Assembly (NCBI RefSeq): GCF_003545765.1
Contig: NZ_QXIO01000001.1
Span: forward strand, 248,001 to 312,000
DNA: 64,000 nucleotides
Source: Colwellia sp. RSH04
GTDB lineage: Bacteria; Pseudomonadota; Gammaproteobacteria; Enterobacterales; Alteromonadaceae
Reading direction: 5' to 3'
The position numbers were made by a program, and so were the translations under genes. The notes below the pieces were generated by a model. It had not been told where the DNA came from. It saw only the letters and a program-made list of their open reading frames with translations, and made no database searches. Of the stretch, positions 1 through 64,000 are shown one piece after another (position 1 is the stretch's first letter; the number at the start of each line of letters is the position of its first letter).

Positions 1-512
1 ATCTTGTCATCGAACGCGACTGGGTGGAGTATTCTATTTATAATTTATTTGGTCCAACCTCATTACTCGCTGAAGGTAGTGCCAACTATGGCATTGAGGT
101 TGCTTTTCCTTGGGAAGAACGCATCGCTTTCGAACGTGATGTATTATTTCCTATTGCTGGAATAGATCCTAACGAAAGTGAACTTTATTATAAAGTGCTC
201 AAACTCATGTCGAAATTAGCTTACGCCGACAATATGGTCGCACAACGCTATTGTGATAAAAAAATAGCAGACAACCAAGCTATTGAATTATTGATGAAGT
301 ACACCTTATGTACCAAAGAAAGAGCAACACAACGCTTAAGTTTTTATCAGCAGAACCGCTCATATGTTATCACCTATAATTTCGGTCAAGATTTAGTGCA
401 TGAGTATTTAACCAGTAAAATTTCTTCGGGATCAGCTCAGGAGTTATGGCACGAATTCACTGCGTTACTAGCAAGGCCGAAAACTGCCTCAATGATGCAA
501 GCAGAGCTTTAA
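1..512 (+). CDS. C-terminal part of a DUF885-like zincin relative (5' end outside window)
   Basis: The reading frame is open from the first bases of the window, so the gene begins upstream; a GTG at position 24 is only an internal codon. About 168 residues remain. The pattern WVEYSIYNLFGPTSLLAEG, then ANYGIEVAFPWEER and later NRSYVITYNFGQDLV, matches the C-terminal half of a family of 400-500 aa uncharacterised DUF885-like proteins whose missing upstream part carries an HExxH-type zinc motif. In such proteins the Glu of the ANYGIE segment could be a metal ligand. Family recall is from memory; the substrate is unknown. It converges with the chemoreceptor gene across a shared hairpin terminator. 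Confidence 0.6.
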   Translation, partial: LVIERDWVEYSIYNLFGPTSLLAEGSANYGIEVAFPWEERIAFERDVLFPIAGIDPNESELYYKVLKLMSKLAYADNMVAQRYCDKKIADNQAIELLMKYTLCTKERATQRLSFYQQNRSYVITYNFGQDLVHEYLTSKISSGSAQELWHEFTALLARPKTASMMQAEL

Positions 513-661
513 AAGCGAGCTAATTCTGCTTAACATCAGCTTGGGATTAAGCCCGTTTGACACTCTTGAATTGTGGTTATAGCAAACTCACTAGTTGCTA
601 TTATTATTCCAAGATGAGATCACTTATTTAAATCTATTCGACTAGCCTAAAACTATAAACA

Positions 662-686
662 AAAACCAGCTATATCAGCTGGTTTT
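662..686. terminator. Bidirectional hairpin terminator
   Basis: A 10-bp perfect stem (AAAACCAGCT at 662-671 pairing with AGCTGGTTTT at 677-686) with a 5-nt loop is flanked by A and T runs. It lies between two convergent genes and can serve both. Confidence 0.8.
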
Positions 687-710
687 TACTTTATTAACAT
701 ATAAAATTAA

Positions 711-2720
711 CTATATTTTAAAGCGCCCTACCAACTCTTTAAGCCTATTGGTTTTATTTTCTAATGCAGTACTTATCATCATTAAACTTTGTGCTTCATC
801 ACTCGTGTCGGTTCCTAATTGATTTACCTGCTGCATCATATCGTGAATATTTTGCGCAACATTATCTTGCTCACTGGTAATATTCACAATTTCTTGCATA
901 TCATCACGGTTTGTTTCAACAACTGAAGCAATCTCTGCTAATTGTGTATGAACAATTTTACTATTATCCATATATAAGTTAACTTGCTCACGCGTACTAC
1001 TCATTCTTTCTTCAGCTGCATGAGCTTTCGCCTGTAAGTCCTCAATATTTTGTTGAATGCTCGTGGTAGACTCTTGTGTGCGTTGAGCCAACTGCCTTAC
1101 TTCATCAGCAACAACGGCAAAACCTCTACCATGTTCACCAGCACGTGCAGATTCTATTGCCGCGTTTAAGGCTAATAAATTAGTTTGGTCGGCAATATTT
1201 TTAATAACTACCATCACTTCACCAATAGATTGACTGCTTACTCTTAGCTCTTCAATAGTATGTACTGCATTATCAAAGTTATCATTTAGTTTTACTAAGC
1301 CCCCCATAGAACTTGCAAGTACATCTTGTCCTTTTTTAGAGGTTTGACTAGCAACATGGGCTGTTTCTCGCGCTGTTGAAATACGCTCTTTTATCGTATG
1401 AGCATTTTCTGCCATAGTTGACACTGTATCTGTAGCTAAATGAAGTTCTTTCTCTGCGTCACTTGTTTTACTGACAGTTATCTCACTTACTTTAGCAACT
1501 TTAATGGTAGTGTCCCTTAACTCATCACTGGTTTGTTGTACACGAGAAACAATTTTTTGAATTTGCTCAATAAACCGATTAAACGCATCAGATAGCTGAC
1601 CAACTTCATCATCGCTTTTAATTTTTATTCGTTGTGACAAATCACCAGCGCCACCAGCAATTTCAACTAACGCTTGCTTTACTGACATTAGTGGCTGTAA
1701 TAAGCGAGAAGTCGAGAACCATAAGACAAAAAGCGTAATTAATAAAATACCTAAACTAATAAATACTGCCGATATAATTGCTTGGTTTACTGGCGCATCA
1801 ATGTAACTTTGCGGCACCATAACAGCAAGTTTCCATTTTAGGTTTAATTTTTCAACGACAACATCGCGAAATTGAACATGGTATTGTTCATTATTCCATA
1901 TTACCTTGGCTATCCCCTTTGTATTACTGAGCATTTGATTACTTAAATTAGAAAATCCTTCATGAAGAGCGTTGTCTTCTAAGTTAGATAACTGAATATT
2001 AGCCGTCGAGCGTTCAGCAATATTTACCTCCGCTAATTCTTCACCGTTAAAAACAATCATATCGCCATTGTTATCAATAAGAAAAGCCTGACCAACACCG
2101 TTAAATTTTATTTTTGAAACAATTTCATCAATAGCTTGCAAGTAGAGATCAACACCACCTGCACCGATAAACTGGTTATCAAAATTAAGAATAGGGAAAT
2201 TAATGGCTACGTAGAAAGATTCAATTTGCGGCTCGTAAGTGACACCACTGACATTCCAAGCGTTAGTGTCTTTTACTTCATTCCACCAAGGACGTGTCAG
2301 CACATTATAGTCAGTTAACCCAGATACACCACCTTGATCAAAATACTCACCCGTATATTTTGAACCAAAAAAGACCGAGGCAATATCTTCTCGGCCTTCC
2401 ATTTCTCTAGAGAATACCTTCATCATCCGCTTATAAGCTGTGGTATCTAAATTTTCTCCACGTATACGGTGTTGTTCAAACCAATCAATTAGCCACGTAT
2501 TTCTAAAGATAACTTCAGCTCGAATAATATGCCCTTTAAAATAACTTTCTATATTTGAGGCATTTAATTCGATGGACTTCTCAATATCATTGTCTAATTG
2601 TTCACTTGTATTTTCACTCACTTTAGAGACTAAAAAGTAAGTTGTGAGTAAAAGAATAACAAAAATGGCAGAGGCGGTGGTAGCGACTAGCTTTGCGGTT
2701 ACGGAGTTTTTTAGTTTCAT
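711..2720 (-). CDS. Methyl-accepting chemotaxis protein with dCache sensor
   Basis: Transmembrane chemoreceptor that senses a periplasmic ligand and controls CheA. From the N-terminus: a first membrane helix (about residues 10-32), a large periplasmic dCache-type domain (about 35-305; the segment [16 protein letters not shown] is typical), a second helix (about 310-335), a HAMP domain, and a long coiled-coil signalling domain whose tip [20 protein letters not shown] is nearly invariant in the family. No C-terminal CheR-binding pentapeptide is seen. I chose the ATG at 2720 because AAGG precedes it at good spacing; an upstream ATG at 2735 has no ribosome site. The ligand is unknown. It is divergent from the c-di-GMP sensor gene. 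Confidence 0.93.
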
Positions 2721-2995
2721 GAAAAGCCTTAACATATTAATACTACTAATGTTTATGCTTACCTATAAATTGAAGCCTTATTAAAATAAGCGTTCAAAAG
2801 TAAGCGTGATTCGACTCCTTTCAAAAATACCAAATAACATCATAACCAAAAATATACAATATAACAAAATCGAAATTTAGAACAAAACCATCATTTGTTG
2901 AAAAAAAACACTTAACATACTGGTATGCCTTTGATGACACTAATAAAATTTAAATGCAAAAAAAACGTATAACTATTAATTATAATAAACATGTT

Positions 2996-3085
2996 ATATA
3001 TGTTTAAATATGAGTTAATCCGTTTAATGAAATAAAAAACAATTGTTTGTACATTAATTAAAGGTGACATATATTTAAATATGAG
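2996..3085. repeat. Imperfect direct repeat in a divergent promoter region
   Basis: The 405-bp gap between the divergent chemoreceptor and c-di-GMP genes is extremely AT-rich. It holds two copies of a near-identical element ending in TTTAAATATGAG, at 2996-3014 and 3069-3085, about 72 bp apart. They could be regulator sites for the downstream gene. No other structure was seen. Confidence 0.4.
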
Positions 3086-3125
3086 CCTACATAACCATTA
3101 AATAAAAATATCGGCATTATTAAAC

Positions 3126-6100
3126 TTGAAATTAATCAAAAAAAATACATGGCCACTTCAAAGCTGCATACTTATTGGCACTATCCTTTGCCTTATTTTT
3201 CAGCTAGCACATGCTAAAATTAACAACTTAGTTTTAGAGCAACTAACAGTAAAGGATGGTCTTTCTCAGGTATCAGTCACTTATATCAATCAAGATAATG
3301 ATGGTTTTGTTTGGATATCAACTGAAGCCGGGGTTGAGATATATGATGGTTATAGCTTTAAAAAAATTGAAGGTCCTGATAATGATTTCTCAAACTACAG
3401 CGCAGGAAAAACCGTTCAGTCTGAAAATGGACTTATCTGGCTTTTACTTCATGGTAAAGGTTTATATACCTTTGATAAAAAAGAAAATAAATTCAACTTA
3501 GTCTTTAGTAATAAAGAATTAACTCCTAAAGACTGGTTGATTGATTATGTAATTAATGAAAACCAAGTATGGATCGCTACGAGTAAAGAGCTCGGAGTTA
3601 TCGATTTAACAACTAATCAATACACCAAGAAAGTTGACTTAACGACACGCTTTCAAAGTACCACCTATGCTCAGCAAATACTCCACCACAATTCACATAT
3701 ATATATTGCTAGTAGAGAAGGTGTTCTGGTCTATAGTATTGATTTAAATGAGGTAACCAAATTACCTGAATTAACTAAACAGAATGTAGACAAAACTAAT
3801 TTTATTCCTTTACAAGCAAACAAAACCTATAAATTAGCAGTGATAGACAACAAGCTTTATCGTGGATCAAACGATGGTTTATTTTCTCTTGATATAACAA
3901 AAATAAACAACCTGTTCACAGACAAAAAAATTAGCTCATCAAACGCTTTAATCAAATATACGTTAGAAATAGAGCACATTTCGGTTTGGAATTTTTTTAC
4001 TAACAAAGAATTACTTGTTATTGGTGGCACTAAAGGTCTATATCAATTGAATACCAAAACGAAAAAAAGCAGGTTTTTATTTGGCTTCGATGAGTACGAT
4101 CCTTCTTTTGCCAATAACACCATACCTTCTTTAATGGTCGATAAAGATGGCATGTATTGGCTGGTAAGTGTTAGTCAAGGTATCTTAAAATGGAATCCAA
4201 GTTTAGAAGTGATCGAAAACTATGGCTACTATAAAGGTCGTAATGACAGTTTAACCAATAACAGTGTTTTAGCTATTTTAGCTGATAAACATGATAATAA
4301 TATCTTCTGGGTAGCAACATCTAACGGGCTAAATAGACTTGATAGAAAAACAAAAACTGTTGAACAGTTTTTATATACACCCAATGCGAATTCAACGTTC
4401 ATCGAAAGTAATATACTCTCATTACACTATGGTCAAAATAATACTATTTGGCTAAATACCGTTGTAGGACTTAGACTATTTGACATAAAAACCAAATCAA
4501 TTATTTCTATTCCATTTGAAGACGACATTATTGAGCAAATCAAAGGTGATTACCCTGTTTATCATACTCAAGGCAACGTTTTACTTTTAACAGAAGGGGA
4601 AAAGTTCATTAAGCTGAATACCGATACTGAAGAAATAACAGATCTCAGTAGTCACTTAGCGAAAGAAGGTATTAAAGATATTTGGTATTTTATTGCCAGT
4701 GAAGAATCAGAAAATGAAGTTTGGCTAAGTACTCCTAATGCAATATGGCATTATGATATTAAGCTAAATAAATTTACTCAATATTTTCAAAACAACGATG
4801 TACTTGTTAATGAATGGGCCTTTATTGACAGCTTTTTTATAGATAAAAAGAATGATCGTATCTGGATAGCACATACCTCTCAGGGTATTATTTGCATTTC
4901 ATTAAGCACAAAAGAAGTACTTCATAAATTCAATGCTGAAAACAGCATATTAGATGATAACCTCTATGGCTTATATCAAGATAAAGAAGGTGATTTATGG
5001 GTTGCTACCCATAATGGAGTATATGTTCTTAACCCCGAAACCCTTCATATAAGAAAATTTGGTATCCATCATGGTTTTACCGGGATGGAGTTTAATGCAG
5101 GAGCCCATATAAAACTCCCTACAGATGAAATAATGTATGGTGCCATGACAGGTATCTCAATATTTGATCCCATTGAATTAAAAAACAATGAGAAACAACA
5201 ACCCATCAAGGTTTTTGTGACCAATGTAGCGCTACTAACCCGTTCACTTGATGACACCTATATTTTTAACACAGACAACGTTATAGAAATTGCTTACGAC
5301 GATGTCGGTATTCGCGTAGACTTTACCACATTTAATTTTTCTAAAAATAAAAACATATTATTTGAATACTCATTATTAAACGACAGTAAGGTCGATTATC
5401 CCCCTACCTATAAAAATCATATTATTTTTCCTAGTTTATCTTCAGGGCGTCATACGCTTTCGATTAAAGCTAAATCTCCAGTTACGGGGGAATATTCACA
5501 ACCCACACATATACGCTTTAATGTATCTTATGCTCCTTGGCGATCTCCAATAGCGATTATTGTGTACTTAACCATCATCATTGTCATTACAAGCGCTTGG
5601 ATAAGAAAAAGAACAAAACAACGCAATGAATTACTAGCAGCTCATGAGCAAGTAAAATATCGAGAAAACAGATTAGAACTCGCTTTAAAGGGCAGTAATA
5701 GTGATGTTTGGGATTGGCATGCAAGTAATAACACCTTTACCGCTAAACGCTTAGAACATCCAACCAACTTCAATGAAAGTGCATATGAAATGCCCTTTGA
5801 AGAGTTTGTAAACCTTATCCACCCTGACGATCAAGCGGCTTATTTAACTAGCTGGCATCAGTTTATAGCTAACACCGAGCCTGAAGATACTTTTTCAGCC
5901 ACATTTAGATTAAAAAACGCTGATAATCAATGGTTGTGGTATAGAGATTTAGGTAAGTTAGTTGAATTAGATGATGCGAATACCCCGCTGCGAGTAACAG
6001 GATCATACACTAACATTACCCAATCAAAAGTTGATGAAGAACGCGCTCAATATTACGGCGAAGCATTTAAACAAACTAAAGATTGGGTCTTAATAATCAA

Positions 6101-7715
6101 CCAAGGTTTTACCAAGGTTACATCGAATCAGGCCATTAGAAATGTATTTGGCTGGCAAGAAGAAGAACTCGACTTTGAAGAGTCAACTCTGGGCTTAAAT
6201 AAACAAAAAGTAAAATATTATATAGACATAGTGACTAGCTTAGGTGTTGATGATTACTGGCGAGGTGAGGATCTAGTTAAAGCCTCTTCAGGGGAAATAT
6301 TCCACGTATTAATCAAAATTAACGTCGCCATTAATAAACATGGTGATTTACATTACATTGTCGTGATGACAGATATTACGGCACAAAAGCAAGCTGAAAA
6401 AGAACTACGCTATATGGCAAATTATGACCATTTAACAAGCTTACCCAATCGTAGTTTACTTATAGAACGTATTGAACATGCCATAGAGTCTAGAGCAAGA
6501 CATTCATCATCATTAGCTGTACTTTTTATCGATTTAGATCGGTTTAAGCAAATCAATGATACCTTAGGTCATGATTATGGTGACTTATTACTGAGTGAGG
6601 TTTCAACACGGTTCAATAATATTTTAAGGCAAGATGATACGCTTGCTCGATTAGGAGGCGACGAATTTGTCATACTCTTAGAAGAGTTTAAATCAACAAA
6701 CAGCTTAACCGGTATTGCTCAAAAACTCATTAATGTTGCAGAAAAGCCTTTTGTATTAAAAGATACTACGGTAAGTATTGGGGCTAGTATCGGTATTGCC
6801 GTTTATCCGGACGATGGCACAGACTCTGCTGAATTATTAAGGAATAGCGATATCGCTATGTATAGTGCTAAGCAGAATGGCCGCAATAACTATCAATTTT
6901 TTGAAGCGTCAATGAATGAAGCAGCAGCTAAACGCTTAACTCAAGAAACAAAAATAAAACAAGCCGTTAAAGATAAACAGTTTATTAATCACTATCAGCC
7001 TATTGTTGATGCTCGTTATGGCAAAGCGATAGGTGTAGAAATGCTTATGCGTTGGCCAACCGATGAAGGAATGATACCTCCTTTTGAGTTCATCCCGCTT
7101 GCTGAAGACTTAAATTTGATCATTTCAATGACAGAAACAGCATTAGAACAAGCACTTCAGGACTTAACAGTATGGCGCACATATCGCCCAGAATTTTACT
7201 TATCAATTAATGTTGCAGAAAGTCATTTTAGCAAAGGAGATCTAGTGTCCTTAGTTGTTACTATGCTTGAAAAGTATCAATTACCTGCTTCTGCATTAAA
7301 AATCGAAATAACTGAATCTGTCTTTATTTCAGCTCCTGAAACCGCTATCGAAAAAATGAAACAACTAAAAGCAATAGGTTTAACATTATCACTCGATGAT
7401 TTTGGTACGGGTTTTTCATCTTTATCGTATTTGAAGTCATTCCCATTAGATATTATTAAACTTGATCGAAGCTTTATTTCCAACATAGGTATAGAAAACA
7501 CCGATGAAGCTATTATTGAAGCAACGATCTCATTAGCAGATAACCTTGGAATGCGATGTGTCGCTGAGGGTGCGGAAACGCCTGAACAAGTTGATTTTCT
7601 TGTCTCTCGACAATGTCACTATATTCAAGGTTATTTCTACAGCAAACCATTAAATGCGCTGCATATAGAAAAAATGCTACAAGAAGATAGTGAAGACTAC
7701 ATATCAACGCTGTAA
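3126..7715 (+). CDS. Propeller-PAS-GGDEF-EAL c-di-GMP signalling protein
   Basis: A 1529-residue inner-membrane sensor. A signal peptide (1-30) leads into periplasmic two-component-regulator propeller repeats (about 35-690) and a Y_Y_Y-type beta domain (about 690-790). One membrane helix (about 800-822) follows, then two PAS domains (about 850-1090), GGDEF (about 1095-1260) and EAL (about 1275-1515). The cyclase motif GGDEF is intact, and RxxD (RQDD) sits five residues before it as an inhibitory I-site. The phosphodiesterase signature is EML instead of EAL, but ITES and DDFGTG are kept, so both activities are plausible. The start is TTG: the frame is closed by a stop at 3099 and no ATG lies before the signal peptide. 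HTCS-style propellers suggest an oligosaccharide-like ligand, which is inference. Confidence 0.92.
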   Translation: MKLIKKNTWPLQSCILIGTILCLIFQLAHAKINNLVLEQLTVKDGLSQVSVTYINQDNDGFVWISTEAGVEIYDGYSFKKIEGPDNDFSNYSAGKTVQSENGLIWLLLHGKGLYTFDKKENKFNLVFSNKELTPKDWLIDYVINENQVWIATSKELGVIDLTTNQYTKKVDLTTRFQSTTYAQQILHHNSHIYIASREGVLVYSIDLNEVTKLPELTKQNVDKTNFIPLQANKTYKLAVIDNKLYRGSNDGLFSLDITKINNLFTDKKISSSNALIKYTLEIEHISVWNFFTNKELLVIGGTKGLYQLNTKTKKSRFLFGFDEYDPSFANNTIPSLMVDKDGMYWLVSVSQGILKWNPSLEVIENYGYYKGRNDSLTNNSVLAILADKHDNNIFWVATSNGLNRLDRKTKTVEQFLYTPNANSTFIESNILSLHYGQNNTIWLNTVVGLRLFDIKTKSIISIPFEDDIIEQIKGDYPVYHTQGNVLLLTEGEKFIKLNTDTEEITDLSSHLAKEGIKDIWYFIASEESENEVWLSTPNAIWHYDIKLNKFTQYFQNNDVLVNEWAFIDSFFIDKKNDRIWIAHTSQGIICISLSTKEVLHKFNAENSILDDNLYGLYQDKEGDLWVATHNGVYVLNPETLHIRKFGIHHGFTGMEFNAGAHIKLPTDEIMYGAMTGISIFDPIELKNNEKQQPIKVFVTNVALLTRSLDDTYIFNTDNVIEIAYDDVGIRVDFTTFNFSKNKNILFEYSLLNDSKVDYPPTYKNHIIFPSLSSGRHTLSIKAKSPVTGEYSQPTHIRFNVSYAPWRSPIAIIVYLTIIIVITSAWIRKRTKQRNELLAAHEQVKYRENRLELALKGSNSDVWDWHASNNTFTAKRLEHPTNFNESAYEMPFEEFVNLIHPDDQAAYLTSWHQFIANTEPEDTFSATFRLKNADNQWLWYRDLGKLVELDDANTPLRVTGSYTNITQSKVDEERAQYYGEAFKQTKDWVLIINQGFTKVTSNQAIRNVFGWQEEELDFEESTLGLNKQKVKYYIDIVTSLGVDDYWRGEDLVKASSGEIFHVLIKINVAINKHGDLHYIVVMTDITAQKQAEKELRYMANYDHLTSLPNRSLLIERIEHAIESRARHSSSLAVLFIDLDRFKQINDTLGHDYGDLLLSEVSTRFNNILRQDDTLARLGGDEFVILLEEFKSTNSLTGIAQKLINVAEKPFVLKDTTVSIGASIGIAVYPDDGTDSAELLRNSDIAMYSAKQNGRNNYQFFEASMNEAAAKRLTQETKIKQAVKDKQFINHYQPIVDARYGKAIGVEMLMRWPTDEGMIPPFEFIPLAEDLNLIISMTETALEQALQDLTVWRTYRPEFYLSINVAESHFSKGDLVSLVVTMLEKYQLPASALKIEITESVFISAPETAIEKMKQLKAIGLTLSLDDFGTGFSSLSYLKSFPLDIIKLDRSFISNIGIENTDEAIIEATISLADNLGMRCVAEGAETPEQVDFLVSRQCHYIQGYFYSKPLNALHIEKMLQEDSEDYISTL

Positions 7716-7823
7716 CTAAACAACGTTTACAATACGTATTTTCTAACCTTTTTACTGTACCTTAAAACATGAAAAGGTATACAGAGCAATGAGGCTTATT
7801 TATATGGCATTGAGGAATATTTA

Positions 7824-9203
7824 TCATGCGTTTGATAATGGCTCTTTAGGAAAACTAATCCGAAAATAAGCACCTCCTTTTTCCTCTGTGCTGACAATAA
7901 CAATATCGCCGTGCAACGATTGAGTGATTAAGTTGTAAACTATGTGCATACCTAACCCAGTACCGCCTGCGTTTCTATTCGTTGTAAAAAAAGGTTCAAA
8001 GATTTTCTCTGTTACTTCTTTATTTAGTCCGACACCGTTATCTAAATAATCCATCATTATGTAACCATTTGTCACTTCAATAATAATATCAATCCTTTTA
8101 CTTGAGACCTGCTTGAATGCATGTTTTATTGAATTGACTATCAAATTAATTAATATTTGGCTCATAGCATTAGGATCTTGAATAACAGAAATATTTGAGC
8201 GGCATTTAACATGTATTTCAACACCGTGCTCATCTAACAATCCTTTTAATGTGCCAACACTTATATCGATGTGTTCTTTTAAGTCAAAACATTGTCTTTG
8301 TTCGTTTGAAGTCACCACACTCGCGCTTTTAAATTCAGCAATCAGTCTTGACGCCCTCTCGAGATTACTACTAACCAACTGCATGCCCTTTGCCATATCA
8401 CTAAAAGCACTTTCGAATTCTCGACGTGTCAGGTGTTGGTTTTTATATTTTTCCGCGGTAGATTTTATCTTATCACTGGCAAGAGAAGATGCTGTTACTG
8501 CAATGCCTATAGGTGTATTAATCTCATGGGAAATCCCTGCAACGAGTCTTCCTAAAGAAGCGAATTTTTCAGCTTCAGATAATTTGTCATGGGTTTGTTT
8601 TAATTCGAGTAAGTTTTCCTCTAACGCAATAGTTCTTTCTTCTACTTTTTGTTCTAAATTATCTTTGTGATCGGTTAACTCTTTAATTAAATTCACCATT
8701 TCTAGAGCTATGCGTTTTGTAGTAAAAGTGATGACACAAAAAATAACAATTAAAATGATTGCACTGAACATTCCACCATTAGCAGCCTTGTGTTCCATAA
8801 TTCCATAACTATTTAACAATCCAATGGTGATAATATTTAAAATAATAATAACGACGATCCAATTAAAAAGTCTTAATGACCCCGTAATTAAAGAAAAGGC
8901 GGCAATAGCAGGAAAAACCATCATCGTTTCATCTTTCAAACCTTCGTGTAACCAGACAAACGTTAAAATAAGTGCTGTACACAACAGCATTACAGTAGAT
9001 GAGGCAAACGAAATTTTATTATATTTAATAAGTAAGGGAACAGCGAGAAATGCTAAACCAAATAATAATAGAATCAATGAATTAGAAGTAGTCGGCCTAG
9101 TCGCTAACAACACAATAAAAATGATTGCAATTGAAAGCTCCACCATATAAAAAACTAAAAGAATCTTACTCTTTCTTGCTGAGACTTGGCTATTTTCATC
9201 CAT
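7824..9203 (-). CDS. Membrane-bound sensor histidine kinase
   Basis: A 459-residue kinase. The first 165 residues hold about six hydrophobic helices with little periplasmic loop. A coiled-coil linker (about 168-215) leads to a HisKA-type dimerisation helix with the phospho-acceptor His226 in GISHEINTP. The HATPase domain (about 320-455) shows the N box (NLIVNSIKHAF), DNGVGL, the F box (FEPFFTT) and GTGLGMHIV. No receiver domain is attached and no response regulator gene is adjacent, so the partner is elsewhere. The architecture resembles kinases that sense through their membrane segment, but the signal is not known. It is separated by about 116 bp from glnD, transcribed in the same direction. 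Confidence 0.9.
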   Translation of the reverse strand: MDENSQVSARKSKILLVFYMVELSIAIIFIVLLATRPTTSNSLILLLFGLAFLAVPLLIKYNKISFASSTVMLLCTALILTFVWLHEGLKDETMMVFPAIAAFSLITGSLRLFNWIVVIIILNIITIGLLNSYGIMEHKAANGGMFSAIILIVIFCVITFTTKRIALEMVNLIKELTDHKDNLEQKVEERTIALEENLLELKQTHDKLSEAEKFASLGRLVAGISHEINTPIGIAVTASSLASDKIKSTAEKYKNQHLTRREFESAFSDMAKGMQLVSSNLERASRLIAEFKSASVVTSNEQRQCFDLKEHIDISVGTLKGLLDEHGVEIHVKCRSNISVIQDPNAMSQILINLIVNSIKHAFKQVSSKRIDIIIEVTNGYIMMDYLDNGVGLNKEVTEKIFEPFFTTNRNAGGTGLGMHIVYNLITQSLHGDIVIVSTEEKGGAYFRISFPKEPLSNA

Positions 9204-9319
9204 TGAGGAGGGAGCTCTGACATTTTATGAATCCTAATCTAAATATATAACACAATTGAGAAGTTTCAAAAAAAAATCAAAAAAATCACTATGTTGTCAT
9301 TTGCATATCATCATTGTCG

Positions 9320-11908
9320 TTAAACAATGTTACTAATTAATAGCTCTGCTAAATCTAATTTATCTTCATTACTCACTTCAGTATTATCTTTTGATGAGAC
9401 TGAAAAAACACTTTCTGAACATTCACCAATTGTGCTAATTCTTGCGGAATGTATCGTTAACTCTTTCTGTTTAAAGACATTACATATTTTTTCTATAAAT
9501 AATGGGTCATCTAATGCATTTATTCTTATTAAAGTTCTATTAGGTTTTGGGGTAACCAAATATTCAACTTCAGGGACATTTTCAAAATTATGAACAAACC
9601 TTGGCACGGAAAGCTTATTAACGTTTACGTTTCCTAAAATAGCTTCCTCGACACGTTTAACAATTTGTTGCATTCGATAAGGGGCAGAAATAGGTTCATC
9701 ATTATGATCAAGTATTTTTATTACCTCTAACACTTTGTTATGTTTAGTTTTATGTAATTGCGCTTCTTTTACATTAACTTTTAATAACGACAGAGCGTTG
9801 AATATATCAACAAATAACATACTTCTATCATTAACGTAAACTAATAGATTACTACACTCTAGATTCGAGTCTCCTGATACAGAGACAACGTGTTTATTGG
9901 TATCATGAGTTATTATTTCTCTTGTAAATAGCGCTATTTCTTGCGGTTGATTAGAGCTAAAGAAACTTGAAGGGAGCCTCGACCATAGCTCTTCAACTGT
10001 ATGACTTTCATCTTCTGAAATATTTAATTCAACTAATGCATCCGCTTTATTTTCTCGAATCACAACTCGCTGCTCAAAAACATTCTCTATGCCATTTTTA
10101 AGGGCGTTTCTTAAAGATAAGTACAAATCATTAAGAAGACTTTCTTGCCATTCATTCCAAACGTCATCGTTAGTCGCCATTAAATCAGCTACCGTAAAAC
10201 AAAAGAGTGCATTCAATTTTGCTTCCGAACGTATTTGCTTTGCGATTTTTTTAATCACTTCAGGGTCTGATATATCGAGTGTTTGCGTCGTAGAAATAAG
10301 CAAATCCTGATGCTGAACAATCCAGTGAATTAAATCAATTTCAGACTTTTTTAATTCATGCAATACAGAGAACTCTTTAGCATGCATTGCACTGATTTCA
10401 TTCGCTTCGTTTGATTGTTTGCCAGACAAATCGTGACATAACCCGGCTATTACCAATATATGCTTATGAGTAGACGGTTTATAAATACTGTTAATTAACC
10501 CTTTCTTGTTTTTATATGTCTCAAAACCATCTATATATTGAATTAATTTAAACGCATGTTCATCAACGGTATAAGCATTATGCATGTCAAATTGCATTTG
10601 TCCTTCAATAGCTCTCCACTGAGGAAAGTAAGATGCCAAAATGCCATACCTGTGCATTAAACTAAACGCTCTTTTTAAGCCATTTTTATGCTTAATGAGT
10701 GCAATAAATTCTTTTCTACATTCTTGATAATCTTGTAATTCACCTAATAATCGTCGGCGTGTTTGGCGAATTAACCTTAATGTTTCTGGCGCTATATTAT
10801 TAATTTCGTCATGTTCAGCAATTAATCTAAATAAACGAAGCACTTTAGATTTATTGAGAAAAATTTCATCAAAGCTCACTTTTATTGTGTTATTTTCAAG
10901 AAGGTAACCCCCACCTAAATCGACTGGCTTTGAGAGATTGTATTCGTTAATAAAAATTTTCCGTTTTAAAACACCAATCATCATCTGGTTTAACTCTTGA
11001 ATTCGGGTCATTGCTCTAAAAAGCTGGCGCATCATTTTTTCTACCGCGAGCTGCGCATTTTCACCGAAACCAAACTTTAAAAATTTAGCAACATCTAATT
11101 GATAATCTAAAAGTAACTTTTCTTCTGCTCGGTTAGACACAGTATGAAGCGCCCAACGAATTCGACAAATAAAATCGTATGCTTCAATTAACTCATAGTA
11201 TTCATCGGGTTTAAGTACACCCAGTGATTTTAATGATTGCACATCACCAACATTATATTGCTTGCGCGCTATCCAAATGATAGTTTGCACATCTCTCATT
11301 CCACCGGGGTTATTTTTAACATTTGGCTCTAAATATAATGCTGTATTTTTTGCTTTATCATGTCTTGCATCTTGTTCTTGCAGTTTATGTTCACAAAACG
11401 CCTCGCTGCTCCATATAGCGTGGCTATATAAATCATTTAATATTTTTGTTGCGTGAGTTTTCTGGCCACTTAACGTTCTAATATCGAGTAAGTTTGTTGC
11501 AATAGTTACATCACTTTTTGCGGCAAACACATTATCTTCCATTGAGCGAACAGCATGCCCAATATCAACACCAAGGTCCCATAACCTTGTTAAGAACATT
11601 GATAATTTTTCTTCGTGTTTTGTTGTTAATGTCTCTTCAAATAAAATACAAATATCAATATCTGATTGCGGGTGAAGGGTTTGTCGGCCATAACCTCCTA
11701 CAGCGTTTAAAGAAAGGTTATCTATAGAATCGAGTTGATAATATTTCCACAATTGAACGAGTAAATCATCAAACACAATAGCTCTTTTAACTTGTAACTC
11801 TTCAATGGGCGTTTCAAAAAAACTTTCGTCTAGTGTTGATTGTTGGCAAGAAATGTAAGCTTTTATCTCTGTAGTACTTGATAGATCAATAGTCGCAATT
11901 GAATTCAT
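9320..11908 (-). CDS. glnD: [Protein-PII] uridylyltransferase / uridylyl-removing enzyme
   Basis: GlnD senses glutamine and adds or removes UMP on PII proteins, setting nitrogen assimilation through GlnE and NtrB. At 862 residues it has the usual length. The nucleotidyltransferase domain shows GGYGR (71-75) and the metal-binding DID (83-85). The HD phosphohydrolase domain, with HD in AGLCHDLSGK, lies near residue 492, and two C-terminal ACT domains lie at about 690-760 and 795-860. The usual neighbours map and dapD are absent. Instead the start codon follows the stop of the ablB-like gene by six bases, which suggests co-transcription and perhaps translational coupling. Confidence 0.93.
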   Translation of the reverse strand: MNSIATIDLSSTTEIKAYISCQQSTLDESFFETPIEELQVKRAIVFDDLLVQLWKYYQLDSIDNLSLNAVGGYGRQTLHPQSDIDICILFEETLTTKHEEKLSMFLTRLWDLGVDIGHAVRSMEDNVFAAKSDVTIATNLLDIRTLSGQKTHATKILNDLYSHAIWSSEAFCEHKLQEQDARHDKAKNTALYLEPNVKNNPGGMRDVQTIIWIARKQYNVGDVQSLKSLGVLKPDEYYELIEAYDFICRIRWALHTVSNRAEEKLLLDYQLDVAKFLKFGFGENAQLAVEKMMRQLFRAMTRIQELNQMMIGVLKRKIFINEYNLSKPVDLGGGYLLENNTIKVSFDEIFLNKSKVLRLFRLIAEHDEINNIAPETLRLIRQTRRRLLGELQDYQECRKEFIALIKHKNGLKRAFSLMHRYGILASYFPQWRAIEGQMQFDMHNAYTVDEHAFKLIQYIDGFETYKNKKGLINSIYKPSTHKHILVIAGLCHDLSGKQSNEANEISAMHAKEFSVLHELKKSEIDLIHWIVQHQDLLISTTQTLDISDPEVIKKIAKQIRSEAKLNALFCFTVADLMATNDDVWNEWQESLLNDLYLSLRNALKNGIENVFEQRVVIRENKADALVELNISEDESHTVEELWSRLPSSFFSSNQPQEIALFTREIITHDTNKHVVSVSGDSNLECSNLLVYVNDRSMLFVDIFNALSLLKVNVKEAQLHKTKHNKVLEVIKILDHNDEPISAPYRMQQIVKRVEEAILGNVNVNKLSVPRFVHNFENVPEVEYLVTPKPNRTLIRINALDDPLFIEKICNVFKQKELTIHSARISTIGECSESVFSVSSKDNTEVSNEDKLDLAELLISNIV

Positions 11909-11914
11909 AATATT

Positions 11915-12736
11915 TTAAAGTCTTTTAAACCAAGTGTTCAAACTGGTTAACTCTCCCTTGATCATAGATTCATTTTTCAAGGTACCGCCATATTCATAAT
12001 GATTTTCTGCACAAACAGTATTAATGGCAATACTATTTGCAGAAACAATAGTAAATGCAGTTAAGCACCCCTTAGAAAGGTAGTACGATTCCATATCCAT
12101 TAACAGATATGAAATTAAATTGTTAATATTATAATCAACGTTTACCGTGAAATCAGAAAACTCAACAGCACTTTCTTCATCATTAAATTGCGCACTAGCA
12201 GTTGCTACCACTTTATTTCCTATTTGAGCAAAAAACTTCATTGGTTCAAATGATGAAAACTGTTTGCAAGCGCTTCTACCTGAATAGACAACTTTCTTTG
12301 TGCTTTCAACATTATTGGCTAATCTATCTCTTGAAATCGTGATATTTTCAAGCGCACCTGAATCGGCTTCATTAACATTTTCACAAAGTACTTTATTCAA
12401 AATTTTTTCTTGTTCTTTAGTATTACAACCTGCATTTTCATTGTTCAAATAATATCCCAAAAATACCGCATCTTGTAACCCATAGTATGCAAGTATTGTC
12501 GCTTCAATTTGAAAACCATGTTGAAAGAAATATATGGATTGTGCTTCTTTTACTTTGATAGAGATTTTATCAATCCCTTTTTTGTATGCATATTGTTTAA
12601 TTTTTTCAGCAAACGGCGAGAGTTCAACATTACCTATATCGTAGATAGCAAGTGAGCTAGCTTCGTCATCTTCAACATAAAGTACATCATGTTCTTTTGC
12701 TACTTCATGGAAATCGGCCAAGGAATAGTGTTTCAT
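11915..12736 (-). CDS. ablB: AblB-like beta-lysine N6-acetyltransferase (GNAT fold)
   Basis: About 273 residues. AblB acetylates beta-lysine to N-epsilon-acetyl-beta-lysine, a compatible solute. Recognised from the middle segment GFQIEATILAYYGLQDAVFL, which matches the family pattern around GYxVEAxIPxFYxGxEDAxFL, and from the typical ending LNTWFKRL; the C-terminal half is the GNAT domain. The partner lysine 2,3-aminomutase gene ablA, normally adjacent, is not in the window. I chose the ATG at 12736; a TTG at 12748 opens the same frame. It sits just upstream of glnD with a 6-bp gap. A MarR regulator of the osmotic-response type is the next gene. The assignment is by pattern memory and could be another GNAT. 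Confidence 0.65.
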   Translation of the reverse strand: MKHYSLADFHEVAKEHDVLYVEDDEASSLAIYDIGNVELSPFAEKIKQYAYKKGIDKISIKVKEAQSIYFFQHGFQIEATILAYYGLQDAVFLGYYLNNENAGCNTKEQEKILNKVLCENVNEADSGALENITISRDRLANNVESTKKVVYSGRSACKQFSSFEPMKFFAQIGNKVVATASAQFNDEESAVEFSDFTVNVDYNINNLISYLLMDMESYYLSKGCLTAFTIVSANSIAINTVCAENHYEYGGTLKNESMIKGELTSLNTWFKRL

Positions 12737-12854
12737 TTCTGAATCCAATTAATGAATAGTACACTAATAGTATCAACTCTAACTATATATCTCAACACCT
12801 ACTACGTTAAGCCAATAAAAGCCAGCACCAACTAATAATTAATAATTAGAGTTC

Positions 12855-12870
12855 TACTTATTAATAAGTA
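12855..12870. promoter_or_regulatory. Perfect 16-bp palindrome upstream of ablB-like gene
   Basis: TACTTATTAATAAGTA is a perfect inverted repeat 119 bp before the ablB-like start. Its length and symmetry suit a MarR-dimer operator and a MarR gene lies next door, but AT-rich DNA can give such palindromes by chance. The rest of the 12737-13089 gap holds only a short CAGGCG/CGCCTG hairpin (13010-13029). Confidence 0.3.
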
Positions 12871-13089
12871 CTACATAGAATCGTAATTTGATTAATGAAT
12901 TAAAAAAATCTATTTGATGTAATCAACCTTGCGAGGATTACACAAGATTTACGAAGTATTGATACATTAAGATATTAATACTTCGTGATTAATTTTTTGA
13001 ATGATTGGGCAGGCGTTATTGACCGCCTGTTAGGCGAGAAAGGCAACAATCAACAAGTTGCTGTACATATTAAAGCGTAGCGCGTTGAT

Positions 13090-13584
13090 TTATATATTAT
13101 CTTTACTTATTTCACTCATATGCATGGGATCTATCTCTAATACGGGGGCTGCGTCTAGTCCCGTCGCATCCATCATGGTCGCTATTCGTTGCATAGACGA
13201 AAGCAATAAAGATTGCTCCCATTCTTCTAAACTACAAAACTCCTGAATAAAATATTCCTGCAATGGTTGTGGCGCATCTATTAACGACTTTGCACCGACA
13301 TCAGTTAAAAACAAACTAACACGGCGTTTATCTTCAGAACTTCGAACTCTTTTTATAAGCGCCCTTTTCTCTAGTCTATCTAAAATGTTAGTCACTGTTG
13401 CTGCACTTAAGTTTATTTGTTTGGCTATTTGGCTTGCTGTAACACCTTTCACTCGTGCAATTTCTTGCATTATGAGCAATTGTGGCCCTGTTAAACCAGA
13501 CAGTTTATTAAGCTGCTTTGACCTTAAATCAATCGCCCGAATGACTTTTCGAATTGAAATGAGTAACTCTTCGTATTTTTCCAT
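13090..13584 (-). CDS. MarR-family transcriptional regulator (CosR/EctR-like)
   Basis: A winged-helix regulator of about 164 residues from the ATG at 13584; the frame can be extended to a GTG at 13638. The opening EKYEELLISIRKVIRAIDLR, the phrase LTGPQLLIMQEIAR, and the recognition region SAATVTNILDRLEKR, followed by the wing EDKRRVSLFLT, are of the type found in CosR/EctR regulators of compatible-solute genes. This subgroup call is from memory. Its neighbour encodes an ablB-like enzyme for a compatible solute, which fits, but no ectoine or betaine genes are in the window. Confidence 0.85.
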   Translation of the reverse strand: MEKYEELLISIRKVIRAIDLRSKQLNKLSGLTGPQLLIMQEIARVKGVTASQIAKQINLSAATVTNILDRLEKRALIKRVRSSEDKRRVSLFLTDVGAKSLIDAPQPLQEYFIQEFCSLEEWEQSLLLSSMQRIATMMDATGLDAAPVLEIDPMHMSEISKDNI

Positions 13585-13658
13585 TTTTTCATTCTTACTC
13601 TTTTTTATAGAATGACACCTTAGCATGAAGTTATGCACAACAAAAAAACGAAAGTGAA

Positions 13659-13937
13659 TTAAGTTCGATAGAGCACTTTAACTACATGCCAGCCAAATTT
13701 AGTTTTAACTAGATGAGGCTCTAATATTGCTCCCTTAAAAGCCACTTTATCAAATTGTGGCACCATTTGACCTCGTTTAAACTCACCTAAATCGCCGCCT
13801 TTTTTACCAGACGGGCATGTAGAGTATTTTTTGGCTAGTGTTTGAAACTTAGCACCTTTACCTAACTGCTTAATAATATCTTCAGCAATTTCTTTATGTT
13901 TAACCAATATATGAAGTGCGTGTGCAGTAGCTGCCAT
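13659..13937 (-). CDS. ppiC: Parvulin-type peptidyl-prolyl cis-trans isomerase
   Basis: A cytoplasmic 92-residue stand-alone parvulin that speeds proline isomerisation in folding proteins. It has the family's exact size and motifs: [11 protein letters not shown] at the start, [20 protein letters not shown] in the middle, and [11 protein letters not shown] at the end. There is no signal peptide. AAAGG lies six bases before the ATG. It is a single gene reading toward the MarR gene. Confidence 0.95.
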
Positions 13938-14016
13938 GAAAAACCTTTAATAATGCTATAAATAATTTATTTCTAGAAATAAAAATCCAACTCTTTCGAA
14001 TCAGGGTTAAGTATAC

Positions 14017-14069
14017 TGGTATTAGTCAATAAATTTGAACCATCACGCCCGAAGGCAACGTATTTTAAA
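14017..14069 (-). pseudogene. Decayed 3' half of a tRNA-Leu gene
   Basis: This 53-bp stretch aligns without gaps to the tRNA-Leu(CAA) 3' half at 16419-16471. It keeps the TGGTA that encodes the 3' end and 26 of 27 bases from TTGAACC through CACGCCCGAAGGCAACG, then ATTTTAAA in place of the integration core ATTTTGAA. The T-stem and acceptor segment between is mutated. No 5' half lies next to it. It looks like the scar of an older integration at the same tRNA locus. The rest of the 13938-14387 gap shows nothing else I can name. Confidence 0.7.
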
Positions 14070-14387
14070 TCAATTAAAAGCCATTGTATTTAAAATTTCT
14101 CTCTCATTTATTTAGATGAACTCTTCACCCGTTTAATAGACTCACTGGTTATGCTGTTTTTACAGTTACCTACTCCGTGCACTATTGTTTTTCTGGCCGT
14201 TATGAGGGTTATCCAAAGATTATTTCTTTGAGTCAATCACTTACTGATAGCTGTAGTTAAGCATAAGGTTAGCTTTAAGCGTTTTTCAACTGAATCATTA
14301 CACTTTGTTAATATTATGTAATTGGAACAGGTTACCTGTTCATGTTATGTTGCCTCCAATTTTTTTAATAATGTGGAAATATGCATT

Positions 14388-15983
14388 ATGACTTCTGTAG
14401 TTAAAGATAACAGACCAAATAATGAGCAAAAAAACGGTTTGTTTAATCGGTTTTTGGCTACGGTAGAGTTTCTTGGAAATCTTCTGCCTCACCCAATAAC
14501 CTTGTTTGCCATTTTTTGTCTCGCTATTATTATTGGTAGTGGTATAGCTGATTGGTTTGGTTTAAGTGTGGTCGATCCGCGCCCTGAAGGCGCTAAAGGA
14601 CGGTCACCCGACGGAATAATAACTGTTGTAAGCCTAATGTCAGTTGATGGCTTACACCGAATTATCACAGGCTTAGTTACCAACTTTACTAGTTTTGCGC
14701 CATTAGGCACCGTTTTAGTCGCCATATTGGGCGTTAGTGTTGCAGAGCATTCTGGATTATTATCAGCGACAATGCGCAATATGGTTATGGGGGCATCAAA
14801 ACGTCTTGTTACTTTTACTATTGTTTTTGCGGCTATCTTATCTAACACCGCCTCCGAATTAGGTTACGTAGTATTAATTCCGTTAGCGGCCATGATATTT
14901 CATAGCCTTGGTCGTCACCCCCTTGCCGGGTTAGCAGCCGCCTTCGCAGGGGTGTCAGGTGGTTATAGTGCCAACTTACTATTAGGTACTATCGACCCTT
15001 TACTTGCTGGCATTACCACGCCAGCTGCACAGATGATTGACCCAAGCTATGTGGTTGGGCCTGAAGCCAACTGGTACTTTATGATCGCATCAACTTTCCT
15101 CATTGCAATATTAGGCACCCTAATCACAGAAAAAATTGTTGAACCGCGCCTAGGAAAGTATGATCCAAGTGAATCAAGCATTGATTTATCAAAAGACACG
15201 GTAGAACACATAACACCTCTAGAGAAGAAAGGATTACGTTGGGCTGGGATGACGTTTTTGCTAATGTGTATTTTACTCGCGATAAGTGTCATTCCTGAAA
15301 ACGGTGTACTTAGGCACCCTGATACTGGATTGGTTGCAGGTTCGCCGTTTCTTAAAGGCATTGTCGCTTTTATTTTTATTATTTTTGCAATTCCTGGGTT
15401 TGTATACGGTAAAGTAGTTGGTACGATGAAAACAGACCGTGATGTAATTGATGCAATGGCAAAAAGTATCAGTTCAATGGGACTTTATATCGTGCTAGTG
15501 TTTTTTGCCGCACAGTTTGTTGCTTTTTTTAAATGGACTAATTTCGGTACTATCATCGCAATTAAAGGAGCTGCATTTTTACAAGCCTTAAGTCTTACAG
15601 GTCCAGAAGTTTTTATTGGCTTTATTTTGCTGTGTGCATTAATTAATTTGAGCTTGGGCTCATCTTCTGCACAATGGGCCGCTACTGCCCCAATATTTGT
15701 TCCTATGTTAATGCTAATTGGTTATGCGCCAGAAACCATTCAAGCCGCTTATCGTATAGGTGACTCCGTAACTAATTTAATCACGCCAATGATGAGTTAT
15801 TTCGGTTTGATTTTAGCCGTTGCGGCTAAATACAAAAAAGATATAGGCATTGGAACACTCGTTGCCACCATGTTGCCTTATAGCATTGTCTTCTTGTGTG
15901 GTTGGATAGTATTGTTCTACGTTTGGGTATTCGGTTTTGGTTTGCCTGTAGGGCCAGCATCACCAATTTACTATCAACCTTAA
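14388..15983 (+). CDS. AbgT-family transporter
   Basis: A polytopic inner-membrane protein of 531 residues, the family's usual length. AbgT proteins import p-aminobenzoyl-glutamate; relatives such as MtrF export sulfonamides and folate metabolites by proton exchange. Diagnostic segments include FLGNLLPHPITLFAIF near the N-terminus, LSNTASELGYVVLIPL, GVSGGYSANLL, SLGSSSAQWAATAPIFVP and YRIGDSVTNLITPMMSYF near the C-terminus. I start it at the ATG at 14388, which matches family length; a TTG at 14322 is a less likely start. No amidohydrolase abgAB genes are adjacent. It lies between two tRNA-Leu 3' halves and may be cargo of an older insertion. Confidence 0.92.
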   Translation: MTSVVKDNRPNNEQKNGLFNRFLATVEFLGNLLPHPITLFAIFCLAIIIGSGIADWFGLSVVDPRPEGAKGRSPDGIITVVSLMSVDGLHRIITGLVTNFTSFAPLGTVLVAILGVSVAEHSGLLSATMRNMVMGASKRLVTFTIVFAAILSNTASELGYVVLIPLAAMIFHSLGRHPLAGLAAAFAGVSGGYSANLLLGTIDPLLAGITTPAAQMIDPSYVVGPEANWYFMIASTFLIAILGTLITEKIVEPRLGKYDPSESSIDLSKDTVEHITPLEKKGLRWAGMTFLLMCILLAISVIPENGVLRHPDTGLVAGSPFLKGIVAFIFIIFAIPGFVYGKVVGTMKTDRDVIDAMAKSISSMGLYIVLVFFAAQFVAFFKWTNFGTIIAIKGAAFLQALSLTGPEVFIGFILLCALINLSLGSSSAQWAATAPIFVPMLMLIGYAPETIQAAYRIGDSVTNLITPMMSYFGLILAVAAKYKKDIGIGTLVATMLPYSIVFLCGWIVLFYVWVFGFGLPVGPASPIYYQP

Positions 15984-16117
15984 TAATAGATTAAGCCAAT
16001 AACTTCACTATCAGATACTTCAAGTTCTACTGTTTTATCTGTGGTGGGGTTAGTTGGTAATGCTTTAATACGTGCATATAAAAATCACTAGCTAAAGTTA
16101 AATGCGCCCCATTTAGC

Positions 16118-16177
16118 ATTTTGAATTTTGAATTTTGAATTTTGAATTTTTGCATTTTTGCATTTTTGCATTTTTGC
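16118..16177. repeat. Two adjacent short tandem arrays (4x7 bp and 4x8 bp)
   Basis: Four exact copies of ATTTTGA (16118-16145) run directly into four exact copies of ATTTTTGC (16146-16177). The array lies in a gene-free stretch (15984-16418) after the AbgT-family gene and about 290 bp from the island's left end. The 7-mer equals seven of the eight bases of the island's crossover core, though in AT-rich DNA this can be chance. Shorter repeats of AGATATT lie near 16350. Confidence 0.9.
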
Positions 16178-16384
16178 ATTTTTCAAAGTATAGGAAACAC
16201 ATTGGGTAGCTTACAAACTTTACTATTTTGTATGGACCTATGAGCAAGTTGCACTAAACCTGAAAATTCTTCAGCGGTGACTATTAAGAACAGTCATTAT
16301 AAATGTAGTTTATGGTCTACATAGCCTCTACATTGGAATTATAGTTAATTTAGATATTAGATATTAGATAGGTAAATTTTAGAC

Positions 16385-16413
16385 ATAAAAAAACCTTGTA
16401 TGAACAAGGCTTT
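16385..16413 (-). terminator. Terminator of the disrupted host tRNA-Leu gene
   Basis: On the minus strand a CCTTGT stem with a 4-nt loop is followed by a run of seven T, directly downstream of the tRNA 3' end. It is the expected factor-independent terminator of the original tRNA gene. Confidence 0.75.
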
Positions 16414-16418
16414 AATAT

Positions 16419-16471
16419 TGGTACCGGAAGACGGACTTGAACCGTCACGCCCGAAGGCAACGGATTTTGAA
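16419..16471 (-). pseudogene. 3' half of the host tRNA-Leu(CAA), left island junction
   Basis: It holds the anticodon-loop end (core ATTTTGAA on the plus strand, 16464-16471), the 3' anticodon stem, variable arm, T arm, 3' acceptor strand and an encoded CCA. The sequence stops matching a tRNA exactly inside the anticodon loop. Joined to 34148-34187 through the shared 8-bp core it rebuilds an 85-nt tRNA-Leu with paired acceptor and anticodon stems. Confidence 0.88.
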
Positions 16472-16527
16472 AAGAACACGCCTAATTTTATTCTTTAATA
16501 TCAACAGAATAAAAACATCAAAAGACA

Positions 16528-16547
16528 CTTTGCAAATTCTTTGCAAA
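16528..16547. repeat. Paired CTTTGCAAA motifs, probable integrase arm sites (left)
   Basis: Two direct copies of CTTTGCAAA start at 16528 and 16539, 11 bp apart (one helical turn), between the left junction and the integrase gene. The same motif pair, spaced 10 bp, occurs at the right end (34042, 34052), which suggests arm-type binding sites. Confidence 0.6.
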
Positions 16548-16576
16548 ACAAATCATTTTGTTGAATACTAAAGTTT

Positions 16577-17848
16577 ATGACAACTCAAACAGAACGCCAC
16601 GACATCCAAGACGGATTGTACGTTTACAAACAAAACAACAGCTTGCGCTGGTATGCTCGCTTTGTACTCTACGGTAAATGGTATAGTAAAGCCACTAAAG
16701 AAAAGGAACTAGATAAAGCGATCGCCCGTGCTCACATTATATTTATGGAGCACAAAGTTAAAGCTGAAAACAATCTACTAGTTGATAGTAAACGATTTAA
16801 AGATGTGGCAGATCGCGTCATTAAAAACCTTCAAGCTGATCTTGATAATGGCTTCGGTAAAGTTACTTACCGTGACTATATACAAGCACTTAACAAGTAC
16901 CACATCCCTTTCTTTGATAGAACTTATATAACTAATATCGATCAAGATAAAATTCGAGAGTTTAATAACGAGCGAATTAAACAGTTAAAACGTGTTCCTG
17001 CAAAGTCAACACTGCTTACTCACAACTCGGCAATGAATTTGGTATTTAAAGAAGCTATTGAAAATAAGTGGATGATTGCCGCTCAGGTACCTTCACTTAA
17101 TGCTCAAGGCGAAAGTGGTAAAAGGCGCGCAGCCTTCAGCCAAGAAGAATATGATAAAGTTTACGACACTATTCTCGACTTGGTGGGCAATAGTCGCAAA
17201 GAAAAAACTAAACAAATCCGTGAATTGCTGCTCAGCTATATGGAATTTTGTGTTAATACTGGGATTCGTCCCGGCACTGAAATGGAAGGTATAACGTGGG
17301 GAGATATTGAAATGGCTCGCCAAGATCATAATGTTCGATTCAAAGTTAAAGTCCGTAAAGGTAAAACAACTAAACATACAGGCACTAGAACAGTTATAGC
17401 CCGCGACCAAATATGGGATTGTCTAGAAGAGCTACGAGAGCGTTTCCCTAACCGTAAACCTAATGACAAACTATTCCGACTTGAGGATGGCGAAACAACC
17501 AATGAATTAGGTGTAGCCTTTCGTAAAGCATTAGAAGAATGTGATTTAAAAGACTCACCTGATGGACCTAGAACACTTTATTCACTTCGGCATTCATATA
17601 TTACGTGGCAACTACTACGTCGAGATTTAAGGCTGGATATTCTTGCTAAACAATGTGGAACTAGCGTTGCCATGATTGAGCAACATTACAGCCATGTTGT
17701 ACCAAGTATGTTTGAAGAAGAGTTATCTGGTGTTAAGTTTAAAAATCAAATTAAGAAAGAAAAGCCTATGACATCAAAGGCATTAGCTATTATTGAAAAC
17801 CGCTTTCAAAGCTGGGAAGCCGAATATAAAAAGCGTGGTTGTATTTAA
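16577..17848 (+). CDS. int: Tyrosine-recombinase integrase of the island
   Basis: A 423-residue site-specific recombinase that should catalyse integration and excision at the tRNA-Leu core. An N-terminal arm-binding and SAM-like core-binding region (about 1-175) precedes the catalytic domain. The catalytic Arg is in NTGIRPG (about 230). The box II region reads YSLRHSY (about 335-341), with Tyr where HxLR has His, and the nucleophile lies in EQHYSHV (about 370). The C-terminal tail continues about 50 residues beyond the Tyr. The gene reads inward from the left junction, as is common for island integrases. Confidence 0.94.
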   Translation: MTTQTERHDIQDGLYVYKQNNSLRWYARFVLYGKWYSKATKEKELDKAIARAHIIFMEHKVKAENNLLVDSKRFKDVADRVIKNLQADLDNGFGKVTYRDYIQALNKYHIPFFDRTYITNIDQDKIREFNNERIKQLKRVPAKSTLLTHNSAMNLVFKEAIENKWMIAAQVPSLNAQGESGKRRAAFSQEEYDKVYDTILDLVGNSRKEKTKQIRELLLSYMEFCVNTGIRPGTEMEGITWGDIEMARQDHNVRFKVKVRKGKTTKHTGTRTVIARDQIWDCLEELRERFPNRKPNDKLFRLEDGETTNELGVAFRKALEECDLKDSPDGPRTLYSLRHSYITWQLLRRDLRLDILAKQCGTSVAMIEQHYSHVVPSMFEEELSGVKFKNQIKKEKPMTSKALAIIENRFQSWEAEYKKRGCI

Positions 17849-18234
17849 ACAACCAAGTTAAATAGAACCCCACACTATAAGTCATCTCAAATTCGACTAA
17901 AAGCATGCTGTTTTTTCTTAGCTATTTAATTGTTTCAACCTTGTGAATTTCGTGAAAATCTCTTTAAGTTAAGTGAGAAAATTTCCTACATCACTAAAGG
18001 TTTACCTCCACATCATTAAGTGTGCATAGTAACCATATAAACTTTGCCATAGAGCTGATAGAATCTACATTTAATCGGGTATCTAGATTTCAATTTGAAT
18101 GAGTTTTATTTAAAATCAATAAGTTAAAAAACAACGAATTATTAATGAATAATATTTCGTCAAATAAGACTTTACCTATCACGAAATACACTGTATAAAA
18201 AACCAGTACCAATAAAATCCAGAGAAATAAATTA
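17849..18234. other. Gene-free stretch between integrase and methyltransferase
   Basis: A 386-bp AT-rich region with no supported gene. A weak AT-rich inverted repeat around 18137-18160 (ATTATTAATGAATAAT core) lies upstream of the methyltransferase and might be a control site. I see no excisionase or controller-protein gene here. Confidence 0.3.
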
Positions 18235-19419
18235 ATGAATAAGCCTAAATTAATGTCGATATTTGCAGGTGGTGGTGGTCTTGATGAAGGATTTAAAGCC
18301 GCTGGCTATGACGTAAGTTGTAGTATAGATCTTGAAGAGTGGGCATGTGATACTTTACGTAAGAACAATCCTCAATCACAAGTTATTGGTCCCCCTCAAT
18401 ACTCGGGTGATGTCAAAGCCATGTCACCAGAAGAAGTTTCGAAGATTACAGGTATACAGCCTAATGAACTAGATATGATTATGGGTGGGCCTCCTTGCCA
18501 ACCTTTTAGTCAAGCTGCTTCCCAAAGGTTTTTAAAAACAGACATGAATTTCAAAAGAAAAGGCTTTGACTGTGAGGATAAAGGAACATTATTGTTTAAT
18601 TTTATTGAGTATGTTTTATTTTTCAAACCCAAAAACTTCTTGATAGAAAATGTGCCAGGACTTCTAACTGTTGATGGTGGTAAGCAACTGAATGTTGCAT
18701 TGAAAACGTTACAAGATGCTGGTTACATCATATCCGAACCTAAAATAATTGATGCGGTAAATTATGGTATTCCTCAATATAGACAACGTTTAATTATTTG
18801 GGGAAGCACTGAAGTTAAAAAGCCTGAATTACCAGAGCCTTCACACTCTTCTGCAGCTGATTTAATTTCACCACCTCAAAGAGTGGTTGCGCAAGCTTTG
18901 AGTAACCTAAGTAGTGAGTTAAAAAATACAGAAACTAGAGCCCATAAAGAATTATCTGTTGAACGCTATAAAACTCTAGAGTTTGGACAACGGGAAAAAC
19001 GAGGAAGAGTTGATCGACTCAACCCTTTCAAGCCAAGCAAAACAGTTATAGCTGGAGGTATGAAAGGCGGTGGTCGTTCTCATTTACATCCTTTTATAGC
19101 AAGAACCATGTCTGTCAGAGAGTGCGCTAGAATACAAACATTTTCAGACAGTTATGAGTTTACAGGTTCAATAGCAAGGCAATTTACTCAAGTCGGAAAT
19201 GCAGTCCCTCCCTTATTAGCAGAAAAAATAGCCTATCATATACTAAATAAACAATATGGAATTACAGTACCTAATTCATTTAAACACGAAGTGAATCTAA
19301 ACTTAGATACACCTGTCGAAACACTAGTAAACAACATGCTAATTAAGGCCATCAATGAAAAACCAGAATGGGTCTATAATTCACATTCAGAAGCTTCTAA
19401 GGGGAAAAAGCGAGCCTAA
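18235..19419 (+). CDS. DNA (cytosine-5) methyltransferase
   Basis: A 394-residue C5 methyltransferase transferring methyl from S-adenosylmethionine to cytosine. Conserved motifs are in canonical order: motif I FAGGGGLDEGF (10-20), motif IV GGPPCQPFSQA with catalytic Cys87, motif VI ENVPGL, motif VIII QYRQRL, a variable target-recognition region (about 200-275) and motif X QVGNAVPPLLA. The convergent McrBC-like operon next to it suggests this is the modification half of a restriction-modification system, or that its mark controls the nuclease. Its stop codon overlaps the stop of the nuclease gene on the other strand. The recognition sequence cannot be told from the protein. Confidence 0.95.
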   Translation: MNKPKLMSIFAGGGGLDEGFKAAGYDVSCSIDLEEWACDTLRKNNPQSQVIGPPQYSGDVKAMSPEEVSKITGIQPNELDMIMGGPPCQPFSQAASQRFLKTDMNFKRKGFDCEDKGTLLFNFIEYVLFFKPKNFLIENVPGLLTVDGGKQLNVALKTLQDAGYIISEPKIIDAVNYGIPQYRQRLIIWGSTEVKKPELPEPSHSSAADLISPPQRVVAQALSNLSSELKNTETRAHKELSVERYKTLEFGQREKRGRVDRLNPFKPSKTVIAGGMKGGGRSHLHPFIARTMSVRECARIQTFSDSYEFTGSIARQFTQVGNAVPPLLAEKIAYHILNKQYGITVPNSFKHEVNLNLDTPVETLVNNMLIKAINEKPEWVYNSHSEASKGKKRA

Positions 19420-20819
19420 ATAAGCTCACCTTTTGATAGATCTGTAATAAAAAGAGCCAATTGAGCAAAGGACTGCTCAGTGTTTTTCATCGTCCCAGTT
19501 AAATCAACACGCCAATAAAAAATGTTAACCTCATGAGTTATAAAATTTAATTTTGAAAAAGTACCGGAATCTGACTTTATTTTATCAAAAGCTTTTTGCC
19601 TTTTTTTCTCATATGAAGATCTACCTTCAGCACTTTGAATAGGGTACTTTGAACAATTTTTGTTGTTGCCCGGATAAACCAAAATCGCATAATCAGTATT
19701 AAAGCATTGTGCATAATAAGTAATTTGATAGATATCTGAATTAGATACTAATAGTTTTGAGTTTTCACTAACTGAATACTTATTTTTAGAATCTATTATA
19801 ATATTTTTAAATGATTTATTGTTATCCTTTGGTATGACGACAACATCAGGCTTAATTCTTTTCCCTTCCATTATAGGCTCTACTGGATGATCAATTTCTA
19901 GCTGTGAGCAAACATCAAAATTAGCTGGAAGTATTTGCTTTTCTAATTGTTGGCTTACAAGGCGTTCAAACAGCGCATCTAAATTAATTGTAAAATAAGG
20001 GGTAAATGAATCTTCTTCTCCACCTTCATAATGAAAACCATCATAAATTACTTGAGCGAGCGTTAAGCATTTCTCGTAATCTTTTCTGTGTAAGGTCGTG
20101 CTATTTGAAAGGCTTAGTTCATTAATATTAGGCACATAGTCAGATACTTCATGAAACACATTTAATAATTCACCTGCAATACCTTTAATTTCAGTGCACT
20201 TAGCTTCTTTCAAAACAGTACTTATAGCACCCTTAATATACTGATTTACATCCAGATCAGAAGTGGGTTCAGATATTTGTACAGTAGGAAATTCTGAAGC
20301 ATTCGAAATTGTAGATTGAAAATCAATGTTTCCCCTAATCTCGGGGTCCACTTTGGTAATATGCTGCCTACTTTTAATAACTCCCTGCTTAAGGACGTCA
20401 TAAACGGAAGATAAAAACGCTTTCGAAAAGTAATCTACAGAGGTAGTCAAAGCATCATACGAGACCTCTTCCTCAACAATTGTTTCACTATGATTCACCA
20501 GTTCTATTGCTCCAGCGACTTGAGCAAAGGCTAAACATTTCCCTACACTAATACCTGAAAATTTGGGTTCAAAAGTCAACTTAAAATATGAACAGTCAAC
20601 TACACCGACAACTGGCCCCGGAATAATAAGAATATCATCTAATTCAACCTGATATTGGAGTTTGAATATTTCAACACCAAAGCTAATTTTATGTTTTTTA
20701 GCTGCTGATTTTAAAACCATCAATATTGAGTTCTCATTATATTCAGAGCAATTTAAAGCTATTTTTTCTAATGAGAGAGGCTTTCCTACTGACAAATTGA
20801 AATTTGGAACAGTTATCAT
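19416..20819 (-). CDS. McrC-like nuclease subunit
   Basis: A 467-residue protein of the McrC type, the endonuclease partner of McrB. The C-terminal part carries a PD-(D/E)xK-like nuclease core: KPDVVVIP (about 322-330) followed by IIIDSKNKY (about 339-347), where Ser replaces the usual Glu/Thr in DxK, then the family segment DIYQITYYAQ. The N-terminal half would contact McrB. AGGA precedes the ATG at good spacing. It is third in a tight operon after the 291-aa gene and McrB, starting two bases after the McrB stop, and it interlocks tail to tail with the methyltransferase gene. Confidence 0.85.
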   Translation of the reverse strand: MITVPNFNLSVGKPLSLEKIALNCSEYNENSILMVLKSAAKKHKISFGVEIFKLQYQVELDDILIIPGPVVGVVDCSYFKLTFEPKFSGISVGKCLAFAQVAGAIELVNHSETIVEEEVSYDALTTSVDYFSKAFLSSVYDVLKQGVIKSRQHITKVDPEIRGNIDFQSTISNASEFPTVQISEPTSDLDVNQYIKGAISTVLKEAKCTEIKGIAGELLNVFHEVSDYVPNINELSLSNSTTLHRKDYEKCLTLAQVIYDGFHYEGGEEDSFTPYFTINLDALFERLVSQQLEKQILPANFDVCSQLEIDHPVEPIMEGKRIKPDVVVIPKDNNKSFKNIIIDSKNKYSVSENSKLLVSNSDIYQITYYAQCFNTDYAILVYPGNNKNCSKYPIQSAEGRSSYEKKRQKAFDKIKSDSGTFSKLNFITHEVNIFYWRVDLTGTMKNTEQSFAQLALFITDLSKGELI

Positions 20820-20821
20820 TT

Positions 20822-21781
20822 TTAGTCCTGAGCTGTATTTAACAAGGTTACTAAATTTATAAGATCTTGCTCATTTATATCATCACCAAAGTCTAGTTTT
20901 TGTCTTATTTCTGGAGTACCAAATAATTCATCAAGCTCCTTTTTATTACCTAAACCAATATATGCCTCAAGCTGGGGGAGTACAGTTTCATTGTAAACAC
21001 TCACTAGGTTTTTTAGTTTTATAGTTGAATCAACCTGCGGTACAAATAATGACTGCCCTAATGCCATATGTTTCCCTAGCATAGGGTGTTTAGTAATTCT
21101 TTTATTTAGCTTTTGAATTGAAGATACATATTCATTTATAGTAAATTCATCAAACTCAAAGGAGAATGAGTGGAGCCATTCGACTAATCCTTCATAATCA
21201 GGATTTACAAAGATAAATTTAAACCGCCTTCTAAGTGCTAAATCCAACTGCTTAATATTTCGATCAGCTGTATTCATCGTACCTATAATTACAAAGTTTT
21301 TAGGGAGTAGTAACTCATTCCCAAATTTAGATGTTTTGACACTTCTGCTATCACCGTCTAACAGCATCATTAACTCCCCAAAAATAGATGGGATATCTCC
21401 TCTATTGATTTCGTCTATTATTAGCAATTTCAACTGCTCATCGTCCGAACCAGCTGAATCTTTTATAAAATTGAAGAGTACTCCCTTTTTTGGCTCATAC
21501 TTGCCATTTACAATAGAATACCCTTCAATAAAATCTTGATAGCTATAGGATGGATGGAATTGTACAACTTCATAGTGTGCAATATCCTTACTCAATTCAT
21601 TCAACAATTTATCTACAGCGCGAGTTTTGCCGGTACCAGGAGGGCCACATAGAATAACGTGACTTCCACTTATAACCATATCCCTTAATTTATCTTCAGT
21701 TGCTGGCTTCTTCTGAATTGCAATATTTTCTATCTGAGTCATAGACTCAAAATCAGATTTTCTATCCATTGGATTTTGCAT
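20822..21781 (-). CDS. McrB-like AAA+ GTPase, short form
   Basis: A 319-residue AAA+ motor. Walker A GPPGTGKT is at 46-53, Walker B LLIIDEINRGD at 119-129, and the McrB signature MNTADR at 169-174, followed by LDLALRRRF as sensor and arginine region. Bona fide McrB uses GTP to translocate DNA and activate McrC. The usual N-terminal DNA-binding domain is absent: only about 40 residues precede Walker A. That role may fall to the 291-aa protein encoded immediately upstream, whose 3' end overlaps this gene by 20 bases. GAGGAAATCAATG gives a strong ribosome site. Confidence 0.9.
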   Translation of the reverse strand: MQNPMDRKSDFESMTQIENIAIQKKPATEDKLRDMVISGSHVILCGPPGTGKTRAVDKLLNELSKDIAHYEVVQFHPSYSYQDFIEGYSIVNGKYEPKKGVLFNFIKDSAGSDDEQLKLLIIDEINRGDIPSIFGELMMLLDGDSRSVKTSKFGNELLLPKNFVIIGTMNTADRNIKQLDLALRRRFKFIFVNPDYEGLVEWLHSFSFEFDEFTINEYVSSIQKLNKRITKHPMLGKHMALGQSLFVPQVDSTIKLKNLVSVYNETVLPQLEAYIGLGNKKELDELFGTPEIRQKLDFGDDINEQDLINLVTLLNTAQD

Positions 21782-22637
21782 TGATTTCCTCTACCCTTTT
21801 CAATATCAAACTTTTTATATTATGTAATGCGCTTTCCTTATCCTTTTTGGCAGGTTTACGCTCAAAATAATAATGAGTCTTTTCTACAGAATGTTTTGAT
21901 ATAAGATTTAAGCTTATATCTCCATTTGGTAAGTAATATGTATAACCACTAATACATAAAAACCCTAGTAAGTCCGTAATCTTACGCGTTAACTTATCCC
22001 CACTAGGCTTTAATTTAGAAATTGAATCACTATTCCGAGATTTGATTATTGCATCGGATAAACTTTTACATTGTTTATGATCTTGGGAAGGGACAAGTAT
22101 AAATTCTATTTCTCTAACATTTAAAAAGCATTGACTTTCATCTTTCTCTAATAGTTCAATTAGAACTTGTAGAATAAAGATCAAGGGGTACAGCTCTTTC
22201 CCTGAGGCTACCCATTCCTTCCAGTTATCTTCATAGGCAGGGTGAGGATATTTAAAGTTAAAGATTATAAAGTCATAAAATTGCTGACGTGAAATTTTAC
22301 CTGTTCCTAGAGCTTTTCCAAATTCAGTTAACTTAAGTTTTCCATTACTCATTTCTTTTGGGTACATAAGCAATAAAGATGTAAATAGCCTCTCTTTATT
22401 TCTAGTAAAGTCTCCTTCAGGGTTCCATAACAGATCTTCTGTTCCTGAACGGTTAGGTTTCCATGTGCTCTTTCTTGTTCGTTCCTCTAAAAGTCTTTCT
22501 AATTTTTTAATTTTAGGGTTTGATTCGCTAATGAACTCTCCTTCAAATAAATTCAAAACAGATAGTGCTGGCTGTAGCACTTCATAAACGATGTATTCTC
22601 GAAAAGCTTCGAATTTCCATAAAAGAGCTTGTGACAC
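21762..22637 (-). CDS. Unknown protein, first gene of the McrBC-like operon
   Basis: A 291-residue soluble, mainly helical protein that I do not recognise. It starts with GTG after AAGGA. Segments such as LKLTEFGKALGTGKISRQQF and YPHPAYEDNWKEWVASG resemble the non-catalytic parts of some restriction enzymes, and a basic stretch KLKPSGDKLTRKITDLLGFL may form a winged-helix-like element; this is impression, not proof. No nuclease motif was seen. Since the neighbouring McrB lacks a DNA-recognition domain, this protein is the natural candidate for target recognition. Overlap with mcrB implies coupled synthesis. Confidence 0.75.
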   Translation of the reverse strand: MSQALLWKFEAFREYIVYEVLQPALSVLNLFEGEFISESNPKIKKLERLLEERTRKSTWKPNRSGTEDLLWNPEGDFTRNKERLFTSLLLMYPKEMSNGKLKLTEFGKALGTGKISRQQFYDFIIFNFKYPHPAYEDNWKEWVASGKELYPLIFILQVLIELLEKDESQCFLNVREIEFILVPSQDHKQCKSLSDAIIKSRNSDSISKLKPSGDKLTRKITDLLGFLCISGYTYYLPNGDISLNLISKHSVEKTHYYFERKPAKKDKESALHNIKSLILKRVEEINAKSNG

Positions 22638-22903
22638 TTAATCTTCCTTATTAACTATCGAATAATTATAAAAATATTACTCGATAGTATGCCTTTAAAA
22701 TTAGGTTCAGTAAATCCAAATAAAGCCCTGTTTTATAAGAAGGATTTGTTCACTAATATTCATTGACTTTATAAATGTATATATTAAGTACACTCTAACG
22801 TTACAGTTTTTTTCCAGAATTAGGTTGTCAATTTTATCTCTATTATCTCCTAAAAATTCCATGCAATGTGGACTTTTAAAAGTTAAACATTACAGGTGAT
22901 TTC

Positions 22904-23446
22904 ATGAGTCAGAAACTAGCTTACATCCGCGTATCAAGTATTGACCAGAATCTTGATAGACAATTACACGGCATGAATTTCGATAAAACTTTCGAAGATA
23001 AATGTAGTGGTAAAGATACTAATCGTTCCGGACTAAATGAGCTAATTAGTTATGCACGTGAAGGAGATGAAGTATACGTTCATGATATTTCACGCATGGC
23101 ACGCAATACAGCAGATCTACTTAGTCTCGTGAAAAAATTTAATGACAAAGGAGTATCACTCAAATTCGAAAAAGAAAACTTAGTGTTTTCAGGCGAAACT
23201 AATCCGATGAATGATTTAATGCTTACTCTTCTTGGTGCCATCTACCAATTTGAACGTAGCATGATCCTTGAGCGCCAACGCGAAGGTATTCAGATAGCTA
23301 AAGCAAAAGGTAAATTTAAAGGTAAACAACCAAACAAACAACTTCATCAAAAGATCCAAGAATTATTCAAGTCAGGTATGAGTAAACGGGCTATATCTAT
23401 TGAGCTTGGCTGCTCAAGGCCAACAGTTTACAGGGCATTAGATTAG
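22904..23446 (+). CDS. Serine recombinase (resolvase/invertase family)
   Basis: A 180-residue small serine recombinase. The catalytic Ser11 lies in YIRVSSIDQNLDRQ. The arginine-rich active-site region DISRMARNTADLL and the helix with ERQREGIQIAKAKGKFKG lead to a C-terminal helix-turn-helix (SKRAISIELGCSRPTVYRAL). Proteins of this size act as DNA invertases or resolvases, often of plasmids and transposons. I see no obvious inverted pair of crossover sites nearby. It is divergent from the McrBC-like operon across a 266-bp gap. Its presence alongside a tyrosine integrase suggests the island contains a module of plasmid origin. Confidence 0.93.
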   Translation: MSQKLAYIRVSSIDQNLDRQLHGMNFDKTFEDKCSGKDTNRSGLNELISYAREGDEVYVHDISRMARNTADLLSLVKKFNDKGVSLKFEKENLVFSGETNPMNDLMLTLLGAIYQFERSMILERQREGIQIAKAKGKFKGKQPNKQLHQKIQELFKSGMSKRAISIELGCSRPTVYRALD

Positions 23447-23496
23447 TGCTTTTGTAAAAGAGTTGTCTCAAATTGTGACACGCGAATCAAGCCTAA

Positions 23497-24081
23497 CTAA
23501 CTTTCCCATAAGGCTCTTTCTAGAATAAACATAAGCTCCATATCAAATTTATGCTTATGTTTACCTTTTCTATCCTCTATGCCTTCTTTAAGCCACAACC
23601 TTAGCCCTTCAATATTAAGCTCTTCGCTGTTTGAATGACGATAAGCATCCTTAAGTTGCTTTTCATTATTATTGATCATTTGCAAACAAGCATCTTCAAA
23701 CGATTGTCTCTGTTCCTTCTCAACTTTAATCGTATAAAACTTTTCAGTATATCTAGTGTTAGCAATCTGACGTCCAAATCTTTCCCATTCAGAACTAAGC
23801 TGAGTAGTTCCAATTTCATTCAAGTTATAGATTATTGTTTCAGCTGTAGTACTGTCACCATCAATAATATGCCGCTCTATTCGTTTTGCTGATACCTGAC
23901 ATAACTTTCTCTTCTCACCCACTTGTAAGGTGGCAAGTTGCTTTAATAGCTTACTCAATTTATTAACAACTGCCTTTGTAGCCGTTTTTTTCTCGTGAGC
24001 CTTATTAGCTAACTTAAGCAGCTTTTCTCCATGCTCAATCCAATCGATTGGATCTTTCGGTTGATTAGGTTTAGTCGACAT
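23497..24081 (-). CDS. Hypothetical protein divergent from the possible initiator
   Basis: A 194-residue charged, probably helical soluble protein. No family was recognised. The middle has Lys-rich stretches (KLSKLLKQLATLQVGEKRKL), and the C-terminus reads LMFILERALWES. GAGG precedes the ATG. Its start lies 20 bp from the first of three iteron-like repeats, so it may bind or be controlled by them; a partition or copy-control role is speculation. It converges with the serine recombinase gene. Confidence 0.7.
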   Translation of the reverse strand: MSTKPNQPKDPIDWIEHGEKLLKLANKAHEKKTATKAVVNKLSKLLKQLATLQVGEKRKLCQVSAKRIERHIIDGDSTTAETIIYNLNEIGTTQLSSEWERFGRQIANTRYTEKFYTIKVEKEQRQSFEDACLQMINNNEKQLKDAYRHSNSEELNIEGLRLWLKEGIEDRKGKHKHKFDMELMFILERALWES

Positions 24082-24100
24082 AATTAAGCCTCAAAATAAA

Positions 24101-24163
24101 CATACCGAAAAGTATAATTGAAAACATACCAAAAAGTACATTTAAATCACACCGAAAAGTGTG
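24101..24163. repeat. Three iteron-like repeats
   Basis: Three direct copies of a motif near CATACCGAAAAGTATA begin at 24101, 24125 and 24148 (periods 24 and 23 bp). The third reads CACACCGAAAAGTGTG. Regular spacing near two helical turns between divergent genes resembles an iteron array of a replication origin or a cooperative operator. The remaining 24164-24357 region is AT-rich with no other repeat noted. Confidence 0.65.
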
Positions 24164-24357
24164 ATTCTTAATTGCGAGTTATTTGTTCTTCGGTAACGAA
24201 TAGTGTTCTTAAATTTGAAAATAGTAATTTCGTATCTAACTGACAACTGTAAAAAGTTTATAAGGTCATTAGAACTTTTGAAAATTAGAGTTTTAATGAG
24301 GTACGCGTAGTTTGATATAGCTACACAACAAACAATGATATTGAACGGAGTTTCAAA

Positions 24358-25728
24358 ATGAAGAGCAAAGATAAGCGCAGTGGTATTACTGATAACACTG
24401 ATATTTATAATCTAATTAATACACACCTATCATCCAATTATAAAGAGTCATTAGATCAACATATACCAACAGATAAGATTTTAGATCCTGCATCTTCAAA
24501 ATTTACTAGAAGCCGAGCAAGCTTACTTAATAAATATCACAATTACTTTTGGACCGAGGATGAACACTGTGAAAACTGGAAACGAGTCTTGTCAATATTT
24601 GATGATTATCGTCACTTACGTGAAACAGCATTAATTCAGTCTAAGTTAAAATCAAATGATTTTGATAATTTATTATCAGAAGACAATTTAATGTTCCTGC
24701 ATCAAATGCTGACAACCAGTTTCGTAGATCCAGCGAACCATATTGAGTCAGGTATTGATGATTTTGAAATGACATTCCGTATCCCTATTGATTGGCAGGA
24801 TAATATAGTACGAGAACTCAGTTATCATCCAGAGATCAAAGAAGCTAACCATTACACTAACAAAGGTTATTTAAAACGATATGGTAGAGTAAAAGAGTAC
24901 CGTTTTAGCACGGGTGGTACTTTTGTATTCCACCGTATGAAGCATGGTAGCAAAGGCGATTGTCTAATTTCATTTAGGTTAAGTGAAACACCACGGCGTA
25001 ATATATGTATTTTCTTTAATTGTATCTATGAAGCTCTAGGTAATAGTCACTACAGTGAGTTTCAAACCACAGCAACAATTACCCGTAAAGACCCCTACTT
25101 TTTAATCAAAGGCATTCCCTTACCTATGTTACTTGTAGACACGAGAAGTCATAACAAAGGCAAACCAATTAAACGCCAAGTTTTTGAGGGAATTAAGGGC
25201 GCTATTCTAGGCAGTTCATACTGGGGTGATAGACAGGCTAGTCATACCATCGTTTATTGTATGTATGCAAAACTTCTACACCTACAAGAGAAACTCATGA
25301 ATGGTAATAAACCAACAAAGGTTAAAAAGTTATTTAGTAAATTATTTGCCGAGCTTAGTTCTGTGCATTGCATAACTAAAATTGAACGACGTATCAATAC
25401 CCATCAGCAAGGAAGTAAATATGGTCTTATTAAAGATATGCATAATCTTCGTTGGCATACTTTCAATAAACTAGAGTTTTATTCTCCGCTGGCGTTTAAC
25501 GAGCTTAGTCCCTCTATAGTGAAGAAAGTTTTTCAATACGGTTTATCTAATGTTCGAAAGGAGCTCACAGTTAAACAAGTAGCCAGCCTTGACCTAGTGT
25601 TATCGAACCCTGACTATAAGCTTTACTTTAATCACCAACCTATCGTTTACGCTATTGAAATGAAATTGGCGAAGCTACAGCGAATTATTCAAAACCCAGT
25701 AATGCTCACTAGCACAATTAAGGTTTAA
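24358..25728 (+). CDS. Hypothetical protein, possible replication initiator
   Basis: A 456-residue soluble protein. I do not recognise the family with confidence. It has no HUH motif, Walker motif or membrane segment. Notable segments are YRFSTGGTFVFHRMKHG and IRMS-free beta-rich stretches around SETPRRNICIFFNCIY, then a C-terminal basic helical part. Its position downstream of three iteron-like repeats, and the plasmid-type serine recombinase two genes away, make a replication-initiator role possible, but this rests on context alone. CGGAG nine bases before the ATG is a good ribosome site. Confidence 0.65.
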   Translation: MKSKDKRSGITDNTDIYNLINTHLSSNYKESLDQHIPTDKILDPASSKFTRSRASLLNKYHNYFWTEDEHCENWKRVLSIFDDYRHLRETALIQSKLKSNDFDNLLSEDNLMFLHQMLTTSFVDPANHIESGIDDFEMTFRIPIDWQDNIVRELSYHPEIKEANHYTNKGYLKRYGRVKEYRFSTGGTFVFHRMKHGSKGDCLISFRLSETPRRNICIFFNCIYEALGNSHYSEFQTTATITRKDPYFLIKGIPLPMLLVDTRSHNKGKPIKRQVFEGIKGAILGSSYWGDRQASHTIVYCMYAKLLHLQEKLMNGNKPTKVKKLFSKLFAELSSVHCITKIERRINTHQQGSKYGLIKDMHNLRWHTFNKLEFYSPLAFNELSPSIVKKVFQYGLSNVRKELTVKQVASLDLVLSNPDYKLYFNHQPIVYAIEMKLAKLQRIIQNPVMLTSTIKV

Positions 25729-25841
25729 CTATTCATTAGAGCAAGGACGCTCTTTCCCAACTGAGAAAACGCCTATAAATATCTGCTTTTGAGTCTAGTT
25801 AAATAGTTACCACTTCCGCCACTTTATAAGCTCTATTTACC

Positions 25842-26228
25842 TCAACCTTCCGCATAATATTCTTTAGTATATTTTCCATAATTAAATCTAATCTTTAGTG
25901 GGCGTTTGAAGTTACAATCGTCATCACTTGCATCATCTTTCGATTTAAAGGATAAAATTTCATATTCATCAAAAATTTTTAAGCCGATACTCACCGTGGA
26001 TTTACTAATACTTTTTCCCGTAGCTTTTTTAAACTTAGAGCAAATATGGGGTTGGTCTCTAAAATCTAAGCTTTTTTCCTCTAAATGCCTTTTTAATAAG
26101 AAACATATTAATTCTATATGCTGCGCTTTAGCTTTATGAATACTTCCTTTTTTATTTTGTCTTACCTCAGCTAAAACTGATAGAAACTCAATAATAAACA
26201 TTTCCTTTTTTATCAAACCCTTAGACAT
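25842..26228 (-). CDS. Small hypothetical protein, possible winged-helix regulator
   Basis: A 128-residue basic protein. The middle (about 60-95) reads as ICSKFKKATGKSISKSTVSI followed by GLKIFDEYEILSF, which looks like a helix-turn-helix plus wing, but no family was recognised. It is divergently transcribed from the 184-aa gene, and the shared 131-bp gap has two nearby inverted repeats, as expected for an autoregulated repressor. This is inference from layout. Confidence 0.6.
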   Translation of the reverse strand: MSKGLIKKEMFIIEFLSVLAEVRQNKKGSIHKAKAQHIELICFLLKRHLEEKSLDFRDQPHICSKFKKATGKSISKSTVSIGLKIFDEYEILSFKSKDDASDDDCNFKRPLKIRFNYGKYTKEYYAEG

Positions 26229-26266
26229 AACCTACCCATTTTAAATGTAATATTTTGAATTTTAGT

Positions 26267-26300
26267 TTCCGTATTGGAAATTTTTAGAATATTGGTATTC
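26267..26300. promoter_or_regulatory. Pair of inverted repeats between divergent island genes
   Basis: TTCC-N5-GGAA (26267-26279) and GAATA-N4-TATTC (26287-26300) lie side by side in the gap between the 128-aa and 184-aa genes. They could be operators, possibly for the 128-aa protein. Confidence 0.35.
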
Positions 26301-26359
26301 CAGATTAATTATTATCCTTGATGAAAGCAATTTAATACATTAATTTTAGGAAAACATAG

Positions 26360-26914
26360 ATGACTACAAAGACTATACTTCAGCTAACTATTAAGCCGAA
26401 TTTGAATATATTTTTAGAGTTCCATCCGATTGAGAATATTTTTATCTATTTGACAGAGGGCGAAGACGACTCCCTCACTCTAAACACAAGAGACAAGAAG
26501 GTCATTGAAGATTCATTGAGTGTACTCTTCGATTACTATGAACCGTCTAAACACGATATTGACGATAAGCTAAAGGTGTTAGGCTCTTTAGCTTACTTAA
26601 AAGAAATAAATTGTATTGAATCATTATGGATAAACTACTATCCAGAAGTTAGAGAATATGAACTTGAAATAACATTTAAAGATAAATTTGATGAACGTTA
26701 TATTAGTGGCTTTTGTTATTGCTTGTTTAATCTAGTATCTCGCTCTCACAAAGTAATTACATCAGAGCTCTCTATCGAGACAATGCTTTTTAGCATAGAT
26801 GTGAGCGAAAAGTTTATGCTTGCTTTAAAAGGGTTTAAGCCCACATATGGTGAAAACTACGAAGTATACGAGCACCCTGTTTCAAAACCTTATTGTAACT
26901 TGCAAAACCTATAA
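26360..26914 (+). CDS. Hypothetical protein
   Basis: A 184-residue acidic soluble protein without recognised domain, signal peptide or membrane segment. It alternates predicted beta and helix segments, for example LQLTIKPNLNIFLEFHPI at the N-terminus and LWINYYPEVREYELEITF in the middle. AGGAAAACATAG before the ATG gives a good ribosome site. It converges with umuC. Acidic small proteins on islands can be anti-defence or toxin-neutralising factors, but nothing here shows this. Confidence 0.6.
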   Translation: MTTKTILQLTIKPNLNIFLEFHPIENIFIYLTEGEDDSLTLNTRDKKVIEDSLSVLFDYYEPSKHDIDDKLKVLGSLAYLKEINCIESLWINYYPEVREYELEITFKDKFDERYISGFCYCLFNLVSRSHKVITSELSIETMLFSIDVSEKFMLALKGFKPTYGENYEVYEHPVSKPYCNLQNL

Positions 26915-26972
26915 GGTTTCAAAGAGGCTAATGAGGGGCCGATCAGCCCCATAAGAGACTTTGTGCTGTACA

Positions 26973-26995
26973 GAGCATTATTACAAATAATGCTC
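26973..26995. terminator. Hairpin between the 184-aa gene and umuC
   Basis: A perfect 10-bp stem GAGCATTATT/AATAATGCTC with a 3-nt loop lies between convergent stops. A second GC-rich hairpin, GGGGC/GCCCC, lies at 26935-26950. Together they probably end both transcripts; neither has a long T run. Confidence 0.5.
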
Positions 26996-27010
26996 AATTT
27001 CCAAGTTAAT

Positions 27011-28270
27011 TCAACAACGAATTTTAGGTATGTCTCGCCAATTACTTGTGTACTGAGGACTTAAGAAGTGCCGCTTCATTTGCCACACTTCTGATTGCCC
27101 TTCAGCACCAAGCCTTAATGTACCTTGTCCATAACGATGATTGATTCTATCAAGGCAATTCATTAACTGTGGATTAGAGTTGTCAGGCATAAACAAATCA
27201 GGTTGTTGAAATGCCCGACTTTCAAGTTCAATTGCACCTACTCCGCAACGATAAAACCGAACGCCTTCTACAAAGATATCATCCAAGACCAAACTAATGG
27301 CCTTGGCAATATCACAACTATTATCAGTGGCGATTGGAAACCTATAAACCATTGCTTGCTTATAATATTGACCTTCATCATGTGGTGAACTGGATGCGAA
27401 AACCATTAGCTTTTTAACCGTTGATGATTGTTGCCTTACTTTTTTGCCGACGATGACGCCATGTGCTGACAATGCGGATTTTAGTGTATGAATATCCGTA
27501 ATACGTTGACCAAAACTTCGAGTTGAAAAGATTTCCTGCTTCGGCTCTTTTACTTCATCCCACGATAAACAGCTTATGCCATTGAGTTCGCTGACGGTTC
27601 GCTCAGTCACTACACTAAACTCTTTTCTTATGGCTTTAGGCGACTGTAAAGATAATTGGTAGGCAGTATTAATGCCCTGCATAGTTAAGCGTTTTGATAT
27701 CTTTCGCCCTATCCCCCAAACATCACCGACAGCCATTTTCTCTAATATTTCTTTGCCGCTTTTAGCATTATCAATAACTGCAACGCCATTATAACCAGCC
27801 AATTTTTTAGCCGCATGATTAGCCGCCTTCGCTAAGGTAGACGTTGTACCAAAGCCAACGCCAACTGGTAGTTTAGTTTCTTTCCATATAGCCCTTCTGA
27901 TGTCATGACCATATTGGTGCCAATCTTTAATTACACCACCATAGTTTTTGAAATGTAAAAATGATTCATCAATAGAATAGACATAATGATTATCACTGTA
28001 CCGAGCGATGATATTCATCATCCTCTCACTTAAATCGGCATAAAGTTCGTAGTTAGAAGAACGAACCACAACACCGTGCTTTTGTAGAAACCATTTAAGC
28101 TTAAAGTAAGGCTCAAACTTAGGAATACCAAGTTTTCTAGCAATAGGACAAACGGCACAAATGCACCCATCATTGTTAGTTAAAACAACTACAGGTTTAT
28201 TTCTTATGCTTGGATCAAATACCTTTTCGGCACTAGCATAAAAAGAAACCGCATCAACTAATGCATACAT
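27011..28270 (-). CDS. umuC: DNA polymerase V catalytic subunit UmuC
   Basis: A Y-family translesion polymerase of 419 residues, the family's standard length. Catalytic acidic residues are seen in DAVSFYASAE at the N-terminus and in YSIDESFLHF near residue 100; the helix-hairpin-helix region reads GDVWGIGRKISKRL, and the little finger and C-terminal UmuC domain follow. It makes error-prone bypass polymerase with two UmuD'. The start overlaps the umuD stop by 13 bases. Comparable umuDC pairs (rumAB and others) are frequent on integrative elements and conjugative plasmids. LexA control acts through the box before umuD. Confidence 0.95.
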   Translation of the reverse strand: MYALVDAVSFYASAEKVFDPSIRNKPVVVLTNNDGCICAVCPIARKLGIPKFEPYFKLKWFLQKHGVVVRSSNYELYADLSERMMNIIARYSDNHYVYSIDESFLHFKNYGGVIKDWHQYGHDIRRAIWKETKLPVGVGFGTTSTLAKAANHAAKKLAGYNGVAVIDNAKSGKEILEKMAVGDVWGIGRKISKRLTMQGINTAYQLSLQSPKAIRKEFSVVTERTVSELNGISCLSWDEVKEPKQEIFSTRSFGQRITDIHTLKSALSAHGVIVGKKVRQQSSTVKKLMVFASSSPHDEGQYYKQAMVYRFPIATDNSCDIAKAISLVLDDIFVEGVRFYRCGVGAIELESRAFQQPDLFMPDNSNPQLMNCLDRINHRYGQGTLRLGAEGQSEVWQMKRHFLSPQYTSNWRDIPKIRC

Positions 28271-28671
28271 GCGGATAATTCAGGCGCTTGGTGATGAAGC
28301 CTAATGGAACGAGTTACTACTCCTTCTAATTGAAAATCATCTTCAGGTTTTATCGTTACAGGTGCGTGGACTTTTGAGGCTGATAATAACCTTGCCTGTG
28401 GTTTATCAATTAACTTACAAACAAAACAACCATTAAGGTTAGCAACAACCACATCACCATTTCTGGCGGTTAGTGAACGATCAACAATAAGTAAATCACC
28501 ATCAAAAATGCCAATACCTTCCATCGATTGACCCGAGGCTTGACCAATGAAAGTTGCATTAGGGTGCTTAATCAATAATTGGTCAAGCGACAAACCAAGC
28601 TCTTTATATTCTGCCGCAGGACTTTCAAAGCCAGAGATACCAGCTTCAATATAGATAGGAATAACTTTCAT
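28258..28671 (-). CDS. umuD: Polymerase V accessory protein / self-cleaving peptidase UmuD
   Basis: A 137-residue S24 peptidase that cleaves itself when RecA filaments form, giving UmuD' for polymerase V. The catalytic Ser is in SGQSMEG and the Lys in FVCKLI. The cleavage region reads ISGFESPAAEY, so the usual Cys-Gly scissile pair appears as Ser13-Gly14, which should still be cleavable. The order umuD-umuC and the 13-base overlap are typical. A LexA box lies 18 bp before the start. Confidence 0.95.
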   Translation of the reverse strand: MKVIPIYIEAGISGFESPAAEYKELGLSLDQLLIKHPNATFIGQASGQSMEGIGIFDGDLLIVDRSLTARNGDVVVANLNGCFVCKLIDKPQARLLSASKVHAPVTIKPEDDFQLEGVVTRSIRLHHQAPELSACMH

Positions 28672-28688
28672 AAATAAAAACCACTTAA

Positions 28689-28704
28689 CTGTATATAAAA
28701 ACAG
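28689..28704 (-). promoter_or_regulatory. LexA (SOS) box of umuDC
   Basis: CTGTATATAAAAACAG fits the gammaproteobacterial LexA consensus CTGT-N8-ACAG exactly, 18 bp upstream of umuD. It sits inside a longer inverted repeat (AAAACCACT ... AGTGGTTTT, about 28677-28716), which ends in a T run on the minus strand and may also terminate the endonuclease transcript reading into it. Confidence 0.88.
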
Positions 28705-28750
28705 TATAGTGGTTTTTTATTTTATTAGGAAGTTTATTGTGACTTCAGGT

Positions 28751-29551
28751 TTAAGGCGGGTTGACTTTACATGCCTCGTCAACAAATGAATTACCAAGCC
28801 CTTGTTCTGTTTCTATTCGTTTGTTTCTCAGGCATTCCCACTCATCAACAGGATCTAATTTATCCCAGTATAAATACATAGTTAATTCAGTATCTGGTAT
28901 CTGAGCATTATGTTCTTTAATCATATGGAAATAGGTACGTGCAATATTACCTTTAACATTATCAGGAGGCTCAGCTACGTCTTTATCAAAATCGATTTCA
29001 AAGTCGCACTGACCATATGACCTTTGTTCACCTTGAACAACCGCAAAAGCAAAGTTTGAACGGTCACCATTTAATTCACCTACCGCTGGCGTAAGGTTAT
29101 TCATATCATCATGACCTTTTTTAAATGCTTGGTTTAACTTATAGGCACAATCACGACCACTCATAAACTTACCATTAGATTTCTTACACTCAGGGTAATT
29201 TCTTTTATTTTTCCACTCATCTAAATGACCACCAATCACATGAGCAGGCACAATATGTTCCCACTCAATACGGCTGACTCTGGCATTAGGTTTGCCTTTC
29301 TTAGTAATTGGATTTCGAGGCTTGTATCCGCAGTTTTCAGGATAAATCATGGTTTCATGTGTGTTGCCGTCACCGTCTTTATCCTTAGTATCATCAAAAA
29401 CATAATCGCAACCACAATAGAAGGTGGTGTGTTTATCAAAGTACACAGCCTTTTCAGCTTTTGATTTCGCATTAGAAAAGCTAGTTGGGTAATCAGCTAA
29501 AGCTGTTGCCGATAACAAAGCCGACAATACAAATAATAAAAAACGGTTCAT
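28751..29551 (-). CDS. Endonuclease I (periplasmic/secreted DNase)
   Basis: A 266-residue nonspecific DNase of the EndA/Vvn/Dns family with a signal peptide (about 1-20, ending ATALA). The beta-beta-alpha-metal nuclease core shows EWEHIVPAHV with the general-base His, and NLTPAVGELNGDRSN, where the Asn and Glu bind metal. Several Cys pairs are typical for the exported form. The start is ATG 29551 (or GTG 29554) after AAGGATATA. Related DNases on mobile elements, such as IdeA of SXT-type ICEs, degrade incoming DNA and block natural transformation. It is followed on the same strand by umuDC. Confidence 0.93.
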   Translation of the reverse strand: MNRFLLFVLSALLSATALADYPTSFSNAKSKAEKAVYFDKHTTFYCGCDYVFDDTKDKDGDGNTHETMIYPENCGYKPRNPITKKGKPNARVSRIEWEHIVPAHVIGGHLDEWKNKRNYPECKKSNGKFMSGRDCAYKLNQAFKKGHDDMNNLTPAVGELNGDRSNFAFAVVQGEQRSYGQCDFEIDFDKDVAEPPDNVKGNIARTYFHMIKEHNAQIPDTELTMYLYWDKLDPVDEWECLRNKRIETEQGLGNSFVDEACKVNPP

Positions 29552-29568
29552 CACTATATCCTTAGTTT

Positions 29569-29865
29569 CTAAAGCCTTTCATAGGCTGGTATTTCAAAGT
29601 AACTATCATCTCTCGACTTCAAAGCTTCTTTGAATGCTTCCTTTTTACTTTTTCGTTCAACAATACTTTCTCCAAATACATGAAGGTGAGCACTTTCCAT
29701 TATTTGAGCAGACTGCTCTCTATCAATTACCGATAACAATTCCCCTGCCTGTATAAAGCCTTGAATGCGGTTTTTAAGTTCAGCATCGGGCTTTCTAGCC
29801 AAAACAGATTCAAAATATTGAGTAAATAGCGAGGTTAGCTTGTCCGTAAAAAATTTATTATCCAT
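29569..29865 (-). CDS. Small hypothetical protein upstream of endonuclease I
   Basis: A 98-residue mainly helical, soluble protein with a charged C-terminus. No family was recognised and there is no signal peptide, so it is cytoplasmic. It ends 17 bp before the endonuclease start and probably shares its transcript, but whether it acts with the DNase is not known. It is divergent from the AAA ATPase gene. Confidence 0.6.
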   Translation of the reverse strand: MDNKFFTDKLTSLFTQYFESVLARKPDAELKNRIQGFIQAGELLSVIDREQSAQIMESAHLHVFGESIVERKSKKEAFKEALKSRDDSYFEIPAYERL

Positions 29866-30014
29866 TGGTTTTCAAAGCACTCATAAAATATCCATATGTC
29901 GATGATATTCCTTATTTAACTGAAACACTAGCCGAATAAATCTGTCAGAGGACACCATACTAAAACGGCTTTCAGGCTGCTATTTTGGACTCAAAGCAAT
30001 CAACTAGGAATACC

Positions 30015-32036
30015 ATGAAAACAGTCGAATCTAATGCACGGTACATCGCATCAACTATCGCGGCTAAGATGTTAGATATTAACGCTTTTGATGAAGGGTT
30101 TATTGAAGATGTACCAAGAGATATTATCAGCAGAATTACAGGAAAACGCTTTAAGAAGGTTTACGGTAATTGCCCTCAAAAAAAGCTATCCGCATTTAAA
30201 ACAGCATTATCGATGGTCAACATAGATGAATCTTTGACAGTTTCATTTGACCATAATTTACAACTTTTAATCGAGAAACTTGAATTGCCTGAAACATGTA
30301 AGCAGGTATTAAAGCTTTGCGCTGTTACAACTATAAATGAAGGTCTTTATGCGTTTTTCGAAGAGCACCTTCGCCATTGGGTAAGTGATGTCGATATTGT
30401 CATTGCCGAAACATTAACGTTAACCGTAGACGAACTAACGTGCGCAATTCAATTGATATCAAATACTTCGCTTTTTGAGCAAAGCGATAAATCTATTTTT
30501 GGGTTGTTGTTAATGCCCTATGCGTTGGCTAACAATTTAATGAAGCAAAAAGCCACTTCATACCATGATTTACTCGACGGTCTGTATTATCAAATACCAA
30601 CAACTTCTTTGACCTTAAACGATTATCCACATATTGAGCTGAGTTATGTCAGTGAGTATCTGAAGTATGCAGTGGCTAACAAAACGGTTGGTGTAAATAT
30701 TCTTTTATACGGGAGTGTTGGCACAGGCAAAACATCTTTATCACAAGTATTAAGTCGGTATGCAAAAGCGAGCTTGATTGCCGTTAAAGCCGCAGGAGGA
30801 AACCTATATCGATACACCGATGAAATAAACTCGGAGCAAAATTCAGGTCAATTAAGGTTACAGCACTTTAGGCTAATGCAAAAACTATTTAAGCCAGATA
30901 AGTTTAGCTGCCTATTAATCGATGAAGCAGAGGATATCTTCAGTGGATTCGCTAACGGCTCAAGGGTAAGCAAGGATAGACTAAATAGCACATTAGAGAG
31001 CAATACATTAACAGCGGTGTGGATCACTAACCATATTGATTGCATTCCTCAGTCGGCTATAAGACGGTTTAGTTATGTATTAAATGTTGATGTGCCGCCC
31101 AAGCATATCAAGGCAAAAGTACTAGCAGCACCGCTTAAAGGCTTATGGCTGTCACAAAACTACAAAAATGGGCTCGCTAATATTCCTGATTTAGCACCTG
31201 CGCATGTGGTTAACGCCAGCAACATTGCTAAGGCACTGCACTTAACAAGCAAGAATGCTGAAGAATGTATCGACCATCATATTGACCAGTGTTTATCGGC
31301 TTGTGGTTTACAGACTTCGGTAACTAGCTACAAACCAGAAATGGATTTTGACTCACGCTTTATTAACTTAAGCGGCTCACATACCAAAATTGAACATGTG
31401 ATTGATACAGTAACTAACTTCACAGGCGCGAGATGTTTATTACTTGGCGCAGCTGGTACAGGGAAAAGTGCCTTGGTTCATCATATTGCCGAAACACTAG
31501 AGCAAGAGTTAATTACCATCAAACCTAGTGATGTACTTTCAAAGTATGTCGGTGAAGCCGAGCAAAATATTGCCAACCTTTTTAAGCAAGCAAGTAACAG
31601 TGATGCGATTATTTTCTTGGATGAAGTAGATAGTGTTTTGACTTCTAGAGATATTACTTCTGAATTACATCAGAAACAGCTTGTAAATCAGATCCTCATT
31701 GAATTAGACCGAACTGAACAAACTGTGTTCGCGGCAACAAACTACGCTCAAAATCTCGATAACGCACTCCTACGCCGTTTCGATTTTAAATTGAATTTTG
31801 AATACTTAACAACTAAGCAAGTACACACATTGTACGAAGAAAATTTTGGTAAATGCTCAACAACTATCAAAAACAAACTTACCGAGTTAAAGCTCCTAAC
31901 ACCGGGAGACTTTGCAATTACTTCAAGACGCAATCGGATGAATAAAAAGCCACTAAGTGACAGTAAAAACCTCGACATATTAACCCAAGAAAACAACCGT
32001 AAATTACCAAGAAAAGCTATCGGCTTTGTGAACTAA
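30015..32036 (+). CDS. Double AAA+ ATPase
   Basis: A 673-residue protein with two AAA modules. Module 1: Walker A GSVGTGKTS (about 233) and Walker B LLIDEAED (about 301). Module 2: Walker A GAAGTGKSA (about 478), Walker B IIFLDEVDS (about 532) and a second region of homology ATNYAQNLDNALLRRF. About 200 N-terminal residues form a helical domain of unknown role. The layout recalls p97/Vps4-like unfoldases and ATPases seen on integrative elements. I start it at the ATG at 30015, with AGGAA just before it, not at the TTG at 29985. The next gene, 66 bp on, is probably co-transcribed. The substrate is unknown; the pair may act in defence or element maintenance. Confidence 0.85.
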   Translation: MKTVESNARYIASTIAAKMLDINAFDEGFIEDVPRDIISRITGKRFKKVYGNCPQKKLSAFKTALSMVNIDESLTVSFDHNLQLLIEKLELPETCKQVLKLCAVTTINEGLYAFFEEHLRHWVSDVDIVIAETLTLTVDELTCAIQLISNTSLFEQSDKSIFGLLLMPYALANNLMKQKATSYHDLLDGLYYQIPTTSLTLNDYPHIELSYVSEYLKYAVANKTVGVNILLYGSVGTGKTSLSQVLSRYAKASLIAVKAAGGNLYRYTDEINSEQNSGQLRLQHFRLMQKLFKPDKFSCLLIDEAEDIFSGFANGSRVSKDRLNSTLESNTLTAVWITNHIDCIPQSAIRRFSYVLNVDVPPKHIKAKVLAAPLKGLWLSQNYKNGLANIPDLAPAHVVNASNIAKALHLTSKNAEECIDHHIDQCLSACGLQTSVTSYKPEMDFDSRFINLSGSHTKIEHVIDTVTNFTGARCLLLGAAGTGKSALVHHIAETLEQELITIKPSDVLSKYVGEAEQNIANLFKQASNSDAIIFLDEVDSVLTSRDITSELHQKQLVNQILIELDRTEQTVFAATNYAQNLDNALLRRFDFKLNFEYLTTKQVHTLYEENFGKCSTTIKNKLTELKLLTPGDFAITSRRNRMNKKPLSDSKNLDILTQENNRKLPRKAIGFVN

Positions 32037-32102
32037 ACCAACCAGTTTTATAACCCGAAGTATTTCGCTTCACACAACCTAAACCTTTAAAAGGAAACAA
32101 CC

Positions 32103-32540
32103 ATGACTAAATCATTATTGAGTACACTCAAGACCGCGCCACGTCCTGAAAAAACTTCAGACAATCCAGTATTAAAACGCCGTGAAAAGCTGTTAGCCAA
32201 ATTGGATCAACAGCTGGCTATGGCAGAAGCCCACATTGCTGGCGAAACTTATACTGCCTACCGTGAAAAGTGGCAGAAAAATCCTGAAACGGGTCAACAG
32301 GAGAAAGTAAGAATTCCTAAGAACGTTGCCAAGTGGTTCTACAAGCGCAACAACCAATATTTCTTTGAAGTGCGTTATGCCAACAAAGCACTTGAGTTAA
32401 GCAAAGGTAACCATGCTATTGAAGTTGGTGAGCAAAAAAATTTAACCAATGTTATCCGCACCGTGATTGATGCTGTTGTATCGGCTGAATTTGACCCTTT
32501 CCTCGAAAAAGTATCTACTAACCTAACGAAGAAACGGTAA
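32103..32540 (+). CDS. Small conserved island protein (DUF6641-like)
   Basis: A 145-residue basic protein. The order NPVLKRREKLLAKLDQQLAM, then PKNVAKWFYKRNN, YFFEVRYANKALEL and a C-terminal helix TNVIRTVIDAVVSAEFDPFL resembles small proteins of the DUF6641 type carried by integrative elements; this is from memory. No catalytic motif was seen. AAAGGAAACAACC gives a good ribosome site. It follows the double-AAA gene and is likely its partner. Confidence 0.6.
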   Translation: MTKSLLSTLKTAPRPEKTSDNPVLKRREKLLAKLDQQLAMAEAHIAGETYTAYREKWQKNPETGQQEKVRIPKNVAKWFYKRNNQYFFEVRYANKALELSKGNHAIEVGEQKNLTNVIRTVIDAVVSAEFDPFLEKVSTNLTKKR

Positions 32541-32548
32541 GATAATGA

Positions 32549-32584
32549 ACAAGAAAGTAACGATATACATCGTTACTTTCTTGT
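32549..32584. terminator. Strong hairpin between convergent island genes
   Basis: A perfect 14-bp stem (ACAAGAAAGTAACG at 32549-32562 with CGTTACTTTCTTGT at 32571-32584) and an 8-nt loop lie between the DUF6641-like gene and the 59-aa gene. It probably ends transcripts from both sides. Confidence 0.75.
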
Positions 32585-32599
32585 AATTAATAAAATATA

Positions 32600-32779
32600 C
32601 TAATCCTGCTTTTTTTCTAAGGTACTTGAAACTTTTACTTCGTTAGAGTCACCTTGCGCAGAATCTTCTTTAGATGAAGATATAACCTTAGCAAACATTT
32701 TTACCGCGACACTACGAATTTGATCCCTTTCTTTGTGGTATGAAAACTCATTAGGCTTACTCATAAGAATTTGTCTCAT
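32600..32779 (-). CDS. 59-residue protein coupled to the GAF-like membrane protein
   Basis: This short gene opens with ATG overlapping the stop of the 302-aa gene (ATGA), a standard sign of translational coupling, and runs 59 codons to a TAG. The protein starts MRQILMSKPNEFSYHKERD, is charged and has no membrane segment; its C-terminal third is rich in Ser and Lys. No family was recognised. The overlap and the strong terminator just after its stop support it as a real gene and likely partner of the membrane protein. Confidence 0.6.
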   Translation of the reverse strand: MRQILMSKPNEFSYHKERDQIRSVAVKMFAKVISSSKEDSAQGDSNEVKVSSTLEKKQD

Positions 32780-33684
32780 GCTGCTTTACCTCCACTTTCC
32801 TTAAATTGTTTCATTGAAAAAAGGTATAGTTCAAGTTCCACTCGATCCGCAACCTCATCTAGAATCTTTTCACATGCTCTACACTCAGCTTCGTCATAAG
32901 GAGTGCATATATATTGACCATATACCGCAATGGTGAAAATGTAAACAAATTCGACGTTACTAACTGTAACACGAACAGGTTTACAAAAGACGGAACCTTT
33001 CCCTGTTTTTTTTGAACGATTCGATTCAAAGAATACACCTTCCTTGATTCCTTTTCTAAGATCTGGAATAAACAAACTATCACCAGATTCAAAACAGAAG
33101 CGCGCAGTTGAACTCCCTTCCATTAGCTCTCTTGCTTTAGTATGTTGTTTTTGCGAATCACACTTTAATGCATACCACCACTTAGGCCCACTTAGGTTGC
33201 CTTGAATAATAGTAATGCCAATATTTTTTTGGTCTATACCTAACCCTGAGACTAAAAATCTTTTTGTACCGTCCAGCACATGCTCCAACTGATCTCTTGG
33301 GTGTGTAATCGTTTTAAAAATGTCACCCGTAGGCTTTAGAGATTTAGCCTTATTATTAAATCTATCCCGCTTTTTTTTAACTAGTTCGTTAAAAAAGGTA
33401 ATCATAGACTCAGTAATCTTTTCGTATTTAGCTGTAACCTGACCCTTACAGCTTTCAGCAATTCCTTTTATAAACAATATGATAACAGTCATTCCTGCTA
33501 ATATACTGAATATAACAGTGTGTATATCCTGATAATTTTTAACCCACGTCCAATCATTACCCCATATATCTAGGGTGCCATAATAAAGCCCTAGTATAGG
33601 AGGAACGAAAATACTTAAAAAAGGTGAACTAAGAAAATCAATAACCCTGTTATTGACAAATATGAAATATAAAAATTTTTTCAA
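32776..33684 (-). CDS. Two-helix membrane protein with GAF-like domain
   Basis: A 302-residue protein. Two hydrophobic helices lie at about residues 17-37 and 54-74, followed by a basic coiled-coil linker (about 80-130). The cytoplasmic part (about 130-290) looks like a GAF domain: FCFESGDSLFIPDL, then GSVFCKPVRV, a strand pair around VYIFTIAVYGQY, and a final helix CEKILDEVADRVELELYL. No output enzyme domain is attached. It might sense a small molecule or nucleotide signal at the membrane. It is coupled to the 59-aa gene and stands alone at the island's right end, next to the tRNA. The GAF call is by eye. Confidence 0.65.
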   Translation of the reverse strand: MKKFLYFIFVNNRVIDFLSSPFLSIFVPPILGLYYGTLDIWGNDWTWVKNYQDIHTVIFSILAGMTVIILFIKGIAESCKGQVTAKYEKITESMITFFNELVKKKRDRFNNKAKSLKPTGDIFKTITHPRDQLEHVLDGTKRFLVSGLGIDQKNIGITIIQGNLSGPKWWYALKCDSQKQHTKARELMEGSSTARFCFESGDSLFIPDLRKGIKEGVFFESNRSKKTGKGSVFCKPVRVTVSNVEFVYIFTIAVYGQYICTPYDEAECRACEKILDEVADRVELELYLFSMKQFKESGGKAA

Positions 33685-33790
33685 CTACTCATACCTGATT
33701 AGAGAATTCAGTTACCATTATCCTTTGATAACATTTTTAAATTATTTTAAATAAAATCTATCACTTATAGTTGATTTAGGCAATTAATAA

Positions 33791-33824
33791 CAAAAAAGCC
33801 CTATCCGACTAAGGACAGGGCTTT
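33791..33824 (-). terminator. Terminator of the island tRNA-Leu
   Basis: On the minus strand AAAGCCCT pairs with AGGGCTTT (33795-33802 with 33817-33824) and is followed by TTT, just after the tRNA 3' end. It differs in sequence from the host tRNA's terminator at 16385-16413. Confidence 0.75.
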
Positions 33825-33836
33825 CTATATAATTAA

Positions 33837-33921
33837 TGGTACCGGTGGGCGGACTCGAACCGCCACGCATTGCTGCAACGGATTTTGAATCCGTCGTGTA
33901 TACCAATTTCACCACACCGGC
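33837..33921 (-). tRNA. Intact tRNA-Leu (anticodon CAA) carried by the island
   Basis: 85 nt with encoded CCA. The acceptor strand GCCGGTG pairs with CACCGGT (first pair G-U), the D arm is GTGGTGAAATTGGTA, the anticodon stem is ACGGA/TCCGT around loop TTCAAAA (anticodon CAA, reading UUG), there is a long class-II variable arm, and the T arm is GGCGG-TTCGAGT-CCGCC. All stems pair. It lies inside the island, about 230 bp from its right end, and has the same anticodon as the host tRNA the island has split. It differs from that tRNA by paired changes in the acceptor and T stems. Confidence 0.93.
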
Positions 33922-33945
33922 AAAGGCTTGTAGCTAACTTTTCAG

Positions 33946-34060
33946 TTTGCAAAGAAATCAATTTTTGTATCTAAAAACCGAACTCTTTATAAACTAACCA
34001 ACCTTAAAACTAGGTCAGTAATTTTTGTAATCTCGTAAAAACTTTGCAAATCTTTGCAAA
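33946..34060. repeat. TTTGCAAA motifs, probable integrase arm sites (right)
   Basis: The motif occurs as TTTGCAAAG at 33946-33954 and as a pair of CTTTGCAAA at 34042 and 34052, between the island tRNA and the right junction. The pair mirrors the one at the left end. The rest of 33922-34147 is AT-rich without a gene. Confidence 0.55.
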
Positions 34061-34147
34061 AAAATAGTAAATACTAACTTATCTTGTAGCTCAATGTAAT
34101 TAGCTGGGTACTTTAAAATGTCTTCAAAATACCTATATACACGTTCA

Positions 34148-34187
34148 ATTTTGAATCCGTCGTGTCTACCAATTCCACCACTCCGGC
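34148..34187 (-). pseudogene. 5' half of the host tRNA-Leu(CAA), right island junction
   Basis: It holds the 5' acceptor strand GCCGGAG, the D arm GTGGAATTGGTAGAC, and the 5' anticodon stem ACGGA up to the loop, then the 8-bp core (34148-34155), after which tRNA similarity stops. It pairs with the 3' half at 16419-16471. The 34188-34321 stretch to the TetR gene shows no further feature. Confidence 0.88.
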
Positions 34188-34321
34188 GACACAGTGACTA
34201 CAGCAATAAGCTGAAGTGCTGGCATTATACGAAATATTCATAGCTAAGCAACTAATTTATCTTTACTAAGGTATCGAGCGAACAAATTTTATCCATAATC
34301 TTTGTTTGTCGATTTAACTAA

Positions 34322-34990
34322 TCAAGCACAATGGGATTTAATAAAGACTTTTACTGCTATATTGATTTGTTCTTTTATCTCTTCATCAGATGCTTGTTTT
34401 TGAGGTAGTAAAAGTAAGTTTGTGTATAACGGGCCTTTGGCCATCTCTAATAAAAAACGTGCGGCAAAGTGACAATCATCAATAACCAATATTCGTTTTT
34501 CATTAAGTTCTATTAAGTAGTCTTCTAAAGGTTTTACCCCCATTATCGGACCACTTTGGTAGATCATTTCCCCCAGCTCAGGGTGTTTAACTGTTTGCTG
34601 AACAACCAATCTAAATAACGAACGTATTTCAGGTGAGCACATACCTTTAACAAAACGAAAACATACGTCATTTAAACAGTCTGAAGCAGAAAGACTTCTA
34701 TCAATAGCATTTAGGGTTTCTGTTTGAAAATAAACTTGACGCTGAATTACCGCAACGAGCAGCCCCTTTTTATTACCAAATTCATTATAAATTGAGCGTC
34801 TTGAACCACCCGTTTTATTAATAATCATTTGCAATGATGTTTCATCATAGCCATGTTCAAAAAATAACTGCTGGGCTGCATCTAAAATGCGCTCGCCTCT
34901 AGTAGTAAGTACTTTACATGTAGCTACAGTGTCTAATTTTCTGAGATCTTGAGTCATGGCAGTTAGAAATAGTTTACAAACATTTGACAT
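34322..34990 (-). CDS. TetR-family repressor of the adjacent RND pump
   Basis: A 222-residue regulator. The N-terminal helix-turn-helix is clear: GERILDAAQQLFFEHGYDET followed by SLQMIINKTGGSRRSIYNEF. The C-terminal domain would bind drugs or other ligands. It is divergent from the RND genes, and two near-identical palindromes occupy the gap, one touching this gene's ATG at 34990. An ATG at 34957 is a possible alternative start that would leave the operator outside the coding region. It probably represses itself and the pump. Confidence 0.9.
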   Translation of the reverse strand: MSNVCKLFLTAMTQDLRKLDTVATCKVLTTRGERILDAAQQLFFEHGYDETSLQMIINKTGGSRRSIYNEFGNKKGLLVAVIQRQVYFQTETLNAIDRSLSASDCLNDVCFRFVKGMCSPEIRSLFRLVVQQTVKHPELGEMIYQSGPIMGVKPLEDYLIELNEKRILVIDDCHFAARFLLEMAKGPLYTNLLLLPQKQASDEEIKEQINIAVKVFIKSHCA

Positions 34991-35032
34991 TGGTACTACA
35001 TAGTACCAAAATAAAAGGTACTGTATAGTACC
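34990..35032. promoter_or_regulatory. Two TetR operators
   Basis: GGTACT-N4-AGTACC occurs twice, at 34992-35007 and 35017-35032, with centres 25 bp apart. The first is flanked to form TTGGTACTACATAGTACCAA. Both lie between the divergent tetR and RND genes. Confidence 0.8.
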
Positions 35033-35133
35033 AAATATAAAATTACACTCGTTGTTAATACTATTTAATCAAAAGTACTACATTTTTATATGAACTAAGT
35101 ATTGATAACCTATTACCTATTCAAGGAATATTT

Positions 35134-36234
35134 ATGCGTTTGATTATTGTGTCGCTTCTTGCCACTTTTCTTCTCGCTTGTAATGAACCTAAGCAAAGTT
35201 CATCAGCAGTCGTACGCCCTATTATGTGGACAACGGTGACTAGCTCAACGTTAGATCAGGTACGAACGTTATCAGGCATTGTTGCACCAGTAGAAGCAAC
35301 GAAATTAAGCTTTGAAGTGAATGGGAAAATTGAGCGCATTAATGTGCATTTAGGTGATGAAGTCATTAAAGGTCAAGCACTTGCACAGTTAAATCAACGC
35401 AACTTAAAATTAGGCTTACAATCTGCACAAGCTCATTATCAACAAGCCAAAGCAAGCTTTTCTGATGCCAGAAATAGTTTTCTTCGCTATGAAAAACTAA
35501 TTGAACAAGGTGTTGTATCTCAATCTGGTTTTGATAATGCAAAAGCAAACTTCGATGCCAGTAAAAGCGCTGTTGATGTTGCTAAAGCGCAAGTAGATAT
35601 CGCAGCAAAAAATTTAGAAGACAGTACTCTAGTTGCTCCGTATAACGGCATAATAACCAAGCAATTATTTGAGCCTTCACAGCAAGTTTCTGCTGGTCAA
35701 TCGGTATTTGAAATTGAAGGAAAACATGGCTTAGAAGTTAATGTGATGGTACCTGAAACATTAATTAGAGAGTTAACACGAGACACTTCCCTCGCTATTA
35801 GCTTCCCAGTAATTCCTACATTAGCGATGGAAGGAAAGATAACAGAAATAGGCACTCGTGCTGAATCAGCAAATGCCTTCCCTGTTACCGTAGTATTACA
35901 ATCAGATAGTCCATTATTACGTGCAGGCATGACAGCAGAAGTTGAATTTTCTTTTCAAGGTGTAGGTCGCACAGGTTATACAGGTAAAGTAATGCGTATA
36001 CCCGTTACAGCATTAAGAGCAGGTATTAATCAGAAGACATTTGTTTTCGTTTATGATTCAGCAAAACAAATCGTCACAAAAACAGAAATACAAACAGAAA
36101 ACGTTTTAGAAAATGAAGTGTACGTTTCAGCAGGTCTAAGTGAAGGCGATATCATTGCCACCGCAGGTGTAGCATTTTTAAGAAATGGGCAAAGCGTTAC
36201 TTTACTCGATACAAAAACACAGCGATTTAATTAA
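35134..36234 (+). CDS. RND efflux periplasmic adaptor (membrane-fusion lipoprotein)
   Basis: A 366-residue adaptor linking an inner-membrane RND pump to an outer-membrane channel. The lipobox ATFLLAC puts the mature N-terminus at Cys16. A lipoyl/barrel-sandwich half (ATKLSFEVNGKIERINVHLG), a helical hairpin (about 90-150) and a second lipoyl half (STLVAPYNGIITKQ) are visible, followed by beta-barrel and membrane-proximal domains. It is followed at 18 bp by the permease. No outer-membrane channel gene is present; a TolC elsewhere must serve. Confidence 0.93.
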   Translation: MRLIIVSLLATFLLACNEPKQSSSAVVRPIMWTTVTSSTLDQVRTLSGIVAPVEATKLSFEVNGKIERINVHLGDEVIKGQALAQLNQRNLKLGLQSAQAHYQQAKASFSDARNSFLRYEKLIEQGVVSQSGFDNAKANFDASKSAVDVAKAQVDIAAKNLEDSTLVAPYNGIITKQLFEPSQQVSAGQSVFEIEGKHGLEVNVMVPETLIRELTRDTSLAISFPVIPTLAMEGKITEIGTRAESANAFPVTVVLQSDSPLLRAGMTAEVEFSFQGVGRTGYTGKVMRIPVTALRAGINQKTFVFVYDSAKQIVTKTEIQTENVLENEVYVSAGLSEGDIIATAGVAFLRNGQSVTLLDTKTQRFN

Positions 36235-36252
36235 GTTAAAGGAATAAATACT

Positions 36253-39200
36253 ATGAACTTAACAAAAACCGCTTATACCTACCGTAAATCAGTCTTTTTA
36301 ATTCTTACTATTTTATTACTTAATGGTGTCTTTGCTTACTTTACCTTACCTGCACAAGAAGACCCAACAATAACCATTCGAGAAGCAATTGTTAGTACTT
36401 CATTTCCAGGCATGGCTCCTGATAGAGTTGAGCAACTGATCACCAAAAAAATTGAAGAAGAAATTCGAAAAGTTCCTGAAGTAAAAGAAATAAAATCAAC
36501 GTCATCTACTGGGTTGTCTATTTTACATGTCAAAATTTATGATCGTTATTTTAGTCTCGATGATATTTGGCAAGATGTGCGTAACAAAGCCAACGCTGCT
36601 CACTTAAAAATGCCTTCAGGTACAAGACCTCCTTTTGTAAATGATGAATTTGGTGATGTATCAGTTATTACCCTTGCACTAACTGCTGATGGCTTTGATT
36701 TGGGTGAGATGTACGATATTGCTCAACATATTAGAGATACGCTGTATAACGTTGACGGCACCAAGAAAATAGAGATTTTAGGCCAAAAACAAGAGCGAAT
36801 TTATTTAGAAGTATCGAATGCTAAGTTATCGCAGCTAGGTATTTCCCCTCATACATTAATCAACGAGTTGCAAAGTCAAAATATTATTCGCTCTGGCGGA
36901 CAAATAGATACTGGTCAAGCAAGTTTTATTGTAGAGCCATCGGGTAATTTTAACAGTACCGATGAAATCGCAAATACATATATTAATATCCCTAATTCTG
37001 AAGATTTTATCGCCTTAAAAGATATTGTCAGTATTAAGCGTGACTTTATCGATCCACCAGACAAATTGGCATACTTTAACGGTAAACCAGCAATATTTTT
37101 TGCTATTTCAATGCTTGAGAATTACAACATTCTTGAGTTTGCCCCTAGGATGGATACTAAACTTGCCAATATTGAAGCTACATTGCCGATAGGTTACACC
37201 ATAAATACTGCTACCTATCAAGCCGACCAAGTTGCAGCAACAATAGAAAATGTTTCTTTTAGTGTTTTACAGACATTGTCAATTGTATTAGTGGTTGTCA
37301 TTTTATTTCTTGGTTTGAGAACAGGGCTGATTGTTGGCGCTATTGTCCCTTTTGTTATGCTCATTACATTAACCGTAATGCAATTTGCTGATATGAAACT
37401 TGAACGAATGAGCCTAGCAACATTGATTATTTCGCTAGGTTTATTGGTTGATAATGGCATTGTTATTGCCGAAGATTTTAAGCGCAGATTAGAAGAAGGA
37501 GCAGATCGCTTTAACGCGATGACTCAAGGTAGTGGTGAGTTAGCGATTCCGCTATTAACCTCCTCAGCGACAACTATTCTTGTATTTTTGCCTTTAATGC
37601 TGGCAGAACATGTTGCGGGCGAGTTTACTCGTTCTATCTCGCTGGTAATATTAATAACCTTGTTAACAAGTTGGGTGCTCGCTCTTTGTGTAACACCTAT
37701 ATTATGTTACTACTTTATTAAAGTTCCAGCACAAAGTAACACTGAAAAAACAGAAGAAGCTCAAGGACTCTTTAAGCGCTCTTATGAGCGTTTTATTCAC
37801 TGGGTGCTTAAACACAAAATGTTATTTATTAGCATCATGATCGCTTTATTTATTGGTTCAGTCTATTCAATGAAATTTGTCGCTAAGCAATTCTTCCCTG
37901 ACTCAGATAGAACCCAAATATTAGTGAATATTGACTTGCCTAATGGCACATCTTCTCGAGAAACCGACAGACAAATGAATGCGATTTTTACGTGGTTGAA
38001 TTCGAAAGAGCAATTTGCATTTATTGAAAGTTACTCAGGGTACGTTGGTTTTAGTGGCCCGAGGTTTGTTTTATCACTTAACCCTGAAGATCCCGCGGCA
38101 AATAAAGGGTTCATTGTGCTCAACGTTAAAGATAACACCGACATTTCAGACACGGTATTAATGCTTGATGAACAAATAGAAAGCACTTTCCCTAATGTCT
38201 CTGCAAGAGTCAAAAAGATGTTCTTAGGCCCTTCAGATTCCAGCACAATTAAAATACAAGTAAAAGGCCCTGATAAAAATGTGATTTATCAAAAAGCCGA
38301 ACAAGTTATGGATTTACTCCATAGCATTCCTAATACGATGGATGTTAGAACTGATTGGGAAAACCTGATCACAAAAATTGATGTTCAAATTGATCAACAC
38401 CGCGCAAAACGCGCAGGATTAAGTTCCGCTGATATAGCGCAAGCACTTGAAACCTATTTTTCTGGCACTCAAATTACTGAATACCGTGAAGGTGATGAAA
38501 TAATTCCTGTTGTACTTAGAGCTCCGCAAAGTGAAAGACAAAGCCTTGACCGTTTAAGAACATTAAATATTTACTCAAGTAAAACGGGTAAAACGGTGCC
38601 TTTATTTCAAGTAGCTAAATTAGCACCGTATCATCAATTTTCAATGATACAGCATGAAGATTTATTCAGGACAATAAGTATTCAAGCAAGAAATACAGAC
38701 ATGGCTGCCGAAGACTTAAAGCTACTTATTGATGACAAAATTGAAGCATTAAAACTGGATTTACCTGTCAATCATACTATTGAATATGATGGCGTAATAA
38801 AAGAGTCGTTAGCGGCACAAAAAGCATTAAGTGCAAACATGCCTATTGTACTTGGTTTGATTATTATTATTTTAGTTGCCCAATTCAATTCTTTTAGAAA
38901 GGCTGCCGTTATCAGTTTAACTATTCCACTCTCCTTTATTGGTGCGGTTATTGGTTTATTAGTTATGCAAGCTCCTTTTGGTTTTATGGTTACGCTTGGT
39001 TTATATAGCCTTGCTGGCATAATTATTAATAATGCCATTGTTTTAATAGACAGAATAAAAATTGAAACTGATAGTGGTAACACCGAATACCAAGCAGTTA
39101 TCACTGCCTGTTTAACGCGTTTAAGGCCCATAACCATGGGAACAATCACTACTGTTATGGGGTTATTACCGTTAATTATCAGTAAAGATCCTCTGTTTTA

Positions 39201-39306
39201 TGGTATGGCGAATGTCATTGCTTTTGGCTTAGCAATTGGCACAATATTAACCCTTGCTGTGGTACCAGTGCTTTATTGTTGGTTTTATAAAATATCTCGT
39301 TATTAG
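36253..39306 (+). CDS. RND efflux permease (HAE1-like)
   Basis: A 1017-residue, twelve-helix proton-driven exporter of the AcrB/VmeF type. The first helix (about 12-30) precedes the porter segment QEDPTITIREAIVSTSFPGM. The proton-relay motif LGLLVDNGIVIAEDFKRR lies in helix 4. GTSSRETDRQ starts the second porter half, and the C-terminal helices include LAGIIINNAIVLIDRIK. Substrates are probably hydrophobic compounds rather than metals, judged from the relay signature. It is in an operon with the adaptor under the TetR repressor, and is followed by a hairpin terminator. Confidence 0.94.
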   Translation: MNLTKTAYTYRKSVFLILTILLLNGVFAYFTLPAQEDPTITIREAIVSTSFPGMAPDRVEQLITKKIEEEIRKVPEVKEIKSTSSTGLSILHVKIYDRYFSLDDIWQDVRNKANAAHLKMPSGTRPPFVNDEFGDVSVITLALTADGFDLGEMYDIAQHIRDTLYNVDGTKKIEILGQKQERIYLEVSNAKLSQLGISPHTLINELQSQNIIRSGGQIDTGQASFIVEPSGNFNSTDEIANTYINIPNSEDFIALKDIVSIKRDFIDPPDKLAYFNGKPAIFFAISMLENYNILEFAPRMDTKLANIEATLPIGYTINTATYQADQVAATIENVSFSVLQTLSIVLVVVILFLGLRTGLIVGAIVPFVMLITLTVMQFADMKLERMSLATLIISLGLLVDNGIVIAEDFKRRLEEGADRFNAMTQGSGELAIPLLTSSATTILVFLPLMLAEHVAGEFTRSISLVILITLLTSWVLALCVTPILCYYFIKVPAQSNTEKTEEAQGLFKRSYERFIHWVLKHKMLFISIMIALFIGSVYSMKFVAKQFFPDSDRTQILVNIDLPNGTSSRETDRQMNAIFTWLNSKEQFAFIESYSGYVGFSGPRFVLSLNPEDPAANKGFIVLNVKDNTDISDTVLMLDEQIESTFPNVSARVKKMFLGPSDSSTIKIQVKGPDKNVIYQKAEQVMDLLHSIPNTMDVRTDWENLITKIDVQIDQHRAKRAGLSSADIAQALETYFSGTQITEYREGDEIIPVVLRAPQSERQSLDRLRTLNIYSSKTGKTVPLFQVAKLAPYHQFSMIQHEDLFRTISIQARNTDMAAEDLKLLIDDKIEALKLDLPVNHTIEYDGVIKESLAAQKALSANMPIVLGLIIIILVAQFNSFRKAAVISLTIPLSFIGAVIGLLVMQAPFGFMVTLGLYSLAGIIINNAIVLIDRIKIETDSGNTEYQAVITACLTRLRPITMGTITTVMGLLPLIISKDPLFYGMANVIAFGLAIGTILTLAVVPVLYCWFYKISRY

Positions 39307-39335
39307 TCATCATTAGCGTATACCATCTCACTTTT

Positions 39336-39368
39336 AAAGCCATTTGCCTTACGGGTAAATGGCTTTTT
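39336..39368 (+). terminator. Terminator after the RND operon
   Basis: AAAGCCATTT (39336-39345) pairs with AAATGGCTTT (39357-39366) and is followed by TT. The rest of the 39307-39656 gap before the RDD gene shows nothing further. Confidence 0.85.
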
Positions 39369-39656
39369 CCTGAAAGATAAACCAATAGAAATAACAAGTT
39401 ACCGAGTTCAGCGTTGATAGGCGAGCTTAGAGCAAGCAAAAATGAATTATACAGTATTGTTCTGTATATCTTTCATTTTGAGTCTTCATCGGGTTGCTAA
39501 TAAGCTAGCGAAGGTGAAGATTCATTAATACACTTAGTACAAATTGCATTTACAGTGATACTCAAAAGAATGTATTTTTGCTAAACTCTTGCCATCACTT
39601 ATAGATAAAATGTTAAGACGCATTTATCACAACTAATACTAAGTAAACTCTTAATT

Positions 39657-40157
39657 ATGAATCACTTTGATTTTACCTCTTTTCCTCGTGCTGGTTTTCG
39701 ACGCCGTTTTGGCTCATGGGTGTATGACGTACTTATCGCAATTGCAGTCTATATGGTCGCAGGTGCTATGGGCTTTTTGTTAATGTATATAGGACTGTAT
39801 TTTGGGCTATTCGATATGCAAGGCTATGATCACTTCTCAGATACTATCATGCATACTTTTTGGTTGAAGTGGTCAAATGAACTTTGGAAGGCTGCTTGGG
39901 TTAGTTATTTCTTTATTTATTTTTGGGCGAAAAGTGGTCAAACATTGGGTATGAAAGCTTGGCGATTGCGCCTGCAAAACACTGACGGCTCTTTAATTAG
40001 TAAAACGACAGGATTAAAGCGACTTATTCCAACGCTACTAGGGTTAGGTAATATCGCTGTAATATTTGATCGTAAAAACAAATTAAGTTTACAAGACCGC
40101 TTAACTGGTACAGAAGTGGTAACACTGTCGTTAGAAGCCAATCGCGGTAGACTTTAA
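39657..40157 (+). CDS. RDD-family membrane protein
   Basis: A 166-residue inner-membrane protein with three to four hydrophobic segments. The RDD signature appears as RAGFRRRFGSWVYDVLIAIA, and the second conserved block as SGQTLGMKAWRLRLQNTDG. The family's function is not settled; some members exchange sodium and protons. It commonly lies next to lptFG in Alteromonadales. It converges with lptG across two hairpins. Confidence 0.9.
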   Translation: MNHFDFTSFPRAGFRRRFGSWVYDVLIAIAVYMVAGAMGFLLMYIGLYFGLFDMQGYDHFSDTIMHTFWLKWSNELWKAAWVSYFFIYFWAKSGQTLGMKAWRLRLQNTDGSLISKTTGLKRLIPTLLGLGNIAVIFDRKNKLSLQDRLTGTEVVTLSLEANRGRL

Positions 40158-40179
40158 GAACTAATCCCGCTCAATAAAA

Positions 40180-40210
40180 AACCACTGCAAGATTTTACAT
40201 TGCAGTGGTT
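40180..40210. terminator. Hairpin terminator between RDD gene and lptG
   Basis: AACCACTGCAA (40180-40190) pairs perfectly with TTGCAGTGGTT (40200-40210) around a 9-nt loop, with an A run before it, suited to both directions. Confidence 0.8.
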
Positions 40211-40219
40211 CATTCTATT

Positions 40220-40257
40220 AGCTATTTTGTTGTTGAGTCATCAACAACAAAATAGCT
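40220..40257. repeat. Perfect 17-bp inverted repeat right after lptG
   Basis: AGCTATTTTGTTGTTGA (40220-40236) pairs with its exact complement at 40241-40257 around GTCA. The stem ends 3 bp from the lptG stop codon. It has no T run, so it may be an RNA-stability element rather than a terminator. Confidence 0.8.
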
Positions 40258-40260
40258 CTG

Positions 40261-41328
40261 TTAACTGACTTTTTTATTCATAAAGTACCACGCTGTACTT
40301 ATAAATATCAGGCTTGGCATCACTGCACCGATAACAGGAGGAATTTGATAGACCAAACTGATAGAGCCTAACACCTCATTACAAATAAAGAACAATATCC
40401 CTGTAAAAACTCCCATCATAATACGTGCGCCCATTGATACTGAACGCAATGGACCAAAGATAAAACTTAATGCAACAAGTAGCATAACGGCTACTGTTAA
40501 TGGCTGCATAAGCTTACGCCAAAAGGCAAGTTGATAGCGACTTGGATCTTGTTCATTCGCCTCTAGGTAATCTAAATAATCTATTAACCCTCTTACCGAT
40601 AATGACTCAGGTGTAACGGTAACAACTCCAAGTTTTTTCGGCGTTAATGAAGACTGCCACACCTGCTGCTCAAAATTGGCTGTAGTTATTTGTTCACCGC
40701 TAAGGTTTGTTTCCACCACATCATTGAGTAACCACTGCTCACCTTGATAAAAAGCATTTTGTGCAGATATCCAACTTTCAAGTTTAAGTTGCTCATTGAA
40801 GCGATATATTTGAACTTTCTTTAATTGCCCTTTTTCTAACACTTCTCCAATGTTGACAAAGTAATCACCATCTTTAGCCCAAACCCCATTTTTTGCTGAA
40901 ATTAAACTACCACCTGATATTGCTTGTGCTCTTATCTCTCTTGCCTTTGCTTCTCCACTAGGTGCTAACCATTCACCAACAGCCATACTAACCACAATTA
41001 ACAAAATTGCTGTTTTCATTACTGATTTAATAATATCTAAACGAGACAACCCGGCAGCTTGCATAACAACAAGCTCACTATTGCTAGCTAACATGCCGAT
41101 TCCAATTAACCCACCTATTAATGCTGCCATAGGGAAAAACACTTCAACATCACGCGGAATAGCATACAAAACATATAAGGCAGCATGCGATAAATCATAA
41201 TTACCACGACCTACGGCGCGCATTTGTTCAACAAATTTAATAATTCCGCTAACACTGACAAAAACAGCAAGGGTTAAAAAGGTTGTAGATGCGATAACTT
41301 TGCCAATGTAAAGATCTAAAATTTTCAT
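40261..41328 (-). CDS. lptG: LPS export permease LptG
   Basis: A 355-residue inner-membrane subunit of the LptB2FGC complex that extracts lipopolysaccharide and sends it along the Lpt bridge. The opening MKILDLYIGKVIASTTFLTL is standard. Six helices flank a periplasmic beta-jellyroll (about 130-270), with the conserved LSVRGLIDYLDYLEANEQDP before the C-terminal three helices. Its start overlaps the lptF stop by 4 bases. Confidence 0.96.
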   Translation of the reverse strand: MKILDLYIGKVIASTTFLTLAVFVSVSGIIKFVEQMRAVGRGNYDLSHAALYVLYAIPRDVEVFFPMAALIGGLIGIGMLASNSELVVMQAAGLSRLDIIKSVMKTAILLIVVSMAVGEWLAPSGEAKAREIRAQAISGGSLISAKNGVWAKDGDYFVNIGEVLEKGQLKKVQIYRFNEQLKLESWISAQNAFYQGEQWLLNDVVETNLSGEQITTANFEQQVWQSSLTPKKLGVVTVTPESLSVRGLIDYLDYLEANEQDPSRYQLAFWRKLMQPLTVAVMLLVALSFIFGPLRSVSMGARIMMGVFTGILFFICNEVLGSISLVYQIPPVIGAVMPSLIFISTAWYFMNKKVS

Positions 41329-42494
41329 TCAGACTCCTTACCTTTGCTTGAAGGCAGAGCAGTTCTTCGTTTAATTTTTGGTAGTTTTGCTTTAATTTTT
41401 CGACCGCTGGTTCGCTCTTTCATCAAGAGGGTGATTCCTAAAAATAATGCACTAATATGTATTGGCCATAATCCAACATAATTGGGTATAGCCTGTTTTT
41501 CTACGCCTGATCGCATTGCTGTTAATAATAAAAAATAAGCCAGAAATAACATCAGAGCAGGCAACATTTTAGCAAATTTTCCCTGTCTCGGATTAACCAC
41601 ACTCAGTGGAACCGCAATAAAAGTTAAAATAATACACGCTAAGGGGAACGCTATCCGCCATTGAATAGTAGCTCGATATTGTGCGTACAAATCAGGCTCT
41701 ACTTTATTGAATAGTTGGCTTGTCGGTAAGGCAGACAATTTACGATATTGGTGTTCAACGGCTTGATCTTTAATTTCAATATAATACTTTTCAAAAGCTA
41801 CCGATTGAAACTCACCATTTTTAGCATCACTATGGTATCGAGTACCATCACCTAGCACTAAACGTTGCGCCCCTTTCTCATCCTCAAATACTTGCCCTTT
41901 ATCCGCATAGACTAAACTTGAATTGATAATATGTTCATCAGCACTATTTTCATCAGGTAACTGCGCTACAAATACTTTGTTAAAGCTGTTGTCTTGGCGA
42001 CTTTTATCATGGATAAATACTACCGCGTCTTTGTTACCGGTTTGTTGAAATCGTCCTGCAACAAGCGCACTAAGACCAGAATCTGCAGCAAGATCCTCTT
42101 TTACTTGATATTGATATTCAGAAGCCATGGGAGCAAGATATAAGGTAAATAACCCCGTAAAAACAGCCGTAATAAAAGCTAACACTAAAGTAACGCGCAC
42201 TACATACCATTCACTCACGCCACAAGCATGTAGCACCGTCATTTCGCTATCGGCATAAATACGACCATAAGCAAGTAAAATGCCTAAAAATAGACTTAAT
42301 GGCAGCATCATGCCAGCCAAATCAGGTACTTTAAGCGCAATGAAAGTCATGACTAATTGACCCGGTATACTACCCTCTGACGCATCGCCTAATACGCGTA
42401 CAAATTTTTGACTGATAAAGATTGTCATCAAGACAAAAAATACCGCCATTTGTGTTTTAGCAACTTCTTTTAATAAATAACGAAAAATGATCAC
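41325..42494 (-). CDS. lptF: LPS export permease LptF
   Basis: Partner permease of LptG. I place the start at the GTG at 42494, which gives MIIFRYLLKEV, aligned with the N-terminus of E. coli LptF; the frame also extends to an ATG at 42539, which would add 15 unusual residues. About 389 residues; six helices around a jellyroll, with the coupling-helix segment SEMTVLHACGVSEW near residue 75. Translationally coupled to lptG and divergent from pepA, the standard gammaproteobacterial layout. Confidence 0.94.
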   Translation of the reverse strand: MIIFRYLLKEVAKTQMAVFFVLMTIFISQKFVRVLGDASEGSIPGQLVMTFIALKVPDLAGMMLPLSLFLGILLAYGRIYADSEMTVLHACGVSEWYVVRVTLVLAFITAVFTGLFTLYLAPMASEYQYQVKEDLAADSGLSALVAGRFQQTGNKDAVVFIHDKSRQDNSFNKVFVAQLPDENSADEHIINSSLVYADKGQVFEDEKGAQRLVLGDGTRYHSDAKNGEFQSVAFEKYYIEIKDQAVEHQYRKLSALPTSQLFNKVEPDLYAQYRATIQWRIAFPLACIILTFIAVPLSVVNPRQGKFAKMLPALMLFLAYFLLLTAMRSGVEKQAIPNYVGLWPIHISALFLGITLLMKERTSGRKIKAKLPKIKRRTALPSSKGKESE

Positions 42495-42846
42495 AAAAAG
42501 ATCCCGTAAAAACTTAGTTTTTTTCTGACATATCGACAATTTTTAAGTAAACTTGTCGTTTTTGTAAGTAAACTATATAGTCACTAACTAAGTACTATTG
42601 ATAAATGCGGCTATAATTATAGCCCTGAGCGATATCAATTTAATAGTCAACAGTGCTATTTTTTACTTATTTTAGCAAGTTAAAGCAAATTAATTTGTCA
42701 TAAATTGATGTTCATTGCCTAAAGTAATCGATATTGCGCAATGTTCTAACAAGTAAGCAGCGAGACAATATAGTAGTTTAGCCTAGCGTAAAAAGGCCTC
42801 GCTCGCTGTTTTATTAAAAACAAATAACTATGTAAAAGGAAAGCCC
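42495..42846. promoter_or_regulatory. Divergent promoter region lptF / pepA
   Basis: A 350-bp AT-rich gap carrying promoters for lptFG (minus) and pepA (plus). AAAGGAAAGCCC before the pepA ATG is the ribosome site. I cannot assign promoter boxes with confidence, and see no protein-coding gene. Confidence 0.45.
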
Positions 42847-44355
42847 ATGGAGTTCAGTGTAAAAAGCGGTAGCCCAGAAAAACAACGCAGTGCCTGTATT
42901 GTTGTCGGTGTATTTGAACCTCGCCGCCTAAGTGCCACAGCTGAGCAATTAGATGAAATCAGCGAAGGTTATATCAGCAACCTTTTACGTAAAGGTGATT
43001 TAGAAGGTAAATCAGGCCAAATGTTGTTATTACATCATGTGCCTAACATCTTAAGTGAGCGCGTTTTACTAGTAGGTTGCGGTAAAGAACGTGAACTTGA
43101 TGAACGTCAATACCGTCAAATTATCAACAAAACCATTAACACCTTAAATGAAACAGGTTCAATGGAAGCGGTATGTTTCTTATCAGAACTTCATGTTAAA
43201 GGTCGCGATACTTATTGGAAAGTTCGCCAAGCAGTAGAAGCAACACAAGATGGTTTGTACAGCTTTGATAGCTTAAAAACCCGTAAGGCAGAGCCTCGTC
43301 GCCCACTTCGTAAAATCGTATTTAATGTACCAACACGTCGCGAGTTACCTATTGGTGAACGTGCTATTGCTCATGCATTAGCGATTTCTGAAGGGATTAC
43401 TACCTGTAAAAATGTTGCCAACATGCCACCAAACATTTGCAACCCTGCTTATTTAGCTGAACAAGCCAAAATTCTAGCCGATGATTATGACAACATCAGC
43501 ACAGAAATCATTGGTGAGAAAGAAATGGAAGAGTTAGGTATGGGGTCATACCTTGCTGTTGGCCGTGGCTCAGCAAATGAATCCATGATGAGTATCATTA
43601 AATATGATGGTGCTGGCGATGACAGTAAGCCATTAGTCCTTGTTGGTAAAGGTTTAACCTTTGACAGTGGCGGTATCTCGTTAAAACCAGGCGCAGGCAT
43701 GGATGAAATGAAATACGATATGGGGGGTGCCGCTGGTGTTTTAGGTGCGATGCACTCATTAGCTGAATTGAATTTACCACTTAATGTTATTGGCGTATTG
43801 GCGGGTTGTGAAAACATGCCAAGCAGTAATGCATATCGCCCAGGTGACATTTTAACCACCATGTCTGGCCAAACAGTTGAAGTATTAAATACCGATGCAG
43901 AAGGTCGTCTAGTGTTGTGTGATGCGCTAACGTATGTTGAGCGTTTTGAACCAGAAGCGGTGGTTGATGTGGCAACCTTAACAGGTGCCTGTGTTGTCGC
44001 ACTTGGTGCGCATGCATCAGGTTTACTCAGTAGTCATAACCCATTAGCTCACGAGCTATTAAATGCGTCTGAGCAAAGTGGTGATAGAGCATGGCGTATG
44101 CCATTATGGGACGACTATCAAGAACAGCTTGAAAGCCCGTTTGCTGACTTTACAAACCTTGGTGGTAAAGAAGCAGGTACTATCACAGCGGCTTGTTTCC
44201 TATCTCGTTTCACTAAAAAGTACCATTGGGCACATTTAGATGTGGCTGGTACCGCTTGGCGAAGTGGTGGTAAAAACAAAGGTGCTACAGGTCGCCCTGT
44301 AAGTATGCTTACACAGTTTTTGATGAACAAAAGTGGTGTTGAACAAGGCGAATAG
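42847..44355 (+). CDS. pepA: Leucyl aminopeptidase PepA (M17)
   Basis: A cytosolic hexameric dizinc aminopeptidase of 502 residues, standard length. The C-terminal catalytic domain shows [17 protein letters not shown] (catalytic Lys and metal Asp), the second metal Asp in the YDMGG region, and the family signature [10 protein letters not shown]. The N-terminal alpha/beta domain precedes it. In enterics the protein also acts as a DNA-binding accessory factor. First of the pepA-holC-valS run. Confidence 0.97.
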
Positions 44356-44375
44356 CCTAGTCGTGCCCAAATAAA

Positions 44376-44397
44376 CAAGGCGGCTTATGCCGCCTTG
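44376..44397 (+). terminator. GC-rich hairpin between pepA and holC
   Basis: CAAGGCGGC pairs with GCCGCCTTG around TTAT. There is no T run of length, so it may attenuate rather than stop transcription into holC and valS. Confidence 0.6.
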
Positions 44398-44438
44398 ATG
44401 AGTTTTACGCAAAACAAATAATTAGGTACAGCAAATAA

Positions 44439-44924
44439 ATGCAAACCCAAGTAATGTTTTACCAATTGCCAGAACTTAAAGAAGCTTCAGAGCAATTAAG
44501 TAATAATACTGATGATACCAAAGACACTCTTGAGCGCTTTTCAAGTGCATATCAAGCTTGCCTTCAAGCAAGTTACTTTTATCGTCAGGGGCAAAAGGTT
44601 TATATTTATTGTGATGAGCAAAAAGCAGCCGAAGCTATTGATGAATTGCTATGGGCATTTGATAGCGATAGTTTTGTTCCACACAACTTAGTTGGCGAAG
44701 GACCTAAACAAGGCAGTGCTGTTGAAATAGGCTGGCAAGCCCCAAAAGGCAGAAAAAGTGTATTAATTAATTTATCTAATACCGTACCAAACTTTGCCCA
44801 ACAGTTTAATTTTGTTGTTGATTTTGTACCTAGCGACGCTGAATTAAAACAATTAGCCAGAGAAAGATTTAAAACCTGTCGTCAGTGGGGGTTTCAAGTT
44901 GATACCCAGACGATAGCACAGTAG
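44439..44924 (+). CDS. holC: DNA polymerase III chi subunit
   Basis: A 161-residue clamp-loader accessory subunit that links the holoenzyme to single-strand-binding protein. Recognised from the opening TQVMFYQLP, ACLQASYFYRQGQKVYIYC, LLWAFDSDSFVPHNLVGEGP and the closing RERFKTCRQWGF. Slightly longer than the E. coli protein through an insert near residues 20-32. Located between pepA and valS, its usual place. Confidence 0.95.
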   Translation: MQTQVMFYQLPELKEASEQLSNNTDDTKDTLERFSSAYQACLQASYFYRQGQKVYIYCDEQKAAEAIDELLWAFDSDSFVPHNLVGEGPKQGSAVEIGWQAPKGRKSVLINLSNTVPNFAQQFNFVVDFVPSDAELKQLARERFKTCRQWGFQVDTQTIAQ

Positions 44925-45001
44925 CGACAATGCTACCTAAGTAACACATTGAATTGCTTTAATTTTAGAGCTTTTATAAAATTTTTATACCGGATAGTCT
45001 G

Positions 45002-47872
45002 ATGGAAAAAACGTTTAACCCTACTGATATTGAACAATCTCTTTACCAAAGCTGGGAAAGCCAAGGTTATTTTAGCCCTACTGGTGAAGGTGATAGCTAT
45101 AGCATTGCTATTCCACCACCTAACGTCACAGGTAGTTTACATATGGGACATGCTTTTCAGCAAACCATTATGGATACTTTAATCCGCTACCAACGCATGC
45201 AAGGTAAAAACACCTTATGGCAAACTGGTTGTGACCATGCTGGTATTGCTACACAAATGGTGGTTGAACGTAAAATAGCAGCTGAAGAAGATAAAACTCG
45301 TCATGATTATGGTCGTGAAGGCTTTATTGATAAAATCTGGGAATGGAAAGAACAATCTGGCGGCACAATTGGCCAGCAGATGCGTCGTTTAGGAAACTCT
45401 ATCGATTGGTCTCGTGAACGATTTACCATGGACGATGGTATGTCTGAAGCCGTACAAGAAGTTTTTGTACGCTTATTTGAAGACGACTTAATATATCGCG
45501 GTAAACGTTTAGTTAACTGGGATCCTAAGTTCCATACGGCAATATCTGATTTAGAAGTTGAAAACAAAGATAAAAAAGGTCATATGTGGCACCTACGCTA
45601 CCCATTAGCAAACGGTGAAACAACAGCCGAAGGCAAAGACTACCTAGTGGTAGCGACAACACGACCAGAAACCATGCTGGGTGATACAGGTGTTGCAGTT
45701 AACCCTGAGGATCCACGTTATAAAGATCTTATCGGCAAGCAAGTATTACTTCCATTAGTTAACCGTTTGATTCCTATTGTTGGTGATGATCACGCTGACA
45801 TGGAAAAAGGTACAGGTTGTGTGAAAATCACCCCAGCCCATGACTTCAATGATAATGAAGTCGGTAAACGTCACAACTTGCCATTAATCAACATTCTAGA
45901 CAAAGATGCGGCCATTTTATCTGCAGCAGAAGTTTATAATAATAAAGGCGAACCATCGAACGACTACAGTACTGATTTACCAGAAGAGTTTGCAGGCCTT
46001 GATCGCTTTGTTGCTCGTAAAGCCATAGTAGCTAAATTTGATGAGTTAGGTTTATTAGTTGAAGTTAAAGATCACGATTTAGTGGCACCGTATGGCGATC
46101 GTAGTGGTGTAATCATTGAACCTTTATTAACTGATCAATGGTATGTTCGCGTTGAAAAACTTGCTGCTCCTGCCATTGCAGCCGTAGAAGATGGTGATAT
46201 TGAATTTGTGCCAAAACAATACGAAAACATGTACTTTTCGTGGATGCGCGATATTCAAGACTGGTGTATATCACGCCAGCTTTGGTGGGGTCATAGAATT
46301 CCTGCTTGGTATGATGAAAACGGTAAAGTATATGTTGGTCGCAGTGAAGAAGAAGTGCGTGCCAACAATGATATTAGTGCTAACAGCAAGTTATCACAAG
46401 ATAACGACGTATTAGATACATGGTTCTCTTCTGCATTATGGACTTTCTCGACATTAGGGTGGCCAAAAGAAACTGAAGATTTAAAAACCTTCCATCCTAC
46501 CGATGTTTTAGTGACAGGTTTTGATATTATTTTCTTCTGGGTTGCCAGAATGATCATGATGACATTGCACTTTAATAAAGATGAAAATGGCAAAAGCCAA
46601 GTACCATTTAAAAAAGTGTATGTTACAGGCCTTATTCGTGATGAAAATGGCGATAAAATGAGTAAATCTAAAGGGAATGTTATTGATCCTTTAGATATGA
46701 TCGACGGCATTGGCTTAGATGACCTATTAGAAAAGCGTACCGGTAATATGATGCAGCCACAATTGGCTAAGAAAATTACCAAACTCACTAAAAAAGAATT
46801 TCCAAATGGCATTGAAGCACACGGTACTGATGCGTTGCGCTTTACCCTCACGTCGGTAGCGACAACGGGGCGTGACATTAGTTGGGATATGAAGCGCCTA
46901 GAAGGTTATCGTAACTTCACTAACAAATTATGGAATGCCAGTCGTTACGTTATTATGAATACTGAAGAGCATGATTGCGGTGCTTCTTCACCTGAAGCTA
47001 AGGGTGGCGATATGGAGTTATCCCTTGCTGATCGTTGGATCATAGGTCAGTTTGAACAAACAGTTAAAACGGTGCACGAAGCGTTTGATTCTTATCGTTT
47101 CGATTTAGCTTCTCAAGCGCTATACGAATTTACTTGGAATCAATTCTGCGATTGGTACCTTGAATTAACAAAACCGGTTTTATTTAAAGGTAATGAAGCA
47201 CAACAACGTGCGACACGCCATACCCTAGTAAACATTCTAGAAAGCTTACTGCGTTTAATGCATCCAATAATGCCATATATCACAGAAACTATTTGGCAAC
47301 GGGTGCAGCCATTAACCAATTTTGCTAAGAATGGCGATTCGATCATGACACAAGCATTTCCGCAATATAATGCGCAAAATTGTGATCAACAAGCAATTGA
47401 TGATTTAGAGTGGGTTAAGCAGTTTATTATTGCAATACGTAATATTCGTGGTGAAATGGATATTGCACCAAGCAAGCCATTACCTGTATTCCTTAAAAAT
47501 GTTTCTAGTGAAGATAAACGTCGTTTGGAAAACAATGAACAATTTTTAAGTGCTTTAGCTAAACTTGAAAGCATTGAGGTGCTTGCTGAAAATGAACAAG
47601 GTCCTGCTTCTGCGTCAGCAGTGATTGGTGACTTATCGTTATTAATTCCTATGGCTGGTTTAATTGACAAAGAAGCCGAGTTAGCCCGACTTGACAAAGC
47701 TATTGAAAAACTAACTAAGGAAGCCGCCAAAGTGAGCGGTAAGTTAAATAATGAAAATTTTGTTGGTAAAGCACCAGAAGCGGTTATAGAAAAAGAGAAA
47801 ACAAAATTAGCGGATGCTGAAATTGCGCTTGCCAAAATGCAAGAACAAAAAGCGCAAATCGCTGCCTTATAA
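45002..47872 (+). CDS. valS: Valyl-tRNA synthetase
   Basis: A class I synthetase of 956 residues charging tRNA-Val. The HIGH box appears as GSLHMGHAF (about 41-49), the editing CP1 domain contains the [15 protein letters not shown] block, the KMSKS loop reads [13 protein letters not shown] (about 553-565), an anticodon-binding helical domain follows, and the C-terminal coiled coil (about 890-955) is Lys/Glu rich. Nothing is missing. Confidence 0.98.
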
Positions 47873-47911
47873 AATTTTTTTTATTATTTTTTATCTATTA
47901 ATATGTGGATA

Positions 47912-47938
47912 GACCAGTAAGCCAAAACCTTACTGGTC
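47912..47938 (+). terminator. Hairpin after valS
   Basis: GACCAGTAAG (47912-47921) pairs with CTTACTGGTC (47929-47938). No T run follows, but T-rich sequence precedes it. It marks the end of the pepA-holC-valS unit. Confidence 0.55.
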
Positions 47939-48319
47939 GCCGCATTCTTGCTTAAACACCTATCAAAAACTTAATTTTTATCAAATAAAAATTGAACTAT
48001 TCTAATATTTTATAAAGCATATTAAAAATAACTGTGCTAGACTTGTCTCTGCGTTGAGTTCTTGCGTTGCAGATGAAGGTTTTACACTAACTTTTGTTGT
48101 AGGTTTATCGGGTACTTCTGATGTACTTGAATATTCTTAACAGACGAATTTAGGCGATGCAGGCTAAATTTTGTTTGTGACGAATATAGTTTGTTTCCTT
48201 CCTCTTCCTGTACTACTTATGGTAGAGGGCATTTACTCGGGTATAACGATCATTACTAATTTAATAATGTTTTTAAATTAGGATCACATTTTTAATTATG
48301 ACTACGGGAAAATGTTGGT
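47939..48319 (+). promoter_or_regulatory. Long leader region of the cold-shock gene
   Basis: About 380 bp without a supported gene precede the cold-shock gene. Long structured 5' leaders that act as thermosensors are known for cspA-type genes, and this region is a candidate. A 14-codon frame beginning at 48298 overlaps the csp start; it is too short to call. Confidence 0.45.
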
Positions 48320-48529
48320 ATGTCAGATACAGTTACTGGTAAAGTTAAATTTTTCAACGAAACTAAAGGTTTCGGTTTTATTGAGCAAGAAAATGGTCCT
48401 GACGTGTTTGTTCACTTCAGTGCAATCACGGGTGACGGTTTCCGCACTCTAGCTGACGGTCAATCAGTATCGTTCAGTGTAAAACAAGGTCAAAAAGGAC
48501 CTGAAGCAGAAAACGTTACTGCTTTATAA
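48320..48529 (+). CDS. Cold-shock family RNA chaperone
   Basis: A 69-residue single cold-shock domain that binds single-stranded RNA and DNA and melts structure. RNP1 is KGFGFIEQ and RNP2 is VFVHFSAI, with aromatic residues intact. It is a monocistronic gene with a strong terminator. Which paralogue (cspA, C, E) cannot be told. Confidence 0.96.
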
Positions 48530-48564
48530 TTATTCGCGTTTTTTAAAACGCTAATAAGCAAAAT

Positions 48565-48597
48565 GCGAAGATTGATTCATTTCATCTTCGCTTTTTT
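48565..48597 (+). terminator. Terminator of the cold-shock gene
   Basis: GCGAAGAT (48565-48572) pairs with ATCTTCGC (48584-48591) and is followed by six T. Confidence 0.92.
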
Positions 48598-48696
48598 CGT
48601 TTTAACAGCAGTAAAATTTTTTCAAAAGTTCAAAGCTAGCCACCCAAATACTTTCAATCTCGTCTCTATATCACTAATATTTTTTTAGTTAAAACA

Positions 48697-49473
48697 CTAT
48701 ACTCTGTACTGCCCCTTACGCCATAAACGTATGACCCAAACAATACCAGTACAACAAAACAGCAGCATTAAATGTGCGAATAAAACAATTTGTAGATTAT
48801 TAAACCCTCCAGTTCTGTTTTGGCCAAATAAGCCATAGTCCATAAAGTGCAGCATGAAGAACAAATCAACAAAGCGTTTATCGTCGTTACTATGCCCAAC
48901 CACTCGTCCTGAACTTATCTCAATATAAACACTAGTATTCATCTCATCAGCAAAGTTAACTTGCCAAACGGGGTTTTGCTCTTTTAGAAAGTCCTCAATA
49001 GGAGGAGTTAACCGTTGGATTTTGCTAATTACAGCATTACCACTATAACTTTGTTCTGCAATTTGCTTTGCTATACCGTCATCAATGACAAGCTCTTGAC
49101 CACTATAAGCATTTACCAGTGAGTGCTGATTAAAAAAGTGTTTATATAGCCCCTGATAATGGTTTACTAGATAATAAGGTGTATTAAGCAGCTGTATTAA
49201 CTTAATTGAATTAACGGTTTGCTTAGAGCCTTTCTCTATTTGTGTTAATACTTGTTTAGGCTCTATCAATCGAGAGCTATCAACCTCAACTTTAGCTGGT
49301 TGAGTTCGATATTGATTTCCACGCGCTTTATCATGGTCCATTAAATTGAAAAACAGACCTGTGCCAAGCCAGATAACAACTTGAATAAAAACCAAGACAG
49401 CTAACCATTTATGCAGTTTAGCTAAAGAGGGGAATTTGCTCATACTTCGCTTTTTACTACGACTTAACCTCAT
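48697..49473 (-). CDS. PepSY-domain membrane protein (last gene of cus operon)
   Basis: A 258-residue inner-membrane protein. An N-terminal helix (about 18-40; HKWLAVLVFIQVVIWLGTG) is followed by a periplasmic PepSY-like region (about 60-205) with NPVWQVNFADEMNTSVYIEI, and a C-terminal helix (about 228-248). It resembles the next gene upstream and overlaps it by 4 bases (ATGA), so the two arose by duplication and probably work as a pair. PepSY_TM proteins are often linked to metal reduction or uptake; here the link is to copper/silver export. Confidence 0.8.
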   Translation of the reverse strand: MRLSRSKKRSMSKFPSLAKLHKWLAVLVFIQVVIWLGTGLFFNLMDHDKARGNQYRTQPAKVEVDSSRLIEPKQVLTQIEKGSKQTVNSIKLIQLLNTPYYLVNHYQGLYKHFFNQHSLVNAYSGQELVIDDGIAKQIAEQSYSGNAVISKIQRLTPPIEDFLKEQNPVWQVNFADEMNTSVYIEISSGRVVGHSNDDKRFVDLFFMLHFMDYGLFGQNRTGGFNNLQIVLFAHLMLLFCCTGIVWVIRLWRKGQYRV

Positions 49474-50297
49474 GAGTTATTTACCGCAACATTTCTTGGT
49501 TTTCCTTGAGAAAATACGCGAAAGTAAATTAACACTAATCCAAAAAAGCTTGCCAATGATGCAATAACACTAACAATAAGTAGCAATGTATTATCGGCAG
49601 ATTCTTCAATATAATCCATGACATGAAACGCAAACATCCAATCAAAAATACGCCAATAACTATGACGCTTTGTAATAACCTGCCCTGAATCTGCACTCAC
49701 ATATAAAGTGGGGCTCGCAAAATCATTAATATCAATGCGCCAAACAGGTAAGTGTCTTGCACTCAATTCTCTTGGAGCTTCATCAGACAGATAGCTCACA
49801 TGAACGTCGCTACTGCTGACATCACCGTTATACTGTTGTCGTGCTATTTTTATCGCGATACTTTTTGATATAGGTGATAGCAAATCGCCATTGTTTGCAT
49901 CCACTACATGATATTGTCCATCAAGTTTAAATCGATATACCGTTTGCGAAAGTAATCGCCCTAATTCAATCTGCTCAGCATGAGGATAGTGCTTAATCAA
50001 TTGCTTAATAGAATACGTCAATTGACTACTGTGAAGGCTATTTAAACTAGGTAAAGCTCTATTGCTCTGTATATTATTCTGGGGGGGACGCTGGGTATTG
50101 ATCAAAATACTATTTTGAGTATTGTTAACATTAGTGCTTTGTTCCTTATTAGGTTGTTTTATCAAGGAGTCTCCATGGATATAATGTATGTCCATCACCA
50201 CCATATATAACCCTGATATTGACCAAATTAAAAACTGAATGCCGACAAACAACATTAACCATTTATGAATCGTTCTGCTTTTCTTATGCCAAGACAC
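49470..50297 (-). CDS. PepSY-domain membrane protein
   Basis: A 275-residue paralogue of the following gene. The GTG start follows GGAAATTGAA. N-terminal helix about 12-34 (HKWLMLFVGIQFLIWSISGL), a periplasmic region rich in Asn/Gln linker (about 48-80), then a PepSY-like fold with LPVWRIDINDFASPTLYVSA and a C-terminal helix (about 238-262). It stops 4 bases into the next gene. Function is not established; it is part of the copper/silver efflux operon. Confidence 0.8.
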   Translation of the reverse strand: MSWHKKSRTIHKWLMLFVGIQFLIWSISGLYMVVMDIHYIHGDSLIKQPNKEQSTNVNNTQNSILINTQRPPQNNIQSNRALPSLNSLHSSQLTYSIKQLIKHYPHAEQIELGRLLSQTVYRFKLDGQYHVVDANNGDLLSPISKSIAIKIARQQYNGDVSSSDVHVSYLSDEAPRELSARHLPVWRIDINDFASPTLYVSADSGQVITKRHSYWRIFDWMFAFHVMDYIEESADNTLLLIVSVIASLASFFGLVLIYFRVFSQGKPRNVAVNNS

Positions 50298-50307
50298 TTC
50301 AATTTCC

Positions 50308-51531
50308 TTATAAGTCGCTGAGTGCTTCAGTTAACATCGATCTAATTTGTAAAAAAATATCCTTATTAACCTGTTCATTAAACGCCTGAATTCTTGGTGT
50401 ATGGATGTGCCCTGTCGGAATTGAAGATGAGAGTTTATCTTTCAATAATATACTGCGATATGATATTTCATTAGATAAGTAACCTCCGCCGCCACCTTCA
50501 ACGGCAATGTGCCCAGATAAATCACTAATATTTTGCGGTGAAAAAGTTTTTGTCGTTGTGGTCACTTGCTTGTTATCGTTAATTTTATAAGGTCCTTTTG
50601 CGCGCTGCATCGCTTTAACAGGCAAACTAAATAGCACGAACTCTTTGTTTGATAATGGCTTTTTAGACAACAAAGGTACAATAGGATTTGTTTTACTTGC
50701 TCCAGTGTAAATATTTACATTGTCTGGCGCTTTAGCACTGCGCCTTAACCCTGGAAAATGTTCAAGATCGAAATCTGTTCTCCCCATAGATATCGTGGCA
50801 ATTAAATCAACACGATTAACAGCATAAAAAGGCGCTAACAACGACTCCACTTCACCTTGCTCGAAATCTTCATACCTCACGGGGATCATAGCCGCATTGA
50901 TTTCAGCGCTCACTACACCGCCTTCATCTTGATACTCAATGACAGTGCCATCAAGTAGAAGCGCAGCCAGACCTGAAGGGTTACTTTGATCAATATTTCT
51001 ATCAAGTAAAAAAGGGTCAAAACCGGTAATTAAAATACGTTTATCACCCTTTTGACGATAAGTTAAATCACTTCGCCCCCTTGAGGCATTTTCAAACACC
51101 TCAACTAATGCCATTGTTTCACTTTGACTAAAGGCTTGACTATGCTGTTTGATAAAGGCATTAATCGTCAAACGAGTCCAATATAAGGGTCTATCATCAA
51201 CTAAGGCTCCTAATTGAGCTTGTTGCTTGCTGTATTGCCATAACTCACCTGCTAAAGCACTAACCCTTTGCTTTGCTTGATAGAAGTCAGTTTGCTTATC
51301 CCAATCTTGTTTAAAATCAGCCCAATCGAAAAAATGTTGAATATCTGGCATTGCTATTAAAGCTTTGCTAATACGTAATTCTTCAACAGTTAAGGGTATG
51401 GGTTTGTATTGCTGATTACCCATTGCTCTAGAACCGTCCTGATTGGCATTTTGCCCATTATTCACACTACAAGCAGTTATTGATGATATTAGTAACAAAG
51501 TAAGCACTAACTTTTTAACAAAGCAAAACAT
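50308..51531 (-). CDS. Peptidase C15-like lipoprotein with catalytic Cys replaced by Ser
   Basis: A 407-residue lipoprotein (lipobox SSITAC, Cys21). The central and C-terminal parts follow the pyroglutamyl-peptidase I fold: RILITGFDPF at the start of the domain, FDLEHFPGLRR carrying the counterpart of the catalytic Glu, and TGHIHTPR carrying the His. Where the family has the nucleophile in an xVCNHxxY-type motif, this protein reads GGYLSNEISY (about residue 348), with Ser for Cys. It may be inactive, a serine variant, or a binding protein. Its ATG shares one base with the cusA stop, so it belongs to the efflux operon. Confidence 0.75.
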   Translation of the reverse strand: MFCFVKKLVLTLLLISSITACSVNNGQNANQDGSRAMGNQQYKPIPLTVEELRISKALIAMPDIQHFFDWADFKQDWDKQTDFYQAKQRVSALAGELWQYSKQQAQLGALVDDRPLYWTRLTINAFIKQHSQAFSQSETMALVEVFENASRGRSDLTYRQKGDKRILITGFDPFLLDRNIDQSNPSGLAALLLDGTVIEYQDEGGVVSAEINAAMIPVRYEDFEQGEVESLLAPFYAVNRVDLIATISMGRTDFDLEHFPGLRRSAKAPDNVNIYTGASKTNPIVPLLSKKPLSNKEFVLFSLPVKAMQRAKGPYKINDNKQVTTTTKTFSPQNISDLSGHIAVEGGGGGYLSNEISYRSILLKDKLSSSIPTGHIHTPRIQAFNEQVNKDIFLQIRSMLTEALSDL

Positions 51532-54500
51532 TAAAAATCCTTATTATTTTTTATTAAAGCGCAACGCCACAGATAAAATAAGGTCGGCAGTACCAGCAGC
51601 GTTAACAGTAACGCACTGACCATGCCGCCAACCATTGGCGCAGCAATTCGGCTCATCACTTCTGAGCCGGTTCCTGTACCATATAAAATAGGCAGTAAAC
51701 CAATAATGATCGAAAGAGAAGTCATCATCACCGGTCTGACCCGTTTACCTGCACCTGCTAACACAGCTTGATAAATAACATGTTTTGTTATGCTTTGTTT
51801 GCTTGTTTCACAACTCAACAACGCATATTGATAAGCTTGGTTTAAGTAAACCAACATTATTACACCAATTTCAACAGCTACACCAGCGAGTGCAATAAAC
51901 CCGACACCGACCGCAACAGAGAAATTGTATTGCTGAAGATACATAAGCCACATACTACCCACCATAGCTAACGGTAAAGTCCCCATGATCATTGCAACTT
52001 CAACGATATTTTTAAAATTTAAATACAATAAAATAATAATAATGGCTAAGGTAAGTGGTACTACATAGGTCAATTTTTCTTTAGCACGTTGCATATACTC
52101 ATATTGGCCAGCCCAAGTAATAGAGTAACCCGCAGGTAGCATAAGTTTGTCTTTTAACGTATGTTGCGCATCTTCAATATAATGGCCTATATCGACTCCT
52201 CCCTGCCCTTTTGGTTTAATATCGATATACGACCAGCCCGTTAATCGTGCGTTTTCAGATTTAATCCCTGGTGGACCTTCTTCGATAAATATATTAGCAA
52301 CATCCCCCAGCACTATGCGCTGCCCATTGGGGGTAACGATTGGCAGTTTGGCTAATTGCTCTGGAGAGTCGCGATATGCTTGCGGATAACGCAAACTAAT
52401 AGGATAGCGTTCCAACCCTTCTACCGTTTGACTAACATTCATCCCACCAATAGCCGTTGCTACAACTTGCTGAATATCAGCAATATTCAACCCGTATCTC
52501 GCGGCATTTTCTCGTTGAATGTCTACTTTGATATATCGACCACCAGCAACACGTTCCGAGTACACTGAAGCCGTTCCTTTTACATCAGCTAGTATCGTTT
52601 CTATTTGCTGACCTATTTGCTGTATTTTATTTAAATCAGGGCCAGATATTTTAATACCAACAGGTGTTTTAATACCTGTTGCGAGCATATCAATACGGGT
52701 TTTAATTGGCATAACCCAAGCATTAGTAACCCCTGGTAGCTTCACTAACGTATCGAGTTCTTGTTTTAAACTTGTCATAGTGACACCTTCACGCCACTGC
52801 GATTTAGGCTTTAACTGAATATAGCTTTCGATCATAGTTAACGGTGCTGAATCAGTAGCCGTTTCAGCACGGCCAACTTTGCCTAATACAGACTCAACTT
52901 CTGGCACACTATAAATTAACTTGTCAGTTTGCTGTAGAAGCTGCCGTGCTTGTCCTATGGAAATAGCAGGGTAAGTTGTCGGCATATACATTAAGTCACC
53001 TTCATCAAGAGGCGGAATAAACTCACTGCCAATTTTGTTTATTGGCCATAGGCCAAGTAACACAAAGAGAAATGCTGATACTAAGGTTACTTTAGGATAA
53101 TTGAGCACACTTTTAAGCAACGGAAGATATAAATAAGTCAAAAATTTATTTATTGGATTATCATGTTCTTTAACTATTTTGCCTCGTATAAAATACCCCA
53201 TGAGTACAGGAACTAAGGTAATAGCTAATGCAGCGGCGGCTGCCATGGCATAGGTTTTAGTAAAGGCCAACGGGGAAAACATGCGACCTTCTTGTGCTTC
53301 AAGTGTAAAGACGGGTAAAAAGCTTACCGTAATGATTAATAAGCTGAAAAATAAGGCAGGCCCTACTTCTGTCGCTGAGTCTATCACTATTTGCCAGCGC
53401 TTTTGGCTTGATATTCTCTCGCTATCAGGCTGGGCTTCAATGTGCTTATGCATATTTTCAATCATTACAATAGCGCCATCAATCATAGCGCCAATAGCAA
53501 TGGCAATTCCCCCTAACGACATAATATTGGCATTTAAACCTTGTAAATGCATCACAATAAATGCGGTAAGAATACCTATGGGTAAGCTAATTATGGCAAC
53601 CAATGAAGATCGCACATGAAATAAAAAAATCATACATACGAGCGCAACAACAACAAACTCTTCTATTAGTTTGTCAGATAAATTATTCACTGCTCGCTCA
53701 ATTAACGCCGAACGATCATACACAGGGATCACTTCCACCCCGTCAGGCAAACCTTGCTTTAATTGTGCTAGTTTCTCTTTAACACCATTAATAACTTGCT
53801 GTGCATTTTCGCCATAACGCATCACTACAATACCGCCAACAGTTTCACCTTGACCATTAAGCTCAGCAATACCGCGACGCATTTGTGGGCCAATGACCAC
53901 ATCGGCTACATCTTTCAATAAAATAGGCGTTCCATTTTTATTGGCCCCTAAAGGAATATTTTCTAAGTCTCGCTCGCTTTTAATATAACCTGTGGCCCTA
54001 ACAATATACTCCGCTTCAGCCATTTCAATCACTGAAGCTCCTATCTCTTGATTACCTTGTTTAATCGCTGTTTGAATCAAAGATAACGGGATATCGAACG
54101 CTCTTAATTTGTCGGGATTAACTTGCACTTGATATTGCTTAACCATACCGCCAAGTACGCTAACTTCAGAAACCCCTGGTACGGTTTGTAATTCATACTT
54201 TAAAAACCAGTCTTGTAAGCTTCGTAATTGGCTAATATCATGCTGACCGCTTTTATCAACTAAGGCATACAGATAAACCCAGCCAACACCAGTGGCATCT
54301 GGCCCAAGTTCTGAGGTAGCACTTTTTGGTAAACGCGCAGAAACTTGACTTAAATATTCTAACACACGCGTTCTAGCCCAATATAAATCAGTTTTTTCAT
54401 TAAAAATGACATAAACATATGAGTCGCCAAAAAAGGAGAATCCTCTAACGGTTTCAGCGCCCGGTACAGAAAGCATCGCCGTTGTTAAAGGGTAGGTCAC

Positions 54501-54692
54501 TTGATCTTCAACAACTTGTGGTGCTTGACCTGGGTAACTGGTTTTTATAATGACTTGTACGTCTGATAAATCAGGTAATGCGTCGACAGGTGTTTCTTTT
54601 ATCGAATAAAGTCCAGATAGAACCAGCATAATACTCGCAATGAGCACAAGCACACGATTATATACCGACCATCGAATTATTGCGGCAATCAT
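51531..54692 (-). CDS. cusA: Heavy-metal RND exporter, CusA type
   Basis: A 1053-residue twelve-helix pump of the HME family. The opening WSVYNRVLVLIASIMLVLSG and PDLSDVQVIIKTSYPGQAPQ are typical. Evidence for Cu(I)/Ag(I) over divalent metals: the segment RIDMLATGIKTPVGIKISGP carries the Met equivalent to one of the three CusA copper ligands, and LMYMPTTYPAIS another. The third, usually in an RYGM segment, reads RYGLNIAD, so Leu seems to replace it. The proton-relay region IGAMIDGAIVMIENMHKH is intact. It starts 3 bp after the cusB stop. Confidence 0.93.
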   Translation of the reverse strand: MIAAIIRWSVYNRVLVLIASIMLVLSGLYSIKETPVDALPDLSDVQVIIKTSYPGQAPQVVEDQVTYPLTTAMLSVPGAETVRGFSFFGDSYVYVIFNEKTDLYWARTRVLEYLSQVSARLPKSATSELGPDATGVGWVYLYALVDKSGQHDISQLRSLQDWFLKYELQTVPGVSEVSVLGGMVKQYQVQVNPDKLRAFDIPLSLIQTAIKQGNQEIGASVIEMAEAEYIVRATGYIKSERDLENIPLGANKNGTPILLKDVADVVIGPQMRRGIAELNGQGETVGGIVVMRYGENAQQVINGVKEKLAQLKQGLPDGVEVIPVYDRSALIERAVNNLSDKLIEEFVVVALVCMIFLFHVRSSLVAIISLPIGILTAFIVMHLQGLNANIMSLGGIAIAIGAMIDGAIVMIENMHKHIEAQPDSERISSQKRWQIVIDSATEVGPALFFSLLIITVSFLPVFTLEAQEGRMFSPLAFTKTYAMAAAAALAITLVPVLMGYFIRGKIVKEHDNPINKFLTYLYLPLLKSVLNYPKVTLVSAFLFVLLGLWPINKIGSEFIPPLDEGDLMYMPTTYPAISIGQARQLLQQTDKLIYSVPEVESVLGKVGRAETATDSAPLTMIESYIQLKPKSQWREGVTMTSLKQELDTLVKLPGVTNAWVMPIKTRIDMLATGIKTPVGIKISGPDLNKIQQIGQQIETILADVKGTASVYSERVAGGRYIKVDIQRENAARYGLNIADIQQVVATAIGGMNVSQTVEGLERYPISLRYPQAYRDSPEQLAKLPIVTPNGQRIVLGDVANIFIEEGPPGIKSENARLTGWSYIDIKPKGQGGVDIGHYIEDAQHTLKDKLMLPAGYSITWAGQYEYMQRAKEKLTYVVPLTLAIIIILLYLNFKNIVEVAMIMGTLPLAMVGSMWLMYLQQYNFSVAVGVGFIALAGVAVEIGVIMLVYLNQAYQYALLSCETSKQSITKHVIYQAVLAGAGKRVRPVMMTSLSIIIGLLPILYGTGTGSEVMSRIAAPMVGGMVSALLLTLLVLPTLFYLWRCALIKNNKDF

Positions 54693-54695
54693 GGC

Positions 54696-56210
54696 TTACT
54701 CCTGTTCGGCCGTTAAAGAGAAATGCGTGATAACAAAGTCACCATCACGAATCTCAAACGTAAAATCTATTTTTGTTCCAACGTCTAATTTACTTAAATC
54801 AAGAGAGGGAGCAAAAACAAAGTCCATTGTTGCAGCAGGCCTGTCCCATTTTCTGATCGCCTCGCGCGATATATTAGCCATTTTATGCTGTGTCATTAGC
54901 GTATTAATAACACCCGATGTTTCGGCCTTGCTCACTGGCTCAGACATGCGATGTTCTTCTACTTGATGATGTAAACGCCTAAAGTCAGAGGTTTTACTCG
55001 ATTCAGAATCCAATAAGAATTGTGCAGACGTAACCACAGTATCGCCCTCGTTAAGTCCTGATAATATTTCAACAAAATCCGAGTCAAAACGACCTACCCC
55101 TACTTCAATAGATTTAAAATGGCCTTCACCTAGCGCTAAAACAACGCGAGATTGACTGCCTGTTCTTATTAACGCTTCTTTAGGTATTATTAACCTTTCT
55201 TCATTATCATTTGCATGAATAACTACCTGAGCAAACATATTCGGCTTAAATTGCCCGTCAGGGTTATCTAATCGTACCCTCACTTTAATGGTACGTGTTT
55301 GTTTAGCTAGAACCGGATATACGTAATCAACTTCGCCTTCAAAGGCTTGACCCGGTAAATAATCCATTGTCATCGTAACAGGGCTACCTTGGTGCACTTT
55401 TGTCGCTTGGCGTTCAAACACTTCCGCTTCTAACCAGACTTGTGATAAGTCACCTATAGACATCAATGTTGCACCCGGTTTAACATAAAAGCCTTCGCGT
55501 ACGTTTAAGTTTTCTACCACACCATTATGTGGAGCAAAAAAAGTAATACTTTGCTTTACCTTTTTAGCTTCTTGTATTTCTTTGATAGCTGATGCTGGTA
55601 ACTGTAATGCAACCAACCTATTTTTGGCCGCTGTAATTAATTGTTTATTGTTGCGAGAAAGTGCGACTAGTAGCTCTTCTTGTGCGTTCACTAACTGAGG
55701 TGAGTAAATATCATAAAGCGGCTGACCTTTAGTAACCATTGCGCCCGTTGTTTTGACATAAAGTTTCTCTATCCAACCATCAACTCTAGGGTGGATATGA
55801 TGTAACTTATCTTCATCATAGGTTACATAGCCAACGGTTTTAATTATATTATTTAGTACGCCTTTTTTAGCGGGTGCAATTCTGACACCGAGATTATTAA
55901 CCACATCAGCTGAAATTCTTATAGTTCCAGAACCTTCATCCATTGAAGAATTTTCATTTTTATAAACAGGAACTAAATCCATTCCCATAGGAGACTTCCC
56001 TGGTTCATCTCGTCGATAATTTGCATCCATAGGAGCTACCCAATATAAAGGCTTTTCCCCCTTACTATCGTGATTAGTACCAGAGCCATTATCTAAAACT
56101 AAGTTGTCAGTCTTGGCCGAGATAAATACATAACTAAGAGGAATTAACGCACCTAAAACAAACGCGATAAGTAGGTACTTTACTGACGTATTACTCAATT
56201 TATTTGTCAT
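54696..56210 (-). CDS. cusB: CusB-type adaptor with fused CusF-like domain
   Basis: A 504-residue periplasmic adaptor. After an N-terminal helix (about 10-30) comes a short heavy-metal-binding-type segment YWVAPMDANYRRDEPGKSPM, in which the usual Cys/His ligands are absent but Met residues remain. The adaptor core (lipoyl, hairpin, barrel; about 100-400) follows. The last 75 residues resemble CusF, the copper chaperone: ISREAIRKWDRPAATMDF then TKIDFTFEI. Compared with CusF the His and one Met ligand are replaced (Arg, Ala) and one Met is kept. AGGAGAACACT precedes the ATG. It overlaps cusC by 11 bases. Confidence 0.9.
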   Translation of the reverse strand: MTNKLSNTSVKYLLIAFVLGALIPLSYVFISAKTDNLVLDNGSGTNHDSKGEKPLYWVAPMDANYRRDEPGKSPMGMDLVPVYKNENSSMDEGSGTIRISADVVNNLGVRIAPAKKGVLNNIIKTVGYVTYDEDKLHHIHPRVDGWIEKLYVKTTGAMVTKGQPLYDIYSPQLVNAQEELLVALSRNNKQLITAAKNRLVALQLPASAIKEIQEAKKVKQSITFFAPHNGVVENLNVREGFYVKPGATLMSIGDLSQVWLEAEVFERQATKVHQGSPVTMTMDYLPGQAFEGEVDYVYPVLAKQTRTIKVRVRLDNPDGQFKPNMFAQVVIHANDNEERLIIPKEALIRTGSQSRVVLALGEGHFKSIEVGVGRFDSDFVEILSGLNEGDTVVTSAQFLLDSESSKTSDFRRLHHQVEEHRMSEPVSKAETSGVINTLMTQHKMANISREAIRKWDRPAATMDFVFAPSLDLSKLDVGTKIDFTFEIRDGDFVITHFSLTAEQE

Positions 56211-57651
56211 AGTGTTCTCCTTTGCTATTTAGCTGACTTACCGATTGAGTGCTTTCTATCGGTAGCGTTCCAATAAAGAAATAATTTACGTCTAAAATAA
56301 TTTTTTGCTTGGCTACTTCAATCGACAACTGCTCGAGTTGAGCCGTTAATACCGCAATCCTTGCTCTTACAACTTCAGCAAAGTCTCCTGCTTCATTGGT
56401 ATAGGCCGTTAATGACGCTTGAGCTTGATCATGTATTTGAGGTAATAATTTTTCTTTGTATAAATCAAGACGTTGATTCAACCTAGCTAATCGCTCTTTC
56501 GCACTAAAAAAACCTGTTAGCATCTCACGTATTAATAATTGTTTTTGCGTTTTAACAGACTCTGTTTGAGCATGTGCCGACATAACTGCCTTGTCTTGTT
56601 TATTCTGGGTAAACAAAGGCAAGTCAAAGGTTACTCCAACAGAAAACAAATCGGCTCTTGATTGACCATATGGGTCGTCATCACGGTAGCCATAACTGGC
56701 ATTTACTCCCCATTGAGGTTGATACTTTTGTTGCGCTAACGCTGTTGTTGCTTCACTCACATTTACTTGCTTATCAATCGCTTTAACGGCAGGGTGACGT
56801 GTGAAATGCTCTACTAGTTCTTGATTAATCGCTTGATTGAAAGAATGTTCAAGCAAATAGTTCGTTGTTTTCTTTTCATTCATATAGTTTTCATTGAGAA
56901 AAGATGCATCCACCAACAAATCAATAGTGGGTAATGCATTGGACAATATAACCGAGGACGATAAATTGATAGGCGCATTTAACTGCGATTCAAGTGATGT
57001 ATTAACCAGCCAAGGAAGTAGGCGCCCTCGAAAACTGCCTTGTTGCTCAGATAATTGGTATAGCTTATCTTCTAAACGCGTTAACTCTAGTTGCGCTCTA
57101 ACAATATCTTGTTGTCTACTTTTCCCAACACCACTGCCGTAGCTTGCTTCTGCTATTTGTCCTAATTTTTCAAATAAATTTCTATTTTCTTCAATTAAAA
57201 TAATGCTCTGTTTAACACGAAATAAATCTAGCCATAATTGCCCTACTTTCACCGCAACTTTGGCTTTTCTATCGGCTCTCATTAATGGATATTGTTCTGC
57301 TTCAAATCGTAACTGTTGTTGCTTTATTGACAAACTGTCACCGCGAGAAAATTGTTGCGAAATCCCGAGCTTAAATTGTGTCATTGCTTCTTGCTGCAAA
57401 TCAAAACCATTGGTCGGTAAATTAGCAAAAGCCATTGATATTTTCGGATCGTCCAAGGTACTTTCTGCGTCACTTCTTAACTCAAGCGCTTTTTGCTGAT
57501 GTTTATTACCCACAAGCCAAGGATCATTTTGCCAAGCGAGTTGTATTGCTTTATTTAATGTTAACGGCTCACTTTCATTGTTTGCTAGCACCTGTGTATG
57601 AACCAAAAATATACTGCACAACATCAAAGGTGTTGAAATAAGTTTATTCAT
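56200..57651 (-). CDS. cusC: TolC-family outer-membrane factor, CusC type
   Basis: A 483-residue outer-membrane channel component with signal peptide (about 1-23, ending VLA). Two outer-membrane-efflux repeats of long helices and beta-strand hairpins are visible; QHQQKALELRSDAESTLDDP and SYGYRDDDPYGQSRADLFSV are recognisable CzcC/CusC-like segments. It lacks the lipobox of E. coli CusC. The ATG at 57651 shares one base with the DUF411 stop. Confidence 0.88.
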   Translation of the reverse strand: MNKLISTPLMLCSIFLVHTQVLANNESEPLTLNKAIQLAWQNDPWLVGNKHQQKALELRSDAESTLDDPKISMAFANLPTNGFDLQQEAMTQFKLGISQQFSRGDSLSIKQQQLRFEAEQYPLMRADRKAKVAVKVGQLWLDLFRVKQSIILIEENRNLFEKLGQIAEASYGSGVGKSRQQDIVRAQLELTRLEDKLYQLSEQQGSFRGRLLPWLVNTSLESQLNAPINLSSSVILSNALPTIDLLVDASFLNENYMNEKKTTNYLLEHSFNQAINQELVEHFTRHPAVKAIDKQVNVSEATTALAQQKYQPQWGVNASYGYRDDDPYGQSRADLFSVGVTFDLPLFTQNKQDKAVMSAHAQTESVKTQKQLLIREMLTGFFSAKERLARLNQRLDLYKEKLLPQIHDQAQASLTAYTNEAGDFAEVVRARIAVLTAQLEQLSIEVAKQKIILDVNYFFIGTLPIESTQSVSQLNSKGEHYDK

Positions 57652-58181
57652 CAAAACTGCTCCTGATACTGGTTTATTTCAGCGTAAATTTCATGACTAC
57701 CGTCAGCTTTCAATAGCAGAATGTGATAAGGCATAAACTTATCGCCCACCTCCATACCAAGTGAACCAACTGGCATAGCTGGCACTGCTAATCCAAGTGC
57801 ATCTATGGGCTTTTCAGTTAAGAATTGGTTGATAAATTTAGCAGGCACATGTCCTTCAAAAACATAACCTTGCAAAGATAAAGCGGTATGGCAAGAGCGG
57901 TATCGAGTTGCCACCCCATATTTTTGTTTAATCACTCCCATATTGGTTTGGTTAATGACATCAGATTGCAAACCTTGAGCAGACAGGTGCTCTATCCATT
58001 TTTCGCAACAACCACAATTAGGGTCTTTATAAATAGTGAGTACTTCATCGTTATTATGACTTGAAGCCGTATGAGACTCTTTTCTCTCATCAACGGGTGA
58101 ACATCCAGCAAGTACTAATAAAGTAAGTGCTAGAACATAAGATCGTACAATAACTGACGACTGAAAATTAACTGAAAACAT
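57651..58181 (-). CDS. DUF411 metal-binding lipoprotein
   Basis: A 176-residue lipoprotein (lipobox VLAGC). I start it at the ATG at 58181 because GGAGG lies four bases before it; a TTG at 58199 is upstream in frame. The DUF411 domain carries DPNCGCCEKWIEHL, a thioredoxin-like Cys cluster, then YRSCHTALSLQGYVFEGHVP with Cys and His, and GLAVPAMPVGSLGMEVG rich in Met. Such proteins accompany copper-resistance genes and probably bind Cu(I) in the periplasm. First gene of the efflux operon. Confidence 0.92.
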   Translation of the reverse strand: MFSVNFQSSVIVRSYVLALTLLVLAGCSPVDERKESHTASSHNNDEVLTIYKDPNCGCCEKWIEHLSAQGLQSDVINQTNMGVIKQKYGVATRYRSCHTALSLQGYVFEGHVPAKFINQFLTEKPIDALGLAVPAMPVGSLGMEVGDKFMPYHILLLKADGSHEIYAEINQYQEQF

Positions 58182-58342
58182 TATGCCTCCAAATGGCAAT
58201 TTTTTTAGACTTGAAATGAAAATAAGCAGCAGGTTTTACTGCGGCTAAACCGTTAATAGAATTATTACGTGATACTTTTGCGTTTACGCTAATGTTTATT
58301 TCACTGAAAAAAAGCGTGAATTTTAGACGCAATTGTGCCGTA

Positions 58343-58732
58343 TTAGCTTACGATCGGAGGTCTAAAAAGAGAGGGCATGATTTGCTGGGGTAGCAACATG
58401 GTATTTTGATTGATTTTATCCGTTATATCGAGAATGACTGAGGGAGTTTGAAGCCTAGAAAAAGCAAAGACACTAAAACACCCACTGGTTATGCATTGGC
58501 AGTCACTGCTACAACAATTATCGTTACTAGTACTCATATCGTGAGTCATCATGGCCATTGACTGGTCTTGTTGACTCATCATATGACCGTGATGTGAAGG
58601 CATTTGAGATGCCTCCATACTTTGCACTTTAACTGCAATCATCTGATAAGACATTAATGACGCAGCTATACCTTGACCAACAAAGGTCAAAGATAACAGT
58701 AGCAAGCATAATGTTCTTTTGATGATAAACAA
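58343..58732 (-). CDS. Met/His/Cys-rich exported protein
   Basis: A 129-residue protein with a signal peptide (about 1-23). The middle is a metal-ligand-rich stretch: PSHHGHMMSQQDQSMAMMTH followed by NCCSSDCQCITSGCF. There is no known domain. Composition and position 160 bp before the copper/silver operon, on the same strand, suggest periplasmic Cu(I)/Ag(I) binding. Short proteins of this kind are poorly conserved in sequence. Whether it shares a promoter with the operon is unclear. Confidence 0.75.
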   Translation of the reverse strand: MFIIKRTLCLLLLSLTFVGQGIAASLMSYQMIAVKVQSMEASQMPSHHGHMMSQQDQSMAMMTHDMSTSNDNCCSSDCQCITSGCFSVFAFSRLQTPSVILDITDKINQNTMLLPQQIMPSLFRPPIVS

Positions 58733-58863
58733 GGGGATTAAAGCCTTAATATAAGCTGTTATCTCGTAATTAAAATAATCCTAGCATTAAGGTAAGTAAT
58801 AACGCAAGAACACGCTTATTTATTACTTACCCTAAATAAGGATTTTTAATATAGAAACCGTGA

Positions 58864-59973
58864 TTAATCAGCGATGTACTCAACTACTTCTAAACCAAAA
58901 CCAGATAGAGAGTGGTATTTAGTTTGCGAACTTAATAAACGCATTTTACTTACGCCTAGGTTTGCTAAGATTTGTGAGCCCACACCCACGTTACGCGAGC
59001 CAACATGACGGTTTACTTCTTTTACCGATTCACCCGCATCAATTTTCGCGTATTTCTCAACTAAGTTAATTAATTCATTTGCTGATTCGTGCTTGCCAAG
59101 TAACACTAATACCCCACCTTCTTTACCTATTTTTTCTAGGGCATCAGCAATAGGCCATGTCGCAACGCTTTCACGCTGACTAAATAATAAGTCTCTAAAA
59201 GTATTTTCTAAATGTACGCGAACCAATGTTGGCTGCTCAGCTTTGATTTCACCTTTTGATAAAGCAAAGTGTGCTTGCCCATCAATAGTGTCTTTAAATA
59301 CCGTTAAATCAAAATCACCAAAAGCTGTTGGTAAATTACATTGAGAAATACGTTCAATGGTTGTTTCAGTCGCATTACGATATTCAATTAAATCAGCAAT
59401 GGTGCCCATTTTTATATCGTGCTTTTTAGCGATAAGCTCTAAATCTGGACGACGCGCCATAGTGCCATCTTCATTAAGAATTTCAACAATAACCGCCGCT
59501 GGCTCTAGTCCTGCCATTCTTGCAATATCAACACCTGCTTCAGTATGACCAGCACGATTAAGCACACCGCCATCTTTAGCAATTAACGGAAAAATATGTC
59601 CTGGTTGAACAATATCTAAATGTGTAGCATCGCTCGCTGCTGCCGCTAACACGGTTGTTGCTCTATCAGCGGCTGAGATACCCGTAGTAACACCGGTGGC
59701 AGCTTCGATTGATACGGTAAAATTAGTACTGAACTGCGCGTCGTTTTTATCAACCATTAACGGTAATTTTAATGTTTGACACTTTTCTTGGCTCATCGGC
59801 ATACAAATTAAGCCACGGCCATGAGTTGCCATAAAGTTAATCGCTTCTGGAGTTACTTTCTCAGCAGCCATGATAAAGTCGCCTTCATTCTCACGGTCTT
59901 CATCATCCATCAAAATAACCATTTTACCTAAAGCAATATCTTCGATTATTTCCTGCGGGGTATTTAAATTCAT
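58864..59973 (-). CDS. ribBA: DHBP synthase with degenerate RibA-like domain
   Basis: A 369-residue riboflavin-pathway enzyme. Residues 1-200 form 3,4-dihydroxy-2-butanone-4-phosphate synthase: [17 protein letters not shown] with the metal Glu residues, [10 protein letters not shown], and [17 protein letters not shown]. The C-terminal part has the outline of GTP cyclohydrolase II, but the three-Cys zinc motif and the GTP-binding motif are not seen, so that half should be inactive in GTP hydrolysis; such RibBX-type fusions are common in gammaproteobacteria. Third gene of nrdR-ribD-ribE-ribBA. The usual next gene ribH is not in the window. Confidence 0.92.
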
Positions 59974-60056
59974 GTTGGCCTCTTGCTTGTCGCAACGTTT
60001 AACGTTTAGCTGCTTGTATGTTTTATTAAGCCTTAATATCAGGCTTCTACTATGTG

Positions 60057-60728
60057 TTACTTAAGGAAACCCGCTTTTGCTAGCATAGCTTCATTTATGT
60101 TTGAGCTTTTAGGCTCATCTGTTTTACCGTATTCTTTATTACCAAGTAATAATCGTTCTAAATAGCGAGCAATTAAATCAACTTCAATGTTTACCTTAGT
60201 TCCGGCTTTATAATGAGCAAAAATGGTCTCTTTAACTGTATGAGGGACAATTGTTAAACGAAAGCAATCATCACTCAGGGCATTGATTGTTAAACTAGTA
60301 CCATCAACCGTAATAGAGCCTTTTTCAGCAATATAATGAGCCAGCTCAGAAGGCATAGTTAACCAATATTCAATACTATTACCATTATGCGTAATTGATT
60401 TTATTTCAGAAACGCCATCAACATGGCCTGAAACCATATGACCACCAAAACGGGTACTTGCTAACATGGCTTTTTCTAAATTAACGTGAGCACCCACTTG
60501 ATACTCAGCAAACCCTGTACGGGTCAATGTTTCATTAGAAACGTCAGCACTAAAGCTAGTTGAGTCAAAAGCAATAACCGTTAAACAAATACCATTAGTC
60601 GCGATAGAGTCACCTAATTTTACGTCGCCCATATCGAGTGTATTGGTCGCAATAACTAAACGGGCGCCTTTCGCGTTGATATCTATTGCTTTAATAGTTC
60701 CTACGGCTTCAATAATTCCAGTAAACAT
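60057..60728 (-). CDS. ribE: Riboflavin synthase alpha chain
   Basis: A 223-residue enzyme that dismutates 6,7-dimethyl-8-ribityllumazine to riboflavin. Two tandem lumazine-binding domains: [12 protein letters not shown] with GICLTV in the first half, and [11 protein letters not shown] with [11 protein letters not shown] in the second. Also written ribC in some naming schemes. Located 31 bp after ribD and 83 bp before ribBA. No FMN riboswitch is seen in the gap. Confidence 0.96.
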
Positions 60729-60759
60729 AGTGCCTCAATTTAATTATAAAATGTGTTTT

Positions 60760-62004
60760 CTAACTAACGTTTTCAAATGAGTTAATCAGTTTGGCGGTAA
60801 TTCTAATATCATTACCAACCATGTTAATATCAACAATATCAAGATTTTTTGCCGCTGATAACGACTCAATGCTTGGCATATTAACGAGCCCTTTTGCTTC
60901 GGTGCCCATTAACTTGGGTGCTTGATATAAAATAAGCTCATCAACTAAATCTTGCTCGATAAATGCGCCTGAAAGTTTAGCGCCTGATTCAACTAAAACC
61001 TCGTTAAAACCTCTTTTTGCTAAAGTTTTTAATAAGTCAGCCAAGTCTACTTTTGCTTTATCTGACGAATTTAACTGATGTTTAGCTTGAATACTTTCAT
61101 TTACCGTTACATGCTCTACAAAATGTGGCCATTGAGGCGGTTTTTCAAGGTCTTGAATAACACTTTTATTTTTTTCAATGCCAACAATGATAATAGGAGA
61201 ATGTTGCTGAAAAATCTCAAGGTCTGGCGTTAACCTTTGCTGACTATCGATGATCACCCGTACAGGTTGTCGTACTAAGTTTTGTGCATACTGATGACGA
61301 AGCTCTCCAAGTTCCTGCCAACGTATATTCATTTTAGCATTATCAAAAATAACGGAATCTGCACCACTAATAACGGCACAACTCTTTGCCCTTAAGCGTT
61401 GTACATCTTGCCTTGCATGGCTGCCTGTAATCCATTGACTTTCGCCATTAGCCATTGCCGTTTTTCCATCTAAACTGGCGGCTAATTTACAGCGCACATA
61501 GGGGAAATTAGTGGTCATACGCTTAATAAAGCCAACATTAAGTGCTTTCGCTTCTTGCTCTAATAAACCAAACTGGCTTGTGATACCAGCTGCTTCCAAC
61601 ATAGCTAAACCTCTGCCCGAAACACTGGGGTTAGGATCAACCATTGCAGAAACAACACGACCAACATTGGCATTAATTAACCCTTGGGCGCAAGGAGGCG
61701 TTAAACCAAAATGACTACACGGCTCAAGCGTTACATAGGCAGTACACCCTTTTAGTTGTTCAGTAAACGATTCCGGGTATCTCTTTTTTACATCGGCAAT
61801 AGCATTAACTTCGGCATGACCTTGACCCGCCTTTTGATGATACCCTTCACCGATTACTTGATTATTTTTCACAAGCACACAGCCAACTCTAGGGTTGGGT
61901 GATGTGGTGTAAAGTCCTTTTTGTGCTAAGCGAGTCGCTTGTGCCATATAAGAATAGTCAGCCTTAGAAAAGGCATTAACATTATCGGGCGTCGTTTTGG
62001 TCAA
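60760..62004 (-). CDS. ribD: Bifunctional riboflavin deaminase/reductase RibD
   Basis: A 414-residue enzyme for the second and third steps of riboflavin synthesis. The N-terminal deaminase has the zinc motif HAEVNAI and EPCSHFGLTPPCAQGLI. The C-terminal reductase begins around LAASLDGKTAMANGESQWIT and includes EVLVESGAKLSGAF. The start is TTG (62004), 12 bp after nrdR; no ATG lies before the conserved region, and AAGGTAAAAAG precedes it. At 414 residues it is longer than E. coli RibD owing to an insert near residues 275-320. Confidence 0.95.
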   Translation of the reverse strand: MTKTTPDNVNAFSKADYSYMAQATRLAQKGLYTTSPNPRVGCVLVKNNQVIGEGYHQKAGQGHAEVNAIADVKKRYPESFTEQLKGCTAYVTLEPCSHFGLTPPCAQGLINANVGRVVSAMVDPNPSVSGRGLAMLEAAGITSQFGLLEQEAKALNVGFIKRMTTNFPYVRCKLAASLDGKTAMANGESQWITGSHARQDVQRLRAKSCAVISGADSVIFDNAKMNIRWQELGELRHQYAQNLVRQPVRVIIDSQQRLTPDLEIFQQHSPIIIVGIEKNKSVIQDLEKPPQWPHFVEHVTVNESIQAKHQLNSSDKAKVDLADLLKTLAKRGFNEVLVESGAKLSGAFIEQDLVDELILYQAPKLMGTEAKGLVNMPSIESLSAAKNLDIVDINMVGNDIRITAKLINSFENVS

Positions 62005-62016
62005 AATCTTTTTACC

Positions 62017-62508
62017 TTAGGCTTTTTTCTGACGAGTCTTTTTATCTTTACCATTTTTTTCACTACCCAAACGGGCAATTTCATCAGCGAACTCACTAAT
62101 ATCTTCAAACGATAAATACACTGAAGCAAAACGTAAGTAAGCAACTTTATCTAACTCTTTTAATTGCGCCATAATTAAATTACCCAGCATTTCACTGGTA
62201 ATTTCTCGCTCGCCGGTAGCACGCATTTGCGACTTCAACTTATTAATAGCCGCTTCGACTTGCTCAGTGCCAACAGGTCTTTTTTCAAGGGCACGCATTA
62301 AACCACTTGCCATTTTTTCTTCATTAAATGGCTCTCGCGTACCATCACGCTTAATAATACGTGGCATAACAAGCTCTGCACTTTCAAAGGTAGTATAACG
62401 CTCATGGCATGCTAAGCATTCTCTTCTGCGTCTTACTTGGTGACCATCGGCTACTAACCTTGAATCGATAACTTTCGTTTCAAGTGCCGAACAAAAAGGA
62501 CAATACAT
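62017..62508 (-). CDS. nrdR: Transcriptional repressor NrdR
   Basis: A 163-residue repressor of ribonucleotide reductase genes. The zinc ribbon reads CPFCS at 3-7 and [12 protein letters not shown]; an ATP-cone domain (about 49-139) senses ATP/dATP. First gene of the riboflavin operon, its common place. The C-terminal tail is basic. Confidence 0.97.
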
Positions 62509-62533
62509 AAGATACCTCTATTAAAATACAACC

Positions 62534-62566
62534 AAAAAAAATGGCCGCTCAATAGCGACCATTTTA
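62534..62566 (-). terminator. Terminator of glyA
   Basis: On the minus strand AAAATGGTCGCT pairs (one mismatch) with AGCGGCCATTTT and is followed by an eight-T run, 59 bp after the glyA stop. Confidence 0.88.
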
Positions 62567-62624
62567 ATATAATTTTTACTGAATTAGTAAATTAGTTTGC
62601 TTAACAGCTTGATAGCAATCGTTT

Positions 62625-63881
62625 CTATTTGTATACAGGGAAACGAGCACAAAGTTCTTTAACTTGTGCTTGAACTGCTTCAATCACTGATTCATTGTTA
62701 ATATCATCTAAGATATCACAAATCCAACCCGTTAATGCTTGTGTTTCTTCAACACCAAAACCACGACGCGAAATCGCTGGTGTACCTAAACGTAATCCAG
62801 ACGTCACAAATGGAGAGCGAGGATCGTTAGGCACTGAGTTTTTATTTACAGTGATGTGAGCACGACCTAAAGCAGCATCTGCATCTTTACCCGTAATGTC
62901 TTTATCAATTAAATCAAGAAGCAATAAATGGTTTTCAGTACCGTTTGATACCACTTTATAACCACGCTCTTGAAGTACAGCAACCATCGCTTTAGCGTTA
63001 TCTAACACTTTTTGCTGATACGTTTTAAACTCTGGCGCCAATGCTTCTTTAAATGCAACCGCTTTAGCAGCAATAATATGCATTAATGGGCCACCTTGAC
63101 CACCAGGGAATACTGCAGAGTTTAACTTTTTATAAACAGCTTCATCATCACAAGCAGAAACAATTAAACCACCACGAGGGCCAGCTAATGTTTTATGTGT
63201 TGTTGTTGTTACAACATGTGCGTGTGGTACTGGGTTTGGATATAAACCTGCTGCAATTAAACCTGCAACGTGAGCCATATCAACCATAAAGTATGCGCCT
63301 ACTTTATCAGCGATTTTACGCATACGTGCCCAATCAACAACACCAGAGAAAGCAGAGAAACCACCAATAATCATTTCTGGTTTGTGTTCTTGTGCTAAAC
63401 GCTCTAATTCTTCATAGTCAATATCACCTGTTTCTGGATGCAAGCCATACTGAAATGCTTCGTATGATTTACCAGAAAAGTTAACATGTGATCCATGAGT
63501 TAAATGACCACCATGAGCAAGGCTCATACCTAACACTTTGCCACCTGGCGTTACAAGCGCTTGAAAAACAGCAGCATTTGCTTGAGAACCCGCATGAGGT
63601 TGCACGTTTGCATACGTTGCACCAAATAACTCTTTAGCACGGTCAATCGCTAATTGCTCAGCAATATCAACATATTCACAACCACCGTAATAACGCTTAC
63701 CTGGGTAACCTTCAGCGTATTTGTTAGTTAATTGTGAGCCTTGTGCTTCAAGAACACGCGGGCTACAGTAGTTTTCTGAAGCAATTAATTCAATATGCTC
63801 TTCTTGACGCTCAACTTCTTTAGTCATTGCTTGATAAAGTTCAGCATCAAAATCTGCAATATTCATATCACGAGTAAACAT
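62625..63881 (-). CDS. glyA: Serine hydroxymethyltransferase
   Basis: A PLP enzyme of 418 residues converting serine and tetrahydrofolate to glycine and methylene-THF. The PLP lysine is in [14 protein letters not shown] (about residue 230). Other family blocks are [38 protein letters not shown] and [11 protein letters not shown]. It is a separate unit with its own terminator. The upstream region to the window end (63882-64000) should hold its promoter; I see no clear PurR or MetR site. Confidence 0.98.
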
Positions 63882-64000
63882 GTTTTTTCCTCAAGTGGCC
63901 TGCCAATGTCAGGAACGGTTAAGAGATGATTCCAATTATTAATGCGGCGTATTCTGCCTGAAATGAGCCGTTTTGTACATGATAAAAACCATGTGGCTTA

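Follow-up and report, generated by a model that had tools for sequence, protein, structure and literature searches.

A 17.7-kb island of a marine bacterium cuts the host tRNA-Leu(CAA) in two and substitutes its own complete copy

The window, that is, the whole stretch of 64,000 nucleotides of Colwellia sp. RSH04 that was analysed, carries an island located between the two halves of a tRNA-Leu(CAA) gene. The features of the locus are the following, in order of position.

13659..13937, minus strand: PpiC-like gene, a neighbour of the host tRNA in several relatives
14322-15983: AbgT-type transporter gene, here between the PpiC-like gene and the tRNA half
16419..16471, minus strand: host tRNA-Leu(CAA), 3' half, displaced at the left junction, based on ARAGORN with the joined halves
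16464..16471: core ATTTTGAA at the left junction, comprising the anticodon loop plus one base
16528..16547, plus strand: two CTTTGCAAA repeats, which may serve the integrase as arm-type sites
16577..17848, plus strand: tyrosine integrase of 423 aa
18235..33684: cargo region
33793..33826, minus strand: terminator-like hairpin directly downstream of the island tRNA, conserved in four genomes
33837..33921, minus strand: intact island-borne tRNA-Leu(CAA)
33946-33954, minus strand: fifth copy of CTTTGCAAA
34042..34060, plus strand: another two CTTTGCAAA repeats, again putative arm-type sites
34148..34155: core ATTTTGAA at the right junction
34148..34187, minus strand: host tRNA-Leu(CAA), 5' half, stranded at the right junction, with the same layout in relatives
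34322..34990, minus strand: TetR-family gene, the conserved right-hand host neighbour

The earlier note placed the two tRNA halves 17.7 kb apart with a common 8-bp core, and both this arrangement and its coordinates were borne out; the start-to-start distance of the two core copies is 17,684 bp. With the halves fused at the core, ARAGORN recognises a tRNA-Leu(CAA) of 85 bases, stems included, which agrees with the complete 85-nt gene that had been proposed. The joined sequence is identical (85/85) to the tRNA-Leu(CAA) of two genomes of the same genus (G022 and G008) and differs by one base from each of three others (G009, G003, and G004). A chance match of the halves is ruled out, since their joined sequence equals an existing gene. 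No tRNA was called by ARAGORN on either half alone, in accordance with the claim that the gene is rebuilt at neither junction.

The uninterrupted gene, for which a search in close relatives had been suggested, is present at empty sites in G022 and G009. In the former, the alignment runs across the joined site for 210 bp with 90% identity. In the latter, identity is 96% in the 100 bp spanning the core, and the order of the genes is PpiC, intact tRNA, TetR, and RND. Mis-assembly is unlikely as the main cause of the layout since other genomes show this layout as well.

The further claim that the host copy is destroyed stands as far as the gene is split in its anticodon loop. The cell is not left without this tRNA, because the island carries a whole copy, 226 bp inward of its right end, which the earlier note overlooked. 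In the 4.15-Mb genome, no intact tRNA-Leu(CAA) other than this copy was found. The host gene is replaced whole.

A canonical island that restores the gene by halves would predict that the intact tRNA consists of the host 5' half and an island 3' half, the outer 5' half being the relic of a second event. Canonical islands do use the same site, namely in G025 and in ICEMh1 (PMC6861422). However, the outer halves fit each other and not the intact copy, which is identical to the host gene in 71 of 85 positions; the intact copy sits inside the island, away from the core; and the layout is repeated in relatives. This explanation is therefore extremely improbable. Canonical restoration at the right end is ruled out by the identities (71/85 vs. 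85/85) and by an attP with no tRNA part for rebuilding; ARAGORN called no tRNA on the joined ends of the element.

The integrase matched the integrase family phrog_1 (1.7e-36), with no matches in Pfam (0.001), NCBIfam (0.01), or PDB sequences (0.1). All five copies of CTTTGCAAA in the window are located at the two island ends; five copies as such are unremarkable, being reached in 9 of 100 shuffles, and only their positions stand out. Similar repeat pairs are found upstream of several related integrases. The cargo includes a C5 DNA methyltransferase, McrBC-like genes, a resolvase, UmuC/UmuD-like genes, endonuclease I, an AAA ATPase, a DUF6641 protein, and unknowns.

The integrase near one end, the direct repeats as bounds, and the empty sites in relatives are the features of an integrative genomic island. 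A search of plasmids with the right end of the island gave only tRNA-sized matches (17 records, 18-24% of the query). No structural or packaging families were found among 17 island proteins in Pfam, nor among the 15 of them scanned in PHROGs, and neither the phage nor the viral collection contains the integrase. On the families scanned and these collections, a temperate phage is rejected for now. The AAA ATPase, the DUF6641 protein, endonuclease I, and the methyltransferase did match phage families, whose function is a different one or unknown, and the island may have a satellite relation to a phage.

The integrase led to 15 genomes, and in every one of them an additional 5' half comes after a tRNA. 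The target is tRNA-Leu(CAA) in 14 of them and tRNA-Phe(GAA) in one, where the insertion is double and nested. A 3' half adjoins the integrase at 14 of 16 loci; at the other two (L054 and L062) there is none within 260 bp of the integrase, and at L064 and L067 3' halves adjoin both integrases. The splitting of the host tRNA is a standing trait of the element family and no one-off accident.

G025 carries a canonical, tRNA-restoring island at the same site. In the sister genomes G000 and G025, this one tRNA gene is the site of the two different strategies.

The carried isoacceptor is the split one in 15/15 genomes, for Leu and Phe targets alike. This argues against the possibility that the island tRNA is kept for codon supply or for escape from tRNA-cutting defences, its match to the split gene being coincidental. 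Such roles have been proposed for phage tRNAs (PMC10865867) and defence-like genes are present on the island, but the explanation is very improbable on its own; replacement and other tRNA roles could be combined.

It is also improbable that the host gene is simply destroyed, with UUG read by tRNA-Leu(TAA) and the island tRNA being idle cargo. Such a reading is favoured by the three copies of tRNA-Leu(TAA) in the genome, by G023, where the gene is split and an intact tRNA-Leu(CAA) was not seen, and by the promoter search. The latter detected no consensus promoter that could serve the island tRNA; the single match in the stretch is on the opposite strand, below the mean of 3.2 in shuffles. On the contrary, an intact tRNA of the same isoacceptor adjoins the junction across the family. 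This holds also at the split tRNA-Phe, in a genome where no other tRNA-Phe copy was matched. Moreover, the island tRNA is identical (85/85) in G061, G062, and G063 and is conserved at 85/85 over three named genera. As regards essentiality, no other intact CAA copy was found, and the three TAA copies, which could read UUG, may count against dependence of the cell on the island; the Phe case is the stronger one.

Very probably, then, this is an integrative genomic island working through whole-tRNA replacement. As the junctions suggest, crossover by the tyrosine integrase would take place between a short core in attP and the anticodon loop of the host tRNA-Leu(CAA), whose anticodon stem presumably acts as the flanking inverted repeat. 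As attP lacks a tRNA half, integration splits the host gene and thereby kills it, as observed here. The loss would be offset by the complete island tRNA-Leu(CAA), which has its own terminator and is presumably expressed. The cell would then depend on the island for this isoacceptor and retention of the island should be favoured; in the tRNA-Phe version, dependence should be absolute. Since no matching half is needed, hosts with a tRNA differing outside the anticodon arm would be usable, and such tolerance would fit the spread over several genera. The resident tRNA is now that of the island; a later island could split it in turn, and it could also outlast its own island. Serial gene replacement would follow, as fossil halves and tRNA types indicate.

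Several unrelated tRNA-Leu(CAA) types are found in the same genus, and 5'-half fossils of other types adjoin some of these genes. Therefore, the gene has probably been swapped repeatedly by related islands in related bacteria. In the count of types A, B, and C (n=33, with the single types of G000, G006, and G031 left out), the type labels gave 9 changes vs. 15.6 when shuffled; this count, based on one marker gene, keeps phylogenetic signal, which weighs against the replacement explanation. GlnD rows are partial for G009 and G027. ARAGORN called no tRNA-Leu(CAA) in three of the 39 genomes of the genus, that is, G023 (split), G027 (contig end), and G032 (none found). The looser fossil search covered 30 loci of the genus, with seven later loci left out and G023 providing no intact tRNA to compare. 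In G011, G024, and G076, the island tRNA and the split tRNA are of the same type, and replacement there leaves the sequence unchanged. The split gene of G023, with no intact copy seen, means that the tRNA may be dispensable.

We regard as fairly likely the wider reading of a non-phage island family of marine Gammaproteobacteria, which replaces whole tRNAs at tRNA-Leu(CAA) and tRNA-Phe(GAA). Each island would insert into the tRNA of its predecessor, so that a single-copy gene turns over horizontally throughout the genus. Half-gene fossils would be left in stacks, chimeric tRNAs would arise now and then, and hosts of the Phe type would be addicted to the island.

A mechanism of the same design is already known as tRNA-dependent lysogeny, proven in temperate actinobacteriophages (Fionnbharth, cluster L, Gaia; PMC10865867). 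Its features are recognised here in the tyrosine-family integrase, the complete own tRNA-Leu(CAA), and an attB in the host tRNA with an 8-bp core (~10 bp expected) and no rebuilding of the tRNA. Gaia, like the island, has a tRNA-Leu(CAA) target and an 8-bp core. However, in the Gaia record the tRNA-Leu(CAA) lies 286 bp after the integrase, whereas that of the island is at the end far from it, and the two integrases show no detectable similarity. Dependence is proven for the phages of Actinobacteria and is presumed for the island, which belongs to Gammaproteobacteria and has no recognised structural phage genes.

Similarly, prophages of Sinorhizobium meliloti bring along a tRNA that resembles the tRNA-Leu(UAG) which they inactivate, a change that the authors term substitution by foreign tRNA (PMC11476347). 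As in the island, the host tRNA is split centrally and a functionally similar tRNA is on the element; unlike it, that case concerns two prophages, another tRNA, and Alphaproteobacteria. Stacked fossils and genus-wide turnover belong to the present case and are not mentioned in the parts of that paper drawn on here. Canonical islands (Islander, PMC4383910) and ICEMh1 share with the island the tyrosine integrase, the attachment in the anticodon loop, and a displaced tRNA fragment; for ICEMh1, tRNA and loop are even identical in kind. In these elements, the tRNA part of attP serves to keep or rebuild a complete copy at one junction, whereas the island carries no half and a second complete gene replaces that of the host.

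What is probably new is whole-tRNA replacement in Gammaproteobacteria by an island in which no phage structural genes are recognised, together with the record of serial replacement. According to PMC10865867, the prevalence of such systems beyond actinobacteriophages needs more work and their relation to canonical ones is unclear. The island family suggests an answer on prevalence, in non-phage elements of another phylum, and the relation to canonical systems becomes directly testable because the sister genomes hold both strategies in one tRNA gene. Programs that locate islands by an intact tRNA together with a fragment, on the principle given in PMC4383910, could misplace the ends of such islands. 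For the bacteria themselves, a route is shown for the horizontal replacement of a tRNA gene that is usually single-copy.

The 17.7-kb island divides the host tRNA-Leu(CAA) gene into two parts. The features of the island and its borders are the following:

16419-16471, minus strand: 3' half of the host tRNA-Leu(CAA), carrying the core ATTTTGAA
16528 and 16539: CTTTGCAAA repeat pair of the left end, between core and integrase
16577-17848, plus strand: integrase (phrog_1, 1.7e-36)
33793-33826: terminator-like hairpin of the right end, preceding the tRNA in left-to-right order
33837-33921, minus strand: intact tRNA-Leu(CAA) of the island
34042 and 34052: second CTTTGCAAA pair, right end, between tRNA and core
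34148-34187, minus strand: 5' half of the host tRNA-Leu(CAA), carrying the core ATTTTGAA

As the earlier note had claimed, the two halves share the core, their union at the core gives an 85-base tRNA-Leu(CAA), and no tRNA is called at either the left or the right half. The joined ends of the element (attP) are not called as a tRNA either. Two same-genus genomes (G022 and G008) have an uninterrupted gene that matches the joined host gene at 85/85 positions, and in three others (G009, G003 and G004) it is one base off. The uninterrupted locus expected in relatives was also found, with an alignment to G022 that spans the joined site (210 bp, 90%) and an empty-site order of PpiC, intact tRNA, TetR and RND in G009. 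A once-normal tRNA gene was interrupted when the island inserted. To the left of the split tRNA (16118-16183), several copies of ATTTTGA, a unit resembling the core, are followed by TTTTTGCA copies; this simple repeat is probably a microsatellite.

The host copy had been considered destroyed. The split without restoration stands, but the loss would be made good by the intact tRNA-Leu(CAA) at 33837-33921, which had been missed. This is the sole tRNA detected in the window (ARAGORN and Rfam), placed within the island 226 bp from the right core; 14 of its 85 positions differ from those of the host gene. The window genome (4.15 Mb, 71 contigs) gave 64 tRNA matches; typing of those of at least 81 bases, and of a few more, gave two Leu tRNAs with TAG, three with TAA and one with GAG besides the island CAA, and a pattern search allowing up to three mismatches found no second CAA stem-loop of this kind in the genome. 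The host gene is replaced rather than merely lost. Copies identical to the island tRNA (85/85), with a closely similar immediate upstream stretch and a similar terminator, occur in genomes whose records carry the names Thalassotalea, Colwellia and Shewanella. A second terminator-like site (33997-34019, minus strand) separates the island tRNA from the host 5' half and might shield the former from the host promoter; the stretch that holds this site is conserved in part among relatives.

Five copies of CTTTGCAAA occur in the 64-kb window, all of them in the two island ends, a placement expected for arm-type integrase sites, as which they may function. In some related islands (G020, G024, G065 and G067) the right junction reads TTTTGAA, with the leading A missing, so that the shared stretch can contract to the 7-nt anticodon loop, which is flanked by the anticodon stem. 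The cargo consists of a C5 methyltransferase, McrBC-like genes, a resolvase, UmuC/UmuD-like genes, endonuclease I, an AAA ATPase with a DUF6641 protein, and unknowns. Pfam gave no structural or packaging phage family among 17 island proteins, and PHROGs gave none among the 15 of these (all except UmuC and UmuD) run against it. The integrase had no match in 50,697 phage records and no confirmed relative in the viral contigs searched.

Elsewhere in the window, a second, divergent GlnD (9320-11908, minus strand) shares 37% identity with the other copy of the genome and is closely matched only in G036 (62%) among 39 same-genus genomes. An Rfam match to V_AS9 (Vibrio RNA AS9) is located at 59760-59876, plus strand (56.1 bits; gathering score 50).

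A contig scan with the integrase as query returned 16 loci in 15 genomes. Fourteen of the 16 loci have, no more than 260 bp upstream of their integrase, a tRNA 3' half that ends in the core; 12 of these halves are Leu(CAA) and two, both in Neiella, are Phe(GAA). At the opposite end of the island, 14 of the 15 genomes have a Leu(CAA) match and, after it, a spare 5' half, spaced 145-257 bp from one to the next; G061 has two spare halves. The first copy was called intact by ARAGORN at all 12 loci fetched whole, a count that leaves out G075 (cut by the contig end) and G071. Among same-genus genomes, G011, G020 and G024 have the complete layout on a single contig. In the 15th genome, Neiella, a 350,660-bp contig carries a single intact tRNA-Phe together with a pair of spare 5' halves, spaced 176 bp from one to the next; the two integrases of this genome, each adjoining a Phe 3' half, lie on a contig likewise of 350,660 bp. 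This locus is formed by two nested insertions. No further tRNA-Phe was matched in the genome (up to three mismatches), and thus the island tRNA there should be essential. Outside the genus, close pairs of tRNA-Leu(CAA) 5' halves, each with one intact copy, were seen in G127 (L221, 92 bp), G213 (L220, 154 bp) and G256 (L219, 167 bp).

Restoring islands use the same tRNA. In G025, which the GlnD tree places as sister to the window genome, a protein that appears integrase-like from its sequence, with no detectable similarity to the window integrase, adjoins an intact tRNA-Leu(CAA) on the TetR side; one displaced 3' half lies about 16 kb away and no spare 5' half was found at the locus. This is the canonical half-restoring scheme at the site of the window island. 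An order-level search matched the 5' half exactly at two places in G037 and likewise in G223, with about 15 kb between them; just one of the G037 pair belongs to an intact tRNA, as would be seen with an island displacing a 5' fragment.

ARAGORN called tRNA-Leu(CAA) in 36 of the 39 same-genus genomes. Typing at 90% identity gave types A (11 genomes, the split host type), B (9) and C (13), and three singletons, namely the window's D and those of G006 and G031. Types A to D differ from one another at 12-22 of 85 positions. tRNA-Leu(TAA) contrasts with this: of the 16 same-genus genomes in which one was matched, 14 agree in every base of a 52-base part; G024 has one additional, divergent TAA copy. 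A quick GlnD tree, built from this one marker gene and with 8 of its 36 inner branches open, requires no fewer than nine changes of the A/B/C label among 33 genomes, compared with 15.6 on average for shuffled labels (200 shuffles, minimum 10), which indicates that types are partly inherited and partly switched. The near-sisters G033 and G076 are B and C, and G034 and G001 are A and C.

Clear 5'-half fossils adjoin the intact tRNA in eight of the 39 genomes, being of another type in G000 (the window genome), G002, G006, G020 and G029 and of the same type in G011, G024 and G076. A loose search covering part of the 39 genomes gave weaker fossils in G010 and G017. In G020, a C-like island tRNA lies in an island whose two ends hold the halves of a type-B gene. 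In G029, the tRNA adjoining a type-B fossil is the sole CAA copy matched, and the match to the integrase covers just 54 of 423 residues; the tRNA has outlasted the integrase. The tRNA of G031 (L151) is truncated and joins a type-B 5' half to a type-C 3' half, with mismatched acceptor ends; recombination involving halves from different tRNAs may have produced it. In G023 (L223; C44:9090-9700), a nearly complete genome, about 0.5 kb separates a tRNA-Leu(CAA) 3' half from a type-B 5' half. No intact copy of this tRNA was seen in the genome, reflecting either tRNA loss or an assembly gap.

Among known systems, the islands described by Islander rebuild the split tRNA from their attP (PMC4383910). 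ICEMh1 targets this tRNA and loop as well, but a complete copy remains at its attL end (PMC6861422). In actinobacteriophages, replacement of the whole tRNA is an established mechanism, called tRNA-dependent lysogeny, with a short core, no restoration and a required phage tRNA; phage Gaia uses tRNA-Leu(CAA) and an 8-bp core, and prophage Lj965 of Lactobacillus johnsonii is also pointed to (PMC10865867). In the Gaia sequence record, tRNA-Leu(CAA) lies 286 bp after the integrase. Two S. meliloti prophages are described as inactivating tRNA-Leu(UAG) and bringing a similar tRNA (PMC11476347). The window island resembles tRNA-dependent lysogeny in how it works, but is no phage by the tests made. In the literature searched, we recognised no report of whole-tRNA replacement by a non-phage island, nor of serial replacement by such islands.

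The integrase would act at the anticodon loop, with the CTTTGCAAA repeats as putative arm sites. The island tRNA may have been captured along with host flank, since PpiC, the chromosomal neighbor of the tRNA, is found inside the islands of G064 and G011 adjoining their tRNA. The island tRNA would be expressed and the host would come to depend on it; this dependence is likely for Phe(GAA) and doubtful for Leu(CAA), because UUG codons may be read by tRNA-Leu(TAA). Carriage of the whole gene would free the element from matching the acceptor and T stems of the host, and the phage authors argue similarly on the choice of attB (PMC10865867).
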